Origin: Winogradskyella marina
GTDB taxonomy: Bacteria; Bacteroidota; Bacteroidia; Flavobacteriales; Flavobacteriaceae
Assembly (NCBI RefSeq): GCF_015645385.1
Contig: NZ_JADOET010000003.1
Location: forward strand, 124,001-188,000
Direction: 5' to 3'
DNA length: 64,000 nt
Part shown: piece by piece, positions 1 to 64,000 of the stretch
Layout of the letters: the number at the start of each line of letters is the position of its first letter
Position numbering within the stretch: position 1 is the stretch's first letter
Made by a program: the position numbers and the translations under genes
The notes under the pieces: generated by a model
Told to the model about the DNA's origin: nothing
What the model saw: only the letters and a program-made list of their open reading frames with translations
Databases searched by the model: none

Positions 1-1
1 A

Positions 2-70
2 TTCGAACAATTAAACAATAAAAACAACGAATTTCAAAGAATGACAATTGGGTTTATGGGAAAACTATAG
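2..70 (+). CDS. C-terminal tail of an upstream gene (partial)
   Basis: The reading frame is open from the window edge and stops at TAG 68-70, giving 22 residues that end in GFMGKL. It lies 69 bp before the acyl-CoA dehydrogenase on the same strand. In flavobacteria such dehydrogenases often follow other fatty-acid oxidation genes, but the tail is too short to identify. It could also be chance, since only 69 bases are visible. Confidence 0.35.
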   Translation, partial: FEQLNNKNNEFQRMTIGFMGKL

Positions 71-139
71 CTGTCTAACCTCTTAATTCTAATCTCTCAT
101 TTCTTAGATAAATTTGAAAAGACTAAAACTAATAAAATT

Positions 140-1951
140 ATGGCTGAAACACAAAACAAAGACATCCTTCGAGGCGGTCAATTCCTAGTGAAGGAAACCA
201 ACTGCGAAGACGTCTTCACTCCTGAGGATTTTAGTGAAGAACAAAACATGATGAAGGAATCCGTAATGGAATTCAACGAACGTGAAATCATAGCACACAA
301 ACCAAGATTTGAAGCTAAAGATTACGCACTCACTGAAGAAGTAATGCGTAAAGCTGGAGACATGGGCTTTTTAGGTGTTGCCGTTCCTGAAGCTTATGAA
401 GGGCTTGGAATGGGATTTGTATCTACGGTGTTAACTTGTGATTACATCTCGAGCGGAACGGGTTCTTTTAGTACGGCTTTTGGTGCACATACAGGAATTG
501 GTACCATGCCAATTACCTTATACGGAACCGAAGAACAGAAGCAAAAATATGTTCCTAAATTGGCTACAGGCGAATGGTTTGGTGCGTATTGTTTAACGGA
601 ACCTGGAGCTGGATCTGATGCCAATTCAGGTAAAACTACGGCAGAACTTTCTGCTGATGGTAAATCGTATAAAATAAACGGTCAAAAAATGTGGATCTCT
701 AACGCAGGTTTCTGTCGTTTAATGATTGTTTTTGCACGTATTGAAGATGATAAAAATATAACAGGTTTTATCGTTGAATATGATATGGACAGTCCAAACG
801 GAATTACTTTAGGTGAAGAGGAACACAAATTAGGAATTAGAGCAAGTTCTACACGTCAGGTATTTTTTAATGATACGGTTGTGCCTGTAGAAAACATGTT
901 AGCAGGTCGTGGTGAAGGTTTTAAAATCGCGATGAATGCACTTAATGTTGGTCGTATAAAATTAGCGGCTGCTTGTTTAGATTCTCAAAGACGAATTCTA
1001 ACGACTGCTGTGCAGTATGCAAATGAGCGTAAACAATTTAAAACACCAATTGCAGACTTTGGTGCTATTAAAACCAAATTAGCTGAAATGGCTGCAAGTG
1101 CGTATGCTGGTGAATCTGCTACGTATAGAGCAGCTAAAAACATTGAAGACAGAATCGCGTTACGTGAAGCTGCCGGAAACTCTCATCAAGAAGCAGAATT
1201 AAAAGGAGTTGAAGAATACGCTATTGAATGTTCAATCTTAAAAGTTGCAGTTTCTGAAGATGTACAAAACAGTGCCGATGAAGGCATTCAAATCTTTGGT
1301 GGTATGGGATTCTCTGAAGAAACACCTATGGAAGCGGCTTGGAGAGATGCGAGAATTGCTCGAATTTACGAAGGAACTAATGAAATCAACAGAATGTTAT
1401 GTGTTGGAATGTTAGTTAAAAAGGCCATGAAAGGTCATGTGGATTTATTAGGTCCTGCGCAAAAAGTTCAGGAAGAATTAATGGGTATTCCTTCTTTTGA
1501 AACACCAGATTATTCTGAATTATTTTCAGAAGAAAAGGAAATGATTGCAAAACTTAAGAAAACATTCTTAATGGTTGCTGGTGGTGCTGTTCAAAAATTT
1601 GGACAAGATTTAGAAGAACACCAACAACTACTTATTGCTGCTGCAGATATCTTAATTGAAATCTATATGGCAGAATCAGCCATTTTAAGAACTGAGAAAA
1701 ATGTGAAACGCACGAGCGAAAAAGAGCAATCTGCTCAGATCGCTATGGCGAAATTATATTTATATCACGCTGTAGATATCGTTGAAGAAAAAGGAAAAGA
1801 AAGTATTATTTCTTTTGCCGAAGGCGATGAACAACGTATGATGTTAATGGGATTGAAACGTTTTACGAAATATCAAAACTATCCAGATATCGTAGATTTA
1901 CGTATTGAAGTAGCGGAAAAAGTAAAAGCAGAGAATAAATACTGTTTCTAA
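140..1951 (+). CDS. Acyl-CoA dehydrogenase, long form with C-terminal extension
   Basis: Predicted FAD-dependent acyl-CoA dehydrogenase that introduces the alpha-beta double bond in fatty acyl-CoA (first step of beta-oxidation, cytoplasm). The N-terminal helical domain is followed by the flavin-binding stretch YCLTEPGAGSDANS and WISNAG, and by the catalytic-glutamate motif RIYEGTNEINR. At 603 residues it is about 200 longer than the classical 380-400 residue enzymes; the extra part lies after the catalytic motif, as in VLCAD-type enzymes. The ATG start gives the family-typical N-terminus. It is followed directly by a hairpin terminator. Substrate chain length cannot be read from sequence. Confidence 0.93.
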   Translation: MAETQNKDILRGGQFLVKETNCEDVFTPEDFSEEQNMMKESVMEFNEREIIAHKPRFEAKDYALTEEVMRKAGDMGFLGVAVPEAYEGLGMGFVSTVLTCDYISSGTGSFSTAFGAHTGIGTMPITLYGTEEQKQKYVPKLATGEWFGAYCLTEPGAGSDANSGKTTAELSADGKSYKINGQKMWISNAGFCRLMIVFARIEDDKNITGFIVEYDMDSPNGITLGEEEHKLGIRASSTRQVFFNDTVVPVENMLAGRGEGFKIAMNALNVGRIKLAAACLDSQRRILTTAVQYANERKQFKTPIADFGAIKTKLAEMAASAYAGESATYRAAKNIEDRIALREAAGNSHQEAELKGVEEYAIECSILKVAVSEDVQNSADEGIQIFGGMGFSEETPMEAAWRDARIARIYEGTNEINRMLCVGMLVKKAMKGHVDLLGPAQKVQEELMGIPSFETPDYSELFSEEKEMIAKLKKTFLMVAGGAVQKFGQDLEEHQQLLIAAADILIEIYMAESAILRTEKNVKRTSEKEQSAQIAMAKLYLYHAVDIVEEKGKESIISFAEGDEQRMMLMGLKRFTKYQNYPDIVDLRIEVAEKVKAENKYCF

Positions 1952-1972
1952 AATTTAGTTAAGTTGAATGGT

Positions 1973-2022
1973 AAAAGCCAATTCTTCCCCTTTCATGATT
2001 TGGGTTGAATTGGCTTTTTTAT
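1973..2022. terminator. Rho-independent terminator, probably bidirectional
   Basis: Inverted repeat AAAAGCCAATTC (1973-1984) and GAATTGGCTTTT (2007-2018) with a 22-nt loop, followed by a T-rich tract. It sits between the converging acyl-CoA dehydrogenase (plus) and the M56/amidase gene (minus). The minus-strand side also ends in four T residues, so it may serve both. Confidence 0.8.
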
Positions 2023-2024
2023 TT

Positions 2025-3443
2025 TTATTTATTGTTTCTAATTTCTAATAAGCCATCAAAAATGGATTGTGCAATTTTTATTTGTTGGTCTTTATCTGTA
2101 AGCACTACTCTATCACTTTTATTCGTCATAAAACCTAATTCTAAATAAACACCAGGAACAGAAGTGTTTCTTAATAAATATAAATTTGCTTTCTTGATTC
2201 CTCTACTTGAAAAATAATTCTTTTGATGTTCAACTAAAATGTTAGCATATTTAAGACTTGTATCACTATGCTCATTTTCTGAATTGTAATAGGCCTCTGT
2301 TCCGCTTATAGATTCATCATGATGTGCATTACTATGTAAACTTAAAAACAAATCTGGATTTTTAATATTTATAAATTCTGCACGTTCACTTAATTCTAAA
2401 AATTCATCTTCATGACGTGTTAATATAATTTCAACATTTTCATCACTCAATGAAGCTAGTACATTTGAAATATTTAATACAACATCCTTCTCTAAAATAC
2501 TATCAGATAAATTACCCGGATCTATTCCACCATGTCCAACGTCGAGAACAACCACAAGGGGTGCTTTTAAACCTTTGTAAGAACTAAACACAAAGATGCC
2601 TGCAAATAATAAGATTACAGAAGTAATTTTTAGGGTTTGTTTTAATACTGATGATTTTGATTGATGTAACATAATAATTCGATTTTTGATTTGAATGAAA
2701 TTAAATCCGCTAGTTAAAGGAATGCGGTATTCCTTATGTCCTAAATTTATAATGGTATTAGAATAATTTTCAATGTCAATACCTGAAGAGACTGATTTAT
2801 CATCAGCAATATATTCGTGATTTTGAAGTACAGCTTTTTTGTACAACCATACAAATGGATTGAACCAAAATGCACAAATAATTAGTTCTATCATAATGAT
2901 ATCTAAGGTATGCTTTTCTTCAAAATGCACTGTTTCATGTTTAATAATGCTTTCAAAATCTTCCGTATTTAAAACCTGATTTTCACTAATAAACATATAA
3001 TTAAAAAAGCTCGATACCAGTTCAGAATCATTATTCTTTATTATTTTGAGCTTTCCAATACGTTTATGCTTCCCCTTGGTCAATTGATATATTTCAAAAC
3101 TATTCTTCAAAAATCGAAAAACAAGAAAAAGACTAATTGCTATATAAATATAGATCCAAATGCTTGTTGATGGACTGACCGTTTCAACCTTTTTATAAGT
3201 AACCTCGTCAATATTTTGAGATACGGCAACTGAATCTGAAAATGACTGAATAGGAATCTCTGTAATACTCGGAATTGTCTTGAATATTTCAATCTCTAAT
3301 AATGGTGCCAACAAACAAAGTACCAAAGACCCCAAAAGAAAGTAGCGGTTGAATTGAAAAGTTTTCTGTTTTCTTAGCAACAAGAAATAAACTGTATAAG
3401 AACAACCTAAACTAATAATTGTATACATAAAATAACTGATCAT
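2025..3443 (-). CDS. BlaR1-like M56 membrane peptidase fused to N-acetylmuramoyl-L-alanine amidase (Amidase_3)
   Basis: Two modules are visible. Residues 1-285 have hydrophobic segments near 1-20, 35-50, 95-112 and 270-288 and an M56/BlaR1 zinc site: HETVH at 169-173 and NHEYIADD with Glu210. Residues about 296-472 form an Amidase_3 domain with all expected zinc and catalytic residues: His304 (DVGHGG), Glu318 (LEKD), His370 (SLHSNA) and Glu445 (YLELGF). In BlaR1/MecR1 the extracytoplasmic part is a penicillin-binding sensor; here that place is taken by a cell-wall amidase. The gene overlaps the BlaI-type repressor by 4 bp (start 3443, repressor stop 3440), so the two are co-translated. Inference: an envelope sensor or protease that frees the repressor, with peptidoglycan as signal or substrate. 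Confidence 0.88.
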   Translation of the reverse strand: MISYFMYTIISLGCSYTVYFLLLRKQKTFQFNRYFLLGSLVLCLLAPLLEIEIFKTIPSITEIPIQSFSDSVAVSQNIDEVTYKKVETVSPSTSIWIYIYIAISLFLVFRFLKNSFEIYQLTKGKHKRIGKLKIIKNNDSELVSSFFNYMFISENQVLNTEDFESIIKHETVHFEEKHTLDIIMIELIICAFWFNPFVWLYKKAVLQNHEYIADDKSVSSGIDIENYSNTIINLGHKEYRIPLTSGFNFIQIKNRIIMLHQSKSSVLKQTLKITSVILLFAGIFVFSSYKGLKAPLVVVLDVGHGGIDPGNLSDSILEKDVVLNISNVLASLSDENVEIILTRHEDEFLELSERAEFINIKNPDLFLSLHSNAHHDESISGTEAYYNSENEHSDTSLKYANILVEHQKNYFSSRGIKKANLYLLRNTSVPGVYLELGFMTNKSDRVVLTDKDQQIKIAQSIFDGLLEIRNNK

Positions 3444-3823
3444 TTACCTTTCTTTTTAGTCATTTTTTCATTTAATAATTCTTGAAGCTCTTGTAGTTCT
3501 TCCATTGACAAATCAGCATTTTTAGTAAAAAACGAAGCGAATTGCGCTTTTGAATCGTTAAAAAAATGTTGAATCATTCCATTAACTTGCTTTGTAAAAT
3601 AATCGTTCTTTTTAAGAATTGGATAATATTCTTTGTCTCTTCCCAAACGGTTAAACCCAATATAATTTTTATCTGTCATCCGTTTTAATAATGTTGAAAT
3701 TGTTGTATAAGCTGGTCTTGGCTCAGGAAATTTCTCAACAATATCTTTCATGAATCCTTTTTCAAGCATCCATAAGTACTTCATAATCTGCAATTCGGAT
3801 TTGTTTAACTGTTTTATATCCAC
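3440..3823 (-). CDS. BlaI/MecI/CopY-family transcriptional repressor
   Basis: 127-residue winged-helix protein of normal family length. The N-terminus KQLNKSELQIMKYLW and the recognition region YTTISTLLKRM are typical of BlaI/MecI. Start is GTG at 3821-3823; the next in-frame ATG (residue 14) would remove the first helix, so GTG is preferred. The stop overlaps the start of the M56/amidase gene. A BlaI/MecI-type operator lies just upstream (3838-3853) over a likely -7 box, indicating autorepression that is relieved when the M56 protease is active, as in bla/mec systems. Confidence 0.9.
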   Translation of the reverse strand: MDIKQLNKSELQIMKYLWMLEKGFMKDIVEKFPEPRPAYTTISTLLKRMTDKNYIGFNRLGRDKEYYPILKKNDYFTKQVNGMIQHFFNDSKAQFASFFTKNADLSMEELQELQELLNEKMTKKKGK

Positions 3824-3837
3824 AAATATAGTTTTAA

Positions 3838-3853
3838 TACTACAAATGTAGTA
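3838..3853. promoter_or_regulatory. BlaI/MecI-type operator over the blaI-like promoter
   Basis: TACTACAAATGTAGTA is a 7-bp-arm palindrome that matches the known mec/bla operator core (TACAnnTGTA). On the minus strand it contains TACATTTG (3850-3843), a good TAnnTTTG -7 element, so bound repressor would cover the promoter of the repressor/M56 pair. A weaker partial copy (CCACAAATATAGT, 3820-3832) lies 20 bp away. Confidence 0.8.
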
Positions 3854-3914
3854 ATAAATTTAAATGGTGCAAATCATCCGCAAAATTTCTATCTTTAAAA
3901 AAAAATGATTCGTT

Positions 3915-5489
3915 ATGCGCTATCTCTTAATTTCTATATGCTTCATACCATTTCTTAGTTTTTCACAATCCAACACCGAAATATTCCTATTTGATATCAA
4001 TACTAAGCATTCAAAAATTGAAATCAGTAACGGTAAAAACCTTTCAAACAATAAAGGTTACGATAATCAACCTTCGTTTGTAGATGATCAATCTATTCTA
4101 TTTGCTTCAACTAAAAATGAACAAACAGATATATTAAAATACAATACATTAGATTTTTCTAAAACGTGGATCAGTTCTACAGAAGGAGGAGAATACACAC
4201 CATTACAGATGCCGAATAAAAATGGTGTATCTGCCGTTCGGTTAGATAAAGACGGAAAACAACGTCTATATGCTTATGATATGATTACAGGTGAATCCAC
4301 TGAACTCATTAAAGATGTCGTGGTGGCTTATTATACATGGTTCAATGAAAGCATAATTGTTTCCGCTGTCATAGAAAATGACGATTTAAATTTATATGTT
4401 CATGATATAAAAAATGGCACCAATAAAAAATACGCTTCTAAAGTTGGGCGTTCATTTCATAAAATTCCAAACGCTAACTTAGTTAGTTTCATTTCAAAAT
4501 CGAATAGTAATTTATGGCAAATTAAATCCCTTAATCCTTTAACAGGTGAGATAAAGCTTATCGCTAACACAGTAAAAGGTGTAGAAGATATATGTTGGTT
4601 AAATAGCAAAACTCTTCTATCGAGTAAAGGGAGTGTGCTATATAAGCTAACGCTTCAAAAGGATTATAATTGGAAAAAAGTTAAAGATGTATCTGATGAT
4701 GGAATTGAAAATATTACACGCTTAGCTGTTAATTCAAAAGGTTCAAAATTATTGCTGGCTGGTGATGTCGCAGAAGATTATAGTCTATTAAGTATTATGG
4801 ATTCAAAACTTCAATTAATTGAAGATCATGCAGCACAAATTGTTGACAAACATATTGATCCTTTTAACAATCGAAATTTAAAAGAATTTTCAAACGCTTT
4901 TAATATCAATGTTATTGTAAAGAGTTTTCCTGCTGAAATCATGTATTATGGTAGAGATAACCTCATAGAACATTACAAATTATTTTATGAGAATAACGAG
5001 AAATCAAGCGTTAAGGTTGTAAATAGAATGACATTAAAAAATGTGGTTATAGATGAAGAACTTGTTACACTTAATAATACCACAAAAAGACAAGTTACCA
5101 TTTATGAAACAGACGATGATGAAATAACCACAATGACATTTATTGAAAATTCTAAATTAAAAAAGAAGCAAGAAGTCTTAATAAATGAACAAATAGAAAT
5201 GTATAATAAAAAAGATGTGAAGCCCTATGGAAGAACATTTTCTACTGATGTTAAGGTTTATAATTTTCCGCATGAACTCTCAATAGATGGTAGACCTGCT
5301 TTACGCGATCAGTATATTTCATTAGTAGAAACAACACCCAATTTATATGCCGAAATCGTAAACAGAATAATAATTGGAAACAAAGTAATTGACAAAATAA
5401 AAACAACTATAAACGATACCATTGAATATACCGTAGCGATTTATGAAATTGAAAACGGATTGATTTCTGCTGTCACTTATATAAAATAA
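3915..5489 (+). CDS. Secreted beta-propeller protein with two C-terminal SnoaL/NTF2-like domains
   Basis: Signal peptide at residues 1-18 (ending FLSFSQS). Residues about 20-300 show repeated TolB/WD40-like strands with phrases such as YDNQPSFVDDQSILFAS, resembling periplasmic PD40 propellers. The last 200 residues hold two tandem SnoaL/NTF2-like modules, one around 305-405 (KHIDPFNNRNLKEFSNAF) and one around 415-524 (EQIEMYNKKDVKPYGRTF). No catalytic residues can be assigned. TATCTTTA at 3890-3897 may be its -7 element. It begins a plus-strand run of exported proteins reaching 10072. Confidence 0.7.
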   Translation: MRYLLISICFIPFLSFSQSNTEIFLFDINTKHSKIEISNGKNLSNNKGYDNQPSFVDDQSILFASTKNEQTDILKYNTLDFSKTWISSTEGGEYTPLQMPNKNGVSAVRLDKDGKQRLYAYDMITGESTELIKDVVVAYYTWFNESIIVSAVIENDDLNLYVHDIKNGTNKKYASKVGRSFHKIPNANLVSFISKSNSNLWQIKSLNPLTGEIKLIANTVKGVEDICWLNSKTLLSSKGSVLYKLTLQKDYNWKKVKDVSDDGIENITRLAVNSKGSKLLLAGDVAEDYSLLSIMDSKLQLIEDHAAQIVDKHIDPFNNRNLKEFSNAFNINVIVKSFPAEIMYYGRDNLIEHYKLFYENNEKSSVKVVNRMTLKNVVIDEELVTLNNTTKRQVTIYETDDDEITTMTFIENSKLKKKQEVLINEQIEMYNKKDVKPYGRTFSTDVKVYNFPHELSIDGRPALRDQYISLVETTPNLYAEIVNRIIIGNKVIDKIKTTINDTIEYTVAIYEIENGLISAVTYIK

Positions 5490-5538
5490 CTTTTTCACCA
5501 ATTAAAACCAGCCATTCATTACAACTAAGTACCACTAC

Positions 5539-6687
5539 ATGAAACAACTACTCATCCTGCTACTCGCCTATTCATTAACCTCTGCAACACAAGCCCAAAA
5601 CGTTTTAGAACCAAAACTAGAAAACATCGCATGGATTTCGGGTACATGGCATGGCGAAGCTTTTGGAGGCCTAGTAGAAGAAATTTGGAGTGAACCTTCG
5701 GCTGGCAGTATGATGGCAAGTTTTAAGTTTATAAATGATGGCAGAGTGTCTTTTTACGAAATCGAAGTTATTAGAGAGGTAGAAAACACATTGTTACTTC
5801 AATTAAAGCATTTTAGATCCGATTTAAAAGGTTGGGAATCTAAAGATGAGACCGTTGATTTTCCATTAATAGAAATCACAGAAAATAAAGTGGTTTTTGA
5901 AGGTATGGTTTTCGAAAAAGTAAGTCCAACCGAAATGAATGTCCATGTTGATATCGAAGAAAACGGAAAAACAGAAACGGTTACATTTAATTATAAAAAG
6001 CAAGTAAAAGAACCAAAACACATCAATCAACTGAACATTGTAAAAAAAGCAAAAGTAAAACCTATAATTGATGGCAAAGCAAATGATGCTATTTGGTCTG
6101 ATACCGTTTGGTTACCTTTAGATCAATTATGGCTTGGTGACCCTTATACCGAAGATGACTTTTCTGGTCGTTATAAATTATCTTGGGCAGAAGACGGTCT
6201 TTATCTTTTAGCTGAAATCACGGACGATGTTCTTGTAGATAATAATCCAGATCCATTAGAAGCATGGTGGGACGACGATTGTTTAGAGATTTTTATAGAC
6301 GAGGACAATAGTGGTGGCGAGCATCAATACAACCACAATGCTTTTGCCTATCATATTGCTTTAGATGGAAATGTGGTAGATATGTCAACAAAAAAAACGG
6401 GAAAACTCTATAATTCTCATATCGAATCTAAACGAATTACAACCGGAAACACATCTATTTGGGAGGTGAAAATATCTATTTTTGATGACAGTTATAAAGA
6501 TGATGCAAAAAACACACCATTAAAGTTACAAGTAGGCAAAGTGATGGGATTCGCTCTAGCCTATTGCGATAATGATACGAGTAAAACACGAGAGAACTTT
6601 ATAGGTTCTGTTTATGTCGAAGGTGAAGATAAAAATAGAGGTTGGATAGATGCTAATATTTTCGGAACTTTAAAACTAAGAAATTAA
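5539..6687 (+). CDS. Exported DUF6265 protein fused to a CBM9-like domain
   Basis: Signal peptide 1-19. Residues 28-150 match the DUF6265 pattern (IAWISGTWHGEAFGG, EEIWSEP, FKFINDGRVSFYEIEVI). Residues about 165-382 resemble the family 9 carbohydrate-binding / DOMON-like fold (PIIDGKANDAIWSDT, WWDDDCLEIFIDEDN), usually found on exported enzymes or binding proteins. No active site is visible. The gene ends 6 bp before the M28 peptidase start, so the two are probably co-transcribed. The fusion is plain in a single open frame. Confidence 0.78.
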   Translation: MKQLLILLLAYSLTSATQAQNVLEPKLENIAWISGTWHGEAFGGLVEEIWSEPSAGSMMASFKFINDGRVSFYEIEVIREVENTLLLQLKHFRSDLKGWESKDETVDFPLIEITENKVVFEGMVFEKVSPTEMNVHVDIEENGKTETVTFNYKKQVKEPKHINQLNIVKKAKVKPIIDGKANDAIWSDTVWLPLDQLWLGDPYTEDDFSGRYKLSWAEDGLYLLAEITDDVLVDNNPDPLEAWWDDDCLEIFIDEDNSGGEHQYNHNAFAYHIALDGNVVDMSTKKTGKLYNSHIESKRITTGNTSIWEVKISIFDDSYKDDAKNTPLKLQVGKVMGFALAYCDNDTSKTRENFIGSVYVEGEDKNRGWIDANIFGTLKLRN

Positions 6688-6693
6688 AACCTT

Positions 6694-8040
6694 ATGAAAT
6701 ATTTATTAGCCCTTATTGTCCTTGTGTTCTCATTCACATCACATGCCCAAACCGATCAAAAAATCTACGATATAATTGATGCGGTTTCAGAGCAACGATT
6801 AAAACAAGATGTAAAAACCTTAGCCGATTTTGGAACGAGACATACCCTCAGTGATACTATTTCAGATACAAGAGGTATTGGAGCCGCACGTCGTTGGATA
6901 AAATCTGAATTTGAAACCATTTCAAATGATTGCGACAACTGTTTAGACGTTTTTTATCAGAAAAATTTAGTTAAAAAAGGAGAAAATCAACGTATCGTTA
7001 AAGATGTTATGGTCGTTAATGTGGTTGCCATACAGCGTGGTACTAAATATCCCAATCGGTTTATTATAATGAGTGGTGATATCGATTCTAGAGTTTCAGA
7101 CCCTATTGATTTCACATCAGATGCGCCAGGTGCTAATGACAATGCTACCGGAATGGCAGGAGCCTTAGAAGCCGCACGTGTTTTATCACAATATCAATTT
7201 GAAAATAGTATTATTTACGTTGGACTTTCAGGTGAAGAACAAGGCTTATTTGGAGGAAAAGGATTAGCTAAATATGCCCAAGAGAATAATTGGGACATTA
7301 TTGGAGTGTTGAATAATGATATGATTGGAAATATTTCTGGTGTCGATGGAGTGATTGACAATAGAACCTTCCGAATTTTCTCAGAACCCATTACAACAGC
7401 TGAAACAGATCCCGAAGCATTAGCAAGCCAAGCAAGAGCACGTCGTTTTTATGGTGGAGAGGTTGATGGTATTTCACGTCAGTTAGCACGCTATGTATAT
7501 GAAACTACTCAAACATATATGCCAGAAATGAATCCGATGCTAGTCTATCGTTTAGATCGATTTGGTCGCGGCGGACATCACAGACCTTTTAATGATGCCG
7601 GTTTTGCTGGTATTAGAATTATGGAAGCGCACGAAAATTACACACAACAACATCAAGATATTAGAACTGAAAATGGAATAGATTATGGTGATACTTTTGA
7701 GCATGTTAACTTTCCATATTGTAAAAAATTAACTGCAGTAAATGCCATCACTATGGCAAGCCTTGCCTCTGCTCCACCGTCACCAACCGAAGTGAGTATT
7801 GGAGGTATTGTTGAAGCATCTGCAAAATTAAAATGGACGGAAGTTGAAGGTGCTAAAGGCTATAAAATATACTGGAGAGCGACCACTTCACCAACTTGGG
7901 ATCATAGTCGCTATGTTGAAGATATTACTGAATTTACTTTAGATGGTATTGTTATTGATAATTCTTTTTTTGGAGTTGCGGCTGTAAGTGCTAATGGCCA
8001 TGAAAGTGTTGTGGTTTTTCCGAATAAAATTTTAAGATAA
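6694..8040 (+). CDS. Secreted M28-family metallopeptidase with C-terminal FN3 domain
   Basis: Signal peptide 1-19. The M28 core has Asp149 (GANDNATG), Glu181/Glu182 (SGEEQGLFGG) and Asp209 (NNDMIG). The first zinc ligand, usually His in a GHxDS motif, is Asp129 here (MSGDIDS), so metal binding may differ. A C-terminal His-rich segment (QQHQDIRT, DTFEHVNF) supplies the last ligand. Residues about 355-448 read as a fibronectin type III domain. Predicted aminopeptidase or carboxypeptidase of extracellular peptides; it belongs to the exported hydrolase run with the M1 peptidase downstream. Confidence 0.87.
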   Translation: MKYLLALIVLVFSFTSHAQTDQKIYDIIDAVSEQRLKQDVKTLADFGTRHTLSDTISDTRGIGAARRWIKSEFETISNDCDNCLDVFYQKNLVKKGENQRIVKDVMVVNVVAIQRGTKYPNRFIIMSGDIDSRVSDPIDFTSDAPGANDNATGMAGALEAARVLSQYQFENSIIYVGLSGEEQGLFGGKGLAKYAQENNWDIIGVLNNDMIGNISGVDGVIDNRTFRIFSEPITTAETDPEALASQARARRFYGGEVDGISRQLARYVYETTQTYMPEMNPMLVYRLDRFGRGGHHRPFNDAGFAGIRIMEAHENYTQQHQDIRTENGIDYGDTFEHVNFPYCKKLTAVNAITMASLASAPPSPTEVSIGGIVEASAKLKWTEVEGAKGYKIYWRATTSPTWDHSRYVEDITEFTLDGIVIDNSFFGVAAVSANGHESVVVFPNKILR

Positions 8041-8090
8041 TAGTTCTGTCAATCCTGCTCAGGTATGAATCTAAAAACCATATTATACAT

Positions 8091-8444
8091 ATGTTTAAAA
8101 AACTAATATTCTACACCCCAGAAGTGTTCTTAATCATTTCAGTTTTGTATTATTGGTCTTTAACTGCTCATACTTTAAATCCTATGGCCATTGGACTATT
8201 GGCACTTCTTATATATCAAATTATCAAGAAAAATATTACACTCGGCTTAATTATTTCATCTGTATTTTTCTGCCTCTCCTTAGTCTTAATATTAGCATTA
8301 TTTTCAGAATTATCAGAATTTAATGGAATTACACAAGATTGGAACGACCTCGTTATTTTTGGTTCCATATATCTTGGAATAAACTTAATACTGGCAGGAT
8401 TTATGTTCTTTAAATATTTGAAATTAAAAACCACTAAAAATTGA
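8091..8444 (+). CDS. Four-helix integral membrane protein, unknown function
   Basis: 117 residues with four predicted membrane spans (about 12-28, 34-48, 52-72, 86-108) and a Lys-rich C-terminus. No family recognised. Its stop TGA (8442-8444) overlaps the TTG start of the M1 peptidase (8441), so the two genes are translationally coupled. Such small membrane proteins often accompany flavobacterial peptidase genes, but no role can be assigned. Confidence 0.75.
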   Translation: MFKKLIFYTPEVFLIISVLYYWSLTAHTLNPMAIGLLALLIYQIIKKNITLGLIISSVFFCLSLVLILALFSELSEFNGITQDWNDLVIFGSIYLGINLILAGFMFFKYLKLKTTKN

Positions 8445-10072
8445 AAAACAAGTTACTCATAGTTTTTGTTCTGGCATTTTCAACATTACAAGCCCAACTA
8501 CTTCAAAATAAGAAAACGTTCACCAAACAAGACACGCTAAGAGGAAGCATCACTGCAGAACGCGAATGGTGGGATTTAACCTATTATCATTTAGATGTAG
8601 ACATACAACCTGAAGAGAAATACATTTCTGGAAAAAACCTAATTACCTATAAAGTTTTAAGTCCTCATACCGTAATGCAAATCGATTTGCAGAAACCATT
8701 AAAAATCACCAAAGTGATGCAATATGGAAAATCACTAACATTTAAACGAGATGGAAATGCATACTTTATAAATCTTATTTCCAATCAGAATATTGGAGAA
8801 GTCCATACCGTAGAAGTATTCTATGAAGGTGAACCAAAAGAAGCTAAAAATGCACCTTGGGATGGTGGATTTTCTTGGAAAAAAGACAACAACGGCAAAC
8901 ACTTTATAGCTACGTCTTGTCAAGGATTAGGTGCAAGTGTGTGGTGGCCAAACAAAGATCACATGTACGATGAAGTAGACAGTATGCTCATCAGCGTAAC
9001 AAATCCAAAGGGTTTAATGAATGTTTCTAACGGTCGACTTAGAGAACTAGTTGAAAATGATAATAACACGGTGACATCGCACTGGTTTGTTAATAATCCG
9101 ATTAACAATTATGGTGTGAATGTGAATATTGGTGACTATGCTAATTTTTCTGAAGTTTATACAGGTGAAAAAGGTGATTTAGATATGGATTATTGGGTCT
9201 TAAAAGATCATCTAGAACTCGCAAAAGAACACTTTAAAGACACACCAAAAATGATGGAAGCGTTTGAGCATTGGTTTGGTCCATATCCATTTTATGAGGA
9301 CAGTTTTAAACTCGTTGAAGTCCCTTATTTAGGTATGGAGCATCAAAGTTCAGTAACGTATGGCAATCAGTATAAACAAGGGTACTTAGGAAGCGATTTA
9401 TCTGGCACAGGTTGGGGCTTAAAATTCGATTTTATCATTATCCACGAAGCTGGCCATGAGTGGTTCGCCAATAATATTACCAATAAAGATATTGCAGATA
9501 TGTGGATTCATGAAGGCTTTACCTCCTACTCAGAAAATCTTTTTCTCGACTATTATTACGGTAAAGAAGCTTCTGCCGATTACGTGATTGGCACGCGAAA
9601 AAACATTCAAAACGATAAGCCTTTAATTGGTCATTACAACGTTAACAATGAAGGCTCTAGCGATATGTATTACAAAGGTGCAAATTTACTTCATACACTT
9701 CGTCAATTAGTTGAAGATGACGATCAATGGAGACAAATCCTTCGTGGTTTAAATTCTGAATTCTATCATCAAACAGTGACTACAAAACAGATTGAAGATT
9801 ACCTCAGTAAACACACAGGTATTGATTTAAGCGCATTTTTTAATCAGTATTTAAGAACCACTAAAATTCCCACTTTAGAATATATAATTGATAACGGTGA
9901 GTTAAAATACCGTTGGACAGATATTGTCAGTGACTTTGACATGCCAATTCAAGTTGGCATTGATGGAAAAACGCAATGGTTGTTTCCTAAAGCGGAATGG
10001 CAGACTAAAACGATTAATGCTGATGAGATTACCATTGATCGCGATTTTTACGTTTACGCAACTAAACTATAG
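8441..10072 (+). CDS. M1-family zinc metallopeptidase
   Basis: Exported aminopeptidase-type enzyme: signal peptide 1-19, N-terminal beta domain, a GMEH exopeptidase motif (PYLGMEHQSS) and the zinc site HEAGH 335-339 with Glu358 (WIHEGF), the classical HExxH-18x-E arrangement. At 543 residues it lacks the long C-terminal domain of large M1 enzymes, like many Bacteroidota homologues. The TTG start overlaps the previous stop by 4 bp (TTGA); starting at any later Met would delete the signal peptide. Confidence 0.92.
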   Translation: MKNKLLIVFVLAFSTLQAQLLQNKKTFTKQDTLRGSITAEREWWDLTYYHLDVDIQPEEKYISGKNLITYKVLSPHTVMQIDLQKPLKITKVMQYGKSLTFKRDGNAYFINLISNQNIGEVHTVEVFYEGEPKEAKNAPWDGGFSWKKDNNGKHFIATSCQGLGASVWWPNKDHMYDEVDSMLISVTNPKGLMNVSNGRLRELVENDNNTVTSHWFVNNPINNYGVNVNIGDYANFSEVYTGEKGDLDMDYWVLKDHLELAKEHFKDTPKMMEAFEHWFGPYPFYEDSFKLVEVPYLGMEHQSSVTYGNQYKQGYLGSDLSGTGWGLKFDFIIIHEAGHEWFANNITNKDIADMWIHEGFTSYSENLFLDYYYGKEASADYVIGTRKNIQNDKPLIGHYNVNNEGSSDMYYKGANLLHTLRQLVEDDDQWRQILRGLNSEFYHQTVTTKQIEDYLSKHTGIDLSAFFNQYLRTTKIPTLEYIIDNGELKYRWTDIVSDFDMPIQVGIDGKTQWLFPKAEWQTKTINADEITIDRDFYVYATKL

Positions 10073-10235
10073 AAAAGACCTATCAGGTTTTAAAACAAAA
10101 GATTCCGTTTTCTCGGGAAAAGAACAAGACGTACAAGGTTGGTTAAAATTGCCGTTCAGTAAATATTTTAAACTTCGATTGTATTATTTGAAATTTCTCG
10201 GTAACGTTCGACATGACAGTATTTAAATGTAACAA

Positions 10236-10808
10236 ATGAAATTACCTGAACTCTATTTTAAAACAGATGCCGAATGGCGAGAATGGTTACACAACAACCA
10301 CGATTCCATAAAAGGAGTACACTTAATTTTCTTCAAAGTAGAACACGAAAATGATTCCATGCGATGGGAAGAAGCCGTAAAAGTAGCCCTTTGCTATGGT
10401 TGGATAGATTCTACAGTAAAAAGTCTCGGAAACGGAAAACGGAGACAATACTTCTGTCCTAGAAACCCTAAAAGTGTTTGGAGTGCGGTAAACAAAACTT
10501 ACATTAAGGAGCTACAAAAAGACAATTTAATGCACCCAAAAGGTATTCAATCCATTAAGATTGCTAAAGAAAATGGCAGCTGGACGGCTTTAGATACTGT
10601 AGAAAAGGGCATTATTCCAGAAAACCTCAAAAAAGCATTTAATAAAAATAAAAACGCCTATAGCAATTACCTCAACTTTGCACCTAGTTATAGAAAAAGT
10701 TATTTATATTGGTTAAACCAAGCCAAACGCGAACAAACAAAACAAAAAAGAATCGAGGAGATTATTAAACTGTGTGATGCTAACATCAAAAGTCGAGGTG
10801 TTAGGTAA
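10236..10808 (+). CDS. YdeI/OmpD-associated family protein
   Basis: 190-residue cytoplasmic protein with the YdeI-family signature: EEAVKVALCYGWIDSTVKSL, RRQYFCPRNPKSVWSAVNK and a C-terminal YWLNQAKREQTKQKRIEEI segment. Members are sometimes called bacteriocin-protection proteins; the biochemical role is not established. Start ATG at 10236. The gene ends one base before the stop of the convergent Fnr-like regulator, with no terminator hairpin between them. Confidence 0.85.
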   Translation: MKLPELYFKTDAEWREWLHNNHDSIKGVHLIFFKVEHENDSMRWEEAVKVALCYGWIDSTVKSLGNGKRRQYFCPRNPKSVWSAVNKTYIKELQKDNLMHPKGIQSIKIAKENGSWTALDTVEKGIIPENLKKAFNKNKNAYSNYLNFAPSYRKSYLYWLNQAKREQTKQKRIEEIIKLCDANIKSRGVR

Positions 10809-11486
10809 TTATTCAACACGTTTTAAACCGTCAAAATCAACAACTTTTATTTGTTTTCCGGTCGTAGAAATCAACCCTTCTTTTTTAAATTGAGATAAAA
10901 TTCTAATAGCAGATTCCGTTGCTGTTCCTACAAGATTAGCGTAATCTTCTCGAGATAATATAACGCTTAAAAAACCACCTTCATCAACATCAAACGTGGT
11001 ATGTAAATAAAGTAGTAAATCCGCTAAACGTTGTCTTACAGATTTTTGAGCCATATCTACAATGATATTATCTGCAATTCTTAGTTCTTTAGCCATTTCT
11101 TGTAGCATATCTAAAGAAAAACTAGCATTTCTAGTTAAATCGTGAAGAATTTCACGTTTAGGAATAAAACAAACTTCCATATCATTTACAGCAATAGCTG
11201 TAAGGTTAGATTTCTCATCCGACACCAATGAGCGTTGGCCTAATAAATCACCTGTAACAACGAGTTTTACTATTTGGTCTTTACCATTAGCACTCAACTT
11301 TGTTAACTTACAAATACCGTCTTTTATACAGTACACACCATTAATACTTTCACCTTCTCTAAATAAAACTTCACCCTTAGTGATGTATTTTGAAGTTTTA
11401 CAACCAGATAATCGAATTAAGTCATCTTTTCCTAAAGCTCTTAAAGCGTTAAACTGTTTAATAATACATTGTTGGCACGTGCTCAT
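10809..11486 (-). CDS. Crp/Fnr-family regulator with N-terminal cysteines (Fnr-like)
   Basis: 225 residues: an N-terminal cyclic-nucleotide-binding fold and a C-terminal HTH (ILSREDYANLVGTATESAIRIL). Cys4, Cys7 and Cys29 plus Cys53/Cys59 are candidate ligands for an oxygen-labile iron-sulfur cluster, spaced much like Fnr. It is divergent from the copper ATPase/cbb3 oxidase genes, and palindromic Fnr-type boxes lie upstream of fixI, ccoS and hemN. Inference: it is the oxygen sensor that activates the micro-oxic respiration genes. TAACTTTG (11513-11506, minus) is a likely -7 element of its own promoter. Confidence 0.85.
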   Translation of the reverse strand: MSTCQQCIIKQFNALRALGKDDLIRLSGCKTSKYITKGEVLFREGESINGVYCIKDGICKLTKLSANGKDQIVKLVVTGDLLGQRSLVSDEKSNLTAIAVNDMEVCFIPKREILHDLTRNASFSLDMLQEMAKELRIADNIIVDMAQKSVRQRLADLLLYLHTTFDVDEGGFLSVILSREDYANLVGTATESAIRILSQFKKEGLISTTGKQIKVVDFDGLKRVE

Positions 11487-11521
11487 AGTATAAAACTCTT
11501 AAATTCAAAGTTACTTAAAAC

Positions 11522-11535
11522 ATGACAAATATCAT
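11522..11535. promoter_or_regulatory. Fnr-type box in the fnr-fixI divergent region
   Basis: ATGACAAATATCAT, arms ATGAC/ATCAT, close to TGAC-N4-GTCA and TGAT-N4-ATCA. Centre 11528.5. On the plus strand GACTTTTG (11558-11565), a one-mismatch -7 element, ends exactly 36.5 bp from the centre, as at the ccoS and hemN promoters. On the minus strand the box would lie near the -33 region of the fnr gene, so it might also repress that gene. Confidence 0.6.
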
Positions 11536-11648
11536 ATATTTTAATAAGTAGTTTTATGACTTTTGTGACATAAAATTAAGCTTCACAATTAATTTATTCT
11601 TATTTTGAAGTTTAAAATATTTGTCAGGTAAATAAGAGCATATTAAGA

Positions 11649-14024
11649 ATGAAAAACGAAAGTTGTTTTCACTGTGGTGACGACTGCGGTAATCATGTCA
11701 TTTCATTTCAGGAGAAATCATTCTGCTGTAATGGTTGTAAAACTGTTTTCGAAATTTTCAACGAAAATGACTTAACCTGTTATTACGATCTACAAAATTC
11801 ACCAGGAGCCATTCCTAAGGAAATAGAAGGTAAATACGATTTCCTTTCTCAAGAAAATATTATCGAGAAGCTAACAGAATTTAGAGATGGTTCTATTGAA
11901 GTTGCAACGCTTTACATTCCGCATATTCATTGTAGTTCTTGTATTTGGATTCTTGAAAACCTCAACAAACTCAATCCAAATATTTCAGATTCTCAAGTTA
12001 ATTTTGGCAAGAAAACCGTAAGAGTTACGTATAATTCTGATGCAACCAACTTAAAAGCCGTAGTCTTATTATTGAGTTCCATTGGCTATGAACCGTATAT
12101 AAGCTTAGACGATTTTAATTCTGGTAAAAAACATATAAATCGCAGTTTAATTTATAAACTTGGTGTGGCTGCCTTTGGCTTTGGTAATATTATGTTTTTA
12201 TCATTTCCAGAGTATTTTGAGGTCAATGAGTTTTGGTTAGAACAATACAAACCATTTTTTCGATGGTTAATGTTTGCCATGTCTTTACCAATTGTTTTTT
12301 ACTCGGCTCAAGATTATTTTATATCGGCATATAAAGGTTTAAAAGCAAAGCTTTTAAATATTGATGTGCCTATTGCCTTAGGTGTTGCAGTATTGTTTAT
12401 TAGAAGTACTATCGAAATTATGTTCGATATTGGTTCTGGATTTTTTGACAGTTTAGCTGGCTTAATTTTCTTTCTATTAACTGGAAAATTCTTCCAACAA
12501 AAAACCTACAACTTCCTATCTTTTGAACGCGATTATAAGTCTTACTTTCCAATTGCTATTACTAAAATTGATAACAACGGTCACGAAAACTCCATTCAGG
12601 TTTACGATATAGAAAAAGGAGATCGTATTTTAATTCGGAATGAAGAGTTAATTCCTGTAGATGGTATTCTTATTAATGGAAAAGGGAAAATCGATTACAG
12701 TTTTGTTACAGGAGAATCGCAAACCATCTCAAAACAATCTGGAGATAAGTTGTTTGCAGGAGGGAAACAAACCAACGGAGTTATTGAAATGGAAGCTCTT
12801 AAATCGGTTGAGCAAAGTTACCTTACACAACTTTGGAGCAACGATGTATTCAACAAAAACAAAGAGGATGGCTTTACCAATATTACAAATACCATCAGTA
12901 AACATTTTACAATTACTATTTTAACCATTGCTGCCATTGCTACGACATTTTGGTTGCTTGTAGATCCTAGTAAGGCCATGAATGTATTTACAGCAGTGTT
13001 AATAATTGCGTGTCCTTGTGCTATTGCATTGTCTGCACCTTTTACATTTGGTAATCTATTACGGATTTTTGGCAAAAAGAAGTTCTATGTCAAAAATGCT
13101 ACAGTAATAGAACAGTTAGCACAAATAAACACAGTAATTTTTGATAAAACCGGCACCATTACTTCTAATAAAAATAGTAATGCTGAATATGATGGTGCAT
13201 CGCTTTCAGATTCTGAAAATCTCGTTTTAAAGAATTCGCTTCGTGGTTCTAACCATCCTTTGAGTAGAACCTTATATGACATTTTAAAAGAAAACAACAT
13301 TATTACATTAGATACTTTTGAAGAACACATAGGAAAAGGTATTGAAGTAAAGCACAACAACCTAAACATGAAAATCGGTTCGGCAAGTTTTGTTGGTAAT
13401 CCTGATGAAAATGCCGTTCTAAATACAACTGTACATGTCAGTAGCAATGATGTTTATAAAGGGAAATTCACCTTTTACAACAGTTACAGAAAAGGAGTTT
13501 CAAAATTATTTAATCAATTAAAGCAGCAATTTGATTTGGTTATTTTATCTGGAGATAATGAAGGAGAGCGTGAGAACCTAACAAAACTATTACCAGCAAA
13601 AACCAAATTAATTTTTAATCAAAAACCCGAGGATAAACTCGATTTTATAAAATATCATCAATCTGAAGGTGCCAAAGTACTCATGATTGGTGACGGATTA
13701 AATGATGCTGGAGCGTTGGCCCAAAGTGAAGTTGGTATTGCTATTTCTGAAGATGTCAATGTGTTTTCACCAGCTTGCGATGCTATTTTAGATGCTTCAA
13801 AATTTGAACAATTATTTTCATACATCTCAGCTTCAAAATCAGCTATAAAAATTATTAAGTGGAGCTTTGTATTGTCATTTTTTTATAATATAATAGGGTT
13901 ATATTTTGCTACAACAGGACAGCTAGAACCTGTAGTTGCGGCAATATTAATGCCTTTAAGTTCAATTAGTATTGTTATATTTACAACAATCGCCACAAAC
14001 CTTTTAGGTAAACGATTAGAATGA
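11649..14024 (+). CDS. fixI: Copper-translocating P-type ATPase, FixI/CcoI type
   Basis: 791-residue P1B ATPase supplying copper for cbb3 oxidase assembly. The N-terminus carries a Cys-rich metal module (CFHCGDDCG, CCNGCKTVF) and an HMA-like CxxC (HCSSC). Then come the membrane spans, actuator TGES (VTGESQ), the CPC transport motif (IACPCAIAL), phosphorylation DKTGT, the HP motif (SNHPLS) and the hinge GDGLNDAGAL. The Cys-rich N-terminus and position directly before ccoS identify the FixI branch rather than the detoxifying CopA at 53945. An Fnr-type box lies upstream. Confidence 0.93.
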   Translation: MKNESCFHCGDDCGNHVISFQEKSFCCNGCKTVFEIFNENDLTCYYDLQNSPGAIPKEIEGKYDFLSQENIIEKLTEFRDGSIEVATLYIPHIHCSSCIWILENLNKLNPNISDSQVNFGKKTVRVTYNSDATNLKAVVLLLSSIGYEPYISLDDFNSGKKHINRSLIYKLGVAAFGFGNIMFLSFPEYFEVNEFWLEQYKPFFRWLMFAMSLPIVFYSAQDYFISAYKGLKAKLLNIDVPIALGVAVLFIRSTIEIMFDIGSGFFDSLAGLIFFLLTGKFFQQKTYNFLSFERDYKSYFPIAITKIDNNGHENSIQVYDIEKGDRILIRNEELIPVDGILINGKGKIDYSFVTGESQTISKQSGDKLFAGGKQTNGVIEMEALKSVEQSYLTQLWSNDVFNKNKEDGFTNITNTISKHFTITILTIAAIATTFWLLVDPSKAMNVFTAVLIIACPCAIALSAPFTFGNLLRIFGKKKFYVKNATVIEQLAQINTVIFDKTGTITSNKNSNAEYDGASLSDSENLVLKNSLRGSNHPLSRTLYDILKENNIITLDTFEEHIGKGIEVKHNNLNMKIGSASFVGNPDENAVLNTTVHVSSNDVYKGKFTFYNSYRKGVSKLFNQLKQQFDLVILSGDNEGERENLTKLLPAKTKLIFNQKPEDKLDFIKYHQSEGAKVLMIGDGLNDAGALAQSEVGIAISEDVNVFSPACDAILDASKFEQLFSYISASKSAIKIIKWSFVLSFFYNIIGLYFATTGQLEPVVAAILMPLSSISIVIFTTIATNLLGKRLE

Positions 14025-14040
14025 ATCAAAATAACAAAAT

Positions 14041-14054
14041 ATGACAAATGTCAT
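14041..14054. promoter_or_regulatory. Fnr-type box and promoter of the cco operon
   Basis: ATGACAAATGTCAT is a perfect palindrome (TGAC-AAAT-GTCA), centre 14047.5. TACCTTTG at 14077-14084 fits the Bacteroidota -7 element and ends 36.5 bp from the centre, placing the box near -42 relative to the expected start, the class II activator position. The ccoS ATG follows at 14104. The box lies just after the fixI stop, so ccoS onward has its own promoter. Confidence 0.75.
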
Positions 14055-14103
14055 GTTTTAAAAATAGGCTCAACACTACCTTTGAGCCATAACTTCAGTA
14101 GGT

Positions 14104-14292
14104 ATGAGTGTTATTTATATTTTATTATCCGTTAGCGTCGTTATTGGCGTTACTTTCTTTGTGCTTTTTATTTTGGCAGTAAAGTCGGGTCAATATGATG
14201 ATGACTACACACCATCAGTACGCATGCTTTTTGAAGACGAACTAGTAAAAGAAGAACCAAAACCAAAGATTAAAACTAACAAGTCCAATTAA
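14104..14292 (+). CDS. ccoS: cbb3-type oxidase assembly protein CcoS
   Basis: 62 residues with one N-terminal membrane helix (IYILLSVSVVIGVTFFVLFI) followed by FxxAVKSGQYDD, the CcoS signature. It acts with the copper ATPase in cofactor insertion into cbb3 oxidase. It is the first gene after the Fnr-type promoter and ends 5 bp before ccoNO. Confidence 0.93.
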   Translation: MSVIYILLSVSVVIGVTFFVLFILAVKSGQYDDDYTPSVRMLFEDELVKEEPKPKIKTNKSN

Positions 14293-14297
14293 TTACT

Positions 14298-16502
14298 ATG
14301 GAAGTACAACAATTCTATTACGATAATAAGATCGTAAAAAATTTCCTATATGCTACAATATTTTGGGGTGTAATAGGTATGGCTGTAGGATTACTACTAG
14401 CATTTATGTTTGTTTTCCCAAACATGATCGATGAAATTTTTCCAGGAGGCGTCTCATGGTTAAGTTTTGGTCGATTAAGACCATTACACACTAACGCTGT
14501 TATTTTTGCTTTTGTTGGAAATGCCATTTTTGCAGGTGTTTACTACTCTACACAACGATTGCTAAAAGCAAGAATGTATAATGATGTCTTAAGTAAGATT
14601 AATTTTTGGGGTTGGCAAGCTATTATTGTTGCTGCTGCAATTACCTTACCATTAGGATACTCTACTTCTAAAGAATATGCCGAATTAGAATGGCCAATTG
14701 ATATAGCTATTGCTGTTGTTTGGGTCGTTTTTGGATGGAATTTAATAGGAACCATGGTAAAACGAAGACAACGTCATTTATATGTGGCGCTTTGGTTTTA
14801 TCTTGCAACTTTTGTAACCGTTGCTGTACTTCATATTTTTAATAGTTTAGCGCTTCCAGTGAGTCTTACTGGCATGAAAAGTTATTCTGTTTACGCAGGT
14901 GTACAAGATGCCTTAGTGCAATGGTGGTATGGCCATAATGCGGTTGCCTTCTTTTTAACAACACCGTTTTTAGGACTAATGTATTATTTTGTTCCTAAAG
15001 CAGCCAACAGACCCGTTTATTCTTATAGATTATCTATTATTCACTTCTGGTCATTAATCTTTATCTATATCTGGGCAGGACCTCACCACTTATTATATAC
15101 AGCCTTACCAGAATGGGCTCAAAACTTAGGTGTTGCATTTTCAGTAATGTTATTAATGCCGTCTTGGGGAGGTATGATAAACGGACTTTTAACCTTGCGT
15201 GGTGCTTGGGATAAAGTACGTACTGATCCTGTTTTAAAATTCATGGTTGTCGCATTAACTGGTTATGGTATGGCGACTTTTGAAGGGCCACTTCTATCGC
15301 TTAAAAACGTAAATGCGATTGGTCACTTTACCGACTGGATTATTGCACACGTACACGTTGGTGCCTTAGCTTGGAATGGCTTCTTAGCCTTTGGTATGAT
15401 TTATTGGTTAATTCCAAGACTAGTAAAAACAAAATTATACTCAACTAAATTAGCGAATCTCCACTTTTGGATTGGCACCTTAGGTATTATATTCTACGCC
15501 TTACCATTATATGTTGCTGGCTTTACACAAGCAACTATGTGGAAGCAATTTGACCCAGCAGGAACTTTAAAGTACGGTAACTTCTTAGAAACTGTAACGG
15601 AAATTATGCCAATGTACTGGATGCGTGCCATAGGTGGAACCTTATACATTGCAGGTATGTTAATTCTTATATACAATGTTTACGTTACCATCAGAAAAGG
15701 AAGTGCGGTAGAAGATGAATTAGCAGAAGCACCAGCATTAAAACGTGTATCAAAACACAGAGCTGCAGGTGAAGGATGGCATACCGTTTTAGAACGTAAG
15801 CCAATAAAATTAACAATTTATGCAACCATTGCTATTTTAATTGGTGGTATCGTACAAATTGTACCAACGATAATGGTAAAATCTAATATTCCTACATTAT
15901 CGAGTGTAAAACCTTATACACCTCTAGAATTAGAAGGTAGAGATATCTACATAAGAGAAGGTTGTGTCGGTTGTCACTCTCAAATGGTACGTCCGTTTAG
16001 AAGTGAAGTAGAGCGCTACGGCGAGTATTCTAAAGCCGGTGAGTTTGTTTACGATCATCCATTCCTTTGGGGAAGTAAACGTACAGGACCAGATTTACAT
16101 CGAATCGGCGAAAAGTATTCAGACACATGGCACTTTAACCACATGTATGATCCTCAGGCCATGAATCAGAATTCTATTATGCCTACGTACCAATGGCTAA
16201 TAAGAAATCCATTAGATAAATCTCAAACTGAGGAAAAAATGGAAGTGATGGTCAACTTAGGAGTTCCATACACAGAAGATGAGATTGCTAATGCACAGCA
16301 ACACATGTTAGAACAAGGGACTCAAATTGAAGAAAACCTTTATACTGATCCCGATTTTGTAGAAGCCTATGAAGCTGATAAAGCTGCTGGTGGTGATGAT
16401 TTTGTTGAAATGCGTAATCGAGAAATTGTAGCCTTAATTGCATACTTACAACGTTTAGGAACAGATATTAAAGTTACAGATCTAGAAACACCTCAAAATT
16501 AG
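14298..16502 (+). CDS. ccoN: cbb3-type cytochrome c oxidase, fused subunits I and II (CcoNO)
   Basis: 734 residues. Residues 1-480 form CcoN with about 12 membrane helices and the haem/copper ligands: RPLHTNAV (low-spin haem His), WWYGHNAVAF (CuB His), AGPHHLLY (CuB His pair) and HVHVGALAWNG (haem His pair). Residues about 510-734 form CcoO with one c-type haem site CVGCH followed by SQMVRPF. The ccoN-ccoO fusion is usual in Bacteroidota. It is the terminal oxidase with high oxygen affinity, in the inner membrane. It lies within the ccoSNOQPG operon, 4 bp before ccoQ. Confidence 0.96.
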   Translation: MEVQQFYYDNKIVKNFLYATIFWGVIGMAVGLLLAFMFVFPNMIDEIFPGGVSWLSFGRLRPLHTNAVIFAFVGNAIFAGVYYSTQRLLKARMYNDVLSKINFWGWQAIIVAAAITLPLGYSTSKEYAELEWPIDIAIAVVWVVFGWNLIGTMVKRRQRHLYVALWFYLATFVTVAVLHIFNSLALPVSLTGMKSYSVYAGVQDALVQWWYGHNAVAFFLTTPFLGLMYYFVPKAANRPVYSYRLSIIHFWSLIFIYIWAGPHHLLYTALPEWAQNLGVAFSVMLLMPSWGGMINGLLTLRGAWDKVRTDPVLKFMVVALTGYGMATFEGPLLSLKNVNAIGHFTDWIIAHVHVGALAWNGFLAFGMIYWLIPRLVKTKLYSTKLANLHFWIGTLGIIFYALPLYVAGFTQATMWKQFDPAGTLKYGNFLETVTEIMPMYWMRAIGGTLYIAGMLILIYNVYVTIRKGSAVEDELAEAPALKRVSKHRAAGEGWHTVLERKPIKLTIYATIAILIGGIVQIVPTIMVKSNIPTLSSVKPYTPLELEGRDIYIREGCVGCHSQMVRPFRSEVERYGEYSKAGEFVYDHPFLWGSKRTGPDLHRIGEKYSDTWHFNHMYDPQAMNQNSIMPTYQWLIRNPLDKSQTEEKMEVMVNLGVPYTEDEIANAQQHMLEQGTQIEENLYTDPDFVEAYEADKAAGGDDFVEMRNREIVALIAYLQRLGTDIKVTDLETPQN

Positions 16503-16506
16503 AATT

Positions 16507-16698
16507 ATGCTAAAATTTGTAAAAAACCATATGGACAGTATTTCTGGAATAGAAGTATTCCCAATTATATCATTACTTATATTTTTTGGCTTTTTCGTCA
16601 TCCTTTTTTGGTGGGTTTTCACTGCTAAAAAAGATTACATCAATAAAGTCAGCAATATACCATTAGAATTAGATAACCAAAACGAAACAGAACTATGA
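16507..16698 (+). CDS. ccoQ: CcoQ-like small subunit of cbb3 oxidase
   Basis: 63 residues with a single membrane helix (about 20-40, ISLLIFFGFFVILFWWVF) and a charged C-terminus, located between ccoNO and ccoP as expected for CcoQ/FixQ. It overlaps ccoP by 4 bp (16695-16698). Sequence conservation in this family is low, so the call rests mainly on size, topology and position. Confidence 0.85.
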   Translation: MLKFVKNHMDSISGIEVFPIISLLIFFGFFVILFWWVFTAKKDYINKVSNIPLELDNQNETEL

Positions 16699-17573
16699 GA
16701 AACACTATTCCATCTTGGTTAAGAGTACCTGTTGTATTTTTTACCCTCGTATTATTAGTAGAATATTTTGTAGAATCTGGTGACCAGCCAGCTTTTATAG
16801 AACAACCCGTAGTTTTGTTGTTTCTATTGTTAATACTACTTGTATTAATTGCAATCGAAGCTATTTCAGGATCATTAAAAAATATTCTTTATCAAAGTTT
16901 AGATGAAGCAGGTAAAGCACGTTATGATGCTAAAGCTAATGAAGAATCTAAAGTTGTTGCCTGGATAAAAGAAACGTATAAAAAATCTTTAGGTTCAAAA
17001 CCTATTCAAGAAGAACATGAAATTATTCTCGACCACAATTATGATGGTATTAAAGAATTAGATAACGATCTTCCGCCATGGTGGCTTTATGGGTTTTACG
17101 CGTCTATTATTTTTGCCGCAATCTATTTAGTGAAATATGAAATCTTTGATGGAGAAAATCAGTATGACGAGTTACAAACCGAGTTAGCAGAAGCTAAAAT
17201 AGCCATTGAAGAATACAAAAAAACAGCTAAAAATTTAGTAGATGTTAACACTGTTGAGCTATTAACGGAAGAATCAGATTTAAATGCTGGTAAAACAATT
17301 TTTGAAAATAACTGTGTAGCATGCCACATGCCAGATGGTGGTGGCGGAATTGGTCCAAACCTAACAGATGAATATTGGATTTTAGGAGGAGGTATAAAAA
17401 ATGTATTTAATACAGTGTCTGAAGGAGGACGAGCTGGAAAAGGAATGGTGCCATGGAAGAATGATTTAAAACCAGTAGAAATGGCGCAAGTATCCAGTTA
17501 TGTATTACAATTCCAAGGTACAACACCCGAAAAGCCTAAAGAGGCAGAAGGCGAAATTTGGAAAGAAGAATAA
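16695..17573 (+). CDS. ccoP: cbb3-type oxidase subunit III, single-haem CcoP
   Basis: 292 residues: two N-terminal membrane spans (11-24, 36-55), a loop, a third span (WWLYGFYASIIFAAIYLV) preceded by the CcoP signature DNDLPPWW, a short coiled region, then one cytochrome c domain with CVACH and GIGPNLTD. Proteobacterial CcoP has two c-type haems; only one CxxCH is present here, common in Bacteroidota. It accepts electrons and passes them to CcoNO. Confidence 0.94.
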   Translation: MRNTIPSWLRVPVVFFTLVLLVEYFVESGDQPAFIEQPVVLLFLLLILLVLIAIEAISGSLKNILYQSLDEAGKARYDAKANEESKVVAWIKETYKKSLGSKPIQEEHEIILDHNYDGIKELDNDLPPWWLYGFYASIIFAAIYLVKYEIFDGENQYDELQTELAEAKIAIEEYKKTAKNLVDVNTVELLTEESDLNAGKTIFENNCVACHMPDGGGGIGPNLTDEYWILGGGIKNVFNTVSEGGRAGKGMVPWKNDLKPVEMAQVSSYVLQFQGTTPEKPKEAEGEIWKEE

Positions 17574-17596
17574 TTGCCTAACAAAATTAAAACCAC

Positions 17597-19021
17597 GTGG
17601 AAACACCAAATAACGAGTCGTTTAGAGACACCATTGGCACATTAACCGAAGACGGTAAACGCGCTTGGGTTTACCCTAAAAAACCTAGTGGTAAACTTTA
17701 CAAATACCGTAAATACGTTAGTTATGGATTACTCGCGTTTTTATTGGCGGCACCGTTTATAAAAGTAAATGGAAATCAGTTTTTATTACTAAATATTCTT
17801 GAACGACGCTTTAACGTGTTTGGATTACCGTTTTGGCCTCAGGATTTCTATTTAGTTGTGATTTCAATGCTTATTGGCGTTGTATTTATTGCGCTATTTA
17901 CGGTGAGTTTTGGACGTGTGTTTTGTGGATGGATTTGTCCGCAGACCATTTTTATGGAAATGGTTTTTCGTCGTATTGAGTATTGGATAGAAGGAGACAG
18001 AAACAAACAACGAAAATTAGATAAACAAGAGTGGAACGCTGAAAAAATCAGGAAAAAAGGATTTAAGTGGTTCATATTTTTAATTATTTCGTTTGTAATT
18101 GCTAATGTGTTTTTGGCGTATTTAATAGGCAGTGATAAGCTAATAAGCTACATTACTGGTAATCCGTTAGATCATTTAGGCACACTTTTTCCACTGCTGA
18201 TTTTTACGGCAGTCTTCTATTTTGTATTTGCCTGGTTTAGAGAACAAGTCTGTATTATTGCTTGTCCTTATGGCAGATTACAAAGTGTACTTTTAGATAA
18301 TAAATCTATCGTTGTCGCTTACGACCATAAACGTGGTGAAGCAGAAAACGGCAGAAAGAAATTTAGAAAAAACGAAGATCGTGAAGCTTTAGGACATGGT
18401 GACTGTATTGACTGTTTGCAATGTGTAAATGTATGTCCTACCGGAATTGATATTAGAAACGGTACACAATTAGAGTGTGTTAATTGTACTGCGTGTATTG
18501 ATGAGTGCGACCATATTATGGAAAGTATTAATCTGCCAAAAGGATTAATTCGTTATGCTAGTGAAGATGAAATAGAAAAGAAAGAAAAGTTTAAACTAAC
18601 CGCAAGAATGAAAGGCTATATAGCCGTTTTAACCATTCTAATCGGATTATTTTCTGGCTTACTATTATTAAGAAATGATGTTGAAGCTACTGTACTTAAA
18701 CTTCCTGGCCAATTATACGAACACAAAGAAGGCACTATTATAAGTAACGTTTACACGTATAAATTGGTTAACAAAACCACTAGAGACATTAACGACATTA
18801 GTTTTAAACTAAGAAAATTCGATGGAACAATTAAGATAGTAGGTGTCACAAATAATTTTATGGTTCCAGCGCAAGACTTAGCAGAAGGTACTTTGTTTAT
18901 CGAAATTGATCAAGGTGATTTATCTGGCGACAAAAACAAATTAACTCTAGAGGTCTATAGTAAAGACGAGTTAATTGAAACCACAACGGTCAACTTTTTA
19001 GGACCACGTAGTTATAATTAA
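17597..19021 (+). CDS. ccoG: cbb3 oxidase accessory protein CcoG (RdxA/FixG)
   Basis: 474 residues starting at GTG 17597 (an ATG start would lose the conserved N-terminus). Membrane spans, the FCGWICPQTIF motif, and two ferredoxin-type Cys clusters: CIDCLQCVNVCPTG and CVNCTACIDECD. The C-terminal domain is the FixG immunoglobulin-like part. CcoG is a copper(II) reductase needed for cbb3 oxidase copper supply. It is the last gene of the tight cco run before a 225-bp gap. Confidence 0.93.
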   Translation: METPNNESFRDTIGTLTEDGKRAWVYPKKPSGKLYKYRKYVSYGLLAFLLAAPFIKVNGNQFLLLNILERRFNVFGLPFWPQDFYLVVISMLIGVVFIALFTVSFGRVFCGWICPQTIFMEMVFRRIEYWIEGDRNKQRKLDKQEWNAEKIRKKGFKWFIFLIISFVIANVFLAYLIGSDKLISYITGNPLDHLGTLFPLLIFTAVFYFVFAWFREQVCIIACPYGRLQSVLLDNKSIVVAYDHKRGEAENGRKKFRKNEDREALGHGDCIDCLQCVNVCPTGIDIRNGTQLECVNCTACIDECDHIMESINLPKGLIRYASEDEIEKKEKFKLTARMKGYIAVLTILIGLFSGLLLLRNDVEATVLKLPGQLYEHKEGTIISNVYTYKLVNKTTRDINDISFKLRKFDGTIKIVGVTNNFMVPAQDLAEGTLFIEIDQGDLSGDKNKLTLEVYSKDELIETTTVNFLGPRSYN

Positions 19022-19246
19022 CTTAGCATGAAGATTGAAGTTGGAAGCGTGACGTTGAAGCCTTTTATAGTATTGACCTAGCAGGTCTGAACAGATAACA
19101 TAATTTATTAATCGCAAGATTCGATAGCTACCGGAATCAAAAACCATGTAGGTTTAAAAAAAACACATCCACTGCGCACAGTGTGACAGTTAATATTAAA
19201 ATATAAGATCCTGAAACAAGTTCAGGTAATCAAAATAAAATTTGCC

Positions 19247-19693
19247 ATGAAAATAAATTGGGGAACAGGAATAGTTATCGCATTTGTAGCATTCATTAGC
19301 TTTATCATGTACTTTATTATCACAATGAGTACAGATGCTAAATATGATTTTGATTTAGTAACAGAAGATTACTATGGACAAGAATTAGAGTTTCAAGAAG
19401 ACTTAAATAAAGAAGAACATTCAAAAACATTAAAAACAAATATCACTTGGAAAAAAACAGAAGACGGTATTAACCTCGTCTTTCCTAAGGATATTGATTT
19501 TAAAAACATAGAAGGTAAAGTGTTCCTATACAGGCCATCTAATAAGCAATTTGATTTTGAAATACCAATTTCATTATCTAACCACAATTTGCTCATACCT
19601 GACAAACGTTTATTAGGTGGTCGATGGAACATTACTGTAGATTGGACATACAACACCGAATCTTATATCTATAAAACTGAAATCACCTATTAA
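19247..19693 (+). CDS. ccoH: FixH/CcoH-family protein
   Basis: 148 residues: one N-terminal membrane helix (about 6-26) and an extracytoplasmic domain with the FixH pattern (YDFDLVTEDYYGQELEFQEDLNKEE, GGRWNITVDW). FixH/CcoH is an assembly factor of cbb3 oxidase. It lies 225 bp after ccoG, so it may be transcribed separately or by read-through; no clear hairpin terminator is seen in the gap, only an imperfect palindrome near 19117. Confidence 0.88.
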   Translation: MKINWGTGIVIAFVAFISFIMYFIITMSTDAKYDFDLVTEDYYGQELEFQEDLNKEEHSKTLKTNITWKKTEDGINLVFPKDIDFKNIEGKVFLYRPSNKQFDFEIPISLSNHNLLIPDKRLLGGRWNITVDWTYNTESYIYKTEITY

Positions 19694-19800
19694 ATTTCTT
19701 TGTTGTCTTTTCGAGCTGAGTCGAGAGGACATTTAACCAAAACCTTATAAATAGGTCTTTTTCCAATAATTATCGGAAGCATTCCAATAGAGAAAAATAC

Positions 19801-20502
19801 ATGTTAGCATCAGCATTCATATTAGGATTATTAGGAAGTTTACACTGTGTTGGCATGTGTGGTCCTATTGCATTTATGTTACCTGTAGATCGCTCAAACT
19901 CTCTTAAAAAAGTCAGTCAGATTGCTATTTACCATTTTGGTCGGATTTTAGCTTACAGTATAATAGGATTGGTTTTTGGCTTACTGGGCAAAAGCTTTTC
20001 ATTGTTTGGGCTACAACAACAATTGTCTATTGTTGTTGGGGTTTTAATGATTATCATTGTGCTTTTACCACAAAACATCACAGGAAAATTCACGCTTACA
20101 AAACCATTATATAAAATTATTTCTAAAGTAAAATCATCCTTAGGTTCAGCTTTAAAAAAGAAAACAGCAGATACGTTTTTAACTATTGGTTTTCTCAACG
20201 GATTTTTACCATGTGGCTTAGTGTATATGGCAGTATTTGGCGCTGTTGCCACAGGCAGTTTAGCTGAAGGCAGTTTTTACATGGTTTTATTTGGGATAGG
20301 AACAATTCCGTTAATGACCACTGCTATTTATTTAGGTAAGTTTCTTAACAGTACTATAAAACAACGCATTCAAAAAGCGATTCCTGTTTTTGTCGTAGTT
20401 ATAGGAGTGTTATTTATTCTTCGTGGCTTAGGCTTGGGCATACCTTACCTCTCTCCTGCTCCAATTGTTGAAACAGCAGCAAGCGCTATTGAGTGTCATT
20501 AA
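19801..20502 (+). CDS. Sulfite exporter TauE/SafE-like membrane protein of the cco cluster
   Basis: 233 residues with six membrane spans. The N-terminus carries the SLHCVGMCGPIAF motif typical of the TauE/SafE-like (DsbD-transmembrane-like) proteins that accompany cbb3 genes; a second FLPCGLVYMA motif lies mid-protein. The conserved Cys/Met/His residues suggest copper or thiol handling for oxidase assembly rather than sulfite export. It follows ccoH by 107 bp on the same strand. Confidence 0.85.
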   Translation: MLASAFILGLLGSLHCVGMCGPIAFMLPVDRSNSLKKVSQIAIYHFGRILAYSIIGLVFGLLGKSFSLFGLQQQLSIVVGVLMIIIVLLPQNITGKFTLTKPLYKIISKVKSSLGSALKKKTADTFLTIGFLNGFLPCGLVYMAVFGAVATGSLAEGSFYMVLFGIGTIPLMTTAIYLGKFLNSTIKQRIQKAIPVFVVVIGVLFILRGLGLGIPYLSPAPIVETAASAIECH

Positions 20503-20575
20503 AATATAAAAGATTTCCTACAAAGTGGTCTAATTATTGATATATTCGCTACGGACCAATTACAACGATATAACC

Positions 20576-21139
20576 ATGAAAACAAGCCTCTTATTATTCA
20601 TTTTTAGTCTATCTATTTTAACAGCTACAGCACAAGATGCTAGTGTAGAACAATCTACTTATGGCATCCAATTTGGGTTTTTAGGATTTTGGGGACATAA
20701 CGAATCTAAACTTTCAAATTCTATAGCCTTACGCTCTGAGCTGGGTATAGATGCAGGTTTTTATAGTAACAGCTTTATTGGAAGTAGTGGTTTTGTCCTG
20801 GTACCAGCAATTACTTTTGAACCGCGTTGGTACTACAACCTTAATAAACGCGTATCCAAATCGCGACGAATAGATGGTAATAGCGGTAATTTTATTGCTA
20901 TAAAAACCACATATCATCCAGATATCGTTATTAATTCTGTCGCTAATAATTTGAATTTTATTAGTGATATTTCTATTATTCCTACTTGGGGAATACGACG
21001 TAACGTCGGTAAACATTTCACTTATGAAACTGGTATAGGCTTAGGATATATACACTATATTAAAGAAGAAAACGTCTATTTAAGTGATTCTGATGGTTTC
21101 GCTATAAACCTACATTTAAGAATTGGGTATCGTTTTTAA
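20576..21139 (+). CDS. Exported protein, predicted small outer-membrane beta-barrel
   Basis: 187 residues from ATG 20576; an upstream in-frame start at 20537 would precede the signal peptide with 13 polar residues and is rejected. The signal peptide (KTSLLLFIFSLSILTATAQ) is followed by alternating strands and the C-terminus LHLRIGYRF, whose terminal aromatic residue fits an outer-membrane barrel. No specific family recognised. Confidence 0.72.
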   Translation: MKTSLLLFIFSLSILTATAQDASVEQSTYGIQFGFLGFWGHNESKLSNSIALRSELGIDAGFYSNSFIGSSGFVLVPAITFEPRWYYNLNKRVSKSRRIDGNSGNFIAIKTTYHPDIVINSVANNLNFISDISIIPTWGIRRNVGKHFTYETGIGLGYIHYIKEENVYLSDSDGFAINLHLRIGYRF

Positions 21140-21213
21140 AATCAAGGGGTTTTTAATTTTTATTTAGACTATTAAAGCTTTTGTTTTATTTTAGTTGTCC
21201 AATCAATTTAATA

Positions 21214-21702
21214 ATGACCACAAATAACCAACCACTAAGTCCTAAAAGTGTTTTTAAAAACATAACGTTTATACATATTGCGTTCTGCGCAACTATACTT
21301 TTATTTGGTACTGTAACGTTCTTCACTACAGAAAACGCCTTTTTAAATGTATCTGACGCTAATGATATTTTCCTTTATCTAGTTCCTGTATTTGCTATTG
21401 CTGCAGCCGTTTTAAGTGTTACTATTTTTCAAAAAAACCTAAATCAGGTTCAAGAAAAACCTGCAATTCAAGACAAATTAATTCACTTACAAACTTCTAA
21501 ACTTATACAATATGCAATGATTGAAGCACCAGCGTTTTTTGGTATTGTTATATTTTTAATGACTTCAAATCTCATCTATTTAATTATTTCTGCTGTGCTT
21601 CTAGCGTATTTAGTAATGCTAAAACCTTCAGCTTCTCAAATGAAAGAAGATTTAAAACTCAATGCTGAACAAGATCAAGAATTTAGACGTTTAATGAGAT
21701 AA
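21214..21702 (+). CDS. Four-helix membrane protein, unknown function
   Basis: 162 residues from ATG 21214 (MTTNNQPLSP); the longer frame from TTG 21181 has no support. Four membrane spans (about 18-36, 48-68, 98-114, 118-134 of the short form) and a charged C-terminus. No family signature seen. It is convergent with the universal stress protein gene, with a hairpin between them. Confidence 0.72.
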   Translation: MTTNNQPLSPKSVFKNITFIHIAFCATILLFGTVTFFTTENAFLNVSDANDIFLYLVPVFAIAAAVLSVTIFQKNLNQVQEKPAIQDKLIHLQTSKLIQYAMIEAPAFFGIVIFLMTSNLIYLIISAVLLAYLVMLKPSASQMKEDLKLNAEQDQEFRRLMR

Positions 21703-21703
21703 A

Positions 21704-21740
21704 TAAAAAACGCCAAAGAAAAAACCTTTGACGTTCGTTT
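21704..21740 (-). terminator. Terminator of the hemN-usp transcript
   Basis: Read on the minus strand, AACGTCAAAG and CTTTGGCGTT form a 10-bp stem with one mismatch, followed by a run of six T. It lies about 45 bp past the usp stop. A second hairpin with arms CGATATTAT/ATAATATCG spans 21744-21777. Confidence 0.7.
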
Positions 21741-21781
21741 AGGCGATATTATAAACACTAACTAACCAATAATATCGACTA

Positions 21782-22615
21782 CTATATCTTAAATGTCATC
21801 ACAGGTAAGGTCGAATGATTTGCAATATCCTCTGACACACTACCTTCAAAAAAATTAGATAATCCTTTTCTACCATGTGTAGCGACAGCAATTAAATCTG
21901 CTCCAATAACATTAGCAAAATTTAGAATACCAGCTTCTATAGAATAATCTGAAACAATATTAATGTCCTCTAAATGTCTTAAATCACCATCTGCCTTTTC
22001 TAAAAAGTGAGAGACACGTTTATCTATTTCCGAAGAACTTCTAAAATTGCCATCGGGTGAGTTTACATATACCAAATGCATAGAAATACCAAGTGCTTTA
22101 AACGTTTCTTTTGCTTTTAAATAAGGCGGAATTGCTTCTTCTGTAAAATCACTGGCAAAAACACCATTTTCAAAATCTAATAGAATAGGATTATGCTTAA
22201 TAACCAAAACCGGAATATCTGAAAACCTTACTACTTTTTGAGTATTAGAACCAATTAACACTTCTTTTATGCCGCTAGCCCCTTGTGACCCCATAACTAT
22301 TAAATCGGCATTTTGCTCTTCTGCTACTTTATTGATCTCGCTCCAAACTTTAAAATGCTTCACAATTGGTATCACATTAACATCTTTTAAATACGGTTTA
22401 TCTAAAAACGATTCAAACTTTTGTTCGGCTAATTTTAAATAGAAAATAGCTTCTTGATTTAATGCTTCGCTTGCAGATGAAATAACAGCATTAGACAATT
22501 CTAACATATGTAACACAATGAGTTCAGACTCAAATTTCTGTGCTAAACCTGCTGCAGCTTCAAGCGCAAATTCCGAATGTTCTGAAAAGTCTACAGGTAC
22601 GATTATTTTTTTCAT
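21782..22615 (-). CDS. Tandem universal stress protein (UspA family)
   Basis: 277 residues comprising two UspA domains: one from residue 1 (KKIIVPVDFSEHSEFALEAA, with the ATP-loop-like VMGSQGASGIKEVLIGSNTQKVVR) and a second from about 145 (GVFASDFTEEA, VATHGRKGLSNFFEGSVSEDI). It lies 12 bp downstream of hemN on the minus strand, so the two form an operon probably under the Fnr-type promoter. Such double Usp proteins are often induced under oxygen limitation. Confidence 0.92.
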   Translation of the reverse strand: MKKIIVPVDFSEHSEFALEAAAGLAQKFESELIVLHMLELSNAVISSASEALNQEAIFYLKLAEQKFESFLDKPYLKDVNVIPIVKHFKVWSEINKVAEEQNADLIVMGSQGASGIKEVLIGSNTQKVVRFSDIPVLVIKHNPILLDFENGVFASDFTEEAIPPYLKAKETFKALGISMHLVYVNSPDGNFRSSSEIDKRVSHFLEKADGDLRHLEDINIVSDYSIEAGILNFANVIGADLIAVATHGRKGLSNFFEGSVSEDIANHSTLPVMTFKI

Positions 22616-22627
22616 TTTTTTTCGATA

Positions 22628-23992
22628 TTAAATGGTCATTGAAAACAATTGAGTTTCAGGTTTTTTGCGTTGTAATAACAAATCGAAAGCCATACATATA
22701 TTTCTAATAAAGGCTTTCCCTTTTTCGGTGACAACAACGTGTTTTGATCCAAATTGCAATAAGCCATCCGATTCAAATTCTTTTAGTTTTATGAGTACTT
22801 CTGGTAATTCTTTAAATACTAAGGCGTCATCTGTCCAAGCCGTTTCAAAATTACACATCAGATTTAAGATGTGTTTTCTAATGATAAGGTCTTCCGTATT
22901 TAAAATATGACCTTTAAACACCGGAATGATATCCTGCTCTAACAAACGATAATACTCCGTATTCGATTTTACATTCTGAGCAAAACCATACCAACTATCG
23001 CTAATAGAAGACACTCCCAAACCAATCATAGCTTGTGTTTTAGAAGCCGTATAACCCATAAAATTACGATGCAAAGTTTTATTTTCCATCGCTTTATATA
23101 GTGAATCGCTTTTTAGGGCAAAATGATCCATACCAATTTCAACATACCCTGCAGCTTCAAAATGTTGTTTGCCTGTTTCGTATTGTTGACGTTTAGATGC
23201 TGGTGTTGGCAAATCGGCCTCACTAAAACCACGTTGTCCGTTTCCTTTTATCCATGGCACATGCGCATAGCTATAAAATGCAATACGGTCTGGCATTAAG
23301 GCTTTTGTTTTCTCAATGGTTTCAATAACATCTGCTTCGGTCTGAAACGGTAAACCAAAAATAATATCGTGCCCAACAGAGGTGTAACCAATGTTACGCG
23401 CCAAATCTGTAGCCCGTTTTACGTTTTCAAAAGGTTGAATTCTATTAATGGCTTTTTGTATGCTAAGGTTATAATCCTGAACGCCATAACTCACGCGTCT
23501 AAACCCTAAATCATATAAGGTTTGAAGATGTGCTTCTGTCGTATTATTGGGATGGCCTTCAAAACTAAATTCGTAACCTTCAGCGAGTTCAGCGTTTTCT
23601 AAAAGTCCAGAAATTAATATATTAAGGTTCTCTGCTGAGAAAAAGGTTGGTGTACCTCCACCGAGGTGTAATTCTTTTATTATTGGTTTTGTTTCTAATA
23701 ATGCCAAGTACAAACTCCATTCTTTTAAAACCGCTTGTATGTAAGGAGATTCTACACTGTGACGTTTTGTAATACGCTTATGGCAACCACAAAAAGTGCA
23801 CAAGCTTTCGCAAAAAGGCAAGTGAATGTACAAACTTAAACCTTCGGTAGCGTTACTTTCTTTAAAAGCACGCTGTAGAGATGCTTTCCAGTTTGCCAAC
23901 GAAAACGACTCTAAGTTCCAATACGGAACCGTTGGGTAACTCGTATAACGAGGACCTGCAACGTTGTATTTAGTAATTAAGGGTTGGCTCAT
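22628..23992 (-). CDS. hemN: Oxygen-independent coproporphyrinogen III oxidase HemN
   Basis: 454-residue radical-SAM enzyme that converts coproporphyrinogen III to protoporphyrinogen IX without oxygen (haem synthesis). The cluster motif CESLCTFCGC supplies the Cx3Cx2C ligands, followed by HLGGGTPTFF and the C-terminal HemN domain. The N-terminus YNVAGPRYTSYPTVPYW is typical of true HemN. An Fnr-type box with a well-placed -7 element lies 48-61 bp upstream. It supplies haem for cbb3 oxidase when oxygen is low. Confidence 0.95.
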   Translation of the reverse strand: MSQPLITKYNVAGPRYTSYPTVPYWNLESFSLANWKASLQRAFKESNATEGLSLYIHLPFCESLCTFCGCHKRITKRHSVESPYIQAVLKEWSLYLALLETKPIIKELHLGGGTPTFFSAENLNILISGLLENAELAEGYEFSFEGHPNNTTEAHLQTLYDLGFRRVSYGVQDYNLSIQKAINRIQPFENVKRATDLARNIGYTSVGHDIIFGLPFQTEADVIETIEKTKALMPDRIAFYSYAHVPWIKGNGQRGFSEADLPTPASKRQQYETGKQHFEAAGYVEIGMDHFALKSDSLYKAMENKTLHRNFMGYTASKTQAMIGLGVSSISDSWYGFAQNVKSNTEYYRLLEQDIIPVFKGHILNTEDLIIRKHILNLMCNFETAWTDDALVFKELPEVLIKLKEFESDGLLQFGSKHVVVTEKGKAFIRNICMAFDLLLQRKKPETQLFSMTI

Positions 23993-24039
23993 AACTATAA
24001 GTTTAGAGGCAAAAGTAACCGTATCGTTACTCTTAAAAC

Positions 24040-24053
24040 ATGATTTATATCAT
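24040..24053. promoter_or_regulatory. Fnr-type box and promoter of hemN-usp
   Basis: ATGATTTATATCAT, a palindrome matching TGAT-N4-ATCA, centre 24046.5. On the minus strand TACTTTTG (24017-24010) is a good -7 element whose end is 36.5 bp from the box centre, the same distance as at ccoS. The hemN start codon is 18 bp further on. Confidence 0.75.
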
Positions 24054-24138
24054 ACAGGTTAAAAATTTCTAGTTAAGTCGTACGTGTTACTTGCATTAAC
24101 GCAGTTATATCATTAATTTTACTCAAAATAAACAAATC

Positions 24139-24762
24139 ATGAAAAGCATAAAATTCTTATCACTTTTAATCTCTATTAGCTTAGTTCTTTCATCTTGTAA
24201 ACAAGAAAAAAAAGAAGCCGATACTAAAGAAACTATAGAGAACACTATTAAATATGTTGTTAAGTCTGAAGCTACCAATGTAAAATGGACAGCTTATAAA
24301 ACAACCGACAAAGTTCCCGTAGCTGGTGAATTTGCAACGCTCAATTTTGATGACAAAGAAGGTGCAACACCAGAAGCTGCTTTAAATAACTTAGAGTTTT
24401 CTATTCCTGTAAGTAGTTTATTTACTATGGATGATATTAGAGATGAAAAGCTAAAGAACTCATTTTTTGGTGTGATGTTAAATCCTGAATTTTTAACAGG
24501 AAAAATTAAATATGCTAACGAGGCCTATTCTGCCGAAGTTACAATGAATGGCGTTACTAAAGACCTACCGTTAGAAGTAAATATTACAGATGAAAGACGT
24601 GTAAGTATGAAAGCTACCATGAATCTTGAAGATTGGGACGCATTAGGGGCTTTAGAGTCTTTAAATAAAGTTTGCTTTGATCTGCACAAAGGTGCTGACG
24701 GAGTGAGTAAAACCTGGGAAGATGTCGCAATAGAAGTAAGTACTTATTTACGCGACAAGTAA
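24139..24762 (+). CDS. YceI-family lipoprotein
   Basis: 207 residues. Lipoprotein signal with cleavage before Cys (SLVLSSC), followed by a short acidic linker. The YceI lipocalin-like barrel starts about residue 40 (VKWTAYKTTDKVPVAGEF) and includes FFGVMLNPEFLTGKIKY. YceI proteins bind amphipathic or isoprenoid ligands in the periplasm; here it would be membrane-anchored. It is divergent from hemN. Confidence 0.87.
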   Translation: MKSIKFLSLLISISLVLSSCKQEKKEADTKETIENTIKYVVKSEATNVKWTAYKTTDKVPVAGEFATLNFDDKEGATPEAALNNLEFSIPVSSLFTMDDIRDEKLKNSFFGVMLNPEFLTGKIKYANEAYSAEVTMNGVTKDLPLEVNITDERRVSMKATMNLEDWDALGALESLNKVCFDLHKGADGVSKTWEDVAIEVSTYLRDK

Positions 24763-25003
24763 ACCCCTTTTAATTTTAAAATCTGATAACCGTATTTTAA
24801 CTATTATCAAATGAATTAATAATAGTTGTGATTGAGCATCTAAAGCACTTTTTACTTCATTAATTTGTGTGCATTGATTGATAATCATTTCTATCTAACG
24901 TAATTTTAAAAATTAGCATTGAACCAAGTTCAATTAGTGATGATTAATAAACCATCCGTTAGGAGAATTTTTAACAGCAATAAATAATTTAATAAAGTAT
25001 ATT

Positions 25004-25588
25004 ATGAAAAATTTAAAATTAATTATATTTTCTTTTATTGTATTATCTGCAGCCACAGCGTGTAAGGACACAAAAAAAGAAAATGAAACGGTAATTGAAA
25101 CCGAAGTCGAAGACATCGAAGAAGTTGTAACGACACCAAAAAAACTATCAATAACCTTATCACCAAAGAGTGGAAGTAACGTTGAAGGCACAGTTAACTT
25201 TTCTGATAAAAACGGAATGGTAACTATGGTTGGTACAGTTACCGGTTTAGAAGAAGGTAAACACGCTATTCATATTCATGAAAAAGCAGATTGTTCTGCT
25301 GATGATGGTACATCTTCTGGAGGTCACTGGAATCCTACAGGTCAACCACATGGTGCTTGGGGAGATGAAGCTGGCTATCACAAAGGAGACATTGGAAACT
25401 TGGAAGCTAATGCTAACGGTCGCGCAACTATAACCAAAACTACAGATGAATGGTGTATTGGTTGTGGAGATGAAACCAAAGATATTTTAGGTAAAGCCAT
25501 TATTGTACATATAGGTGAAGATGATTTAAAAACGCAGCCTACAGGAGCTGCAGGTGCACGTATCGGTTGTGCAGGTATTATTGAATAA
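25004..25588 (+). CDS. sodC: Cu/Zn superoxide dismutase lipoprotein
   Basis: 194 residues; lipoprotein signal ending AATAC, then an acidic linker and the SodC fold. Metal ligands are visible in HAIHIHEKADC (copper His), GGHWNPTGQPHG and AGYHKGDIGN (bridging and zinc His, Asp), and IVHIGEDD (copper His); the disulfide partner is in IGCAG. It dismutates superoxide in the periplasm. Upstream 24763-25003 (241 bp) holds only AT-rich DNA and a TGATT/AATCA near-palindrome at 24877. Confidence 0.94.
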   Translation: MKNLKLIIFSFIVLSAATACKDTKKENETVIETEVEDIEEVVTTPKKLSITLSPKSGSNVEGTVNFSDKNGMVTMVGTVTGLEEGKHAIHIHEKADCSADDGTSSGGHWNPTGQPHGAWGDEAGYHKGDIGNLEANANGRATITKTTDEWCIGCGDETKDILGKAIIVHIGEDDLKTQPTGAAGARIGCAGIIE

Positions 25589-25632
25589 CTCCTAAAACAT
25601 ATTACATCAATTACATTGTTAGAACAATTGCG

Positions 25633-25677
25633 GCGATTTTCTTCCCCATTTCTGCGAAATATTCTAAGTAAAATCGC
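25633..25677. promoter_or_regulatory. Inverted repeat immediately upstream of the sigma factor start
   Basis: GCGATTTT (25633-25640) and AAAATCGC (25670-25677) form perfect 8-bp arms separated by 29 nt, ending 6 bp before the ATG at 25684. If transcribed it could fold over the ribosome-binding region; as DNA it could be an operator. Function unknown. Confidence 0.45.
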
Positions 25678-25683
25678 GAATAA

Positions 25684-26211
25684 ATGGAATTAGAATTACT
25701 GGTAAAACAGTTTCAAGATAAAAACCATGTAGCTTTTGAAAAGCTTTATGGGATGTACCACAAAAGCATACATGGTGTCGTTTACAATATCGTTAAAGAT
25801 ACGGCTATTGCAGACGAGCTAATGCAAGATGTTTTTATAAAAGCGTGGCATAAGGCCGATACTTACTCTTCAAAAAAAGGGCGTTTTTTTACATGGATTC
25901 TTAACATTGCTAGGAATGCAGCGATTGATAAAACACGGTCTAAGGCATTTAAACAATCTCGAAAAAACCTGAATACGGATTATTTCGTAGATATTATAGC
26001 CAGCCATGATAATTTAGATAACAGTACGGATGCCATTGGTATTAAAACCTTTGTAACGCAATTAGGCGAAAAATGTAAAGCCGTGATTGAACTCCTGTAT
26101 TTTAAAGGATTCACACAAAAGGAAGCTTCGGAAGAATTACAAATGCCATTAGGTACTATTAAAACAAGAAACCGAAATTGTATTCAACAATTAAGAGATA
26201 TGGTATTGTAA
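25684..26211 (+). CDS. ECF-type RNA polymerase sigma factor
   Basis: 175 residues with sigma-70 region 2 (ADELMQDVFIKAWHKADTYSSKKGRFFTWILNIARNAAIDKTRS) and region 4 (CKAVIELLYFKGFTQKEASEELQMPLGTIKTRNRNCIQQLR). Length and motifs fit ECF sigma factors paired with an RskA-like anti-sigma. The anti-sigma gene starts 1 bp after this stop, so they are co-expressed. The signal is unknown. Confidence 0.93.
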   Translation: MELELLVKQFQDKNHVAFEKLYGMYHKSIHGVVYNIVKDTAIADELMQDVFIKAWHKADTYSSKKGRFFTWILNIARNAAIDKTRSKAFKQSRKNLNTDYFVDIIASHDNLDNSTDAIGIKTFVTQLGEKCKAVIELLYFKGFTQKEASEELQMPLGTIKTRNRNCIQQLRDMVL

Positions 26212-26212
26212 T

Positions 26213-27007
26213 ATGGATATAAACGCTTACATAGAATCAGGTATTTTAGAGCTATATGTAGCCGGAAAACTTCCTGAAACAGAAAATGAAGAGATCTATC
26301 AACGCTTAAAACAACACCCTGAGTTGTTACAAGAAGTTGAAGCAATAGAAAGCGCTGTGGTTAAATTAACCGCAGCAGCATCTCCAAGAGCAAAAGGCTA
26401 TGCGTCTATTAAGGCAAGGTTAAACGCTGAAGACTCTAAAGTGGTAGAACTACAACCAAGAAAGACTAATTGGATCAGTTATACAGGTTGGGCTGCATCT
26501 ATCTTGTTGGCAGCTGGTTTAGTTTGGACATTAAACCAGAACTCAGACCTAGAGCAAGAATTGCAAACGGCTGACATAGAAAACCAATATCTCGAAACAC
26601 AAATAGAAGATGCCAGAACCGATTTGGCAGCCACTAAAAACCTATTAGATGTTATTAGAGATAGAGAAATTATTGCCGTACCACTTGGTGGCCAAGGAGA
26701 GTTTGCTACTAGCTTTGCTAAAGTATATTGGAACAAAGCAAACAATACCATTTATCTCGATGGAGAAGGATTACCAAGTGCACCAGAAGGGAAAGTGTGG
26801 CAAGTTTGGTCCCTTACACTAAATCCGTTAACACCAACAAGCTTAGGAACAATAGACGATTTTAATACCGACGACAATAAAATCTTTACCATTGCCAACA
26901 CTAATGAAAGCCAAGCATTTGGTATCACTTTAGAACCCGAAGGAGGAAGCGTGTCACCAACTATGGAACAACTCTATACACTTGGTGTCGTAAATACCGA
27001 ATCTTAA
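26213..27007 (+). CDS. Membrane anti-sigma factor, RskA type
   Basis: 264 residues: N-terminal cytoplasmic anti-sigma part (1-85), one membrane span (about 89-105, WISYTGWAASILLAAGLVW), a periplasmic coiled coil (108-145), and an RskA C-terminal domain with the signature PEGKVWQVWSL and FGITLEPEGGS. It holds the ECF sigma factor encoded directly upstream at the membrane until released, probably by regulated proteolysis. Confidence 0.92.
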   Translation: MDINAYIESGILELYVAGKLPETENEEIYQRLKQHPELLQEVEAIESAVVKLTAAASPRAKGYASIKARLNAEDSKVVELQPRKTNWISYTGWAASILLAAGLVWTLNQNSDLEQELQTADIENQYLETQIEDARTDLAATKNLLDVIRDREIIAVPLGGQGEFATSFAKVYWNKANNTIYLDGEGLPSAPEGKVWQVWSLTLNPLTPTSLGTIDDFNTDDNKIFTIANTNESQAFGITLEPEGGSVSPTMEQLYTLGVVNTES

Positions 27008-27025
27008 TAAAAATATTAGAAACTT

Positions 27026-27062
27026 AAAAAAACCACCATGTGACAACTTGGTGGTTTTTTTT
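27026..27062 (+). terminator. Strong rho-independent terminator after the anti-sigma gene
   Basis: AACCACCA and TGGTGGTT arms extended by A/T pairs, 10-nt loop, followed by eight T. It marks the boundary between the conserved-type genes to the left and the cassette-rich accessory region to the right. Confidence 0.9.
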
Positions 27063-27184
27063 GTGGCTGCTAAGTTACTTATCGTAGAAAAAATTGATTT
27101 CTTTTTGTTAGATTTACGATATATAATAGCGTAAAAACAAACCTTATCCCGAGAATGTAATTGGGTAACGATGTATTTTGCTGT

Positions 27185-27206
27185 TATAATTCACGTTGTG
27201 AGCAAT
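27185..27206 (+). repeat. 3'-end fragment of the dispersed cassette element (type II-like)
   Basis: TTATAATTCACGTTGTGAGC resembles the 3' end of the type II copy at 27796-27935 (TTATACGAGACCGTTGAGTAC) and, like it, runs into the ATG of the next gene. It marks the left edge of the array. Short, so only tentative. Confidence 0.4.
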
Positions 27207-27788
27207 ATGAGAAAAACGCTATCGATACTTATTTTACTTCTGATTTTATCGTGTGATAAGTCGGAAAACAAAACGATTGACTACGGAGCGTTTGAAATAA
27301 CAGTTCCCAAAAGTTGGTCGGAATATGAAATAAAAGGAATTGACAGCTATGTTAGCGGATTGATAACAGACAAAAACGACACGCTGATTTTTGATTTAGG
27401 TTGGTACTCACCTGATTTGACTAAAAACCCAGAGGTGTTGGTATTTGAGCAATCTGAATATGCAGAATTTAGCGACAAGCAAAAAAAGCAATTAGAAAAT
27501 GTAAAGCATTTAGTTATCGAGGACTTTCTAACCGCTGAATATGACGCAAAAGATTACTTTAAGTACGAATACAAATTGGACAGTATTGACTGCTTTGTAG
27601 CTAAATTTATAAAGCCAAAAAATAAAGGATTTGGAGCAAGCGGAATTTACATTGACAACTTAAAAAACGGTAGACCGAATTCTAACAAAACAAGTTTGAG
27701 TTTTTATGGAAACAATCTATCTGACTCAACGCAAACTGAATTTTTTAAAGCATTAAAAAGCATAAAACTGACTGAATATTGTGAATAA
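27207..27788 (+). CDS. Hypothetical lipoprotein, cassette gene
   Basis: 193 residues from ATG 27207 (MRKTLSILILLLILSCDKSE), a clean lipoprotein signal with Cys at residue 16; the longer start at 27171 would bury the signal and is rejected. Beyond the signal it is a soluble domain with GAFEITVPKSWSEYE, resembling proteins that carry a photosystem-PsbP-like or DUF1795-like fold, but no family is certain. Flanked by cassette-type elements on both sides. Confidence 0.7.
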   Translation: MRKTLSILILLLILSCDKSENKTIDYGAFEITVPKSWSEYEIKGIDSYVSGLITDKNDTLIFDLGWYSPDLTKNPEVLVFEQSEYAEFSDKQKKQLENVKHLVIEDFLTAEYDAKDYFKYEYKLDSIDCFVAKFIKPKNKGFGASGIYIDNLKNGRPNSNKTSLSFYGNNLSDSTQTEFFKALKSIKLTEYCE

Positions 27789-27795
27789 AGTACTG

Positions 27796-27935
27796 CTCAC
27801 AACAATGTATAACCGCAATTACGGCGGATTCGACTACGTCCGAATCCACTCGGAATTGCTAACGTCTGTGCTAAACCGAAAATTAACGCATATTAACCCG
27901 TAACTGACGGTTATACGAGACCGTTGAGTACAATT
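27796..27935 (+). repeat. Dispersed cassette element, type II, near-complete
   Basis: Starts 8 bp after the preceding stop and ends at the next ATG. 5' arm CAAC-AAT-GTATAACC and 3' arm GGTTATAC-GAGACC-GTTG pair as 8 plus 4 bp with a 3-nt and a 6-nt bulge, the same asymmetry as type I copies. The interior contains an imperfect hairpin (GGATTCG/CGAATCC) unlike type I copies but like the copy at 32434. Confidence 0.75.
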
Positions 27936-28523
27936 ATGACGAACAGTATTTTTCATAACGAAGAGTTTGAGATAAACGGAATTTCTGTGCCTGAATTTGA
28001 ATTAAAAAGCGGAAATCTAATCCGAATTTATATTCCGAATTTCAATCTTGAAAACTTACCATTAGGTTTTGACTTAACTATCGAATTGATAAAACGGTTC
28101 CAAAATCAAAAAACTGATTTTCCTTGGGCAAAAAACTACCGACAAAATACTGTTACGGAATTTTTAAACCCTTTGACTGTAAATAAATATCTGATTAATA
28201 AAATGCAGATTGACAAACTTACAGCAAGAAGAATCGCAGAAGAAATCGGAATTAGTTTAAATGAGAAATTTGAATATTTGAGCTTCAAAAACAAAAAAGC
28301 ACTAATCATTAAAGCCTGTTTTGAAAAAAACGATTCTATCCTTTTAGATTATTATGGAGTTGACGCAATGGGAATTGAGTTTTTGGAAAATTTAATTAAT
28401 ACTGAAATAGAAAAAGGTAAATCTGCAATCGCTTTTGACAATTTACAATTTGCGAACGAAAAAGAACCTTATGAAAATATTAAACCGATAAAAATAACTG
28501 TACCCAACACAGTATTAAAATAA
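27936..28523 (+). CDS. Hypothetical protein, cassette gene
   Basis: 195 residues from ATG 27936 (MTNSIFHNEEF), which immediately follows the element; TTG 27924 is also in frame but lies inside the element. A soluble protein with no signal peptide or membrane span. Middle region has KLTARRIAEEIGISLNEKF, helix-turn-helix-like in look but not a recognised family. Codon use is as AT-rich as its neighbours. Confidence 0.65.
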   Translation: MTNSIFHNEEFEINGISVPEFELKSGNLIRIYIPNFNLENLPLGFDLTIELIKRFQNQKTDFPWAKNYRQNTVTEFLNPLTVNKYLINKMQIDKLTARRIAEEIGISLNEKFEYLSFKNKKALIIKACFEKNDSILLDYYGVDAMGIEFLENLINTEIEKGKSAIAFDNLQFANEKEPYENIKPIKITVPNTVLK

Positions 28524-28544
28524 TTGCTATTTTAGGCTTAAACA

Positions 28545-28640
28545 AAGATCGTTGCTCTTTTGTTACGTCTGATTTTATTTCCGAAAATCCTCGCACACAA
28601 AACCGCAACTTTTCTTATACATAAACGTTGGCAAACATTA
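28545..28640 (+). repeat. Dispersed cassette element, 3' half clear
   Basis: 3' arm TTATAC-ATAAAC-GTTGGC at 28615-28632, with the invariant 6-nt bulge, follows an AACCGCAACTTTTC stretch also seen at 51114. The 5' arm between the stop at 28523 and about 28560 is not recognisable. It precedes the Crp/Fnr-type gene by 45-50 bp. Confidence 0.6.
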
Positions 28641-28684
28641 AAACGAACCTCTGTACTAAAGCGTAAAATTTCAGTCAATAAAGA

Positions 28685-29266
28685 ATGAACATTGAAAATA
28701 TCTTAAATAAAATTGGAGAAACATATCATCCTATTACCAATGAATGTCAACAAGAGTTAATTGCGAATTCAAAAATTGTAAGTTATAAAAAGGGTGAGAT
28801 TGTAGTTCGTGAGGGACAATTTTCTAAAAAAGCCTACTTAATTGTAAAAGGTTGTTCAAGAGCATATTATTTAAAAGACGGAAAGGACATTTCTGACTGG
28901 TTCACTTTTGAAAATGAAATAATGGCTGCAATTATCAGTTTTTTCAGCGAAGAGCCAAGTCCTCATTATGTTGAATTTATTGAAGATTCCGTTGTCCTTG
29001 AATTTTCAAAAGATACAGTGGATTGCCTTTCAAAAAAGCACCACGATTTTGAACGTTTTATCAGTAAAGTTGTGACTCAAACTATGTTGGGACTCTGTGA
29101 AAGATTATACACAATTCAGTTCAACAAGGCAGAAGAACGATATAAACACCTTTTAAATATTTATCCAAATATAACCCAAAGAATACCTCTTACGCACATT
29201 GCATCATATTTAGGAATTACACTTGAAACATTAAGCAGAATAAGAAATCCAAAAAAACGAATTTGA
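28685..29266 (+). CDS. Crp/Fnr-family regulator, cassette gene
   Basis: 193 residues: cNMP-binding beta-roll (KKGEIVVREGQFSKKAYLIVKGCSRAYY) and a short C-terminal HTH (IPLTHIASYLGITLETLSRIR). It lacks the N-terminal Cys cluster of the Fnr-like protein at 10809. Such proteins in Bacteroidota usually regulate the next gene. Its stop codon lies inside an 18-bp Fnr/Crp-type palindrome (29261-29278) upstream of the two following genes. Confidence 0.88.
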   Translation: MNIENILNKIGETYHPITNECQQELIANSKIVSYKKGEIVVREGQFSKKAYLIVKGCSRAYYLKDGKDISDWFTFENEIMAAIISFFSEEPSPHYVEFIEDSVVLEFSKDTVDCLSKKHHDFERFISKVVTQTMLGLCERLYTIQFNKAEERYKHLLNIYPNITQRIPLTHIASYLGITLETLSRIRNPKKRI

Positions 29267-29278
29267 TTTATATCAAAT
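29261..29278. promoter_or_regulatory. Crp/Fnr-type palindrome before the oxidoreductase pair
   Basis: ATTTGATTTATATCAAAT has perfect 7-bp arms and contains TTGAT-N4-ATCAA, the textbook Fnr site. Centre 29269.5. AAACTTTG (29299-29306), a near-match to TAnnTTTG, ends 36.5 bp from the centre, the same geometry as the ccoS and hemN promoters. It probably serves the genes at 29322 and 29650 and is bound by the neighbouring regulator or the Fnr-like protein. Confidence 0.72.
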
Positions 29279-29321
29279 GATACATCTTCCATTAAAATAA
29301 ACTTTGTAAAAAAGTTTAAAA

Positions 29322-29645
29322 ATGGAAGAAAACAACAAACAACTAAAGTCAATTTGGGGAAAATGGTGGGAACCTATTAGAAAATGGTTTTATCCTACTT
29401 GGCTTATCTACGAAACCACCGTTCGCTTTTATGACTATTCAGAAGCCATCTATCTTTTTTTTATCGCACAAAATTACTTGGGAGAACTTAGCTCACAAAT
29501 CTTAGCTGTGCTTTGTAGCATTACCACTTTTGCAATTTGTAGCTTCTTTTTGACCGTTCCTGCTACTTTCATACTCTATAAATTCTTCAATACAGAAACT
29601 TTATCAGGAACACAATTTGAATCAAAAATCAAAAAATATCTCTAA
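29322..29645 (+). CDS. Small membrane protein, cassette gene
   Basis: 107 residues with two membrane spans (about 38-58 and 66-88) after a Trp-rich N-terminus (SIWGKWWEPIRKWFYPTW). No family recognised. It ends 4 bp before the NAD(P)H oxidoreductase gene and shares its putative Fnr/Crp-type promoter, suggesting a redox-linked membrane role. Confidence 0.72.
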   Translation: MEENNKQLKSIWGKWWEPIRKWFYPTWLIYETTVRFYDYSEAIYLFFIAQNYLGELSSQILAVLCSITTFAICSFFLTVPATFILYKFFNTETLSGTQFESKIKKYL

Positions 29646-29649
29646 GTAG

Positions 29650-30228
29650 ATGAAGAAAATACTCATTATAAACGGACATCCTGACAAGGAAAGCTTCAGT
29701 TTTGCACTTTCAGAAGCCTATAAAATAGGAGCAAAAAAATCAAATGCTGAAATAAAAGAAATTAATATTCGAGAATTGAATTTCAATCCAAACCTAGAAT
29801 TTGGATATAGAAAACGGACTGAACTAGAACCAGATTTACTAGATGCACAAGATAAATTAAAATGGGCAGACCATATAGTTTGGGTATATCCTATTTGGTG
29901 GAGCTCTGTCCCTGCAATGATGAAAGGCTTTTTAGATCGGATATTACTTCCTGGGTTTGCTTTTAAAAAAAGAGAAAACGCATTGCTTTCGGATAAGTGC
30001 CTAACAGGTAAATCTGCCAGAATAATTTGCACAATGGATCAACCAACTTGGTTTTACAAATTTGTTTATAAAAGCCCTAGCCACAATGCAATGAAAAAAG
30101 GAACATTGCATTATATTGGTGTAAAAAAAGTGCGAATTACAGCCATTGGACCTATACGGCTTTCTACAGAAGAGTTTAGAGCTAAATGGTTGAAAAAAGT
30201 TGAAAAATTAGGGCAACTGAACAAATAG
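29650..30228 (+). CDS. NAD(P)H-dependent oxidoreductase (flavodoxin-like fold)
   Basis: 192 residues: KKILIINGHPDKESFSFAL is the FMN-phosphate loop; ADHIVWVYPIWWSSVPAMMKGFLDR is the conserved active-site segment of the NQO1/MdaB/KefF group. FMN enzyme, probably reducing quinones or aldehydes in the cytoplasm. Last gene of a three-gene cassette with the Crp/Fnr regulator and the small membrane protein. Confidence 0.9.
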   Translation: MKKILIINGHPDKESFSFALSEAYKIGAKKSNAEIKEINIRELNFNPNLEFGYRKRTELEPDLLDAQDKLKWADHIVWVYPIWWSSVPAMMKGFLDRILLPGFAFKKRENALLSDKCLTGKSARIICTMDQPTWFYKFVYKSPSHNAMKKGTLHYIGVKKVRITAIGPIRLSTEEFRAKWLKKVEKLGQLNK

Positions 30229-30264
30229 TAATTTCTGATTTAAACATACGGATAAATAACGTTT

Positions 30265-30401
30265 GCCAACAACGTATAAAATTCATTGCTAGTTATAGCC
30301 TATTTACGAAAGTCCTTATGTACTTTATAGCTGTCATTTATTTTCTTACTTTAGTGTTTAACACATGCAACTAGACATACACAAACACGGTATGTGCAAG
30401 C
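30265..30401 (+). repeat. Dispersed cassette element, type I
   Basis: Begins GCCAAC-AAC-GTATAA (6-nt arm, 3-nt bulge, inner arm), then the type I core ATTCATTGCTAGTTATAGCC and CGAAAGTCC/TACTTTA hairpin; the 3' end (CATACAC-AAACAC) has the 6-nt bulge but its outer arm is altered (GGTATGTGC). It lies 36 bp after the oxidoreductase stop and 37 bp before the next ATG. Confidence 0.8.
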
Positions 30402-30438
30402 AAAAAAACAATCTTGCTTATCCAAAAACAGAATTTAA

Positions 30439-31830
30439 ATGAAATATTTACTTTTATTAATTCCTTTATTTATTGGTTGTTCGGTAACGAAAGAGAAATC
30501 GGAATACCAAAGTCTTTTAGATTATGAAGGCAAATACGAGTATGTTGATAATACGACATTAGAACTTAAAGCTTCGGCGATGGACACCACGCTTTATGCT
30601 GTTATAGATAATGCAAAATATCCTTTAAAATTTATTGCTTTGGATAGTTTTATAGATATGCAAGGAAGTTCTGTAATTTTTGAAAGGGACAACTCAAATA
30701 AAGTAATAAACTATAAGACTGACGGTCATGAATTTAAGTTACTTACAAGAGCTATTGATAAATCGAATATGTTTCCGAGAAAAGAACTTTTCGATAATCC
30801 AGAAAATTACGTGTATAAGCAACCGATAGAAACTGATGATGGACTTTTAACGGGCAATTTGGACGATGAATTTAAAAACCCCAAACTTATAGTCGATATG
30901 GTCAAAGAAACCATTAAAGGTAATTTTCCCGATGTCCATAGCATCTTGATTTATAAAAACAACACATTAGTACTTGAGGAATATTTTTACGGTTATGATG
31001 AAAATACACCACATCAATTAAGGTCTGCCACAAAACCACTCATTGGCGGAATTCTCGGCATAGCGGTTGACCAAGGATTTATAAAAAGCGAAAAAGATGA
31101 ACTATTACCCTATTTTAATTCTAAATATTCAGAAATTACCAATTTAGACAAAAGAAAAAAAGAAATTACAATAGAAAATTTCTTAATGTATCGCCACGGA
31201 ATGGATTGTGAAAACAATAATCCTGCAAGTAAAGGAAATGAATTAAAAATGATGCAAAGTAAAGATTGGGTAAAATACACGCTCAATTTACCAATGATTG
31301 AAGAATCTGGTAAATCATCATCTTATTGTACAGGATGTGCTTTGACTTTAGGCAGTTTAATAGAAATAGCAACAGATAAGAAAATTGAGGATTTTGCAAA
31401 AGAAAATCTTTTTGAACCTTTAAATATTTCAAATTACAAATGGACTTTCGAACCAAATCAAACGAGTAAAGACGATTTTAGTCAAACGTATTTTACATCA
31501 AGAGACTTAATTAAATTAGCAAAATTATTTAAAGATGGTGGTAAATGGAAAGGCAATCAAATAATATCAAAAAGTTGGATTGATAAAACATTTAATATGG
31601 ACAAAGGTGATTACGGTTATCTGTGGGAACATAAATATTTTATAATTAACGGAAAAACATATAACTCATATTTAGCTTCGGGTAATGGCGGACAAAAAAT
31701 CAACATTTGGCCTGAACTCGATATGATTACAGTATTTACAGGTGGAAACTATAATTCTTATCAATTGTATGGTAAAAGTACACCGCCAAACGAAATGATA
31801 CCTAACTATATATTAAAATCCATGAAGTAA
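30439..31830 (+). CDS. Serine hydrolase of the beta-lactamase / penicillin-binding fold, lipoprotein
   Basis: 463 residues; lipoprotein signal LLLLIPLFIGC. The class C beta-lactamase-like domain starts about residue 150: SATK (LRSATKPLIGG) is the SxxK nucleophile motif, SYCTGCALTLGSLIE the second motif, and SGNGGQKINIWPEL the KTG-equivalent region. The N-terminal 140 residues are a separate domain. Probably an esterase or peptidase acting in the periplasm; true beta-lactamase activity is not implied. Cassette gene between two elements. Confidence 0.87.
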   Translation: MKYLLLLIPLFIGCSVTKEKSEYQSLLDYEGKYEYVDNTTLELKASAMDTTLYAVIDNAKYPLKFIALDSFIDMQGSSVIFERDNSNKVINYKTDGHEFKLLTRAIDKSNMFPRKELFDNPENYVYKQPIETDDGLLTGNLDDEFKNPKLIVDMVKETIKGNFPDVHSILIYKNNTLVLEEYFYGYDENTPHQLRSATKPLIGGILGIAVDQGFIKSEKDELLPYFNSKYSEITNLDKRKKEITIENFLMYRHGMDCENNNPASKGNELKMMQSKDWVKYTLNLPMIEESGKSSSYCTGCALTLGSLIEIATDKKIEDFAKENLFEPLNISNYKWTFEPNQTSKDDFSQTYFTSRDLIKLAKLFKDGGKWKGNQIISKSWIDKTFNMDKGDYGYLWEHKYFIINGKTYNSYLASGNGGQKINIWPELDMITVFTGGNYNSYQLYGKSTPPNEMIPNYILKSMK

Positions 31831-31831
31831 A

Positions 31832-31950
31832 GCCTGCAAATAACACCGTATAAAATTAATTGCTAGTTTTAGCTAGCTTACGAAAGTCCTCGCGGTCTTT
31901 CTTAGTCGGTAATTATTTACTAAATAAGTTGTTTGAAACACGATACAAAG
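31832..31950 (+). repeat. Dispersed cassette element, type I, 3' end degraded
   Basis: Starts 1-2 bp after the stop codon. 5' arm AATAAC-ACC-GTATAA, then TTAATTGCTAGTTTTAGC and a GAAAGTCC/GGTCTTTC hairpin whose bases differ from other copies but still pair. The 3' end (GAAACACGATACAAAG) no longer shows the GTTRGC arm and merges into the next start codon. Confidence 0.75.
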
Positions 31951-31953
31951 AAA

Positions 31954-32421
31954 ATGACCCAATCTGAATTTATAATTTTAAATTTTAAAGAAATAAGGAG
32001 AAGAAGTATAAAACTTTGGAATGGACTACCTGAGAAATATTATAATTGGAAACCTGACGAAAAAGCAATGAGTGCGTCAGACATGATAAGACACGTTTTG
32101 GAGGCTGATTATGGATGGAACCTTATTATTAATCAAGGTGATATGACGAATTATAAAACACCTTGGAAAAACCGACCATTCATTAACCTTACTGATGAAC
32201 TTGAATTTGCCGAACCGTATAGAAAAACATTTATAGAACGTGTAAGGCAATTTTCGGATACGGAATTAAACGAAACCGAAATCATTCATCCTGGGAACGG
32301 AGAAAAGAAAATACTTGGAACATATTTATTGCGGATTGGATATCACGAATCAGTTCACGCAGGACAATTTTTGTCGTATTTAAGAGCAATGAAAATTGAA
32401 AGACCAAAAATATGGGATTGA
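31954..32421 (+). CDS. DinB-family protein, cassette gene
   Basis: 155 residues from ATG 31954 (MTQSEFIILNFKEI); a TTG at 31933 is also in frame. Four-helix DinB fold with the three metal-ligand histidines in SDMIRHVLEADYGWN and GYHESVHAGQFLSYLRAM. DinB-like proteins include thiol transferases and uncharacterised metalloenzymes; the substrate cannot be told. Flanked by a type I element before and a type II element after. Confidence 0.85.
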   Translation: MTQSEFIILNFKEIRRRSIKLWNGLPEKYYNWKPDEKAMSASDMIRHVLEADYGWNLIINQGDMTNYKTPWKNRPFINLTDELEFAEPYRKTFIERVRQFSDTELNETEIIHPGNGEKKILGTYLLRIGYHESVHAGQFLSYLRAMKIERPKIWD

Positions 32422-32433
32422 AAAAACATTACA

Positions 32434-32570
32434 GCCAACAATGTATAAGCACAATTCCGCGTGGATTCGGACATAGTCATATCCACGCGGAATTGCTAAA
32501 GCCTGTGATTAACCGAAAAACAGTAACTTTAAACCCGTAACTGACGGATACACGAGACCGCTCTACGTAA
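32434..32570 (+). repeat. Dispersed cassette element, type II
   Basis: Begins GCCAAC-AAT-GTATAAG 12 bp after the stop. The interior has a perfect 14-bp hairpin (32453-32466 with 32481-32494, core CCGCGTGG/CCACGCGG) and then AACCCGTAACTGACGGATACAC-GAGACC as in the copy at 27796. The outer 3' arm is changed to GCTCTAC, and the small gene that follows has no proper start codon. Confidence 0.78.
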
Positions 32571-32575
32571 TTTAA

Positions 32576-32782
32576 CAAAATTACAAACTAGAAAAATTAA
32601 ACAAATTTTATAAAAAAACTATTTTCCCAATTCTTGCAATTGGACTTATGACCAAAGGGCTTGGAAAAACAATTATTGGAGAATATTTTGCTTGGTCAGA
32701 AGAAGATGCGAATTGCTGCCCAAGCGGAAATGGAACTTTTGAATATAATCCGACTGAATTAACAACTGAAATTAAAAATTAA
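32576..32782 (+). pseudogene. Small membrane-protein gene without a clear start
   Basis: The frame is open from 32576 to TAA at 32780-32782 and encodes a hydrophobic stretch (TIFPILAIGLMTKGLG) followed by a soluble tail with CCPSGNGTFEYNPTEL. The only ATG (32648, 44 codons) starts inside the hydrophobic helix. Either the cassette has lost its start codon together with the damaged 3' arm of the element upstream, or the short 44-residue form is made. Family not recognised. Confidence 0.5.
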
Positions 32783-32797
32783 CACGAATAAAAACTG

Positions 32798-32916
32798 CGT
32801 AGAACAACGTGTGTAATTAATGGCTTGTTTGAGCTTGCTTACAAAAATCCTAACAGATTTTCTGTTTAGTGTTTATTTACTAAACCACACAACTAAACAT
32901 ACATAAACGGAAAAAC
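32798..32916 (+). repeat. Dispersed cassette element, type I
   Basis: 5' arm AGAAC-AAC-GTGTGT, 15 bp after the small gene's stop; core TTAATGGCTTGTTTGAGC, hairpin AAAATCC/AGATTTT, then TTTATTTACTAAACCACACA and 3' arm ACATAC-ATAAAC-GG with the 6-nt bulge. The XRE gene follows 112 bp downstream with its own promoter. Confidence 0.78.
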
Positions 32917-32994
32917 CCAACAAAATCAACATATTGACAAGAATGTCGTACAAATGTCGCAAACAAACCGTTATCAAAATGATAGATTCATAAG

Positions 32995-33002
32995 TAGTTT
33001 TG
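32995..33002 (+). promoter_or_regulatory. Putative -7 element of the XRE gene
   Basis: TAGTTTTG matches TAnnTTTG and lies 25 bp before the ATG at 33028. It is one of few cassette genes with a recognisable promoter of its own. Confidence 0.5.
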
Positions 33003-33027
33003 TCCAAACAATAAATCAAAATTAATT

Positions 33028-33591
33028 ATGAACGAAATCGGAAATAAAATTAGAGAAGTAAGAAAGAAAAAAGGACTTTCTCAAGAGGAATTGGCTGAAT
33101 CTGCTAAAGTGAATTTAAGGACAATTCAACGAATTGAAAACAATGAAAGTGAACCACGTGGAAAAACCTTGAATTTGATTTGCGAAGCTCTAAACATAAA
33201 TACAGAAGATATTTTAGATTACGGAAAACAAACGGATAAAAATTATTTAATAGTTTTTCATCTTTCAGTAATAGTATTTTTGGCAATACCAGTTGGAAAC
33301 ATAATTGTTCCTCTCATTTTATGGATGAACAAAAAAGATAAGATAATTGGACTAAAAGAGATTGGAGCAAATCTTTTAAATTTTCAGATAGTTTGGTCTG
33401 TTTTTACTTTTATTTCTATAACGACTTTTGCTCTATTTAAACTAATGCATTACGGAACTTATGAAATTCTATTTTATATATTTATCGCACTTTATGCTTT
33501 GAATATCATATCACCGATAACTTTTGCTATTAAAACGAACAAAGGACATACGGAAAATTTATATCCGAATATTATTAAACTGATAAAATAA
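33028..33591 (+). CDS. XRE-family HTH regulator with DUF4870-like membrane domain
   Basis: 187 residues: N-terminal Cro/CI-type HTH (IREVRKKKGLSQEELAESAKVNLRTIQRIENNES) and, from about residue 73, three or four membrane spans with a DUF4870-like pattern (GNIIVPLILWMNKKD, EIGANLLNFQIVW). Membrane-bound HTH proteins of this type are common in Bacteroidota; targets unknown. Cassette gene between two type I elements. Confidence 0.87.
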   Translation: MNEIGNKIREVRKKKGLSQEELAESAKVNLRTIQRIENNESEPRGKTLNLICEALNINTEDILDYGKQTDKNYLIVFHLSVIVFLAIPVGNIIVPLILWMNKKDKIIGLKEIGANLLNFQIVWSVFTFISITTFALFKLMHYGTYEILFYIFIALYALNIISPITFAIKTNKGHTENLYPNIIKLIK

Positions 33592-33730
33592 CTGGTGGTT
33601 ACATCGTATATAATTTAATGCTGGTTCTAGCCTACTCACAAAATTCTAATGGATTTTCTATCGGTTTTTATTTGCTAAATTAGGTACTTAAGCCACGCAA
33701 CAAACCATATATACAAACACCTTGTACGCA
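33592..33730 (+). repeat. Dispersed cassette element, type I
   Basis: Starts directly after the stop codon: GGTTAC-ATC-GTATAT, core TTTAATGCTGGTTCTAGCC, hairpin AAAATTC/GGATTTT, then TTTATTTGCTAAATTAGG, CACGCAACAAACC and 3' arm ATATAC-AAACAC. The outer 3' arm has drifted (CTTGTACGC). Confidence 0.8.
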
Positions 33731-33741
33731 AATAAAAACCA

Positions 33742-34488
33742 ATGTTCATGAAAAAAATTTCTCTTTTATTTTTATTAATTACTTGCATTAGCTGTAAAGG
33801 CATAGTTTTCAATACGGCACTAAAAAAATATGGTGCATACGATGAAAAAATTGAATTAATAAAATTAAAAAGTGATTCTAAAGAGATTATATTTTTTCCA
33901 ATGATCCATGTCGGAACAAAAAATCTTTATGAAGATATTAAATATAAAATTGATTCCTTAAACCAAAAAGGGTACTATTTCTATTATGAAAATGTAATTG
34001 CTCATAAAAAAGAAGACACAATTTTAAGGAAGGTTAGAAAATTGAGAAATATCCCATTTACAGAAAATGGCTATACTGGTTCAATAGATTCATTATTAAA
34101 AAAGAAGTTTAAATTTAAACTAAAAAAAGAGTTAGTCAATCAACCTTCTAATAAAGAATTAGGTCTTGACTCTTTAAATAGTCGTAACGTAGATACGACC
34201 TTAAAAGATATGGTAAATTACTATGAAGAAAAGTATGAAGTTATACATTTAGAACCTTGTGACTTTGAAACCTCTATATTTCAAGAATCAACTTGTGAAA
34301 ACAAGCTTAAAGATAAAAAAAAATACGATGACACAGTTGTTGAATTTAGGAATCAAATTGTTGTTAATGAAGTTGCAAAAGAAACAAAAGTGAAAATTGC
34401 AATAATTTACGGAAAAGGTCATTTTAGTGGTATTCTAAATGGTTTAAAAGAAACAGATAATACGTGGAGAATTTTAAATAAGGACTAA
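33742..34488 (+). CDS. TraB/GumN-like lipoprotein, cassette gene
   Basis: 248 residues (or 246 from ATG 33748); lipoprotein signal LLFLLITCISC. FFPMIHVGTKNLYEDIKYKID near residue 50 and IAIIYGKGHFSGI near 225 match the two His motifs of the TraB/PrgY/GumN group, a Tiki-like metalloprotease fold. Enzymatic activity is not demonstrated for most members. Highly Lys/AT-rich. Confidence 0.68.
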   Translation: MFMKKISLLFLLITCISCKGIVFNTALKKYGAYDEKIELIKLKSDSKEIIFFPMIHVGTKNLYEDIKYKIDSLNQKGYYFYYENVIAHKKEDTILRKVRKLRNIPFTENGYTGSIDSLLKKKFKFKLKKELVNQPSNKELGLDSLNSRNVDTTLKDMVNYYEEKYEVIHLEPCDFETSIFQESTCENKLKDKKKYDDTVVEFRNQIVVNEVAKETKVKIAIIYGKGHFSGILNGLKETDNTWRILNKD

Positions 34489-34492
34489 AACT

Positions 34493-34634
34493 ACGCACAA
34501 CACCGCGTTTAATTAATTTGCTAGAGTCTTCCCTACTCACAAAAATTCCTTCGGAATTTTAACGGGTTCGTAAAAGTTTACTAACTTAGTTGCCTAAACC
34601 ACGCAACTAAACGTACACAGACATTTTGCCTGTA
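34493..34634 (+). repeat. Dispersed cassette element, type I
   Basis: 5' end CACAAC-ACC-GCGTTTAA, core TTAATTTGCTAGAGTC, a perfect AAAATTCC/GGAATTTT hairpin at the position where other copies have different but still pairing bases, then GTTTACTAACTTAGTTGCC, CACGCAACTAAAC and 3' arm GTACAC-AGACAT. Confidence 0.8.
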
Positions 34635-34661
34635 ATATAAGAATTGGAACGCATTACAAAA

Positions 34662-35255
34662 ATGGAAAGAAAAAAATTAGTTATCATAATTAGTATTATT
34701 CTACTTTTATTGATTGGTTCTATTTATGCTTATATGAATGCACTTGGTTCAATGTGGGTGCTCAATAAGCCAGATGAAAGTCCTTATTTTATAACTACTG
34801 AATCCATAACTATTAAAAATATACCTTTACCAAAAGGAACGAAGATTACATATAAAAAACGTTTTTTTTGGGAGAAATACGAGCAAGAAAAATTACTAAA
34901 TGAAGAGAATGTTACTGATATTTCTTTTAAGAAAGGAGTTACAATAGATTGGGGAGGAGTCCCGATAACTTCTATTCATAAATTTTATAACTCAAAAATG
35001 AAAGGGTTTTCTGTTAATGCCGATTTCGATAAGCTGAATAATACTAAAAAAACACAATTTTCTAATTTATGGTTACGTTGTAATGATAATTTGGGAATAA
35101 CTGTAGAGAACACAAATGATTGGTCTTTTAACAAAAAAAACATTCTGGATATCGAATCTTGCGGTGTAAATAATCAAAGGTACTTTAAGGAAGATAAAAA
35201 TCAACAAAGATTTTTAGATGAATTGTATAGTCAACTAATGAAAATAAAAGATTAA
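34662..35255 (+). CDS. Hypothetical single-span membrane protein, cassette gene
   Basis: 197 residues from ATG 34662 (MERKKLVIIISIILLLLIGS); a TTG at 34644 is in frame but leaves the helix less N-terminal. One membrane anchor (6-26) then an extracytoplasmic domain with a Cys pair (LRCNDN, ESCGVNN). No family recognised. Only 13 bp separate it from the methionine aminopeptidase gene, with no element between, so the two form one unit. Confidence 0.7.
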   Translation: MERKKLVIIISIILLLLIGSIYAYMNALGSMWVLNKPDESPYFITTESITIKNIPLPKGTKITYKKRFFWEKYEQEKLLNEENVTDISFKKGVTIDWGGVPITSIHKFYNSKMKGFSVNADFDKLNNTKKTQFSNLWLRCNDNLGITVENTNDWSFNKKNILDIESCGVNNQRYFKEDKNQQRFLDELYSQLMKIKD

Positions 35256-35268
35256 TAAAAATTACGAA

Positions 35269-36033
35269 ATGTCAATAACAAAAGAATCTGAATTAATCGG
35301 AATGAAAAAAATTAGTGAAGTTGTTGGAACTACACTAAAATTAATGAGGGAATATGCTAAAGTTGGAATGTCTACTAAAGAATTAGATGAATATGGAGGT
35401 GAAATTTTAAAGAGTTATGGTGCTAAATCTGCCCCTTATGAAACCTATGGATTTCCTGGTTATTCTTGTATAAGTATAAACAAAGAAGCAGCACACGGAA
35501 TACCATCAAATAAAAAGATTTTGAAAGAAGGAGATTTAATTAATATTGATGTCTCTGCGGAACTTAACGGTTTTTGGTCTGACAATGGTGGCTCTTTTGT
35601 TCTTGGAAAAGACATTTATAATCACCAACCGCTTGTAGATGCTTCTAAAAACATTCTACGTAAAGCTATAAACAATATAAAAGGCGGAGTGAAAATTTCT
35701 GAAATTGGATATTTAATAGAAACTGAAGCTAAAAAGTCAGGGTTTAAAGTTATTAAAAATTTGGCTGGCCACGGAGTCGGAAGAAGTTTACACGAAGAGC
35801 CTGAAAATATTTTAAACTACAGAGTTAAAAGTAACAGAGAACGATTCAAAAAAAACACCACAGTAGCAATAGAAACTTTTATTTCAACAAATTCAACTGT
35901 TGCTGTAGAATTAAATGACGGTTGGACTTTAGTAGGCAATAAAGGTGGCTATGTAACTCAACACGAACAAACGATACTGGTAACTGATAAATATCCTGTC
36001 ATTTTAACAGAATCGAATGAAATTTGGAATTAA
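35269..36033 (+). CDS. map: Type I methionine aminopeptidase, cassette-borne paralogue
   Basis: 254 residues, the usual length of bacterial MetAP. Metal ligands are in place: Asp pair in INIDVSAELNGFWSDNGGSF, His in LAGHGVGRSLHEEPE, Glu in AIETFIST and Glu in THEQTILVT. It removes N-terminal Met. An essential housekeeping map gene normally sits in the ribosomal-protein region, so this is probably an extra copy; why it travels with a membrane protein in a cassette is unknown. Confidence 0.9.
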   Translation: MSITKESELIGMKKISEVVGTTLKLMREYAKVGMSTKELDEYGGEILKSYGAKSAPYETYGFPGYSCISINKEAAHGIPSNKKILKEGDLINIDVSAELNGFWSDNGGSFVLGKDIYNHQPLVDASKNILRKAINNIKGGVKISEIGYLIETEAKKSGFKVIKNLAGHGVGRSLHEEPENILNYRVKSNRERFKKNTTVAIETFISTNSTVAVELNDGWTLVGNKGGYVTQHEQTILVTDKYPVILTESNEIWN

Positions 36034-36039
36034 ATAACT

Positions 36040-36066
36040 GGCTTCAACAGCGTGTATAATTTATGA
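36040..36066 (+). repeat. Dispersed cassette element, 5' arm only
   Basis: GGCTTCAAC-AGC-GTGTAT-AATT, 6 bp after the map stop, keeps the outer arm, 3-nt bulge and inner arm. The core and 3' half are absent here; a matching 3' half lies at 36395-36475 after a small gene. Confidence 0.65.
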
Positions 36067-36157
36067 CAAACCAAAGAAACACCTAGGCCATAATATCTAA
36101 GCAGAATGCTGAAAATAAATATACTGAGAAAATAAAACTGAAAGAACAAACGATAGA

Positions 36158-36343
36158 ATGAAAAGGTACAAATTTAAAACCTCCAAAAAATTAAAAACAA
36201 TACATCGTAAAATGATAGTAAATTTTGGTGCGGAAAACATAAGATATGAATACGAGCATTATTATTTCGATATTAAAGCTGAAAAAGTAGAAAGTATTCA
36301 AGCACATTTTAAGAAAATTGGATTAGCACTATTAGCCGTTTAA
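36158..36343 (+). CDS. Small basic hypothetical protein
   Basis: 61 residues, Lys-rich N-terminus (KRYKFKTSKKLKTIHRKM) and a C-terminal QAHFKKIGLALLAV. No family recognised. It lies between a 5' arm (36040) and a 3' half (36395) of the dispersed element, so it may have been inserted into, or replaced the middle of, one element. Confidence 0.5.
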   Translation: MKRYKFKTSKKLKTIHRKMIVNFGAENIRYEYEHYYFDIKAEKVESIQAHFKKIGLALLAV

Positions 36344-36394
36344 CTAGAAGTCTCTAAAATAGATGCTGAAAACCACGAAACATAATGCCGAAAT

Positions 36395-36475
36395 TTCATT
36401 AGGTTCGTAAAAGTTTGCTAACTTAGTTGCCTAACCACGTAACTAACCATATACAAGAGCGTTAGCGAACATTAA
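36395..36475 (+). repeat. Dispersed cassette element, 3' half
   Basis: GGTTCGTAAAAGTTTGCTAAC, TTAGTTGCCTAACCACG, TAACTAACC and a full 3' arm ATATAC-AAGAGC-GTTAGC with the 6-nt bulge. The next ATG is at 36486. Confidence 0.75.
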
Positions 36476-36485
36476 ACAAACAATA

Positions 36486-37292
36486 ATGAAAAAAATCATT
36501 TTTCTATGTCTGACGATTCTTTTTATAGGATGTAAAGAGCAGTCAAAAAAAGAAGACGTTAAATCAGTAGACAAAAAAGAAATTGTAAAAAAGAAACGAC
36601 CTGTTGCTTTAGAAGATGGTAAATTTTTTGAAGTTGACGGAAAGAAAATGTTGTATGGTGGAGAATTGGAAAATCAACATTTCGACATAAGTGACTATTT
36701 ACTTAAAGATGAACAGTTTCATTATGGAATTGGTCGTGAAAAATTTCCAGCCTTATTAAAACCAGAATTTATTTCTGTCACAGAAGCTAACCAAGTTTGG
36801 GCAGACAGTACAAGATTTTTGCTAGCACAATCTGGTAATGAGATTAAAGCTTACTCTGTTAAAGACCTTACTAGACACGAAGTTGTTAACGACGTTCTGG
36901 ATGGTAAACCTATAATGGCGGCTTATTGTATATTGGCTGATTTGGGTGCTATTTATGAGCGAAATTATGGAAATAAAGAACTAACATTTGCATTAAGTGG
37001 ATATACCTACTATGATAAAGAAATATGGAATGGGTTAGATGGATTTGTACTTTGGGATAGAGAAACAGAAAGCTTGTGGTGGCCATTGATTGGTAAAGCT
37101 GTTTCTGGTCCCTTAAAGAATGTAAAACTCATTGAGATGGATAACGACAAATGGAGCGATACGACTTGGGAAAACATTCGAGATAATTATCCAAATGCGA
37201 AAGTTCTAAAGTCAGGACAGGACTTTGAAAGACCTACTGAATGGAAAAAGATAGAAGATGTGTCTTCTATAATTGAAAACTTTAGGGCATAA
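36486..37292 (+). CDS. DUF3179 lipoprotein, cassette gene
   Basis: 268 residues; lipoprotein signal (LCLTILFIGC) then a Lys-rich linker. DUF3179 features: KPEFISVTEANQVWADS, KAYSVKDLTRHEVVND, GKPIMAAYCILADLGAIYER and LDGFVLWDRETESLWWPLIGKAVSGPL. Function of the family is unknown. Its stop codon overlaps the remnant of an element 3' end. Confidence 0.8.
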   Translation: MKKIIFLCLTILFIGCKEQSKKEDVKSVDKKEIVKKKRPVALEDGKFFEVDGKKMLYGGELENQHFDISDYLLKDEQFHYGIGREKFPALLKPEFISVTEANQVWADSTRFLLAQSGNEIKAYSVKDLTRHEVVNDVLDGKPIMAAYCILADLGAIYERNYGNKELTFALSGYTYYDKEIWNGLDGFVLWDRETESLWWPLIGKAVSGPLKNVKLIEMDNDKWSDTTWENIRDNYPNAKVLKSGQDFERPTEWKKIEDVSSIIENFRA

Positions 37293-37332
37293 CCACGCCA
37301 TGATATCATACGCTAATCCGCTAGGCAACATT
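37291..37332 (+). repeat. Dispersed cassette element, 3' end remnant
   Basis: AACCACGCCATGATATCATAC and CTAGGCAACATTTGACC align with the AACCACGCAACTAACCATAC and GTTAGCAACA end of complete copies. The 5' half and core are missing. The next gene begins 10 bp later with TTG. Confidence 0.5.
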
Positions 37333-37342
37333 TGACCAAAAA

Positions 37343-38185
37343 TTGATAAGTGACATCAAAATATTGACCATTTTATTATTTGCTACAATGTCTTCTTGTG
37401 GCCAATCTGATACATCTGACAAAGATTTAGCAAAAAATAAAGTGATAGCATTAAGTCCGCAGAAAGAAAAGCAGAAAGAAATAATAAATGAACATCTGAA
37501 AAACGGAGCGTGGAAACACGAACTATTTTCAAGAGAATGGCAAGAAGAAATTGACAAAGGACTTGCAAAAGATAGCACTATCGCATATTTATGGCAACAA
37601 AAGGCAATGCCAATGTTCAAACAAGGAAAATATGAGGTTGGAGTGGACTTTATTGATAAGGCTGTAAAATACGACAGACAAGGGTGGCAAGATTATCGAG
37701 CATTCATAAAATGTATTTTTGCTAAAACGTATAGAGATGCGATTACAGATTTTAAAGATTGCAAAAAAAGGTTTGGATATAGCTATGTTATGGACCATTC
37801 CTATGACTTTTACATTGGGCTTTCCTACTTACAATTAAATGAATTTGAAAAAGCGGAACAGATTTTTAAACAAGATTACGAATACCAACTAAAAGATAAA
37901 GGCAAAGATTGGCTTCACCATTTAGACTTGTTTTATTATGGTATTAGTAAATATGAGCAAAAAGTTTATTTAGGAGCAATTGAAATTTTCGACAAGGCTT
38001 TAGAAATTTACCCTAACTTTTCAGAAGTCCAAATTTTCAAATCGGATTGTTTAAGACGAATTGGAAAAACAACAGAGGCACACGAATTACAGAAATTAGG
38101 AGAGATTAATGGTCGAAATGGAAACACAATAAACGAAGACAATGTGATTTATGAAAAGTATCCATATCAAATAAGATGGTACTAA
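37343..38185 (+). CDS. TPR-containing lipoprotein, cassette gene
   Basis: 280 residues from TTG 37343; no ATG precedes the lipoprotein signal (ILTILLFATMSSC), so TTG is the likely start. The mature part has tetratricopeptide-like helices (AYLWQQKAMPMFKQGKYEVGVDFIDKAV, SYLQLNEFEKAEQIFKQDY, GAIEIFDKALEIYPNFSEV). Probably a periplasmic scaffold; partner unknown. Confidence 0.75.
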   Translation: MISDIKILTILLFATMSSCGQSDTSDKDLAKNKVIALSPQKEKQKEIINEHLKNGAWKHELFSREWQEEIDKGLAKDSTIAYLWQQKAMPMFKQGKYEVGVDFIDKAVKYDRQGWQDYRAFIKCIFAKTYRDAITDFKDCKKRFGYSYVMDHSYDFYIGLSYLQLNEFEKAEQIFKQDYEYQLKDKGKDWLHHLDLFYYGISKYEQKVYLGAIEIFDKALEIYPNFSEVQIFKSDCLRRIGKTTEAHELQKLGEINGRNGNTINEDNVIYEKYPYQIRWY

Positions 38186-38199
38186 ATAAAAAACGTTAC

Positions 38200-38247
38200 A
38201 CAACCACACAACAAACCATATACAAAAATGTTAGCTTGCATTTAAAA
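38200..38247 (+). repeat. Dispersed cassette element, 3' end
   Basis: AACCACACAACAAACC then 3' arm ATATAC-AAAAAT-GTTAGC with the 6-nt bulge, 15 bp after the TPR gene stop and 15 bp before the rhomboid start. Core and 5' arm are absent. Confidence 0.7.
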
Positions 38248-38261
38248 CCAACATCTCCTTA

Positions 38262-39803
38262 TTGAACACTATAAAAACAAAAATTAAAGACGTATATGTT
38301 CCATTTTTAATAGTTTCGATAGGAACAATTCTTTTTTACAATATATTTCGTTGGACTTTAGATATCAAACTCGGAATTCTACCCTTAAAGGAAAACCTAT
38401 TGAATTTTTGGATTCCTTTCGCTCTTCCTTGCATTCCAATACTTATTTGGTTACGAAGAAGAATTAGAATTTTAAATGTTAGAGGCAAAACAGATAACGG
38501 CTATTTTGCATATCAATTTGCTATGGCCGTAGCAATCGCTGTGCCATTAATAATAAGTCAACACTACATTGAGAAAAATTCTTTTGACTTAAACGAAATA
38601 CCTTCAATAGCAAAAGTTAAAGAATTAAAAAATGAAAAATATTTTAAAATAAGCTCATTTGATATTGACCATAACTCAAGCCTTCCATATGTAACTGCGA
38701 GAACTTCTGGTCGAAATAATGATAATCTAAACTTTTACTTATATCTCGCCTGTCCTTTTAAGGAAACGAGTTCTATTTGGTATGGAGTTGAGTATAAAAA
38801 GAATTTAAGTAATCGTATTAATGAACAAAGAAAAAAATCAGAATACAGAACTTTTTTAAATACATCAGAACAAGAATTTAAAACATATAATTTTCACGAT
38901 GTAGAATATTTTGAACGACTAGGATATTCAGACGACAGAGATGGATTTATAGAAGCAATACAAAAAAGAAACGCTAATCTAAACGAAAAGGAACAAATAA
39001 TACTTGTACCTAAAAAAGATGTTTTTGAAGAAAGACTTGGTAATTCGTTTTCCTGGATTTTTGGGTCTTTTGGTATCGGAGCACTAGCCCTTTTAGTAAT
39101 GGTAGTAATTCCTAAAATTGACGAAAAGGAATTAAACGATTTTAAGAAAAATAAACCACTAAAAGAAGATCATTTAAAAGATCTGATAAGCCTTTTAAAT
39201 CCAATAGGCGAAAATAAAGCTACAGCAATTTTATTACTTCTAAATATTATTGTATTCCTAATTATGACCTTTAACGGACTTAACATCGTTTCTCCTACAC
39301 CAAGAGAATTACTCGAAATTGGAGGAAATAGACGATTTGAAGTTATGAATGGAGAATATTGGAGATTATTTTCTTCTTTATTTATTCACGGTGGACTCTT
39401 ACACTTGTTTATGAATTTAATCGGACTTGGACTTGGCAGTAGTTTGTTGGAAAAGGCTCTAGGTTCTTTAAAACTTATAATTATCTACATTGGTTGCGGA
39501 ACACTAGCAAGTTTAGCGAGTATTTATTGGCACGAAAATACAGTTAGCGTTGGAGCATCTGGAGCAATTTTTGGACTTTATGGACTGATTTTAGCTTTTA
39601 CCGTTTTCAAGATTTATCCAGATTATATGCGTGGAATGACTTGGATGTTGTTGGGACTTTATGCTGGAGTAAGTCTGCTATTCGGGTTTTTAGGAGGAAT
39701 TGATAATGCAGCTCATTTTGGCGGATTAATAAGTGGATTTGTAATTGGAGGTATTTTAATATTAATAGATAAAGACGAACTGAAAAAAAATCTAAGCTAT
39801 TAA
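38262..39803 (+). CDS. Rhomboid-family intramembrane serine protease with long N-terminal region
   Basis: 513 residues from TTG 38262. The rhomboid core occupies about 315-505: NGEYWRLFSSLFIHGGLLHLFMNL, catalytic Ser in VGASGAIFGLYG and catalytic His in NAAHFGGLISG. The first 310 residues contain two membrane spans, a soluble insert (about 100-250) and another span, an extension not usual for bacterial rhomboids. Predicted to cleave membrane proteins; substrate unknown. Its stop codon is fused to the next element's start. Confidence 0.88.
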   Translation: MNTIKTKIKDVYVPFLIVSIGTILFYNIFRWTLDIKLGILPLKENLLNFWIPFALPCIPILIWLRRRIRILNVRGKTDNGYFAYQFAMAVAIAVPLIISQHYIEKNSFDLNEIPSIAKVKELKNEKYFKISSFDIDHNSSLPYVTARTSGRNNDNLNFYLYLACPFKETSSIWYGVEYKKNLSNRINEQRKKSEYRTFLNTSEQEFKTYNFHDVEYFERLGYSDDRDGFIEAIQKRNANLNEKEQIILVPKKDVFEERLGNSFSWIFGSFGIGALALLVMVVIPKIDEKELNDFKKNKPLKEDHLKDLISLLNPIGENKATAILLLLNIIVFLIMTFNGLNIVSPTPRELLEIGGNRRFEVMNGEYWRLFSSLFIHGGLLHLFMNLIGLGLGSSLLEKALGSLKLIIIYIGCGTLASLASIYWHENTVSVGASGAIFGLYGLILAFTVFKIYPDYMRGMTWMLLGLYAGVSLLFGFLGGIDNAAHFGGLISGFVIGGILILIDKDELKKNLSY

Positions 39804-39955
39804 CGTGTATAGTTCATTGCTAGTGCAAGCCTACCTGCGAATCCCTAGCAATCGGGACGCTGATAGTTTATTCCGATAATAATTTTCTTAATATCAGTTT
39901 AAAAACTACTGAACGCAAGCCTTGTGCTTTTCAATATATAAGACATTGTTTTTCA
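39801..39955 (+). repeat. Dispersed cassette element, 5' half clear, 3' half degraded
   Basis: AAC-GTGTAT-AGTTCATTGCTAGTGC overlaps the rhomboid stop codon, then AGCCTACCTGCGAATCCC. The rest differs from other copies and includes an ATCGGGA segment; ATATAT-AAGACA-TTG near 39934 may be the worn 3' arm. Confidence 0.6.
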
Positions 39956-40198
39956 CAACCTTACAGCTTAACGAACGTTATATAGCATAAAAGGTTTTAA
40001 CTTGGCCTGTGATTTAGGGATTTATACGTACAATTACATCTCGCTATATCAATAAATATAATTAACTTCGTTTCTCATAATTTTTCTGATAAGAAACCTT
40101 TGTTATATCCTGATAAATTTATGGATAGGACTTATGAAAATTATGATATTACGAGTTAGCCGCAAGTTTATAATAACATTCACAACTATTATTTAACC
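39956..40198. other. Intergenic region, no gene seen
   Basis: AT-rich DNA between the element remnant and the decarboxylase. No long frame, terminator or clear TAnnTTTG element; AACCTTTG at 40098-40105 is the nearest -7-like sequence. Confidence 0.5.
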
Positions 40199-41647
40199 AT
40201 GATTAATAAGATTAAAGAGTTAGAGAAATTATCACGTCTTTTAGACCCTAAAGAAAGCATAAGAGAACAATGGAACGCTGAGGTTTTAGAGTATTCCAAT
40301 ACATTCATAAACAACTTAGACACTTCAAAAGCTTTTATTCAGTCTAAAGAAAATGGAAAGGCTATCTATAATTTAGATATTGAAGAGCAAGCAGTTGAAT
40401 TAACCTCATTATTAGATAGTACAACAAAAAATATTGACGGCGTAGGTATAAATCCTGCCTCTGGCGGACACATGGGTTACATTCCTGGTGGTGGACTTTA
40501 CCCTTCTGCGCTTGGAGATTATATGGCAGCCATTAGCAATCGTTATGCTGGAGTATTTTATGCTGCACCAGGAGCCGTTCGTTTAGAAAATATGATTATT
40601 AAATGGATGTGTCGCCTTATGGGTTATCCTACTACTGCCTTTGGGAATTTAACTTCAGGTGGATCCATTGCTAACTTAATGGCCTTAGTAACAGCACGTG
40701 AAGCTTATAACCTTAAAGCTAGAGATTTTGAAAAATCTGTAATTTATCTTACAAAACAAGCACATCATTCTATATTAAAAGCCATCCGAATTTCAGGATT
40801 ATCTGAAGCGCAATTAAGATATATACCTTTAGACAACAACCTAAAGCTTTCCGCAGAACATTTAGAAACGGCCATTATTGAAGACAAAGAAAAGGGGTTG
40901 ATTCCTTTCTATATCAATGCTTCATTTGGTACCACCAATACAGGAACAATTGATCCTCTAGAAGCCATTGCAGAGATCGCTAAAAAACACAAACTATGGT
41001 TTCATGTCGATGGAGCTTATGGTGGTTTCTTTAAATTAGTTAAAAAATTAGATTCAAAATTTAAAGGCATAACAGAAGCGGATTCCATAACTCTAGATCC
41101 GCACAAAACACTTTTTCTTCCTTATGGAACAGGTGCTGTACTCATAAAAGACAAAGAGAATTTATTAAAAGCCTATCACTGTCTAGCGGACTATATGCAA
41201 GATACTGTGGGTAAAGAAGATGAAATTTCACCTGCAGATATATCTGCCGAACAAACAAAGCACTTTCGAGGGATGAGAATGTGGCTGCCATTAAAATTAT
41301 TTGGCTTAAAACCTTTTAGAGCAGCATTAGAAGAAAAACTAAACCTCACAACATATTTTTATGATGAAATACAAAAATTACCTGGGTTTGAAGTAGGCCC
41401 AGAACCAGAACTTTCTGTGGCTATTTTTAGGTACGTTCCTAAAGATGGAGATGCAAACGTATTCAACAGAGAGTTAATTGAAGCCATTCAAACTGATGGA
41501 CGTATATTTCTATCATCTACGAACATAAATAATGTCTTTTGGATACGAATAGCCATTGTTCAATTTAGAACGCATCTTGAACAGATAGATCTTTTACTCG
41601 ATATTATTAAAAAATACATAGATGATACCTCAACTGAATTAAATTAA
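40199..41647 (+). CDS. PLP-dependent group II decarboxylase (aromatic-amino-acid/glutamate type)
   Basis: 482 residues. PLP lysine in SITLDPHKTLFLPYG, cofactor aspartate in FHVDGAYGGFF, and the N-terminal GINPASGGHMGYIPGGG substrate region point to the aromatic-L-amino-acid / tyrosine decarboxylase group. It decarboxylates an amino acid in the cytoplasm; which one cannot be decided. Longer and more conserved than the surrounding cassette genes, yet followed 6 bp after its stop by a complete dispersed element. Confidence 0.9.
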   Translation: MINKIKELEKLSRLLDPKESIREQWNAEVLEYSNTFINNLDTSKAFIQSKENGKAIYNLDIEEQAVELTSLLDSTTKNIDGVGINPASGGHMGYIPGGGLYPSALGDYMAAISNRYAGVFYAAPGAVRLENMIIKWMCRLMGYPTTAFGNLTSGGSIANLMALVTAREAYNLKARDFEKSVIYLTKQAHHSILKAIRISGLSEAQLRYIPLDNNLKLSAEHLETAIIEDKEKGLIPFYINASFGTTNTGTIDPLEAIAEIAKKHKLWFHVDGAYGGFFKLVKKLDSKFKGITEADSITLDPHKTLFLPYGTGAVLIKDKENLLKAYHCLADYMQDTVGKEDEISPADISAEQTKHFRGMRMWLPLKLFGLKPFRAALEEKLNLTTYFYDEIQKLPGFEVGPEPELSVAIFRYVPKDGDANVFNRELIEAIQTDGRIFLSSTNINNVFWIRIAIVQFRTHLEQIDLLLDIIKKYIDDTSTELN

Positions 41648-41653
41648 ACCAGT

Positions 41654-41828
41654 GGCTAACAGTATATATAATTTCTTGCTAATCCTCGCCTACCCTTCGA
41701 CTACGCTCAGGACTGGCTTACGAACCCCGATTTTCTAGTCGGTTTTTACTTAGCTGTTGCGCAAACAAGTGTGCTAAATTGCGGGTTTAAACACGTCACT
41801 AATCATACACAAATACATTGGCTACAAT
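41654..41828 (+). repeat. Dispersed cassette element, type I, long copy
   Basis: 5' arm GGCTAAC-AGT-ATATAT, core TTTCTTGCTAATCCTCGCC, an extra TTCGACTACGCTCAGGACTG segment (a REP-like insert common in flavobacteria), CCCCGATTTTC hairpin, GTTTTTACTTAGC, then 3' arm ATACAC-AAATAC-ATTGGC. It is about 40 bp longer than other copies because of the insert. Confidence 0.78.
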
Positions 41829-41843
41829 ATAAAAAACGATATT

Positions 41844-42410
41844 ATGAAACATGATCTTGCTGCAATGAACTCTTTGGATATTTACTTATCAAATCTGACC
41901 AATGAGGAATACGACAAAATCAAACATAAAATTGGTACTAGAAAATCAAAATCGATGCCATTATTGAGTTGGGATATTTATAGGGATGGTTATCATAAAC
42001 GAATGACTGAAGCCAAAAAGAAAATTGAATTGGAAAAAGTTCTTTCTTTTGCAAAACAATTTAATTGGCAAAATGACCTTGAAATTGCTTTTGCTGAGAA
42101 TGATTACGAAGCCTTGATTATTACTGATATAAATCAGAAAATAATATGGGTAAATGATGGTTTCACGTCTATGACTGGTTATTCAAAATCATTTGCTCTA
42201 AACAAAACACCGAGGTTTTTACAAGGCGAGAAAACCTCATTAAGAACTAAAGCAAAGATTAAGTCTAAAATTGAACTTAACAAACCGTTCAAGGAAGTCA
42301 TAGTCAATCACCGAAAAGACAAATCAATTTACAAATGTGAGGTAAAGATTATACCGCTTTACCACAAAGAAACAACGCATTTTATAGCATTAGAAAAACA
42401 AGTAGTATAA
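41844..42410 (+). CDS. PAS-domain protein, LOV-like but without the photoactive cysteine
   Basis: 188 residues: an N-terminal helical region (1-75) and a PAS domain (about 80-185) with ALIITDINQKIIWVNDGFTSMTGYS. The segment NKTPRFLQGEKTS aligns with the LOV motif GxNCRFLQ, but Thr-Pro replaces Asn-Cys, so a flavin-cysteinyl adduct cannot form. There is no output domain after PAS. It overlaps the thioesterase gene by 1 bp, so both are one unit. Confidence 0.82.
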   Translation: MKHDLAAMNSLDIYLSNLTNEEYDKIKHKIGTRKSKSMPLLSWDIYRDGYHKRMTEAKKKIELEKVLSFAKQFNWQNDLEIAFAENDYEALIITDINQKIIWVNDGFTSMTGYSKSFALNKTPRFLQGEKTSLRTKAKIKSKIELNKPFKEVIVNHRKDKSIYKCEVKIIPLYHKETTHFIALEKQVV

Positions 42411-42793
42411 TGGACGTAGAGCAAAAAATAAAAAAATCAAGGTCGAAAATCTTTAAAGCGGTTTTTCCTAATACAACGAATCATTACGACACCCTTTTCG
42501 GAGGCACAGCAATGCAATTAATGGACGAAACGGCGTTTATAACAGCAACAAGGTTTAGTCGACAACAAATGGTTACTGTTAGTAGTGATAAAATTGACTT
42601 TAAAAAGCCTATTCCTGCAGGAACTATTGTGGAACTCGATGGATATGTTACCCACGTAGGACATACAAGTTTAAAAGTGAGAGTAGATATTTTCGTAGAG
42701 GAAATGTACACCGATTTCCGAGAAAAAGCAGTATCCGGAGAATTTACATTTGTTGCGATTGACGATAATAAGAAACCAGTAAAAATACTATAG
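42410..42793 (+). CDS. Acyl-CoA thioesterase, YciA-like hotdog fold
   Basis: 127 residues with the hotdog acyl-CoA hydrolase signature: TNHYDTLFGGTAMQLMDETAFITA, SSDKIDFKKPIPAGTIVELDGYV and VRVDIFVEEM. It cleaves acyl-CoA in the cytoplasm. Starts inside the stop of the PAS gene (ATGA overlap), and its own stop overlaps the first base of the next element. Confidence 0.88.
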   Translation: MDVEQKIKKSRSKIFKAVFPNTTNHYDTLFGGTAMQLMDETAFITATRFSRQQMVTVSSDKIDFKKPIPAGTIVELDGYVTHVGHTSLKVRVDIFVEEMYTDFREKAVSGEFTFVAIDDNKKPVKIL

Positions 42794-42921
42794 CTAAAAA
42801 CGTATATCAGAAACAGCGATTCCACCTATTAAACAATTAAATTTCAATAAGTTACAAACCCTTATTACATTGAAAATATAGGGCTTAAAATCTGCTGTTT
42901 TTCATATACAAAACAGTGGCC
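42793..42921 (+). repeat. Dispersed cassette element, different interior but intact fold
   Basis: GCTAAA-AAC-GTATAT (42793-42807) and ATATAC-AAAACA-GTGGCC (42904-42921) reproduce the 3-nt and 6-nt bulges. Inside, GAAACAGC-GATT pairs with AATC-T-GCTGTTTTTC, so the inner stem is long. The sequence between is unlike type I or II copies. It begins on the last base of the thioesterase stop codon. Confidence 0.68.
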
Positions 42922-43039
42922 TGTAATGCAGCTAAACTAAAGCTCTATTCAATAACGTAACGCAACAAACACAAAATTATACTTAAAAATAATTCGAAAT
43001 ACCTATTAAACCTTTTAAGATTACAATAGTCAAAAAAGC

Positions 43040-44260
43040 ATGAAATTAATAAAATGCTTCGGGTTATTTATAGTTCTACTTTTCTTATTTTCTTGTTTTA
43101 CTGTTCAAGAAGAACAAGAACCTGACTCTAATGTTATAGACATTCCTATTTCAACAACGGACTATAGCACAGTGAATAATTGGTATTTTCATCCCAATCA
43201 ACCTTTAAATTTTTTAGAATCTTATGATTTAGATATTGCAGTGATTGATGAAAGTTTAAGCCTAAGTTCTACCATTGAGATTAATAATAACGCCACCACA
43301 AATACAGGTATTGATGTATTTTGGGTACATCCAACACATCTTGATAATCCACCACTAATTCCAAGCACAGTAGCTATTGATAATCAAGACACAAATTATA
43401 TTGGTCTAACCATTTTAGCTCAAGGAGCATTATTGGCAAAATATGGTCGCTTTTATGCACCAAAATATAGGCAAGCTACACCTGCATCTTTCCTAAGTGC
43501 TTCTCATACAGAAGAAGAAAGAGCAACAGGTTTATTAGAAGCCTATTCCGATATAAAAGCATCTTTTCAAAATTACTTAGACAACCATAATAATGGTAAT
43601 AAGATTATTCTTGCAGGACATTCTCAAGGGTCGTTTCTTTTAGCCATGTTAGTGAGAGACCTCTTTGACACTAATCCAGAACTACGAGAAAAATTAGTAA
43701 CTGCTGCATTAGGCGGCATGGGCTACGTTTATGGGTTAGATAATTCAACATTAGGTGGTTGGTGGGAAAACATAGGACTCTGTACTACCACCAATGAGTG
43801 TGGTTGTGTTCATTACTGGAGAAGTTATGAAAATGACCAGACCATACCAGAACCGATTACAACCTTTCCCTCGTTTAGTGAAACTTTAGTAAATAGCGGA
43901 TTGGTATATCGTACAACTCATCTGAATAGTGATACGTTTTTTCATGATAATTTAATTTTTAATTCGCAAAATAATCCAATGCGTTATATCACACCAGGTA
44001 TTCAGTATAATTTTAGTAATGGCGCAAATTTTGTAGCTTTTGATGATATGTATACGGCGCGATTAAAAAGAGAATCTAATCATAGAATAGGCTTGGCTGT
44101 AAATTACACCCCAAACATTTCGGACCAACGACCTAACGAATTAGAAAATTTACAAAGCCCTATTATCTTTACCGAGGGCGATTTTCATATGAAAGATTAT
44201 CATATATATATTTGGGCTTTGATGCAGCAAATCGATGAAAAACTTAATGCTTGCTTTTAA
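43040..44260 (+). CDS. DUF3089 alpha/beta-hydrolase lipoprotein
   Basis: 406 residues; lipoprotein signal FIVLLFLFSC. DUF3089 features: GIDVFWVHPTHLDNP, YGRFYAPKYRQATPASF, the nucleophile elbow AGHSQGSFLLA and the C-terminal GDFHMKDYHIYIW. Predicted exported serine hydrolase; substrate unknown. The long upstream gap (42922-43039) shows no gene. Confidence 0.85.
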   Translation: MKLIKCFGLFIVLLFLFSCFTVQEEQEPDSNVIDIPISTTDYSTVNNWYFHPNQPLNFLESYDLDIAVIDESLSLSSTIEINNNATTNTGIDVFWVHPTHLDNPPLIPSTVAIDNQDTNYIGLTILAQGALLAKYGRFYAPKYRQATPASFLSASHTEEERATGLLEAYSDIKASFQNYLDNHNNGNKIILAGHSQGSFLLAMLVRDLFDTNPELREKLVTAALGGMGYVYGLDNSTLGGWWENIGLCTTTNECGCVHYWRSYENDQTIPEPITTFPSFSETLVNSGLVYRTTHLNSDTFFHDNLIFNSQNNPMRYITPGIQYNFSNGANFVAFDDMYTARLKRESNHRIGLAVNYTPNISDQRPNELENLQSPIIFTEGDFHMKDYHIYIWALMQQIDEKLNACF

Positions 44261-44265
44261 AAAAC

Positions 44266-44410
44266 TATTGCAAATTTAAGCGTGTATAATTCATTGCTAG
44301 TTATAGTCTACTTCCAAAAATTCTCATGAATTTTCTATACGGTATTTAGCACCTAAATTAGTTGATTCAAACCTGCAAGAGACCATATATAAACATGTTT
44401 GAAACAATTT
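44266..44410 (+). repeat. Dispersed cassette element, type I
   Basis: ATTTA-AGC-GTGTAT, core ATTCATTGCTAGTTATAGTC, hairpin AAAAATTC/GAATTTTC, then GGTATTTAGC, CTAAATTAGTTG and 3' end ATATAT-AAACAT-GTTTGA keeping the 6-nt spacing. It starts 5-10 bp after the DUF3089 stop. Confidence 0.75.
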
Positions 44411-44807
44411 GATAAAAACCGTAGCAAATACGAAATTGAACGATCAAACAAGAAAGTTACAGATTTAGAAATTCTGACAACTATAAACGGACATATATGT
44501 AGTTAGAATTTAAAACTCAGAGTAGTAATCATTTGAGCATTTGTAGCTGGTGTATCTTCAAAAGGAATTATAAACTAAACACATACGATGCACATCAAAG
44601 TACTACAAAAAAAATAGCATCGCCTTATAAAAATAATACCTAAACGTCAACCACTTACAAAACCACACACGAATTTTACATTTTTAGTTCATAACGCACA
44701 GGGTCTATTTAAGTTCAATTTATTAAATTAGGCGCTGAAACAAGCTGCGCCGAGCACCAAGCACAGGCGAAGCCAACCAACTCTATCAATCATAAACTTA
44801 TTACAAA
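44411..44807. other. Long intergenic region with a possible gene remnant
   Basis: A frame from TTG 44399 to TAG 44504-44506 encodes 35 residues (including NKKVTDLEILTTINGHIC) directly after the element, perhaps the start of a decayed cassette gene. Around 44715-44745 TTTATTAAATTAGGCGCTGA resembles the 3' part of an element. Nothing else is recognised before the next ATG. Confidence 0.4.
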
Positions 44808-46790
44808 ATGAAATTCTTTATATGTATTACACTGTTACTTTTACCCTTATTTGCTTTATCTCAAATAACCCTTAATCAAACAGATGATTTTGAAGATTAC
44901 ACCACTAAAAACTGGACTAAAGGAAACAATTCAACAATACCAAACCAAAACATTTTAACCGACGGACCTAACGGAACTGATGATAAATTTTTAAGAGTAC
45001 AATCTAATGGCGGAAACGGATCAGATTCTAAATTAGTTACCTTCAATAATGCGCAATGGCAAGGAGATTATAATGCTGCTGGCGTGACTTATATTTCTAT
45101 GGATGTTAGAAATTCGGGTTCAGAAACCCTTTTTTTACGATTAGCTTTTGAAGGCTTTTCAACCAGTAGAAGATTTAGTTCTACCAATCCTATAGCGGTT
45201 ATCCCAGGACAAGGCTGGCAAACTATTGTATTTCCTATTGACGAAAATTCATTAACCAATATCACAACCTCTGGTCTTGGGTACAATAGTACGTTTAACG
45301 ATGTTAGAGAATTTCGAATACTTCATAACGATGCACCAAGTTGGGAGGGAGATCCTATTGAAGCTATATTGGACATCGACAATATTACAGCGAGAAATGA
45401 CGATATGGGCTTAGCTGATACAGGTGAACCCAAAATAGCTTTAAGTCTTATTGATGATTTTGAAGGTGTAACCACTGAAAACTGGACCAAAGGAAACAAC
45501 TCCACCGTACCAAACCAAAACATTTTAACCGATGGACCTAACGGAAGTGATGATAACTTCTTAAGGGTACAGTCTAATGGTGGTAGCGGTTCAGACTCTA
45601 AATTAGTTACCTTCAATAATGCGCAATGGCAAGGAGATTATAATGCTGCTGGCGTGACTTATATTGCTATGGATGTGAGAAATTCAGGTTCTGAAACCCT
45701 TTATTTACGATTAGCATTCGAAGGCTTTTCAACCAGTAGAAGATATAGTTCTACCAATCCTATAGCGGTTATTCCAGGACAAGGCTGGCAAACAATTGTA
45801 TTTCCTATTGACGAAAATTCATTAACCAACATCACAACCTCTGGTCTTGGGTACAATAGTACGTTTGACGATGTTAGAGAATTTCGAGTGCTTCATAACG
45901 ATGCACCAAGTTGGGAGGGAGATCCTATTGAAGCCATATTGGACATTGACAATATTACAGCGAGAAATGACGATATGGGCTTAGCTGATACAGGCGAACC
46001 CAAAATAGCTTTAAGTCTTATTGATGATTTTGAAGGTGTAACCACTGAAAACTGGACCAAAGGAAGCAACTCCACCGTACCAAACCAAAACATTTTAACC
46101 GACGGACCTAACGGAACTGATGACAACTTCTTAAGAGTACAATCTAATGGTGGTAGTGGTTCAGATTCTAAATTAGTTACCTTCAATAATGCGCAATGGC
46201 AAGGAGATTATAATGCTGCTGGCGTAACTTATATTTCTATGGATGTGAGGAATTCGGGTTCATCAATTATTCTTTTAAGATTGACTTTTGAAGGCTTTTC
46301 AACCAGTAGAAGGTTTAGTTCTACCAATCCTATAGCGGTCATCCCAGGACAAGGCTGGCAAACTATTGTATTTCCTATTGACGAAAATTCATTAACGAAC
46401 ATCACAACCTCTGGCCTTGGGTACAATAGTACGTTTGACGATGTTAGAGAATTTCGAATACTTCATAACGACACACCAAACTGGGAAGGAGATCCTATTG
46501 ATGCCGTATTAGACATTGATAATATTCAAGCGAGAAATGAAACGCTTAGTGTAGTCCACATTGAAACACCGACTCAAAACATTAACGTGTACCCTAACCC
46601 ATCTGCAGATTTTATTCAAGTCAATGGTAATTTAGAGGCATTTGAATATTCAATTTATGACATTTCAGGAAAATTAGTATTGAGAGGAAAATCTAACAAT
46701 CAAACTCCTCTTGACATTAGCAATTTAACGAAAGGCACCTATTTCCTAACTATAGGAGCTTACGATACGGTTAAGTTTCTTAAGGAATAG
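44808..46790 (+). CDS. Secreted protein with three near-identical 190-residue domains and T9SS sorting signal
   Basis: 660 residues. Signal peptide 1-19. Three repeats of 190 residues (starting about residues 26, 216 and 406), each beginning DDFE and containing NQNILTDGPNG, GGSGSDSKLVTFNNAQWQG and GLGYNSTF; the fold looks like a galactose-binding or CBM-type beta-sandwich. The last 75 residues (INVYPNPSADFIQV, GKLVLRG, LTKGTYFL) are a type A C-terminal sorting domain for type IX secretion. Probably a cell-surface or released glycan-binding protein or adhesin. No catalytic domain is seen. Confidence 0.88.
   Translation: MKFFICITLLLLPLFALSQITLNQTDDFEDYTTKNWTKGNNSTIPNQNILTDGPNGTDDKFLRVQSNGGNGSDSKLVTFNNAQWQGDYNAAGVTYISMDVRNSGSETLFLRLAFEGFSTSRRFSSTNPIAVIPGQGWQTIVFPIDENSLTNITTSGLGYNSTFNDVREFRILHNDAPSWEGDPIEAILDIDNITARNDDMGLADTGEPKIALSLIDDFEGVTTENWTKGNNSTVPNQNILTDGPNGSDDNFLRVQSNGGSGSDSKLVTFNNAQWQGDYNAAGVTYIAMDVRNSGSETLYLRLAFEGFSTSRRYSSTNPIAVIPGQGWQTIVFPIDENSLTNITTSGLGYNSTFDDVREFRVLHNDAPSWEGDPIEAILDIDNITARNDDMGLADTGEPKIALSLIDDFEGVTTENWTKGSNSTVPNQNILTDGPNGTDDNFLRVQSNGGSGSDSKLVTFNNAQWQGDYNAAGVTYISMDVRNSGSSIILLRLTFEGFSTSRRFSSTNPIAVIPGQGWQTIVFPIDENSLTNITTSGLGYNSTFDDVREFRILHNDTPNWEGDPIDAVLDIDNIQARNETLSVVHIETPTQNINVYPNPSADFIQVNGNLEAFEYSIYDISGKLVLRGKSNNQTPLDISNLTKGTYFLTIGAYDTVKFLKE
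44883..46592 (+). repeat. Three tandem 570-bp repeats within the T9SS protein gene
   Basis: Units 44883-45452, 45453-46022 and 46023-46592 are exactly 570 bp and nearly identical at the DNA level, including synonymous sites; even the antisense frames are preserved. This indicates recent duplication or ongoing gene conversion, and the copy number may vary between strains. Short-read assembly could collapse it. Confidence 0.93.
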
Positions 46791-46882
46791 GCATCTTCTT
46801 TCATCGTTTAAGCACAAGTTGAAAGCACGAAATGAAAATCGATAAAACCTCTTAAGCACCACAACACCGTTTATTATAGTGC

Positions 46883-46920
46883 AAAAAAAAAGCGACCTGA
46901 ATTTCAGGTCGCTTTTTTTA
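46883..46920. terminator. Bidirectional terminator
   Basis: AAAAAAAGCGACCTGAA and TTCAGGTCGCTTTTTTT form a near-perfect hairpin with A and T runs on both sides, placed between the convergent T9SS protein and S46 peptidase genes. Confidence 0.92.
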
Positions 46921-46942
46921 GTAGCACTAGTTTTAAGAATAA

Positions 46943-49090
46943 CTACTTGGTAACAATTGTTAACTCATCAACAATATGCTTTGCATTAGAGTACTTATCA
47001 ATTAACCACAATACATATCTAATATCTACATTGATAGTACGTTGTAAATCTTTATCGAAAATAACATCACCAGCCATGGCTTCAATGTTACCATCAAACG
47101 CTAAACCAATCAATTCTCCATTGCCGTTAACCACTGGAGATCCCGAATTTCCACCTGTAATATCATTGTCGGTTAAGAAGTTTACAGATAATTCGCCACG
47201 TTCATTCGCATAACGACCATAATCTTTCTTTTCAAAACTATCTAACATGCTTTGGTCTAAATCAAACTCACTATCATTAGGTTTGTACTTATTAATCATA
47301 CCTTGAAAAGTGGTATAATTATTCACTTTAGCATCGTTGCGTTTATCGGCTGGTAAAGCTCTCACTTTTCCATAAGATAATCGTAAGGTAGAATTCGCAT
47401 CAGGATATTGAATATCACTCAATCCAGATTCACGTAAGCCTTTTACTAATAATCTAAAAGACGCCTCAAAATCATTTGTTGGCTGCTCTAAAGATTCAGG
47501 TTGTTCTCTATACTTATCCAATAATTGATTCGATAATTTAAACATAGGATCATTCTCAAGAATCGCTTCATCAGGATATTGTAAAAACGCTAAAGCACCT
47601 TCTTTTGAAGAAAATAAACTCAAATCAAAAATAGCATTGGTATAGGCTGTAAAGTCATTGTCATTTTTTTCTCCTACCTCTGCAACTAGTTCTGGTAAGG
47701 AATAGTTAGATTTTGAAGCCAACAAGCCTAATTGTTTTGCTAGAATTTCTTTCTCTAAAGGTAAGTGATAATCTTCATAGTTACTTTCTATATAAGCCTC
47801 TAATCGTGGTAAAAGGTTTTTACGTTCAGCTTCACTAGCACCAACATATTGTTTTAATGCCGATCCTACTCTATACGGTAAAACAGCAAATTTACTAGAA
47901 CGTAAAATACCTAATAAATAGTTGGTTTGTCTCGCTTTTTCATTCGTTAAGCTATAATAATTATTGATGTTTTTAATCACATCACCGTACATCGCTTTGT
48001 TAGCTTTTTTATTCGCCCACTTATCAAATTTAGCTTCAGTTTTACTCTTCTTCTCTACGGTTTTATGCTCCGTTAAAGCGTCAATCATTCCACCTCTATT
48101 CTTCCAATAGTTAGCAATACCTGCATAACCAGATGCATACATAAGGTTAACAGACTCGTCTGCATCCATGTATTTTTTCATCACATCCATACTTAATTTT
48201 GAACCTTCAACCCAAGCAGGATACGCAAATTTTATGTTTTGCTCAACACCTTGTGCTGGCATCCATCGGTTAGTACGACCAGGATATCCTAAGATCATAG
48301 CAAAGTCGTCTTCCTCTACTCCATCAATATTAACGGGTAAATGATATTTTGCATTTAAAGGCACATTATCTGTAGAATATTCGGCTGGTTGCCCTTCAGC
48401 ATCCGCATACACTCTGAATAATGAAAAATCACCAGTATGTCTTGGCCATTCCCAGTTATCAGTGTCACCACCAAATTTACCTACGTTTTCTGGAGGTGTT
48501 CCTACCAAACGCACATCTTTATAGTCTTCGTAAACAAAGTAGTAAAACTCATTACCTTGGTAAAACGAACGTACAGAAACGGTGTATTTACCACCTTCGC
48601 TATTTTCTTGTTCTATTTTAGCAATCTCTTTGTTCAATGCTGCTTCACGTTCTTTTTCGCTCATGCTGTCATTAACTTGCGCCAACATACGTTTAGACAC
48701 ATCGTCCATACGCACAAAAAAGCGAACGTATAAGCTTTCTGGCTTTAATTCTTCTGCTTTAGAACCTGCCCAAAATCCATTTTTTAAATGGTTTTGTTCT
48801 GCAGTAGATAATTCTGCAATAGCACTATAACCACAATGGTGATTTGTTAGAACTAAACCACTATCTGAAACGATACTAGCGGTACAGCCTCCATTGAATT
48901 GCACAATAGCATCTTTTAAACTTTGATTGTTAATACTATAGATTTCTTCAGGAGTTAATTGTAAACCCATTTTTTGCATATCGCGATGATTTAAACGCTC
49001 TATATGCATTAGAAACCACATACCTTCATTAGCCATAACAGACGAAAATGAAATAATAAAGGCAATAATTGTAAGGGATAATTTCTTCAT
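46943..49090 (-). CDS. S46-family dipeptidyl-peptidase (DPP7/DPP11 type)
   Basis: 715-residue exported serine peptidase; signal peptide 1-20. Chymotrypsin-like catalytic residues: His in LTNHHCGYSAI near residue 88, Asp in the GGDTDNWEWPRHTGDF region, Ser in GGNSGSPVVNGNGE near 650. It removes dipeptides in the periplasm. The residue 16 after the catalytic Ser is Gly (FDGN), which I recall as DPP7-like (hydrophobic P1) rather than Arg as in DPP11; that subtype call is tentative. Only minus-strand gene within the main array. Confidence 0.92.
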   Translation of the reverse strand: MKKLSLTIIAFIISFSSVMANEGMWFLMHIERLNHRDMQKMGLQLTPEEIYSINNQSLKDAIVQFNGGCTASIVSDSGLVLTNHHCGYSAIAELSTAEQNHLKNGFWAGSKAEELKPESLYVRFFVRMDDVSKRMLAQVNDSMSEKEREAALNKEIAKIEQENSEGGKYTVSVRSFYQGNEFYYFVYEDYKDVRLVGTPPENVGKFGGDTDNWEWPRHTGDFSLFRVYADAEGQPAEYSTDNVPLNAKYHLPVNIDGVEEDDFAMILGYPGRTNRWMPAQGVEQNIKFAYPAWVEGSKLSMDVMKKYMDADESVNLMYASGYAGIANYWKNRGGMIDALTEHKTVEKKSKTEAKFDKWANKKANKAMYGDVIKNINNYYSLTNEKARQTNYLLGILRSSKFAVLPYRVGSALKQYVGASEAERKNLLPRLEAYIESNYEDYHLPLEKEILAKQLGLLASKSNYSLPELVAEVGEKNDNDFTAYTNAIFDLSLFSSKEGALAFLQYPDEAILENDPMFKLSNQLLDKYREQPESLEQPTNDFEASFRLLVKGLRESGLSDIQYPDANSTLRLSYGKVRALPADKRNDAKVNNYTTFQGMINKYKPNDSEFDLDQSMLDSFEKKDYGRYANERGELSVNFLTDNDITGGNSGSPVVNGNGELIGLAFDGNIEAMAGDVIFDKDLQRTINVDIRYVLWLIDKYSNAKHIVDELTIVTK

Positions 49091-49398
49091 ATTTTTAGTT
49101 GTTTTTATATGGAGATAAAAGTACTGAAAATTTAAGGTGAAATAAAACGAGTAATATGTTAAAACCGTGTTATTTTTAAGGTTTTGAGAACCCCTTAAAT
49201 CATAAATTGATTCATACTATATTAATTTCTGAAACGTATTTATTTTATACCAAATAAAATACGTGACTTTACGTATATAGGACCAATTTATTTTAGGTAA
49301 TTTTAAAGCCTAACAAAACATAAAAATTATTGATATCTGGAAAATAGGATGAGATATTATGATGTGCTTTGATTTATATAACACGTTGTATACCATTT
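49091..49398. other. Intergenic region between divergent genes
   Basis: Holds the promoter of the S46 peptidase on the minus strand, which I cannot pinpoint. At the right end TATATAACACGTTGTATACC (49376-49395) resembles the 3' arm of the dispersed element and leads into the ATG at 49399. Confidence 0.45.
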
Positions 49399-49947
49399 AT
49401 GAAAACAATATTTAGAACATTTATTTTAATATTTTTATTCTTTAATCAAATAGGATTTTCACAAGAAAACAAAAAATGGATTAAGGCAACTATATTCACT
49501 AAAACTGACACCATTCAAGGATTTGTTAAAACAAATAGCATTTCTTTTGATAGTGTTAAGTTCAAGAAGAATCTGGATGATCCCACTGAACATCTTACAC
49601 CTGAATTAATTGAAGGATATCAAACCGCAGATTATCTATACCAAAAAAAATTCATTAAAAAAATTGGAAGTTTTGGTTATTATAAATTTGGTAAATTAAT
49701 AGATAAAGGCAAGTTTAATTTATACGAAACTACAGAACAATACTCAAGTTCACAAAACTCTATTCTGATATTAGAATTTAACAATCAGATTATTACTTTC
49801 AAGTTTTATACTTTTCAAAAACTTAAAAACAAGAAAAAAATTGCCAAAGAATTGGATGGTTATCATCTATTGCAAAATATAGTTTTAAAAAGGAAATTTG
49901 ACTATAATAGCTTTATAGAAGAAATTAAAAAACTGAATTCTAAATAA
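49399..49947 (+). CDS. Hypothetical secreted protein, cassette gene
   Basis: 182 residues from ATG 49399 (MKTIFRTFILIFLFFNQIGFSQ), a good signal peptide; the in-frame start at 49369 would displace it. The mature part begins KWIKATIFTKTDTIQGFVKTN, a pattern seen in many uncharacterised flavobacterial exported proteins. No family name can be given. An element follows immediately. Confidence 0.7.
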   Translation: MKTIFRTFILIFLFFNQIGFSQENKKWIKATIFTKTDTIQGFVKTNSISFDSVKFKKNLDDPTEHLTPELIEGYQTADYLYQKKFIKKIGSFGYYKFGKLIDKGKFNLYETTEQYSSSQNSILILEFNNQIITFKFYTFQKLKNKKKIAKELDGYHLLQNIVLKRKFDYNSFIEEIKKLNSK

Positions 49948-49953
49948 AAAAAC

Positions 49954-50093
49954 GGTATACAACACGGTGTCTAATTAATTGCTTTGGTAAGTGCTTATCT
50001 GTAAAATTCCTTCAGAATTTTATCGGGTTCGTATTTGTTTACTAAATTAGTTGCTTAACCACGAGACTAACTATACACAGCAACGTTAGCAAC
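49954..50093 (+). repeat. Dispersed cassette element, type I, complete
   Basis: 5' end TACAAC-ACG-GTGTCTAA, core TTAATTGCTTTGGTAAGTGC, perfect AAAATTC/GAATTTT hairpin, GGTTCGTATTTGTTTAC, TAAATTAGTTGCTTAACC and 3' arm ATACAC-AGCAAC-GTTAGC. Both bulges (3 and 6 nt) are intact. Gene stop is 6 bp before. Confidence 0.85.
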
Positions 50094-50167
50094 AATTTAA
50101 GAACAACCAACAAACTTCTATTCTGAATTTCAACATTTTAGAAAATAAATAAAGAAAAATATTGCGA

Positions 50168-50207
50168 AACCGAATAGTTGCATGTAAATTAGCAACCGAA
50201 TGATTGC
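50168..50207. promoter_or_regulatory. Two operator-like repeats upstream of the ArsR gene
   Basis: AACCGAATAGTTGC (50168-50181) and AACCGAATGATTGC (50194-50207) are near-identical direct repeats 26 bp apart; the second is also partly palindromic (GCAA/TTGC), and GTTGC/GCAAC form an inverted pair between them. They lie 20-60 bp before the ArsR start and are good candidates for its autoregulatory sites. Confidence 0.55.
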
Positions 50208-50226
50208 GTAATTTGAATTCAATTTT

Positions 50227-50553
50227 ATGAAAAGAGACATTTTTCAAGCCATTTCAGACCCAACAAGACGAGCAATTTTATTGCTAATAGCTACACAGGC
50301 ATTAACACCAAACGCTTTAGCAGAGGAATTTGACGTTTCAAGACAAGCAGTTTCAAAGCACATTAAAATATTAAACGAATGTGAATTGTTGGAACAGCAG
50401 AAAGTAGGGCGAGAAATTTTCTATCAATTAAAAATCGACAAAATGAAAGAAATTGACAATTGGCTGGAACAGTTCCGAAAAATATGGGAAGACCGTTATA
50501 ATCAACTTGACAACTTATTATTAACAATGAAAAATAAAAAAAATGGAAAATAA
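50227..50553 (+). CDS. ArsR-family HTH regulator
   Basis: 108 residues, SdpR-like ArsR protein: [63 protein letters not shown]. No metal-site cysteines are visible. It overlaps the SRPBCC gene by 11 bp, the usual regulator/AHSA1 pairing. Part of a two-gene cassette. Confidence 0.92.
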
Positions 50554-51049
50554 GACTAAAACAGAATTTATCGTAGACAGAGAAAGCAACACGTTAACAA
50601 TTAAAAGAGATTTTGCAGCAAAACGCGAACTTGTTTGGGATTGCTACACGAAGAGTGAATTTTTGGAAAAATGGTTTGCACCAAAACCTTTAACTGCCAA
50701 AACAAAAAAAATGGACTTTAAAGCTGGTGGACATTGGCTGTACGCAATGATAGAACCAAATGGAACGGAACATTGGGGAAGGACGGATTTTACCGAAATT
50801 AAACCAATCGACTATTACAAATCTTTAGATGGATTCTGTGATGAGAACGGAAACTTAAATCCAGACATGCCAAGGGCAAAATGGCTCGTGACTTTTACCG
50901 ATTTGAACGAAAAATCAAATGTTGAAACTGTAGTATCTTATAATTCACTTAAAGAATTAGAAACCGTAATCGAAATGAGAATGAAAGACGGATTAAGTTC
51001 AACTTTAGAAAGATTAGATGAATTATTAGAGTCTTTAGCCAAACAATAA
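50543..51049 (+). CDS. SRPBCC/AHSA1-domain protein
   Basis: 168 residues with the AHSA1/START-like fold: [50 protein letters not shown] and a C-terminal [18 protein letters not shown] helix. Likely ligand-binding; often regulated by the adjacent ArsR. Translationally coupled to it by the overlap. Confidence 0.9.
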
Positions 51050-51071
51050 AAAGGTATAACGCACAAAAACT

Positions 51072-51090
51072 ATTGCTAACAAAGTATATA
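51072..51090 (+). repeat. Dispersed cassette element, 5' arm only
   Basis: GCTAAC-AAA-GTATAT-AA, about 22 bp after the SRPBCC stop, keeps the arm-bulge-arm pattern. The rest is missing; AACCGCAACTTTCC at 51113-51126 recalls the region before the 3' arm at 28604. Confidence 0.6.
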
Positions 51091-51187
51091 AAACCGTTCC
51101 CAATTATCAAAAACCGCAACTTTCCTAATCAATCCCAACCCAATTGACAGAAAATCAAAAATAAAAGTTAAACTTTTTTTTAATTCT

Positions 51188-51206
51188 AACCGATTGTTTA
51201 GTTTTG
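51188..51206 (+). promoter_or_regulatory. tetR promoter with half operator
   Basis: TAGTTTTG (51199-51206) fits the -7 element, 20 bp before the TetR ATG. GATTGTTTAG (51192-51201) overlaps it and matches, with one change, the GATAGTTTAG half of the palindrome at 51804-51831, suggesting autorepression. Confidence 0.6.
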
Positions 51207-51225
51207 TCCTGTTATAAAATATAAA

Positions 51226-51789
51226 ATGCCAAGAATAAAGAAATATAATGAATCTGAAGTAATCGAAAAAGCTATGAACTTATTCTGGCGAAATGGTTAC
51301 GAAAACACGTCTATGCAAACGCTTGAGAAAGAAATGGGAATTAATAAATTTTCTATCTATTCAAGTTTTGGTAACAAACACGGTTTATTTCTTGAAAGCT
51401 TAAAGAGTTATCGTAAAAAAATGAGCTTCATTTTCGAAGAGTTTGAACAAGCTAATAATGGTATTGAAGATATTAAGAGTTTCTTTTATAATTCAGTGAA
51501 CGTCTGTACACAAAAAGGCTTTGAAAAAGGCTGTTTGTACACCAATACCTATCATGAGTTTGCAGACAAGCAAGATAAAATAGTTCGTCTAAAAATAAAT
51601 GCATTTATGTCCAATTTAAAAGAACTATTTACCGAAAAGTTGAGAATAAATTCAGGCAAAGATGAAGAAACCATAGCCAAACAGGCTAATTATTTAGTAT
51701 TAGCAAAACACGGCTTAGCAGTAGCTGCAAGGGTAAATACCCAAGAAGAGATAGAAGATTATATTGAAATGACCTTCAAAAATTTATAA
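51226..51789 (+). CDS. TetR-family transcriptional regulator
   Basis: 187 residues: N-terminal HTH (SEVIEKAMNLFWRNGYENTSMQTLEKEMGINKFSIYSSFGNKHGLFLESL) typical of the TetR/AcrR group, with an all-helical ligand domain containing a Cys pair (VCTQKGFEKGCLYTN). A perfect palindrome between it and the next gene is its likely operator; it would repress the DoxX-like and AhpD-like genes downstream. Confidence 0.92.
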   Translation: MPRIKKYNESEVIEKAMNLFWRNGYENTSMQTLEKEMGINKFSIYSSFGNKHGLFLESLKSYRKKMSFIFEEFEQANNGIEDIKSFFYNSVNVCTQKGFEKGCLYTNTYHEFADKQDKIVRLKINAFMSNLKELFTEKLRINSGKDEETIAKQANYLVLAKHGLAVAARVNTQEEIEDYIEMTFKNL

Positions 51790-51803
51790 ACATTTTTTTT
51801 AAT

Positions 51804-51831
51804 CTATAACTAAACGATAGTTTAGTTATAG
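51804..51831. promoter_or_regulatory. Perfect 12-bp-arm palindrome, probable TetR operator
   Basis: Left arm CTATAACTAAAC, centre GATA, right arm GTTTAGTTATAG. It lies 14 bp after the tetR stop and 13 bp before the DoxX-like ATG. Length and symmetry fit a TetR dimer site; an imperfect half copy lies on the tetR promoter. Confidence 0.8.
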
Positions 51832-51844
51832 ACAACAAATTATT

Positions 51845-52276
51845 ATGAAGAAATTATTATTTATAACCAACATCTTAATGGCAGTTATCTTATCGAGATT
51901 TGCTATTTCAAAATTAGCAGGATGGGAGATTTCAGTACAAGCATTTATAGAAATGGCAAAGCCTTTAGGTATTGACCCTACATTTTTTAGAATAGCAACA
52001 GGAATACTAATTACGATTGTAGTGATAGGATATTTTTTAACCGCAATGTTTAGTTTACTAAATAAAGTAATTAGAAATAACGCTACAGTTCCTTTTACAA
52101 AATGGGCAACTTACACCAATATTCTTGGTTTTCTTACAATGATGGGTGCACTTATAGCCGAGTTTTCATTAAGAGTACAACCAAAATCGTTACTAGTATA
52201 TATTGCTATTGGCATTGTACTAGTATCAATAGCAAACATTTTAATTATAAAAAAAGCAATAAAAACAGAATCTTAA
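51845..52276 (+). CDS. DoxX-like membrane protein
   Basis: 143 residues, four membrane spans (about 5-22, 44-68, 85-105, 112-130). Pattern VILSRFAISKLAGW near the N-terminus and GILITIVVIGYFLTA resembles DoxX/DUF417-type proteins. Role unknown. It lies between the TetR operator and the AhpD-like gene; all three form one regulated unit. Confidence 0.75.
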   Translation: MKKLLFITNILMAVILSRFAISKLAGWEISVQAFIEMAKPLGIDPTFFRIATGILITIVVIGYFLTAMFSLLNKVIRNNATVPFTKWATYTNILGFLTMMGALIAEFSLRVQPKSLLVYIAIGIVLVSIANILIIKKAIKTES

Positions 52277-52287
52277 AATTTAAAAAC

Positions 52288-52845
52288 ATGACAACATTAA
52301 AAATTCACAACATCGAAACAGCACCAGAAGGTAGCAAAGCGTTATTAGAACAATCTCTAAAGCAAAATGGAATGATTCCAGGTTTACACGGAGTATTAGC
52401 CGGAGCACCAGGAATATTAGAGGCATATCAAACCTTGCACAAACTGTTTACACAATCTTCATTTAACAACGAAGAATTAACTGTGGTTTGGCAAACCATA
52501 AATGTAGAGCACGAATGTCATTATTGTGTACCTGCACATACAGGTATTGCTCATATGATGAAAGTAGATTCATCTTTAAGCGATGCCTTGCGAAACAAAA
52601 CTGCTATGCCAACCGAAAAATTACAAGTCTTACACGATTTTACTTTAAAGATTGCGCGTAACCGTGGACACGTAACACAAGACGATTTGGATACGTTTTA
52701 CAAAGCAGGTTATGAAGAAAGACAAGTTTTAGAAATCATATTAGGTTTATCTCAAAAAGTGATTAGTAACTATACCAATCATATTGCAAATACACCTGTA
52801 GATGCACCATTTCAAAAATTCGCTTGGAAACCAGAAACTAAATAA
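52288..52845 (+). CDS. Carboxymuconolactone decarboxylase-family protein (AhpD-like)
   Basis: 185 residues from ATG 52288 (MTTLKIHNIETAPEGSK); a longer frame from 52102 only reads the DoxX gene out of frame. The AhpD motif EHECHYCVPAHTG carries the redox Cys pair and His. Probably a peroxidase-like or alkylhydroperoxidase enzyme, co-regulated with the DoxX-like protein by TetR. Confidence 0.9.
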   Translation: MTTLKIHNIETAPEGSKALLEQSLKQNGMIPGLHGVLAGAPGILEAYQTLHKLFTQSSFNNEELTVVWQTINVEHECHYCVPAHTGIAHMMKVDSSLSDALRNKTAMPTEKLQVLHDFTLKIARNRGHVTQDDLDTFYKAGYEERQVLEIILGLSQKVISNYTNHIANTPVDAPFQKFAWKPETK

Positions 52846-52912
52846 TCACCTCATAACTAGAACATTAAAGTTAATAGTTTGAAAGTGTCTTTTTTAACAA
52901 TTTAGTAATAAG

Positions 52913-53136
52913 GATGTTGAAAAATTCAAGCCCTTTAAAGCAACTTATGAATGGGGAGCAAGAATAATGGGAATACAACCAAATGAAGCAATGTTAATTG
53001 CAGCACATGGTTGGGATGCTGGAGCGTCGCACTAGCAGTCGACAAGAACAGCAAATATTCCCATTATTAGCACCCAAAAACCGAAATTGTAGAAACAGAT
53101 TTACAGAAAATAGCAGACATATTGATTAAGTATTAA
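52913..53136 (+). pseudogene. Remnant of a type II haloacid dehalogenase gene
   Basis: Frame one reads FKPFKATYEWGARIMGIQPN and MLIAAHGWDAGASH then a TAG stop; a shifted frame reads RQEQQIFPLLAPK, and another TEIVETDLQKIADILIKY before TAA 53134-53136. These are consecutive C-terminal HAD type II motifs (AAHGWD is conserved) broken by at least two frameshifts; the N-terminal two thirds are missing. The element-like CAAC-AAC-ATGTAT at 53163-53174 follows, as after intact cassette genes. Confidence 0.8.
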
Positions 53137-53162
53137 TAGTTGATTGAAAAACAACTAGATAC

Positions 53163-53178
53163 AACAACATGTATAAAA
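53163..53178 (+). repeat. Possible 5' arm of the dispersed element
   Basis: CAAC-AAC-ATGTAT-AA, 26 bp after the dehalogenase remnant. Outer arm, 3-nt bulge and inner arm are recognisable, but nothing of the core follows. Weak on its own; supported by its position after a gene end. Confidence 0.35.
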
Positions 53179-53221
53179 AATAGCAGTTAAGAACAAAATT
53201 CAAAGTTTGGTTCATTTCTGC

Positions 53222-53229
53222 TATCTTTG
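53222..53229 (+). promoter_or_regulatory. Putative -7 element of the AraC-type regulator
   Basis: TATCTTTG matches TAnnTTTG and is followed by T-rich DNA; the ATG at 53291 is 61 bp downstream. Confidence 0.6.
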
Positions 53230-53290
53230 TTTTTAAACTACTACGTTTCACACACACATTCTCTGCAAACAATAAACATCCGTAAAAATT

Positions 53291-53854
53291 ATGACCACAC
53301 TCTTTATAAAAAATATGGTTTGCAACCGTTGTATTATGGCGGTAAGAAATGAATTAGATAATTCAGGAATTGAACCTGTTGATGTACAATTGGGAGAAGT
53401 AATACTTGAAAAAGAACTCACAACATAAGAAAAAGAAAAATTCAGTAAAGCCTTGATGGCATTAGGGTTTGAATTGATTGATGACAAAAAAAGTCGCCTA
53501 ATTGAGCAGATTAAAACTATTATCATCGACTTAGTGCATCATCAGGATAATGAAAATAAAACCAAGCTTTCAGAAATGTTAAGCAGTAAACTCTTGCACG
53601 ATTACAACTACCTATCCAACCTATTTTCTGAAGTAGAAGGTACTACTATTGAAAAATATTTTATTGCTCAAAAGATAGAAAAAGTAAAGGAGCTATTAGT
53701 GTATGATGAATTGTCTTTGAGCGAAATCGCATTCCGTCTCAATTATTCAAGTGTTGCTTATTTGAGTAATCAGTTTAAGAAAATAACAGGACTTTCTCCC
53801 AGTCATTTTAAAAACATACGCAAAGATAGAAGAAAGCCTTTGGATGAAGTTTAA
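53291..53854 (+). pseudogene. HMA-like/AraC regulator with an in-frame stop
   Basis: From ATG 53291 the frame reads TLFIKNMVCNRCIMAVRNEL (an HMA-like CxxC metal-binding start) and continues to VILEKELTT, then TAA at 53426-53428. The same frame resumes without shift as EKEKFSKALMALGFELIDDKKSR and an AraC HTH (SLSEIAFRLNYSSVAYLSNQFKKITGLSPSHFKNIRK) to TAA at 53852. One base change (CAA or CAG to TAA) explains it. The intact form is a common metal-responsive regulator beside copA. The C-terminal 133 residues could still be made from an internal start such as TTG 53453. Confidence 0.82.
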
Positions 53855-53944
53855 GTAAATCTTACAAATCATTTGCAAAATTCCACAATAGAAAACCAAT
53901 CCATTATTGCCAACTTTGTATTGTAATTTGAAACAGTCGATATT

Positions 53945-56164
53945 ATGGAAACAACAAATAAAAATACAGTTACGCAGACTTACCCTGTCTTAGGAATGAC
54001 CTGTGCTTCTTGTGCGAGTAGTGCAGGAAGTATCGTAACACAGCAGGAAGGCGTGGTAAATGCATCTGTCAATTATGCGACGGGTAATCTCAAGGTTGAA
54101 TATCTCTCCAACGTAACCAATTCAGAAAAACTACGAAGAGCAGTTCAAGGTGCAGGATATGATTTATTAATTGAAGAGGAATCCAAACAGCAAGAATCCC
54201 TTGAAAGTATACACAAAAAGAAATTTAAAGCACTCAAAAACAAAACCATTTGGGCGGTCATTCTTTCTTTACCGGTTGTTATAATAGGAATGTTCTTTAT
54301 GGAAATGCCTTACGCGAATGAAATTATGTGGCTGTTTTCAACACCTGTTGTATTGTGGTTGGGTAGCGATTTTTTCGTAAATGCGTGGAAACAAGCCAAA
54401 CACGGCAAAGCCAATATGGATACCTTAGTAGCATTAAGTACAGGTATTGCCTATGTGTTTAGTGTGTTTAACATGTTGCTGGCAGATTTTTGGCATCAAA
54501 GAGGCTTAGACGCTCACGTTTATTTTGAAGCCGCAGCCGTCATTATCGCCTTTATATTGTTGGGAAAATTATTGGAAGAAAAAGCCAAAGGCAATACCTC
54601 GTCTGCCATTAATAAACTCATGGGTTTACAACCAAAAACGGTTATTGTTATTCAAGCAGATGGAACAGAAAAACAAACACCCATTGAAGACGTTATTGAA
54701 GGAAATGTCATTTTAGTAAAGCCAGGTGAAAAAATTGCAGTTGACGGTATGGTCGTTTCGGGCAATTCTTATGTGGATGAAAGTATGTTGAGTGGAGAGC
54801 CGCTTCCCGTATTAAAAAATGAAAACGAAAAAGTATTTGCAGGAACGATAAACCAAAAAGGGAGTTTCCAATTTAAAGCTTTAAAAGTCGGTAAGGAAAC
54901 AATGCTTTCCCAAATCATAAAAATGGTGCAAGATGCACAAGGCAGTAAAGCCCCTGTTCAGAAATTGGTGGATAAAATAGCAGGCATATTTGTGCCTGTG
55001 GTAATGAGCATTGCATTACTTACTTTTATCGTTTGGATGATTTTTGGCGGTGACAATGCCATTGTTCAGGGATTATTGGCAGCCGTTACGGTATTGGTTA
55101 TTGCTTGTCCATGTGCATTGGGACTGGCTACACCTACGGCAATTATGGTAGGCGTTGGTAAAGGTGCCGAACAAGGCATTTTAATTAAAGATGCTGAAAG
55201 TTTGGAGTTAGCCAAAAAGGTAAATGCTATCATTTTAGACAAAACCGGAACCATTACCGAAGGTCGTCCGCAAGTTACAGATATCCAATGGTTGCATAAT
55301 GATAACAGCACAAAAAACATATTGTTAAGTATTGAAAAGCAATCTGAACACCCATTGGCAGAAGCAGTTGTAAATTATTTGGCAGAAGTCAACCCAACGA
55401 CACTTTCCAATTTTGACAGTATTACCGGTAAAGGAGCAAAAGCAGACTATTCTAATGAAACCTATTACGTAGGAAACAAAACGTTGTTATTTGAAAATAA
55501 CATCAGTATTCCCAAAGAATTGCAACAACAAGCTGATAATTGGAGCAAACTATCCAAAACCATAATTTGGTTTTCCGATAGTAAACAAGCGCTTTCGGTA
55601 ATTGCTATTTCCGATAAAATCAAAGAAACATCTGTACAGGCGATTAAAGAATTGCAGGATATGGACATTGATTTGTATATGCTTACAGGTGACAATGAAG
55701 CCACGGCAAAAGCCATTGCCAAGCAAACAGGCATTAAACATTACAAAGCAGAAGTATTGCCACAACACAAAGCCGAATTTGTAAAAGAATTGCAAGAGCA
55801 AGGAAAAACAGTCGCTATGGTGGGCGATGGTATCAATGACAGTACAGCTTTGGCAACAGCAGATGTAAGTATTGCTATGGGAAAAGGTTCAGACATTGCA
55901 ATGGATGTGGCTAAAATGACTATTATTTCTTCCGATTTAACCAAAATACCACAAGCTATCAAACTATCTAAACAAACCGTAGCGACGATTAAACAAAATT
56001 TGTTCTGGGCCTTTATTTATAACCTGATTGGGATTCCGATTGCAGCCGGAATTTTATACCCCATTAATGGTTTTTTACTCAATCCGATGATTGCAGGTGC
56101 TGCTATGGCAATGAGTAGTGTAAGTGTGGTAAGTAATAGTTTGCGATTAAAATGGAAAAAGTAA
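53945..56164 (+). CDS. copA: Copper-exporting P-type ATPase CopA
   Basis: 739 residues: one N-terminal HMA domain ([15 protein letters not shown]), eight membrane spans, ESMLSGE actuator loop, CPC motif ([13 protein letters not shown]), [11 protein letters not shown] phosphorylation site, SEHPLAEAV and [15 protein letters not shown]. Unlike FixI it lacks the Cys-rich N-terminal module and has the usual CopA length, so it exports excess copper. The start follows the broken HMA/AraC regulator by 90 bp and the metallochaperone gene follows at 56206. Confidence 0.95.
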
Positions 56165-56205
56165 TAACACAAATGATAAATAAATTTTTCAAAACAAATA
56201 AAAAC

Positions 56206-56427
56206 ATGGAAAACCAAGAGTTAAAATTCAAAACAAACCTCAATTGTGGAGGTTGTGTTTCAAAAGTTCAGTCTGATTTAGATAACGCAGAGGGTATTTG
56301 CAATTGGAATGTGGACACGGACAATACAGACAAAATCCTTACTGTAAAATCAGAGGGTATTAGTGAAGAAGAAGTCGTTGCTATAATAAAAAGTAAAGGC
56401 TTCAAAGTTGAGGCGTTAAAGAAGTAA
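56206..56427 (+). CDS. HMA-domain copper chaperone (CopZ-like)
   Basis: 73 residues from ATG 56206 (MENQELKFKTNLNCGGCVSKV); the upstream in-frame ATG 56152 would overlap copA and add a Lys-rich leader, less likely. The metal site is LNCGGC rather than the usual MTCxxC. It carries copper to CopA in the cytoplasm. Same strand, 41 bp after copA. Confidence 0.85.
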   Translation: MENQELKFKTNLNCGGCVSKVQSDLDNAEGICNWNVDTDNTDKILTVKSEGISEEEVVAIIKSKGFKVEALKK

Positions 56428-56547
56428 GTCGCTTTTAAATTATTTTAAAAATAAATTTTGCGAATTAAAAAAGCCAGCAGAGACTATTGTGAGTATGCAA
56501 AACCGTTCTCAGTTAAAAACGTTACACAACAAATCATAAGTTTTAGA

Positions 56548-57309
56548 TTAATGTTGTTGTCTAAAAGCAGATGGACTAACACCTATGTGTTTTTTAAAAA
56601 ATCTTGAGAAACTACTAATTGAATCAAACCCTAATATAAAGGCTAATTCTTTAGTTGTTATTTTACTTCTAACAAGTCTTCGTTTGGCTTCTGTTATTTG
56701 TCTCTGCTGTATAATTTGCTTTGCTGTTAGATTCAGTTTTTCTTTTAAAATTTGATTTAAGCGCTTTAAACTAATCCCTATTTCATTGGCATAAAAACTA
56801 GCTTTTGTATTTTCTAAAAAGTGTTTTTCCATTAATTCTAAAAATTGAAAAACTCTTTTTTGATTTAAATCCTGTTTTAAAAAATTATTATTTTGATATC
56901 TAATTAAATGCAACAACAACACTTTCAATAAGGTTTTAAGCATTATATGAGACATTTCATTACTATAAAATTCATTTTTAAGTAATTGAAATACGTTGCT
57001 TATCTGTTTTATTTTTGATGCTTCTGTTATTTCAAATTGCGGATATTTATTAAAAAGCGAAAAGACATCTAAGGCATACTCAATATCATCTTCATCTATA
57101 AGTTCGCGTTCAAAATTTAATAAAATGCCTTTATTATTTGTAAATCCATCCGTATTAAAAACTTCGTTTAATGGTTTAAAATGAACTTTTAAATTACTTT
57201 CTGAATTAAATTCAAAATAAATACCCATAGAATTCGCTGAAAGTAAAGCTGAGTTATTTCGAAAGTTTTCAATGATTTGAAAATTTTTACTAAAATGTTC
57301 TTTATTCAT
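56548..57309 (-). CDS. AraC-family transcriptional regulator
   Basis: 253 residues: N-terminal cupin-like sensor part (1-150) and a C-terminal double HTH (EIGISLKRLNQILKEKLNLTAKQIIQQRQITEAKRRLVRSKITTKELAFILGFDSISSFSRFFKKHIGVSPSAFR). It lies 43 bp downstream of the MFS transporter on the same strand, so they are probably co-transcribed and the regulator may control the transporter. Confidence 0.9.
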   Translation of the reverse strand: MNKEHFSKNFQIIENFRNNSALLSANSMGIYFEFNSESNLKVHFKPLNEVFNTDGFTNNKGILLNFERELIDEDDIEYALDVFSLFNKYPQFEITEASKIKQISNVFQLLKNEFYSNEMSHIMLKTLLKVLLLHLIRYQNNNFLKQDLNQKRVFQFLELMEKHFLENTKASFYANEIGISLKRLNQILKEKLNLTAKQIIQQRQITEAKRRLVRSKITTKELAFILGFDSISSFSRFFKKHIGVSPSAFRQQH

Positions 57310-57352
57310 CTATTTTTAAGGTCTACCTCAAAAATAAGAAGAATTTATTTAG

Positions 57353-58495
57353 TTAGTTTTTCTTTGATTCCTTTTGAAACATAATATAAACACCCACTCC
57401 AATCATTAGCGTTAAGCCAGCTGACATAGCATATATTACGGTATAATTATTTGATACATATTCAATAAATGTAGAGAGAAATTGACCACCAAAAACACCC
57501 ATTGAAAATAACCCCAAATTCTTTCCTTGATTCTGAATTGTACTTGCTTCTAGCATCATATGGTTTAATAACGGTATTGTAAACCCAAATCCTATACCAA
57601 TAAAAATTGCGGTTAACACTAAAAAAAGCACGCTTCCTGATATTGCTAATACTAGATAACCTAGCATAAAAAATAAGAATCCAATAGCAACGGTTTTACC
57701 ATCACCAAATGCTTTTACCATTTTAGGCATCTGACTAGCTGTTATAATTGCTATGACAGAAATAAAAGCCATTAAATAACCTGTTTCAGATTCCGTAAAA
57801 CCGAAAGTTTCAGGTAAGTATAATGGTAAGGTTACAAAACCAACAAAAAATGACATCATAGCTAAAAATGATACTATAAAAATGAGTGTTACTTTTGTAT
57901 TTTTAGGATGGGTTGTTTGCTCAACTTTATTTTCAATAGACTGGTTTTCAGGTTTTGGTAATGATAACGCTACTAAAATTAAACATAGCAAACCAATCAG
58001 ATAGATGTAAAAAGGAAATTGCCAATTTATTTCACCTAAAAGACCTCCAACAGCCAAAAACACCACACCTCCTAACTCTATAGACATGCCCTGCCAAGCA
58101 ATCATTTTCATTCGTGCTTCACCTCTAAAAAACTCTGCTATATAAGCTGTAACGGATACTTGTATTGCAACTGTTGCTGCCCCTAATAATATTCTGTCAG
58201 CAATCAATATATAATCATTAGTTATAAATGCGCCCGCAAAACCTAAAATAGCGTAAGGTATAAGTCCTAAACTCAATAATTTAAGAGTTCCTAATTTATT
58301 AAGTAATCTTCCTATAATAGGCGCAAAAAGCACAACTCCTAAAGAAGGTAATGTAATTAGCCAACTAGGCGAAAACCCTAAATTTTTATGTGCTACAATT
58401 CCAGATAATGAAGGAGCAATAACGGTTCCAACCATAATGGTTAAACTACTAACAAATAGTAATGTAAAAATCCCGAAGTTTGATATTTTTTTCAT
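57353..58495 (-). CDS. MFS transporter
   Basis: 380 residues with about 12 membrane spans. Major facilitator signature around 75-95 (GRLLNKLGTLKLLSLGL) and a central cytoplasmic loop after span 6 (KPENQSIENKVEQTTHPKN). Resembles drug/metabolite efflux carriers of the Bmr/ARO-like group; substrate unknown. The start lies 85 bp from a dispersed element oriented the other way. Confidence 0.9.
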   Translation of the reverse strand: MKKISNFGIFTLLFVSSLTIMVGTVIAPSLSGIVAHKNLGFSPSWLITLPSLGVVLFAPIIGRLLNKLGTLKLLSLGLIPYAILGFAGAFITNDYILIADRILLGAATVAIQVSVTAYIAEFFRGEARMKMIAWQGMSIELGGVVFLAVGGLLGEINWQFPFYIYLIGLLCLILVALSLPKPENQSIENKVEQTTHPKNTKVTLIFIVSFLAMMSFFVGFVTLPLYLPETFGFTESETGYLMAFISVIAIITASQMPKMVKAFGDGKTVAIGFLFFMLGYLVLAISGSVLFLVLTAIFIGIGFGFTIPLLNHMMLEASTIQNQGKNLGLFSMGVFGGQFLSTFIEYVSNNYTVIYAMSAGLTLMIGVGVYIMFQKESKKN

Positions 58496-58579
58496 GCTAC
58501 AAAATTCAAACTAATTTCACCCAATGTGTTTACCGCTTTTCTAATATACTTTGCAAAAATGGAAATTGAGAAAAAGTAA

Positions 58580-58728
58580 TGTCAACAACGAGAATAAGCC
58601 ACTGCTAGTTATAGCCTACTTACGAATCCCGATAGCTATCGAGTCGCGGAAGTTCTACCTGTGATTTATTTGTTAACTTTAGTGCTGAAACTACACAACG
58701 AAATCACACACAAAATCGTTAGCACTTT
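58580..58728 (+). repeat. Dispersed cassette element, rightmost copy
   Basis: 5' arm GTCAAC-AAC-GAGAAT-AA, core GCCACTGCTAGTTATAGCC, a CCCGATAGCTATCGAGTCG palindrome in place of the usual hairpin, TTTATTTGTTAACTTTAGTGC, CTACACAACG and 3' arm ACACAC-AAAATC-GTTAGC. The next ATG is 3 bp after. It has no plus-strand gene on its left, only the MFS start. Confidence 0.75.
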
Positions 58729-58730
58729 AG

Positions 58731-59243
58731 ATGAAAAACCTGTTCAATATAGTAATTGCAGTTTTAGGAATTTACATTTCAAATGGGCAGCCAACTGAAT
58801 TGGGTAACAACTTTCTTAAAAAAAGTGATACTATTTCATTTAAGAGTGTAGGTTTTAATAATTATCGTGAAATTATTTTATTACACAATGCTGATTTTAT
58901 TAGAATAGAAAATAACATTAGTGATTATGGAGGGAAAAGCACATTTGAAAAACACTATGGTAAATATGAATTGTCAGATTCAATTCTAAGGCTAAAACCA
59001 GAGAGAATTGAGTTGAAAACTTATACTGGCAAACCTGAACAGAAAAGCTTTACAGAAGTCATTGATTATAATTTAGATTCGGAAAAAAAAATAACAACAG
59101 TTTTTATACTAAAAAACTACAAGAGCTTCCAGTATTTGATACCTGCAGAATATGATATAAAAAAAGTAAGAATTGAAAAATTATCAGATATAATTCGCAA
59201 AAGATTGTTTTCAAGAAAAATAGTAAATGAAACAACAGACTAA
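58731..59243 (+). CDS. Hypothetical exported protein, last cassette gene
   Basis: 170 residues; signal peptide (NLFNIVIAVLGIYISNGQ). The mature part has a lipocalin-like strand pattern (FEKHYGKYELSDSILRLKPERIELKT). No family recognised. It starts 3 bp after the element's end. Confidence 0.68.
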   Translation: MKNLFNIVIAVLGIYISNGQPTELGNNFLKKSDTISFKSVGFNNYREIILLHNADFIRIENNISDYGGKSTFEKHYGKYELSDSILRLKPERIELKTYTGKPEQKSFTEVIDYNLDSEKKITTVFILKNYKSFQYLIPAEYDIKKVRIEKLSDIIRKRLFSRKIVNETTD

Positions 59244-59333
59244 TCCAAAATGTATGGTTGAATAAAGTTAGGTTTTGACGCAACCATTAGATCATGTTTG
59301 CATCTATCTTAAAAGCCACCAACCAACACCATT

Positions 59334-59876
59334 ATGAAAAAACACCTTCTACTTTTAATAACCATAGCTTTATTGTGTGCTTGTTCTAACGATGATATCG
59401 TGTCTTCTAAAATAACGACCATGCGTGTTAATCATTATCAAAATACTGCGATGGCCTTAGACCCCGTTTTATCATTACTTGTACAATATGATGATAACAT
59501 AGGAACAGAAGGCTGGAACAACCTTTACACTACCATTGATGGATTTGATTATGTTCCTGGATATATGTATGATATTTCTGTAAGAATTGATCAAATCGGC
59601 AATCCTGCTGCTGATGCTGGCTCATACGAATACACACTTCTAGAGGTTATCGCAGTACAAGAGGTGCCAACTGAAACTGAATTTGAGATCATTTTAAAAC
59701 TAAACGACTACGTTTTTATTACTACCGATTCTGGTTATCAGTTATTAAATCAAATTGATATCGATTGTAATACCTTATGCGATGATCTTAATGTAACTTT
59801 AGAAAGCCAAGATATAGTTGTAGGAACGTTTAAACATCTAGACGATGGTGATATTCAATTGCTTGAAATTGAATAA
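59334..59876 (+). CDS. Hypothetical lipoprotein
   Basis: 180 residues; lipoprotein signal LLLITIALLCAC followed by SNDD. The mature domain has a DUF4377-like pattern (TTMRVNHYQNTAMALDP, YDISVRIDQIGNPAADAGSYEYTLLEVI), a small periplasmic domain of unknown function. No dispersed element lies on either side, so it is probably outside the array. Confidence 0.7.
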   Translation: MKKHLLLLITIALLCACSNDDIVSSKITTMRVNHYQNTAMALDPVLSLLVQYDDNIGTEGWNNLYTTIDGFDYVPGYMYDISVRIDQIGNPAADAGSYEYTLLEVIAVQEVPTETEFEIILKLNDYVFITTDSGYQLLNQIDIDCNTLCDDLNVTLESQDIVVGTFKHLDDGDIQLLEIE

Positions 59877-59931
59877 ACTTAAAAGTAGATTAACATTTAA
59901 GCTACCTTATATTCATATATTATAAAAACAA

Positions 59932-59962
59932 GAACACCCACTCTTTCGAGCAGGTGTCTTAT
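59932..59962. terminator. Possible terminator hairpin
   Basis: AGAACACC and GGTGTCTT arms (one mismatch) with a 14-nt loop lie 55 bp after the lipoprotein stop and before the convergent TonB receptor. The stem is modest and no strong T-run follows. Confidence 0.4.
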
Positions 59963-60103
59963 CTAACAAAAAAACTCAAAAAACATCATGAATACCTCAT
60001 GACACGATAAATCTAAACCTAACCTTAGATTCATCTTTTTTGCTAGCAACCAATCAACTTAAACTTAATCTGCTTCCCCACAAATTAAGTGGTTGAAAGC
60101 TTT

Positions 60104-62326
60104 TTAAAACCTATAACTAACCGTTCCTTTTAAAAAGAAAGGTGTACCAGGTGTAAAATGTATTTCTTCAACAGACTGTGCTTCATTCTGTAATCGTGAT
60201 TCTGTTGCGAATTGAGTTTCATTCCAATCCACATCAAACAGGTTTTCTATAGCAATACCAAAAGTGATGTTTTGTAAACTGTAATTCACGTTAAAATCCG
60301 TTACCATATAGCCTTCTGCAACAATAGAGTTATCTTCGTTTGCTGCTCTATCATCTAAATATCTAAATCGTAAACCTCCTGAAAACCCGTTAAGATCATC
60401 CACCGACAAACCACCAACTAAAGTAAAGTCTGGCGCCAAAGGAATATAGTTTTCACCTTCCGGATCATCAACACTTCTCGCATTAGTAAGTGTTGCATCT
60501 GTATCTAAAAACAACCAATCCGTTAACTGATAACGCAAACCTAAATCCAAGCCGTAACGTCTCGTTTTGCCACTTGGCTCTACAATACCTGCATCACCCA
60601 CGTAAACAAATTCTTGTTCTAGAAATAAATACCATAACGCAGAATTCACCACTAATTTTGGAAAGGGTTTCCAAACCGTTCCTAAATCAGCTCCATAAGA
60701 ACGTGGCAAAATATCCTCGCCTCCATTAGCAACCACTACTCTAGTATCGTTGGAATGAAATCCTAAACCTGATTTTAAATACAACTGTAAATTATCTTGT
60801 GCGTTATAATAGAAATTCAACTTCGGACTTATAATCGTTTTAGTTTCTGATAACGTTTGATAATCGGTTTGTAACGCATCATTATACATAAACTTAAAAT
60901 AGTCTAAACGTAACGCTGGTGCTACTTTAAATCTTCCAAACTCGAATTCAGCATTCACAAAAGCATCAATATTGGTTTGATTAATATCACCAAGTTGAAT
61001 GTTTTCAAGCGTAGTACGTCTATTTAATGTTCGAGATAATTCTATATCATCAGCAATATCGTGTCGTAAGCCTAATCCGGTTGTTAATTTCAATTCTGTA
61101 TCACCTAAAAATGTGGTATGTGAAATAGCGGTATTAGCTCCAAAAATTTGTCGATCTTCCTTCTGAAAGATTTGGTCTCCATTTACAGGATCTTCTAAAA
61201 AGAACGTAAAATTAGAATACAACTCAAATGCATAATGTGAATAAAAAGCATTTGAAGTCAACGTGGTACGATCATTAATGTACTTGTCAAAAGTGACGTT
61301 AAGATTGGTACGTTCTGTTTGTCCACCTTCTGTATCATCAATAGCTCCAAATCTTGAAATATTTCCATTGTCCACTTCACGCTGTGGAATTTGCCCTGAA
61401 GCATCCCAACGGCTTGTAAAATGTGAAGCTGTCAACGTCAGTTTATCATTTTCTGGTGAAAACATCACGTATTTACCAAAGAGGTTTAAGCGGTTAAAAT
61501 TTTGAGGAGAATCATAAGGACCATCGGTAGCAATATATTCCATAGCAACATAGGCGTTTTGGTTGGTTGTGTTTTCTAGTAAATTGAATAAACCAACGGT
61601 TCGCAAACTATTAAACTGACCTGCCGAAAATGAAATCTCACTGTCTTTTAAGTAATCTTTAGTTTTAAAATTAACGTAGCCAGCCGTATTAAAATCTCCT
61701 TCTTGCGCATAATAACCACCTTTACCAAAATCAATTTTATTTACCGTTTCTGGAATTACAAAATGCAAATCACTATAGCCTTGACCATGTGCATGAGATA
61801 CCATGTTCACTGGCATGCCATCGACTGAAAGGGAGATATCAGTACCATGATCGATATCAAATCCACGAAGAAATATCTGTTCAGCCTTTCCACCTCCTGC
61901 ATGCTGACCAATAAATAAACCAGGTACTTTTCGCAGGACTTCCTGTGATGAATTTACAGGCGTCACATTTAAGTCTAATCTCGAAATTGTGCTTACCGTA
62001 TTTAACTCTTCGGTAATCATCATTTCATCTAACTGAAACGCTTTTTCTTCAAGAATAATTTGAAAATTATCGGCAGATTCTAAAAGAATAAACCGCGTTT
62101 TATAGCCTAATAACCCGATTCTTAATGTATCACCTAATTTGGTATTGGTGATTACAAAGACTCCATTTTCCGAAGTGTGCGCATGAGATTCTGAGTTTTG
62201 ATTATAAATATAGGCAGCTTCTAAAGGCTGATTTAACTCATTAACAACATGTCCCTTAATGTTTTGTCCATATACGGTAAAGACAAAGCAACTCATTATA
62301 AATGTTAATATACTGATCTGTTTCAT
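60104..62326 (-). CDS. TonB-dependent outer-membrane receptor
   Basis: 740 residues: signal peptide 1-20, N-terminal carboxypeptidase-regulatory-like domain (IKGHVVNELNQPLEAAYIYNQ), plug domain (VLRKVPGLFIGQHAGGGKAEQIFLRGFDIDHGTDISLSVDG) with the His-rich NMVSHAHGQGYSDLHF segment, and a 22-strand barrel ending in FFLKGTVSYRF. Takes up an unknown ligand using TonB energy. No SusD partner is adjacent, so a glycan role is not supported; the His-rich plug loop could point to a metal or complex. Last gene of the minus-strand group. Confidence 0.92.
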   Translation of the reverse strand: MKQISILTFIMSCFVFTVYGQNIKGHVVNELNQPLEAAYIYNQNSESHAHTSENGVFVITNTKLGDTLRIGLLGYKTRFILLESADNFQIILEEKAFQLDEMMITEELNTVSTISRLDLNVTPVNSSQEVLRKVPGLFIGQHAGGGKAEQIFLRGFDIDHGTDISLSVDGMPVNMVSHAHGQGYSDLHFVIPETVNKIDFGKGGYYAQEGDFNTAGYVNFKTKDYLKDSEISFSAGQFNSLRTVGLFNLLENTTNQNAYVAMEYIATDGPYDSPQNFNRLNLFGKYVMFSPENDKLTLTASHFTSRWDASGQIPQREVDNGNISRFGAIDDTEGGQTERTNLNVTFDKYINDRTTLTSNAFYSHYAFELYSNFTFFLEDPVNGDQIFQKEDRQIFGANTAISHTTFLGDTELKLTTGLGLRHDIADDIELSRTLNRRTTLENIQLGDINQTNIDAFVNAEFEFGRFKVAPALRLDYFKFMYNDALQTDYQTLSETKTIISPKLNFYYNAQDNLQLYLKSGLGFHSNDTRVVVANGGEDILPRSYGADLGTVWKPFPKLVVNSALWYLFLEQEFVYVGDAGIVEPSGKTRRYGLDLGLRYQLTDWLFLDTDATLTNARSVDDPEGENYIPLAPDFTLVGGLSVDDLNGFSGGLRFRYLDDRAANEDNSIVAEGYMVTDFNVNYSLQNITFGIAIENLFDVDWNETQFATESRLQNEAQSVEEIHFTPGTPFFLKGTVSYRF

Positions 62327-62400
62327 TGGTTTTCTTTTGAGAATTATTTTACAAATTAAGCGACAACAAACATAAATATTCTGCTGTTATTTTGTAGGAA

Positions 62401-63675
62401 TTATAGCTGTTTTATCTTTTCAACCATAGTCGGTCCTAACTCATAGATACTAGCTAGAAGTTCTACTTTAAGTGGCCGAACTTCCTCCGTTTTACCTGCT
62501 GCTTTATAAATTTCAGCGACATGATACAATACAGCTGGCTCAAAGGTTTTACCGTCTACAAATTCTTCAATAATTTGATTCGCTTCTATAATATCACCTA
62601 GCTTAAAATAACTCCACGCTAATAAATCATAAGATTGTGGTGTTGGCCTGTTTTCAACTTCTTGCATGGCAATTTCTAAAGCACGTTCTGGTATTAATAA
62701 ATCATCAGAATACACCATCACATTATAGTTGTTATACATGTCTCCGTACAATTCATTTTTCACAGCCTCTTGATAATTTGTTAATGAAGCTGCTTTCAAT
62801 TTTAAATCGTCATTAAATTCTGCAATCTCTGCTTTTAGTAAATCGTAATCTGGAGTATTGTGATACGAGGTAATATGATTTAAGATGTTTAAAGCTTCCG
62901 TTGGATTCTTCTCATGAGAATACACAATCCAAGCGATGCCTTTTTTAGCATAAGCATTATCAGGATCTAATTCTAAAGCTTTCAAATAATAAGCATAGGA
63001 CTTATCAATGTCACCTGCATGACCATAAAAGTCTGCGATGTTAGTGTATGACCATAGTTTCATACCTTTTAAGTTAGAGTCTTCAGCAATGGCCATGGCT
63101 TTTTCCATGTTTTCAATGGCTCCATCTAAATTGCCTTTATGATCTTCTAATTTTGATAAACGAATGAGATAATCAAAACTAGAGGTATTCTTTAAGTCTT
63201 TTAAATAGGCTTCTGCATAGATGTAGTTTCCTAATTCTAAATGTACATCGAATAGCATTTTTTTTGTCCCATTAAGTTTTGCACCATTAGCTTCTGCTTT
63301 TTTAAGTAGCACTAAAGCGTCTTTAAAACGGTGTTGTGAAATGTAATTTGCAGCTATATTTTTTAAGAGTCCTGCATCACTATCTTTAACAATGGAGTTG
63401 GCTTCAAGAAGATCCTCTTCAGCCTTAATTAAATAGTCAATGTCACCTGTAACATTAAACACGTCTGTACTAGCATTTGCACGACTGATTAAATAGGAAT
63501 ACGTACTAGAACTATTTTCAATTCTATTAGTCCAAAATTCGACATCCTCTAAAAGTTGGGTTTGGTCAATTTGGGTGGTGAGGTATGGGCTATAATCGGC
63601 TTCATTTGTAATTTTAGAATCACAGCTAAGCATGATTAAACCGATGAATATGGGAAGTATAATCTTGAGTTTCAT
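62401..63675 (-). CDS. Tetratricopeptide-repeat lipoprotein
   Basis: 424 residues; lipoprotein signal ending LIMLSC. TPR-type helices throughout (ANYISQHRFKDALVLLKKAEANG, GDIDKSYAYYLKALELDPDNAYAKKGIAW, LLAWSYFKLGDIIEANQII). Probably a periplasmic scaffold working with the DUF4331 protein and the TonB receptor encoded on the same strand (74-bp gap to the receptor). Confidence 0.85.
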   Translation of the reverse strand: MKLKIILPIFIGLIMLSCDSKITNEADYSPYLTTQIDQTQLLEDVEFWTNRIENSSSTYSYLISRANASTDVFNVTGDIDYLIKAEEDLLEANSIVKDSDAGLLKNIAANYISQHRFKDALVLLKKAEANGAKLNGTKKMLFDVHLELGNYIYAEAYLKDLKNTSSFDYLIRLSKLEDHKGNLDGAIENMEKAMAIAEDSNLKGMKLWSYTNIADFYGHAGDIDKSYAYYLKALELDPDNAYAKKGIAWIVYSHEKNPTEALNILNHITSYHNTPDYDLLKAEIAEFNDDLKLKAASLTNYQEAVKNELYGDMYNNYNVMVYSDDLLIPERALEIAMQEVENRPTPQSYDLLAWSYFKLGDIIEANQIIEEFVDGKTFEPAVLYHVAEIYKAAGKTEEVRPLKVELLASIYELGPTMVEKIKQL

Positions 63676-63734
63676 AATATGTTTTTTGAGTTTTGTTAGT
63701 TGATATAGCTAAGTAGTACTTAATTAATAATCTA

Positions 63735-63758
63735 AAATGAGATCTTTCGACCTCATTC
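63735..63758 (-). terminator. Weak hairpin after the DUF4331 gene
   Basis: AATGAG (63737-63742) and CTCATT (63753-63758) pair; on the minus strand the stem is followed by TTTT. It may reduce read-through into the TPR gene. Confidence 0.4.
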
Positions 63759-63777
63759 TAGTTTACTAATCAATCAC

Positions 63778-64000
63778 TTACCAAGGAGACGCTAAGTAAG
63801 GAAAAGACGTCAAAAATTCTTTGTCATTAGACGCGACGTTATCACTTACTAACCCAGGGAATTCTGGATTTGACAAACCTTCTTCACCTCCAAAAATTAA
63901 TATCAATTCTACATCGATAACATCATCGGTTAAATTTCTACCAGTTAAAATATTTGTACCATCAAAAAATGTTGTTGGATCATCTAAAGAAACTGTAAGA
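63778..64000 (-). CDS. DUF4331-family protein, C-terminal part (cut by window end)
   Basis: The minus-strand frame is open from the window edge to TAA at 63778-63780. It contains LTVSLDDPTTFFDGTNILTGR, DDVIDVELILIFGG and ends FPYLASPW, the usual end of flavobacterial DUF4331 proteins. These are exported proteins of unknown function, often encoded with TPR and TonB genes as here. Start lies outside the window. Confidence 0.8.
   Translation of the reverse strand, partial: LTVSLDDPTTFFDGTNILTGRNLTDDVIDVELILIFGGEEGLSNPEFPGLVSDNVASNDKEFLTSFPYLASPW

Follow-up and report, generated by a model that had tools for sequence, protein, structure and literature searches.

Winogradskyella and its relatives carry hundreds of mostly single-gene cassettes, arranged head to tail and each ending in a tag with a predicted hairpin, and sequence comparisons indicate that these are likely to be captured and shuffled by an enzyme other than the classical integron integrase. 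The stretch of DNA that we analysed (hereafter, the window) comprises 64,000 nt of Winogradskyella marina contig NZ_JADOET010000003.1, and all coordinates are window positions. Our comparisons support reading its dispersed elements as the attC-like sites that belong to a system of gene cassettes. The window is very probably an old, decaying, integrase-less part of an array, with cassettes likely joined and excised at CG/TT by a XerA-like recombinase from another contig, probably using the folded bottom strand. The system is integron-like in how it works, but neither the defining protein domain nor the canonical attC boxes would make it an IntI integron.

A covariance model seeded with nine copies from the window and one copy adjoining an integrase gave 14 window matches at E ≤ 0.05 (nine members of the model and five new), and a smaller search added a fifteenth at 27798 (E = 0.039). 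All 14 lie on the plus strand and most elements in the window begin right behind a stop codon, confirming the elements, their strand and their position as described in the initial annotation. An architecture-only detector, which requires a perfect inner arm and at least some stem past it, was run on 39 loci (695,890 bases) with the array strand of each set in advance from the integrase or model hits; it returned 291 sites on the array strand versus 5 on the opposite strand, and 6 when these loci were read in reversed order as a control. By this measure, the order of arm, 3 nt and inner arm, followed by inner arm, 6 nt and arm, occurs well above chance. The window copies are decayed, with one site having a perfect inner arm, and a loose 3′-end pattern showed no enrichment there (79 versus 71.9 in shuffles). 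The outer box had been given as GTTRGC but instead consists of GTTR (287 of 291 sites) plus letters specific to each cassette, and the example GCTAAC-AAC-GTGTAT has no exact occurrence in the window. Canonical core boxes rarely fit (GTTRRRY, 15/291 sites; RYYYAAC, 15/290).

While the proposed architecture stood, the pairing of outer arms within a site did not: the outer arm pairs with the start of its own cassette. Across 244 consecutive pairs, the 5′ arm of the site was perfectly complementary over 6 nt to that start in 219, whereas the two ends of one site were complementary over 6 nt in only 43. Model hits on contigs with intact arrays gave the same picture (25/32 same-cassette versus 5/32 within-site matches). 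Same-cassette complementarity spans 14 nt with one constant mismatch, and arms vary between cassettes yet match across the gene; in diverged homologous cassettes, the two ends tended to vary in concert, with eight paired double changes, two single and one unpaired. Decayed clusters lose the 6-nt match, which was found in 1 of 14 pairs outside intact arrays and 1 of 6 in the window. With the 14-nt test, 5 of 16 window arms reached 12 or 13 of 13 positions and the complement control reached 12 once, with one of the 16 arms scored 3 nt out of register and scoring 9 when corrected. For most tests, decay in the copies of the window is too advanced.

The window array is flanked by conserved genes at 26213–27007 (plus strand, present in 37/60 genus genomes) and 60104–62326 (minus strand, 31/60), and all features between them are on the plus strand. 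An attI-like platform lacking an integrase spans 27060–27195, where the leader ends in TTATAATTCACG followed by TT (junction G at 27195), and is the best start (12/13) for the arm of the site at 27798. Behind it lies a cassette (27196–27923) with a gene at 27207–27788, for which the start codon at 27207 is our reading of an ORF listed from 27171. The cassette's site at 27798–27928 shares a second body type with that at 32434–32566, the two having a body unrelated to the others but the same kind of ends; the latter has no matching upstream cassette start (9/13). The arm of the site at 28503–28632 matches the cassette start at 27923 (12/13), and the cassette at 28628–30389, with cNMP-binding, 107-aa and flavodoxin-like genes, has a start matching its arm at 13/13. 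The covariance model places further sites at 30265–30394, 31839–31972 (3′ end decayed), 32800–32916, 33597–33726 and 34496–34630 (all three decayed), 36343–36466 (3′ half, E = 0.003) and 39796–39928 (5′ half, E = 0.047).

A second attI-like platform (40054–40157, junction G at 40155) has 71% identity to an attI-like repeat of contig 60 (E = 2e-7) and precedes a cassette at 40156–41817 carrying a PLP-dependent decarboxylase gene (40199–41647), where the match of start to arm, 11/13, is not above the shuffled maximum. Covariance model sites follow at 41655–41822, 42793–42920 (decayed) and 44273–44402 (ends decayed). The third attI-like platform, at 49355–49385, reads TTTATATAACACG followed by TT and is one of three exact attI-core matches in the genome. 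Its cassette (49386–50085; start versus arm, 13/13) ends in a site at 49958–50090; the next cassette start, at 50086, matches its arm at 51075 (12/13), and the 5′ arm of another site, GCTAACAAAGTATAT, occupies 51070–51090. The model also detected a weak site at 53160–53267 (E = 0.0003) and the final one of the stretch at 58581–58723.

Of 244 cassettes, 229 had their longest ORF on the array strand and 10 on the opposite strand, with 5 having no ORF of 50 aa. Where homologous cassettes occurred at different places, the shared sequence ran from CG/TT to CG/TT in the seven pairs inspected out of 32; the moving unit takes in the gene, and the putative crossover, G/TT, is placed by these seven pairs at a boundary within CGTT. 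Some relatives have an empty window locus and others a filled one: the array-flanking genes are adjacent in G010 and G050, and at the place of the first platform G005 has TTATATAACGAG followed by TT and then a different cassette. Seven of ten filled or empty versions of the locus were without a site, and some contain other genes. Together, arm complementarity, CG/TT boundaries, one-strand arrays and a locus empty in two relatives support the initial proposal of a non-canonical cassette system, integrase-less in the window.

As originally noted, the window appears to lack an integrase (none in Pfam scans of 30 window ORFs). Cassette recombination by a recombinase then left unnamed is likely, and a candidate is now located at an array end on a different contig of this genome: a 405-aa XerA-like tyrosine recombinase, directly behind which lie an attI-like site and a series of intact cassettes. 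In matching Winogradskyella loci this putative insertion site lies 27–42 nt past the integrase stop with differing cassettes behind it, its leader being conserved up to G/TT and variable beyond; in the eight aligned loci, 12 attI columns were fixed by the alignment pattern, and support for the claim comes from the free columns and the raw leader listing. Among 36 loci examined (32 scorable), 19 had a first cassette start that agreed with an arm downstream at 12 or 13 of 13 positions, compared with 3/320 for shuffled starts. Sites lay downstream of the integrase and in its orientation in 19/19 cases among 29 Winogradskyella loci and in 35/37 among 80 named loci, with L133 having two sites oriented against it. 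The cassettes might be real but moved by a different cellular recombinase, such as the host XerC/XerD pair, with the 405-aa protein a passenger; the genome has seven tyrosine recombinase matches, and arrays without an adjoining integrase also occur. We consider this improbable, since a protein of the 405-aa type stands directly before the attI-like site and parallel to arrays in many genomes, and the leader sequence varies with the integrase clade.

Still less probable is an ordinary IntI integron whose parts have diverged, even though the logic of attI, cassettes and G/TT crossover is the same and the IntI model TIGR02249 matches our protein in two pieces. The match scores 199 bits, below the cut-off of 265 (five array-linked relatives, 188–216), whereas two real IntI score 430 and 437; IntI4 residues 182–246 have no counterpart, two motifs are separated by 58 residues rather than the 100 in those two IntI, and the scarcity of GTTRRRY points the same way. 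In a tree of the last 330 residues of our protein and those of 63 of the 80 named loci (10 never entered, 7 removed as short or broken), the two IntI fall outside the array-linked group, a label that for L101 and L104 is based on leader or arm rather than model hits. The best NCBIfam match of our protein was NF040815, at 219.1 bits against a cut-off of 220, with relatives both above (L132, 226.9; L111, 220.8; L102, 228.6) and below it (L107, 196.2; L143, 194.8). XerA functions in chromosome resolution. Archaeal XerA/Xer proteins (4a8e, 5hxy; NF040815) are the nearest solved relatives in sequence and fold, but the integrase here has an extra N-terminal domain of ~100 residues, which had no Pfam match, and is linked to cassette arrays.

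Predicted folding energies, from random samples of 120 and 60 out of 243 sites, differed between strands: in the circle form, the bottom strand was more stable in 117/120. Clashes in the subterminal stem were A·C rather than G·T by 587 to 9 and, because they are A·C on the top strand, wobble pairing at these positions is open to the bottom strand alone, which suggests the bottom strand as the substrate. Both alternatives raised in the initial annotation fare poorly. A self-spreading MITE-like or REP-like repeat would account for many near-identical copies, some the sole copy on their contig, but it is scarcely credible given that 0 of 77 contigs with model hits carry hits on both strands, that the gene moves with the element and that the arms are cassette-specific. 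Equally little can be said for a 3′-UTR or terminator-like RNA element, which would suit a position behind stop codons and a central hairpin with paired changes, but for which an Rfam search of the window gave no match, while the antisense strand folds better and arm complementarity spans whole genes.

Under the cassette reading with a XerA-like integrase, cassettes would join attI-like sites and leave again at the CG/TT junction, catalysed by the 405-aa protein; the free form would be a circle and the recombining substrate its folded bottom strand. A TAnnTTTG box in attI, a Bacteroidetes promoter motif, may drive the first cassettes. Beyond this, we lean towards a second integron superfamily in Bacteroidota, in which XerA-derived integrases lack the IntI domain, the complementary 14-nt ends peculiar to each cassette co-evolve across the gene, an A·C/G·T strand code lets only the bottom strand of the free circle form one long hairpin, and attI platforms without an integrase, up to three of them in the window, are also used by the enzyme.

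Like classical integrons (IntI, attI and attC; class 1 and Vibrio chromosomal), the system has a tyrosine recombinase, an adjoining attI-like site, a one-strand array, a probable G/TT crossover and, after each gene, an imperfect palindrome of attC type for which folding is predicted to favour the bottom strand. Unlike them, it has an integrase that lacks the IntI-specific domain and runs parallel to the array, R boxes of GTTR plus cassette-specific letters in place of GTTRRRY, 3-nt and 6-nt spacers, cassette ends of 14 nt, and strand identity set by A·C/G·T positions. The additional domain around patch III defines IntI integrases, according to PMC9668308. Like a CALIN (a cluster of attC lacking an integrase), the window is a site cluster with no integrase seen on its 64 kb (14 hits), but its sites are not canonical attC and it has its own attI-like platforms at 27195, 40155 and 49385.

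Sites were detected in 59/60 Winogradskyella genomes and 34/247 genomes across the phylum. By hand tally, a strong match to the integrase was present in 52 of the 213 genomes of the phylum that lacked model hits, whereas of the 34 with hits, 12 had none at E ≤ 1e-80, a loose linkage explained in part by a model made from one genome. The phylum is counted among integron carriers in PMC8618304 and PMC9668308, and the IntegronFinder 2.0 report gives one complete integron in Bacteroidetes proper, that of Salinibacter ruber M1, which was found with IntI and attC models (PMC9024848).

If we are right, a marine genus of Bacteroidota commonly carries cassette arrays, which have probably been missed so far because search models seek IntI and canonical attC. 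The system would then represent a second, comparable way of recombining cassettes under the guidance of structure, and a natural test of the purpose of the IntI domain. The 14-nt cassette ends would provide a handle on the origin of cassettes, and a large pool of mobile genes would be added to those of marine bacteria.

We built a covariance model of the attC-like site from ten aligned copies, nine full copies from the window (bases 124001-188000 of contig 32; the draft genome comprises 3.98 Mb in 78 contigs) and one adjoining an integrase. The model yielded 14 matches in the window at E ≤ 0.05, every one on the plus strand, in agreement with the same-strand series of elements reported in the initial annotation. 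Genome-wide, at least 77 matches were found at E ≤ 1 (150 scored of 4,824 candidates) and, among the matches listed, no contig carried both orientations. Contig 1 is dense in sites from base 126394 to its end, small contigs 18, 20, 23, 24, 25 and 27 carry one site per kilobase or so in succession, and matches on contig 60 are crowded at one end; the breaks among these site-rich contigs are probably assembly breaks inside one long array. Two window sites (27798-27928 and 32434-32566; 80% alike over 80 nt) represent a second body type, with the usual end architecture and a middle unrelated to that of other sites.

A recombinase next to an array elsewhere in the genome, which the initial annotation had suggested looking for, was located on contig 1, where a 405-aa tyrosine recombinase (G000:C1:124757-125971) lies upstream of the first site. 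Its residues R241, K266, H330, R333, H356 and Y365, which we take to be catalytic, are invariant in 17 aligned relatives. By sequence, the protein is closer to XerA (219 bits to structure 4a8e and 213 to 5hxy) than to IntI (195 bits to IntI4), and IntI4 residues 182-246 have no counterpart in it. The IntI profile gave 199 bits, below its cut-off of 265, while recognizing the two real IntI used for comparison with 430 and 437 bits, and the gap between two motifs spans 58 residues versus 100 in those two. An additional domain is described in PMC9668308 as a defining feature of IntI. In a tree of 64 rows, the two IntI were separated (100/99) from a group of 48 rows with support of 93/83, which includes all 13 rows labelled array-linked, plus rows from other phyla. 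Some of these proteins are named 'site-specific tyrosine recombinase/integron integrase' by NCBI, which is the description of the NCBI XerA model. On the basis of linkage, we infer that the 405-aa protein catalyzes cassette recombination. Its first 100 residues (L016:9758-10057, in the extracted integrase locus L016) form an N-terminal domain, predicted to be alpha/beta, for which Pfam gave no match and which is missing from the best integrase matches (~280-305 aa) of some array-bearing genomes.

An integron cassette site becomes complete only when the cassette is a free circle, with its end joined to its own start. In arrays, the 5′ arm of a site is therefore expected to complement the beginning of its own cassette and not the 3′ end of its own site. 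Among model matches on intact-array contigs, 25 of 32 consecutive pairs were perfect over 6 nt versus 5 of 32 within the site, and 20,000 shuffles produced a maximum of 12 perfect matches. One of the seven unmatched pairs is explained by a diverged site missed by the model (L016:11974), with which the chain is restored. Decayed clusters, including the window, gave 1/14 same-cassette pairs (1/6 for the window alone) versus 0/14 within the site. A detector knowing only the site architecture found 219 of 244 consecutive pairs perfect across 39 loci, compared with 43 of 244 within the site and 54.6 matches after within-locus shuffling (243 of the pairs); in relative G005, all 68 same-cassette pairs matched, versus 16 of 68 within the site. 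Complementarity spans 14 positions, with matches in 92-94% of pairs from position 4 to 9, 68% at 10, 1.2% at 11 (C against A) and 82-91% at 12 to 14, and within-site pairing at the same positions is near the composition-expected level. These paired ends are separated by hundreds of bases, with the gene in between. Across 13 homologous-cassette pairs, eight positions had changed on both sides and were still paired, two were one-sided changes, one was two-sided and unpaired, and 119 were unchanged. We infer that the 14-nt ends are either maintained by selection for a bottom-strand fold or a vestige of cassette formation.

The 244 cassettes measure 433-3,117 bp (mean, 1,064) and include 32 homologous pairs, nine of which are neighbors merely sharing a flank. 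In seven inspected pairs (three being 98-99% identical duplicates inside G005 arrays and one shared between two species, G033 and G005, at 97.8% identity), identity is 3/7 within the 6-nt spacer to the left, becomes complete at the C before GTT and, at the right-hand end, has dropped to 1/7 by base five of the following cassette. The 6-nt spacer travels with its own site: it shares 1.14 bits of mutual information with the 3-nt spacer of that site (shuffled maximum, 0.52), and the value for the following 3-nt spacer is 0.55 (shuffled maximum, 0.555). From the pair boundaries and this association, we place the putative crossover after the 6-nt spacer and before the fourth base of GTTR. Judged by eye from their translations, intact-array cassette genes appear to include a ParE-type toxin (L016:12408-12731) and an XRE plus methyltransferase set (L016:14760-17828).

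Mismatches in the stem are strongly biased on the top strand. In these sites, selected for a perfect inner arm, A·C clashes outnumber G·T by 587 to 9 over the ten positions that follow that arm and by 266 to 28 across the outer 14, and the first spacer position is an A·C clash in 288 of 291 sites. Each A·C clash becomes a G·T wobble on the bottom strand and, accordingly, for 117 of 120 sites sampled, the circle form was predicted to fold more stably on that strand (mean, −27.4 versus −22.9 kcal/mol). Of the 120, 112 were stabler on the top strand as the circle than in the integrated form, with no gain when the start came from another cassette (−18.76 versus −18.75). Mean z-scores against dinucleotide shuffles (60 sites, 20 shuffles each) were −5.65 (bottom) and −4.01 (top) for the circle and −3.29 and −2.78 for the integrated form. 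IntI1 is described as acting on a folded bottom strand (PMC2117344). From the predicted folding energies, the integrase would likewise act on the bottom strand of the circle in its folded state, and strand identity would be written in the wobble pairs of the stem.

The integrase stop is followed by a short, attI-like leader ending in TATATAACNNG/TT (slash, junction) or a clade-specific variant. TATATTTG and TATATAAC are common to the leaders of eight near relatives, which vary past the GTT, and loci L094 and L096 have identical leaders with different first cassettes. Of 36 integrase loci, 14 (including those of Zunongwangia mangrovi, Algoriphagus ornithinivorans, Seonamhaeicola aphaedonensis and Winogradskyella ursingii) had a first cassette start matching a downstream arm at 13/13 positions and five at 12/13; 13 were lower or unscored (weak partner) and four are cut off by the end of their contig. 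With shuffled starts, a score of 12 occurred in 3 of 320 trials and 13 never did. A second integrase clade, ~35-38% identical (L092, L093, L094, L096, L110, L114 and L132), has a different, palindromic attI leader (for example, GGATATA...TATATCC).

In a search of other genomes for the element, also suggested initially, a second model found sites in at least 59 of 60 genomes from Winogradskyella (scoring up to 57 candidates in each) and at least 34 of 247 across the phylum (up to 13 in each), both being lower bounds for a model derived from one genome. Flanks of 1.5 kb or less around 29 Winogradskyella integrase loci contained 19 sites in 15 loci, all downstream of the integrase and parallel to it. 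A set of 80 named loci, taking in many unrelated recombinases, contained 37 sites in 10 loci, each from Bacteroidota, of which 35 were downstream and parallel, both exceptions being in L133. In the phylum search, two Flavobacteriaceae genomes (G162 and G257) each had at least seven integrase-profile matches, several with identical or near-identical scores.

The window itself, as read from its sequence, fits an integrase-less platform. The attI core pattern occurs three times in the genome (once each next to the integrase, within the window at 49375-49388, and on contig 43) versus once for the reversed pattern, and cassettes start behind attI-like sequence instead of a site at 27195, 40155 and 49385. 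Five of 16 window arms had an upstream start matching at 12 or 13 of 13 (27798, 28503, 30265, 49958 and 51075), compared with at most 11 in 128 shuffled trials, 11 for reversed and 12 once for complemented controls; the arm of site 32434, in correct register, scored 9. Window 44808-46790 encodes a 660-aa protein that has a Por secretion tail and contains a 570-bp tandem repeat in three copies, 87-88% alike.

Genes flanking the window array are 33.1 kb apart, and in ten relatives with both on one contig in the same arrangement they are separated by 0.15, 0.43, 1.0, 1.4, 2.5, 3.0, 5.3, 7.8, 10.2 and 16.2 kb. No site was found between them in seven of the ten, including the two shortest intervals; G007 has one convincing site, G040 a doubtful one and G005 several, with an attI-like site at the same position that leads into a different cassette. 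From these intervals and contents, the locus is vacant in some species and in others carries differing content, site-less genes included. A repeated promoter-like platform, without an integrase, ends at attI-like junctions and comprises a terminator, a palindrome near TACGTAACTTTACGTA, a putative promoter resembling TTG-N19-TAnnTTTG, and TATATAACNNG/TT, with copies at L065:4640-4893, window 40054-40157, window 49250-49390 and L232 ~200-370, and several in L062 (the end of contig 60). Such platforms may let one integrase load several loci.
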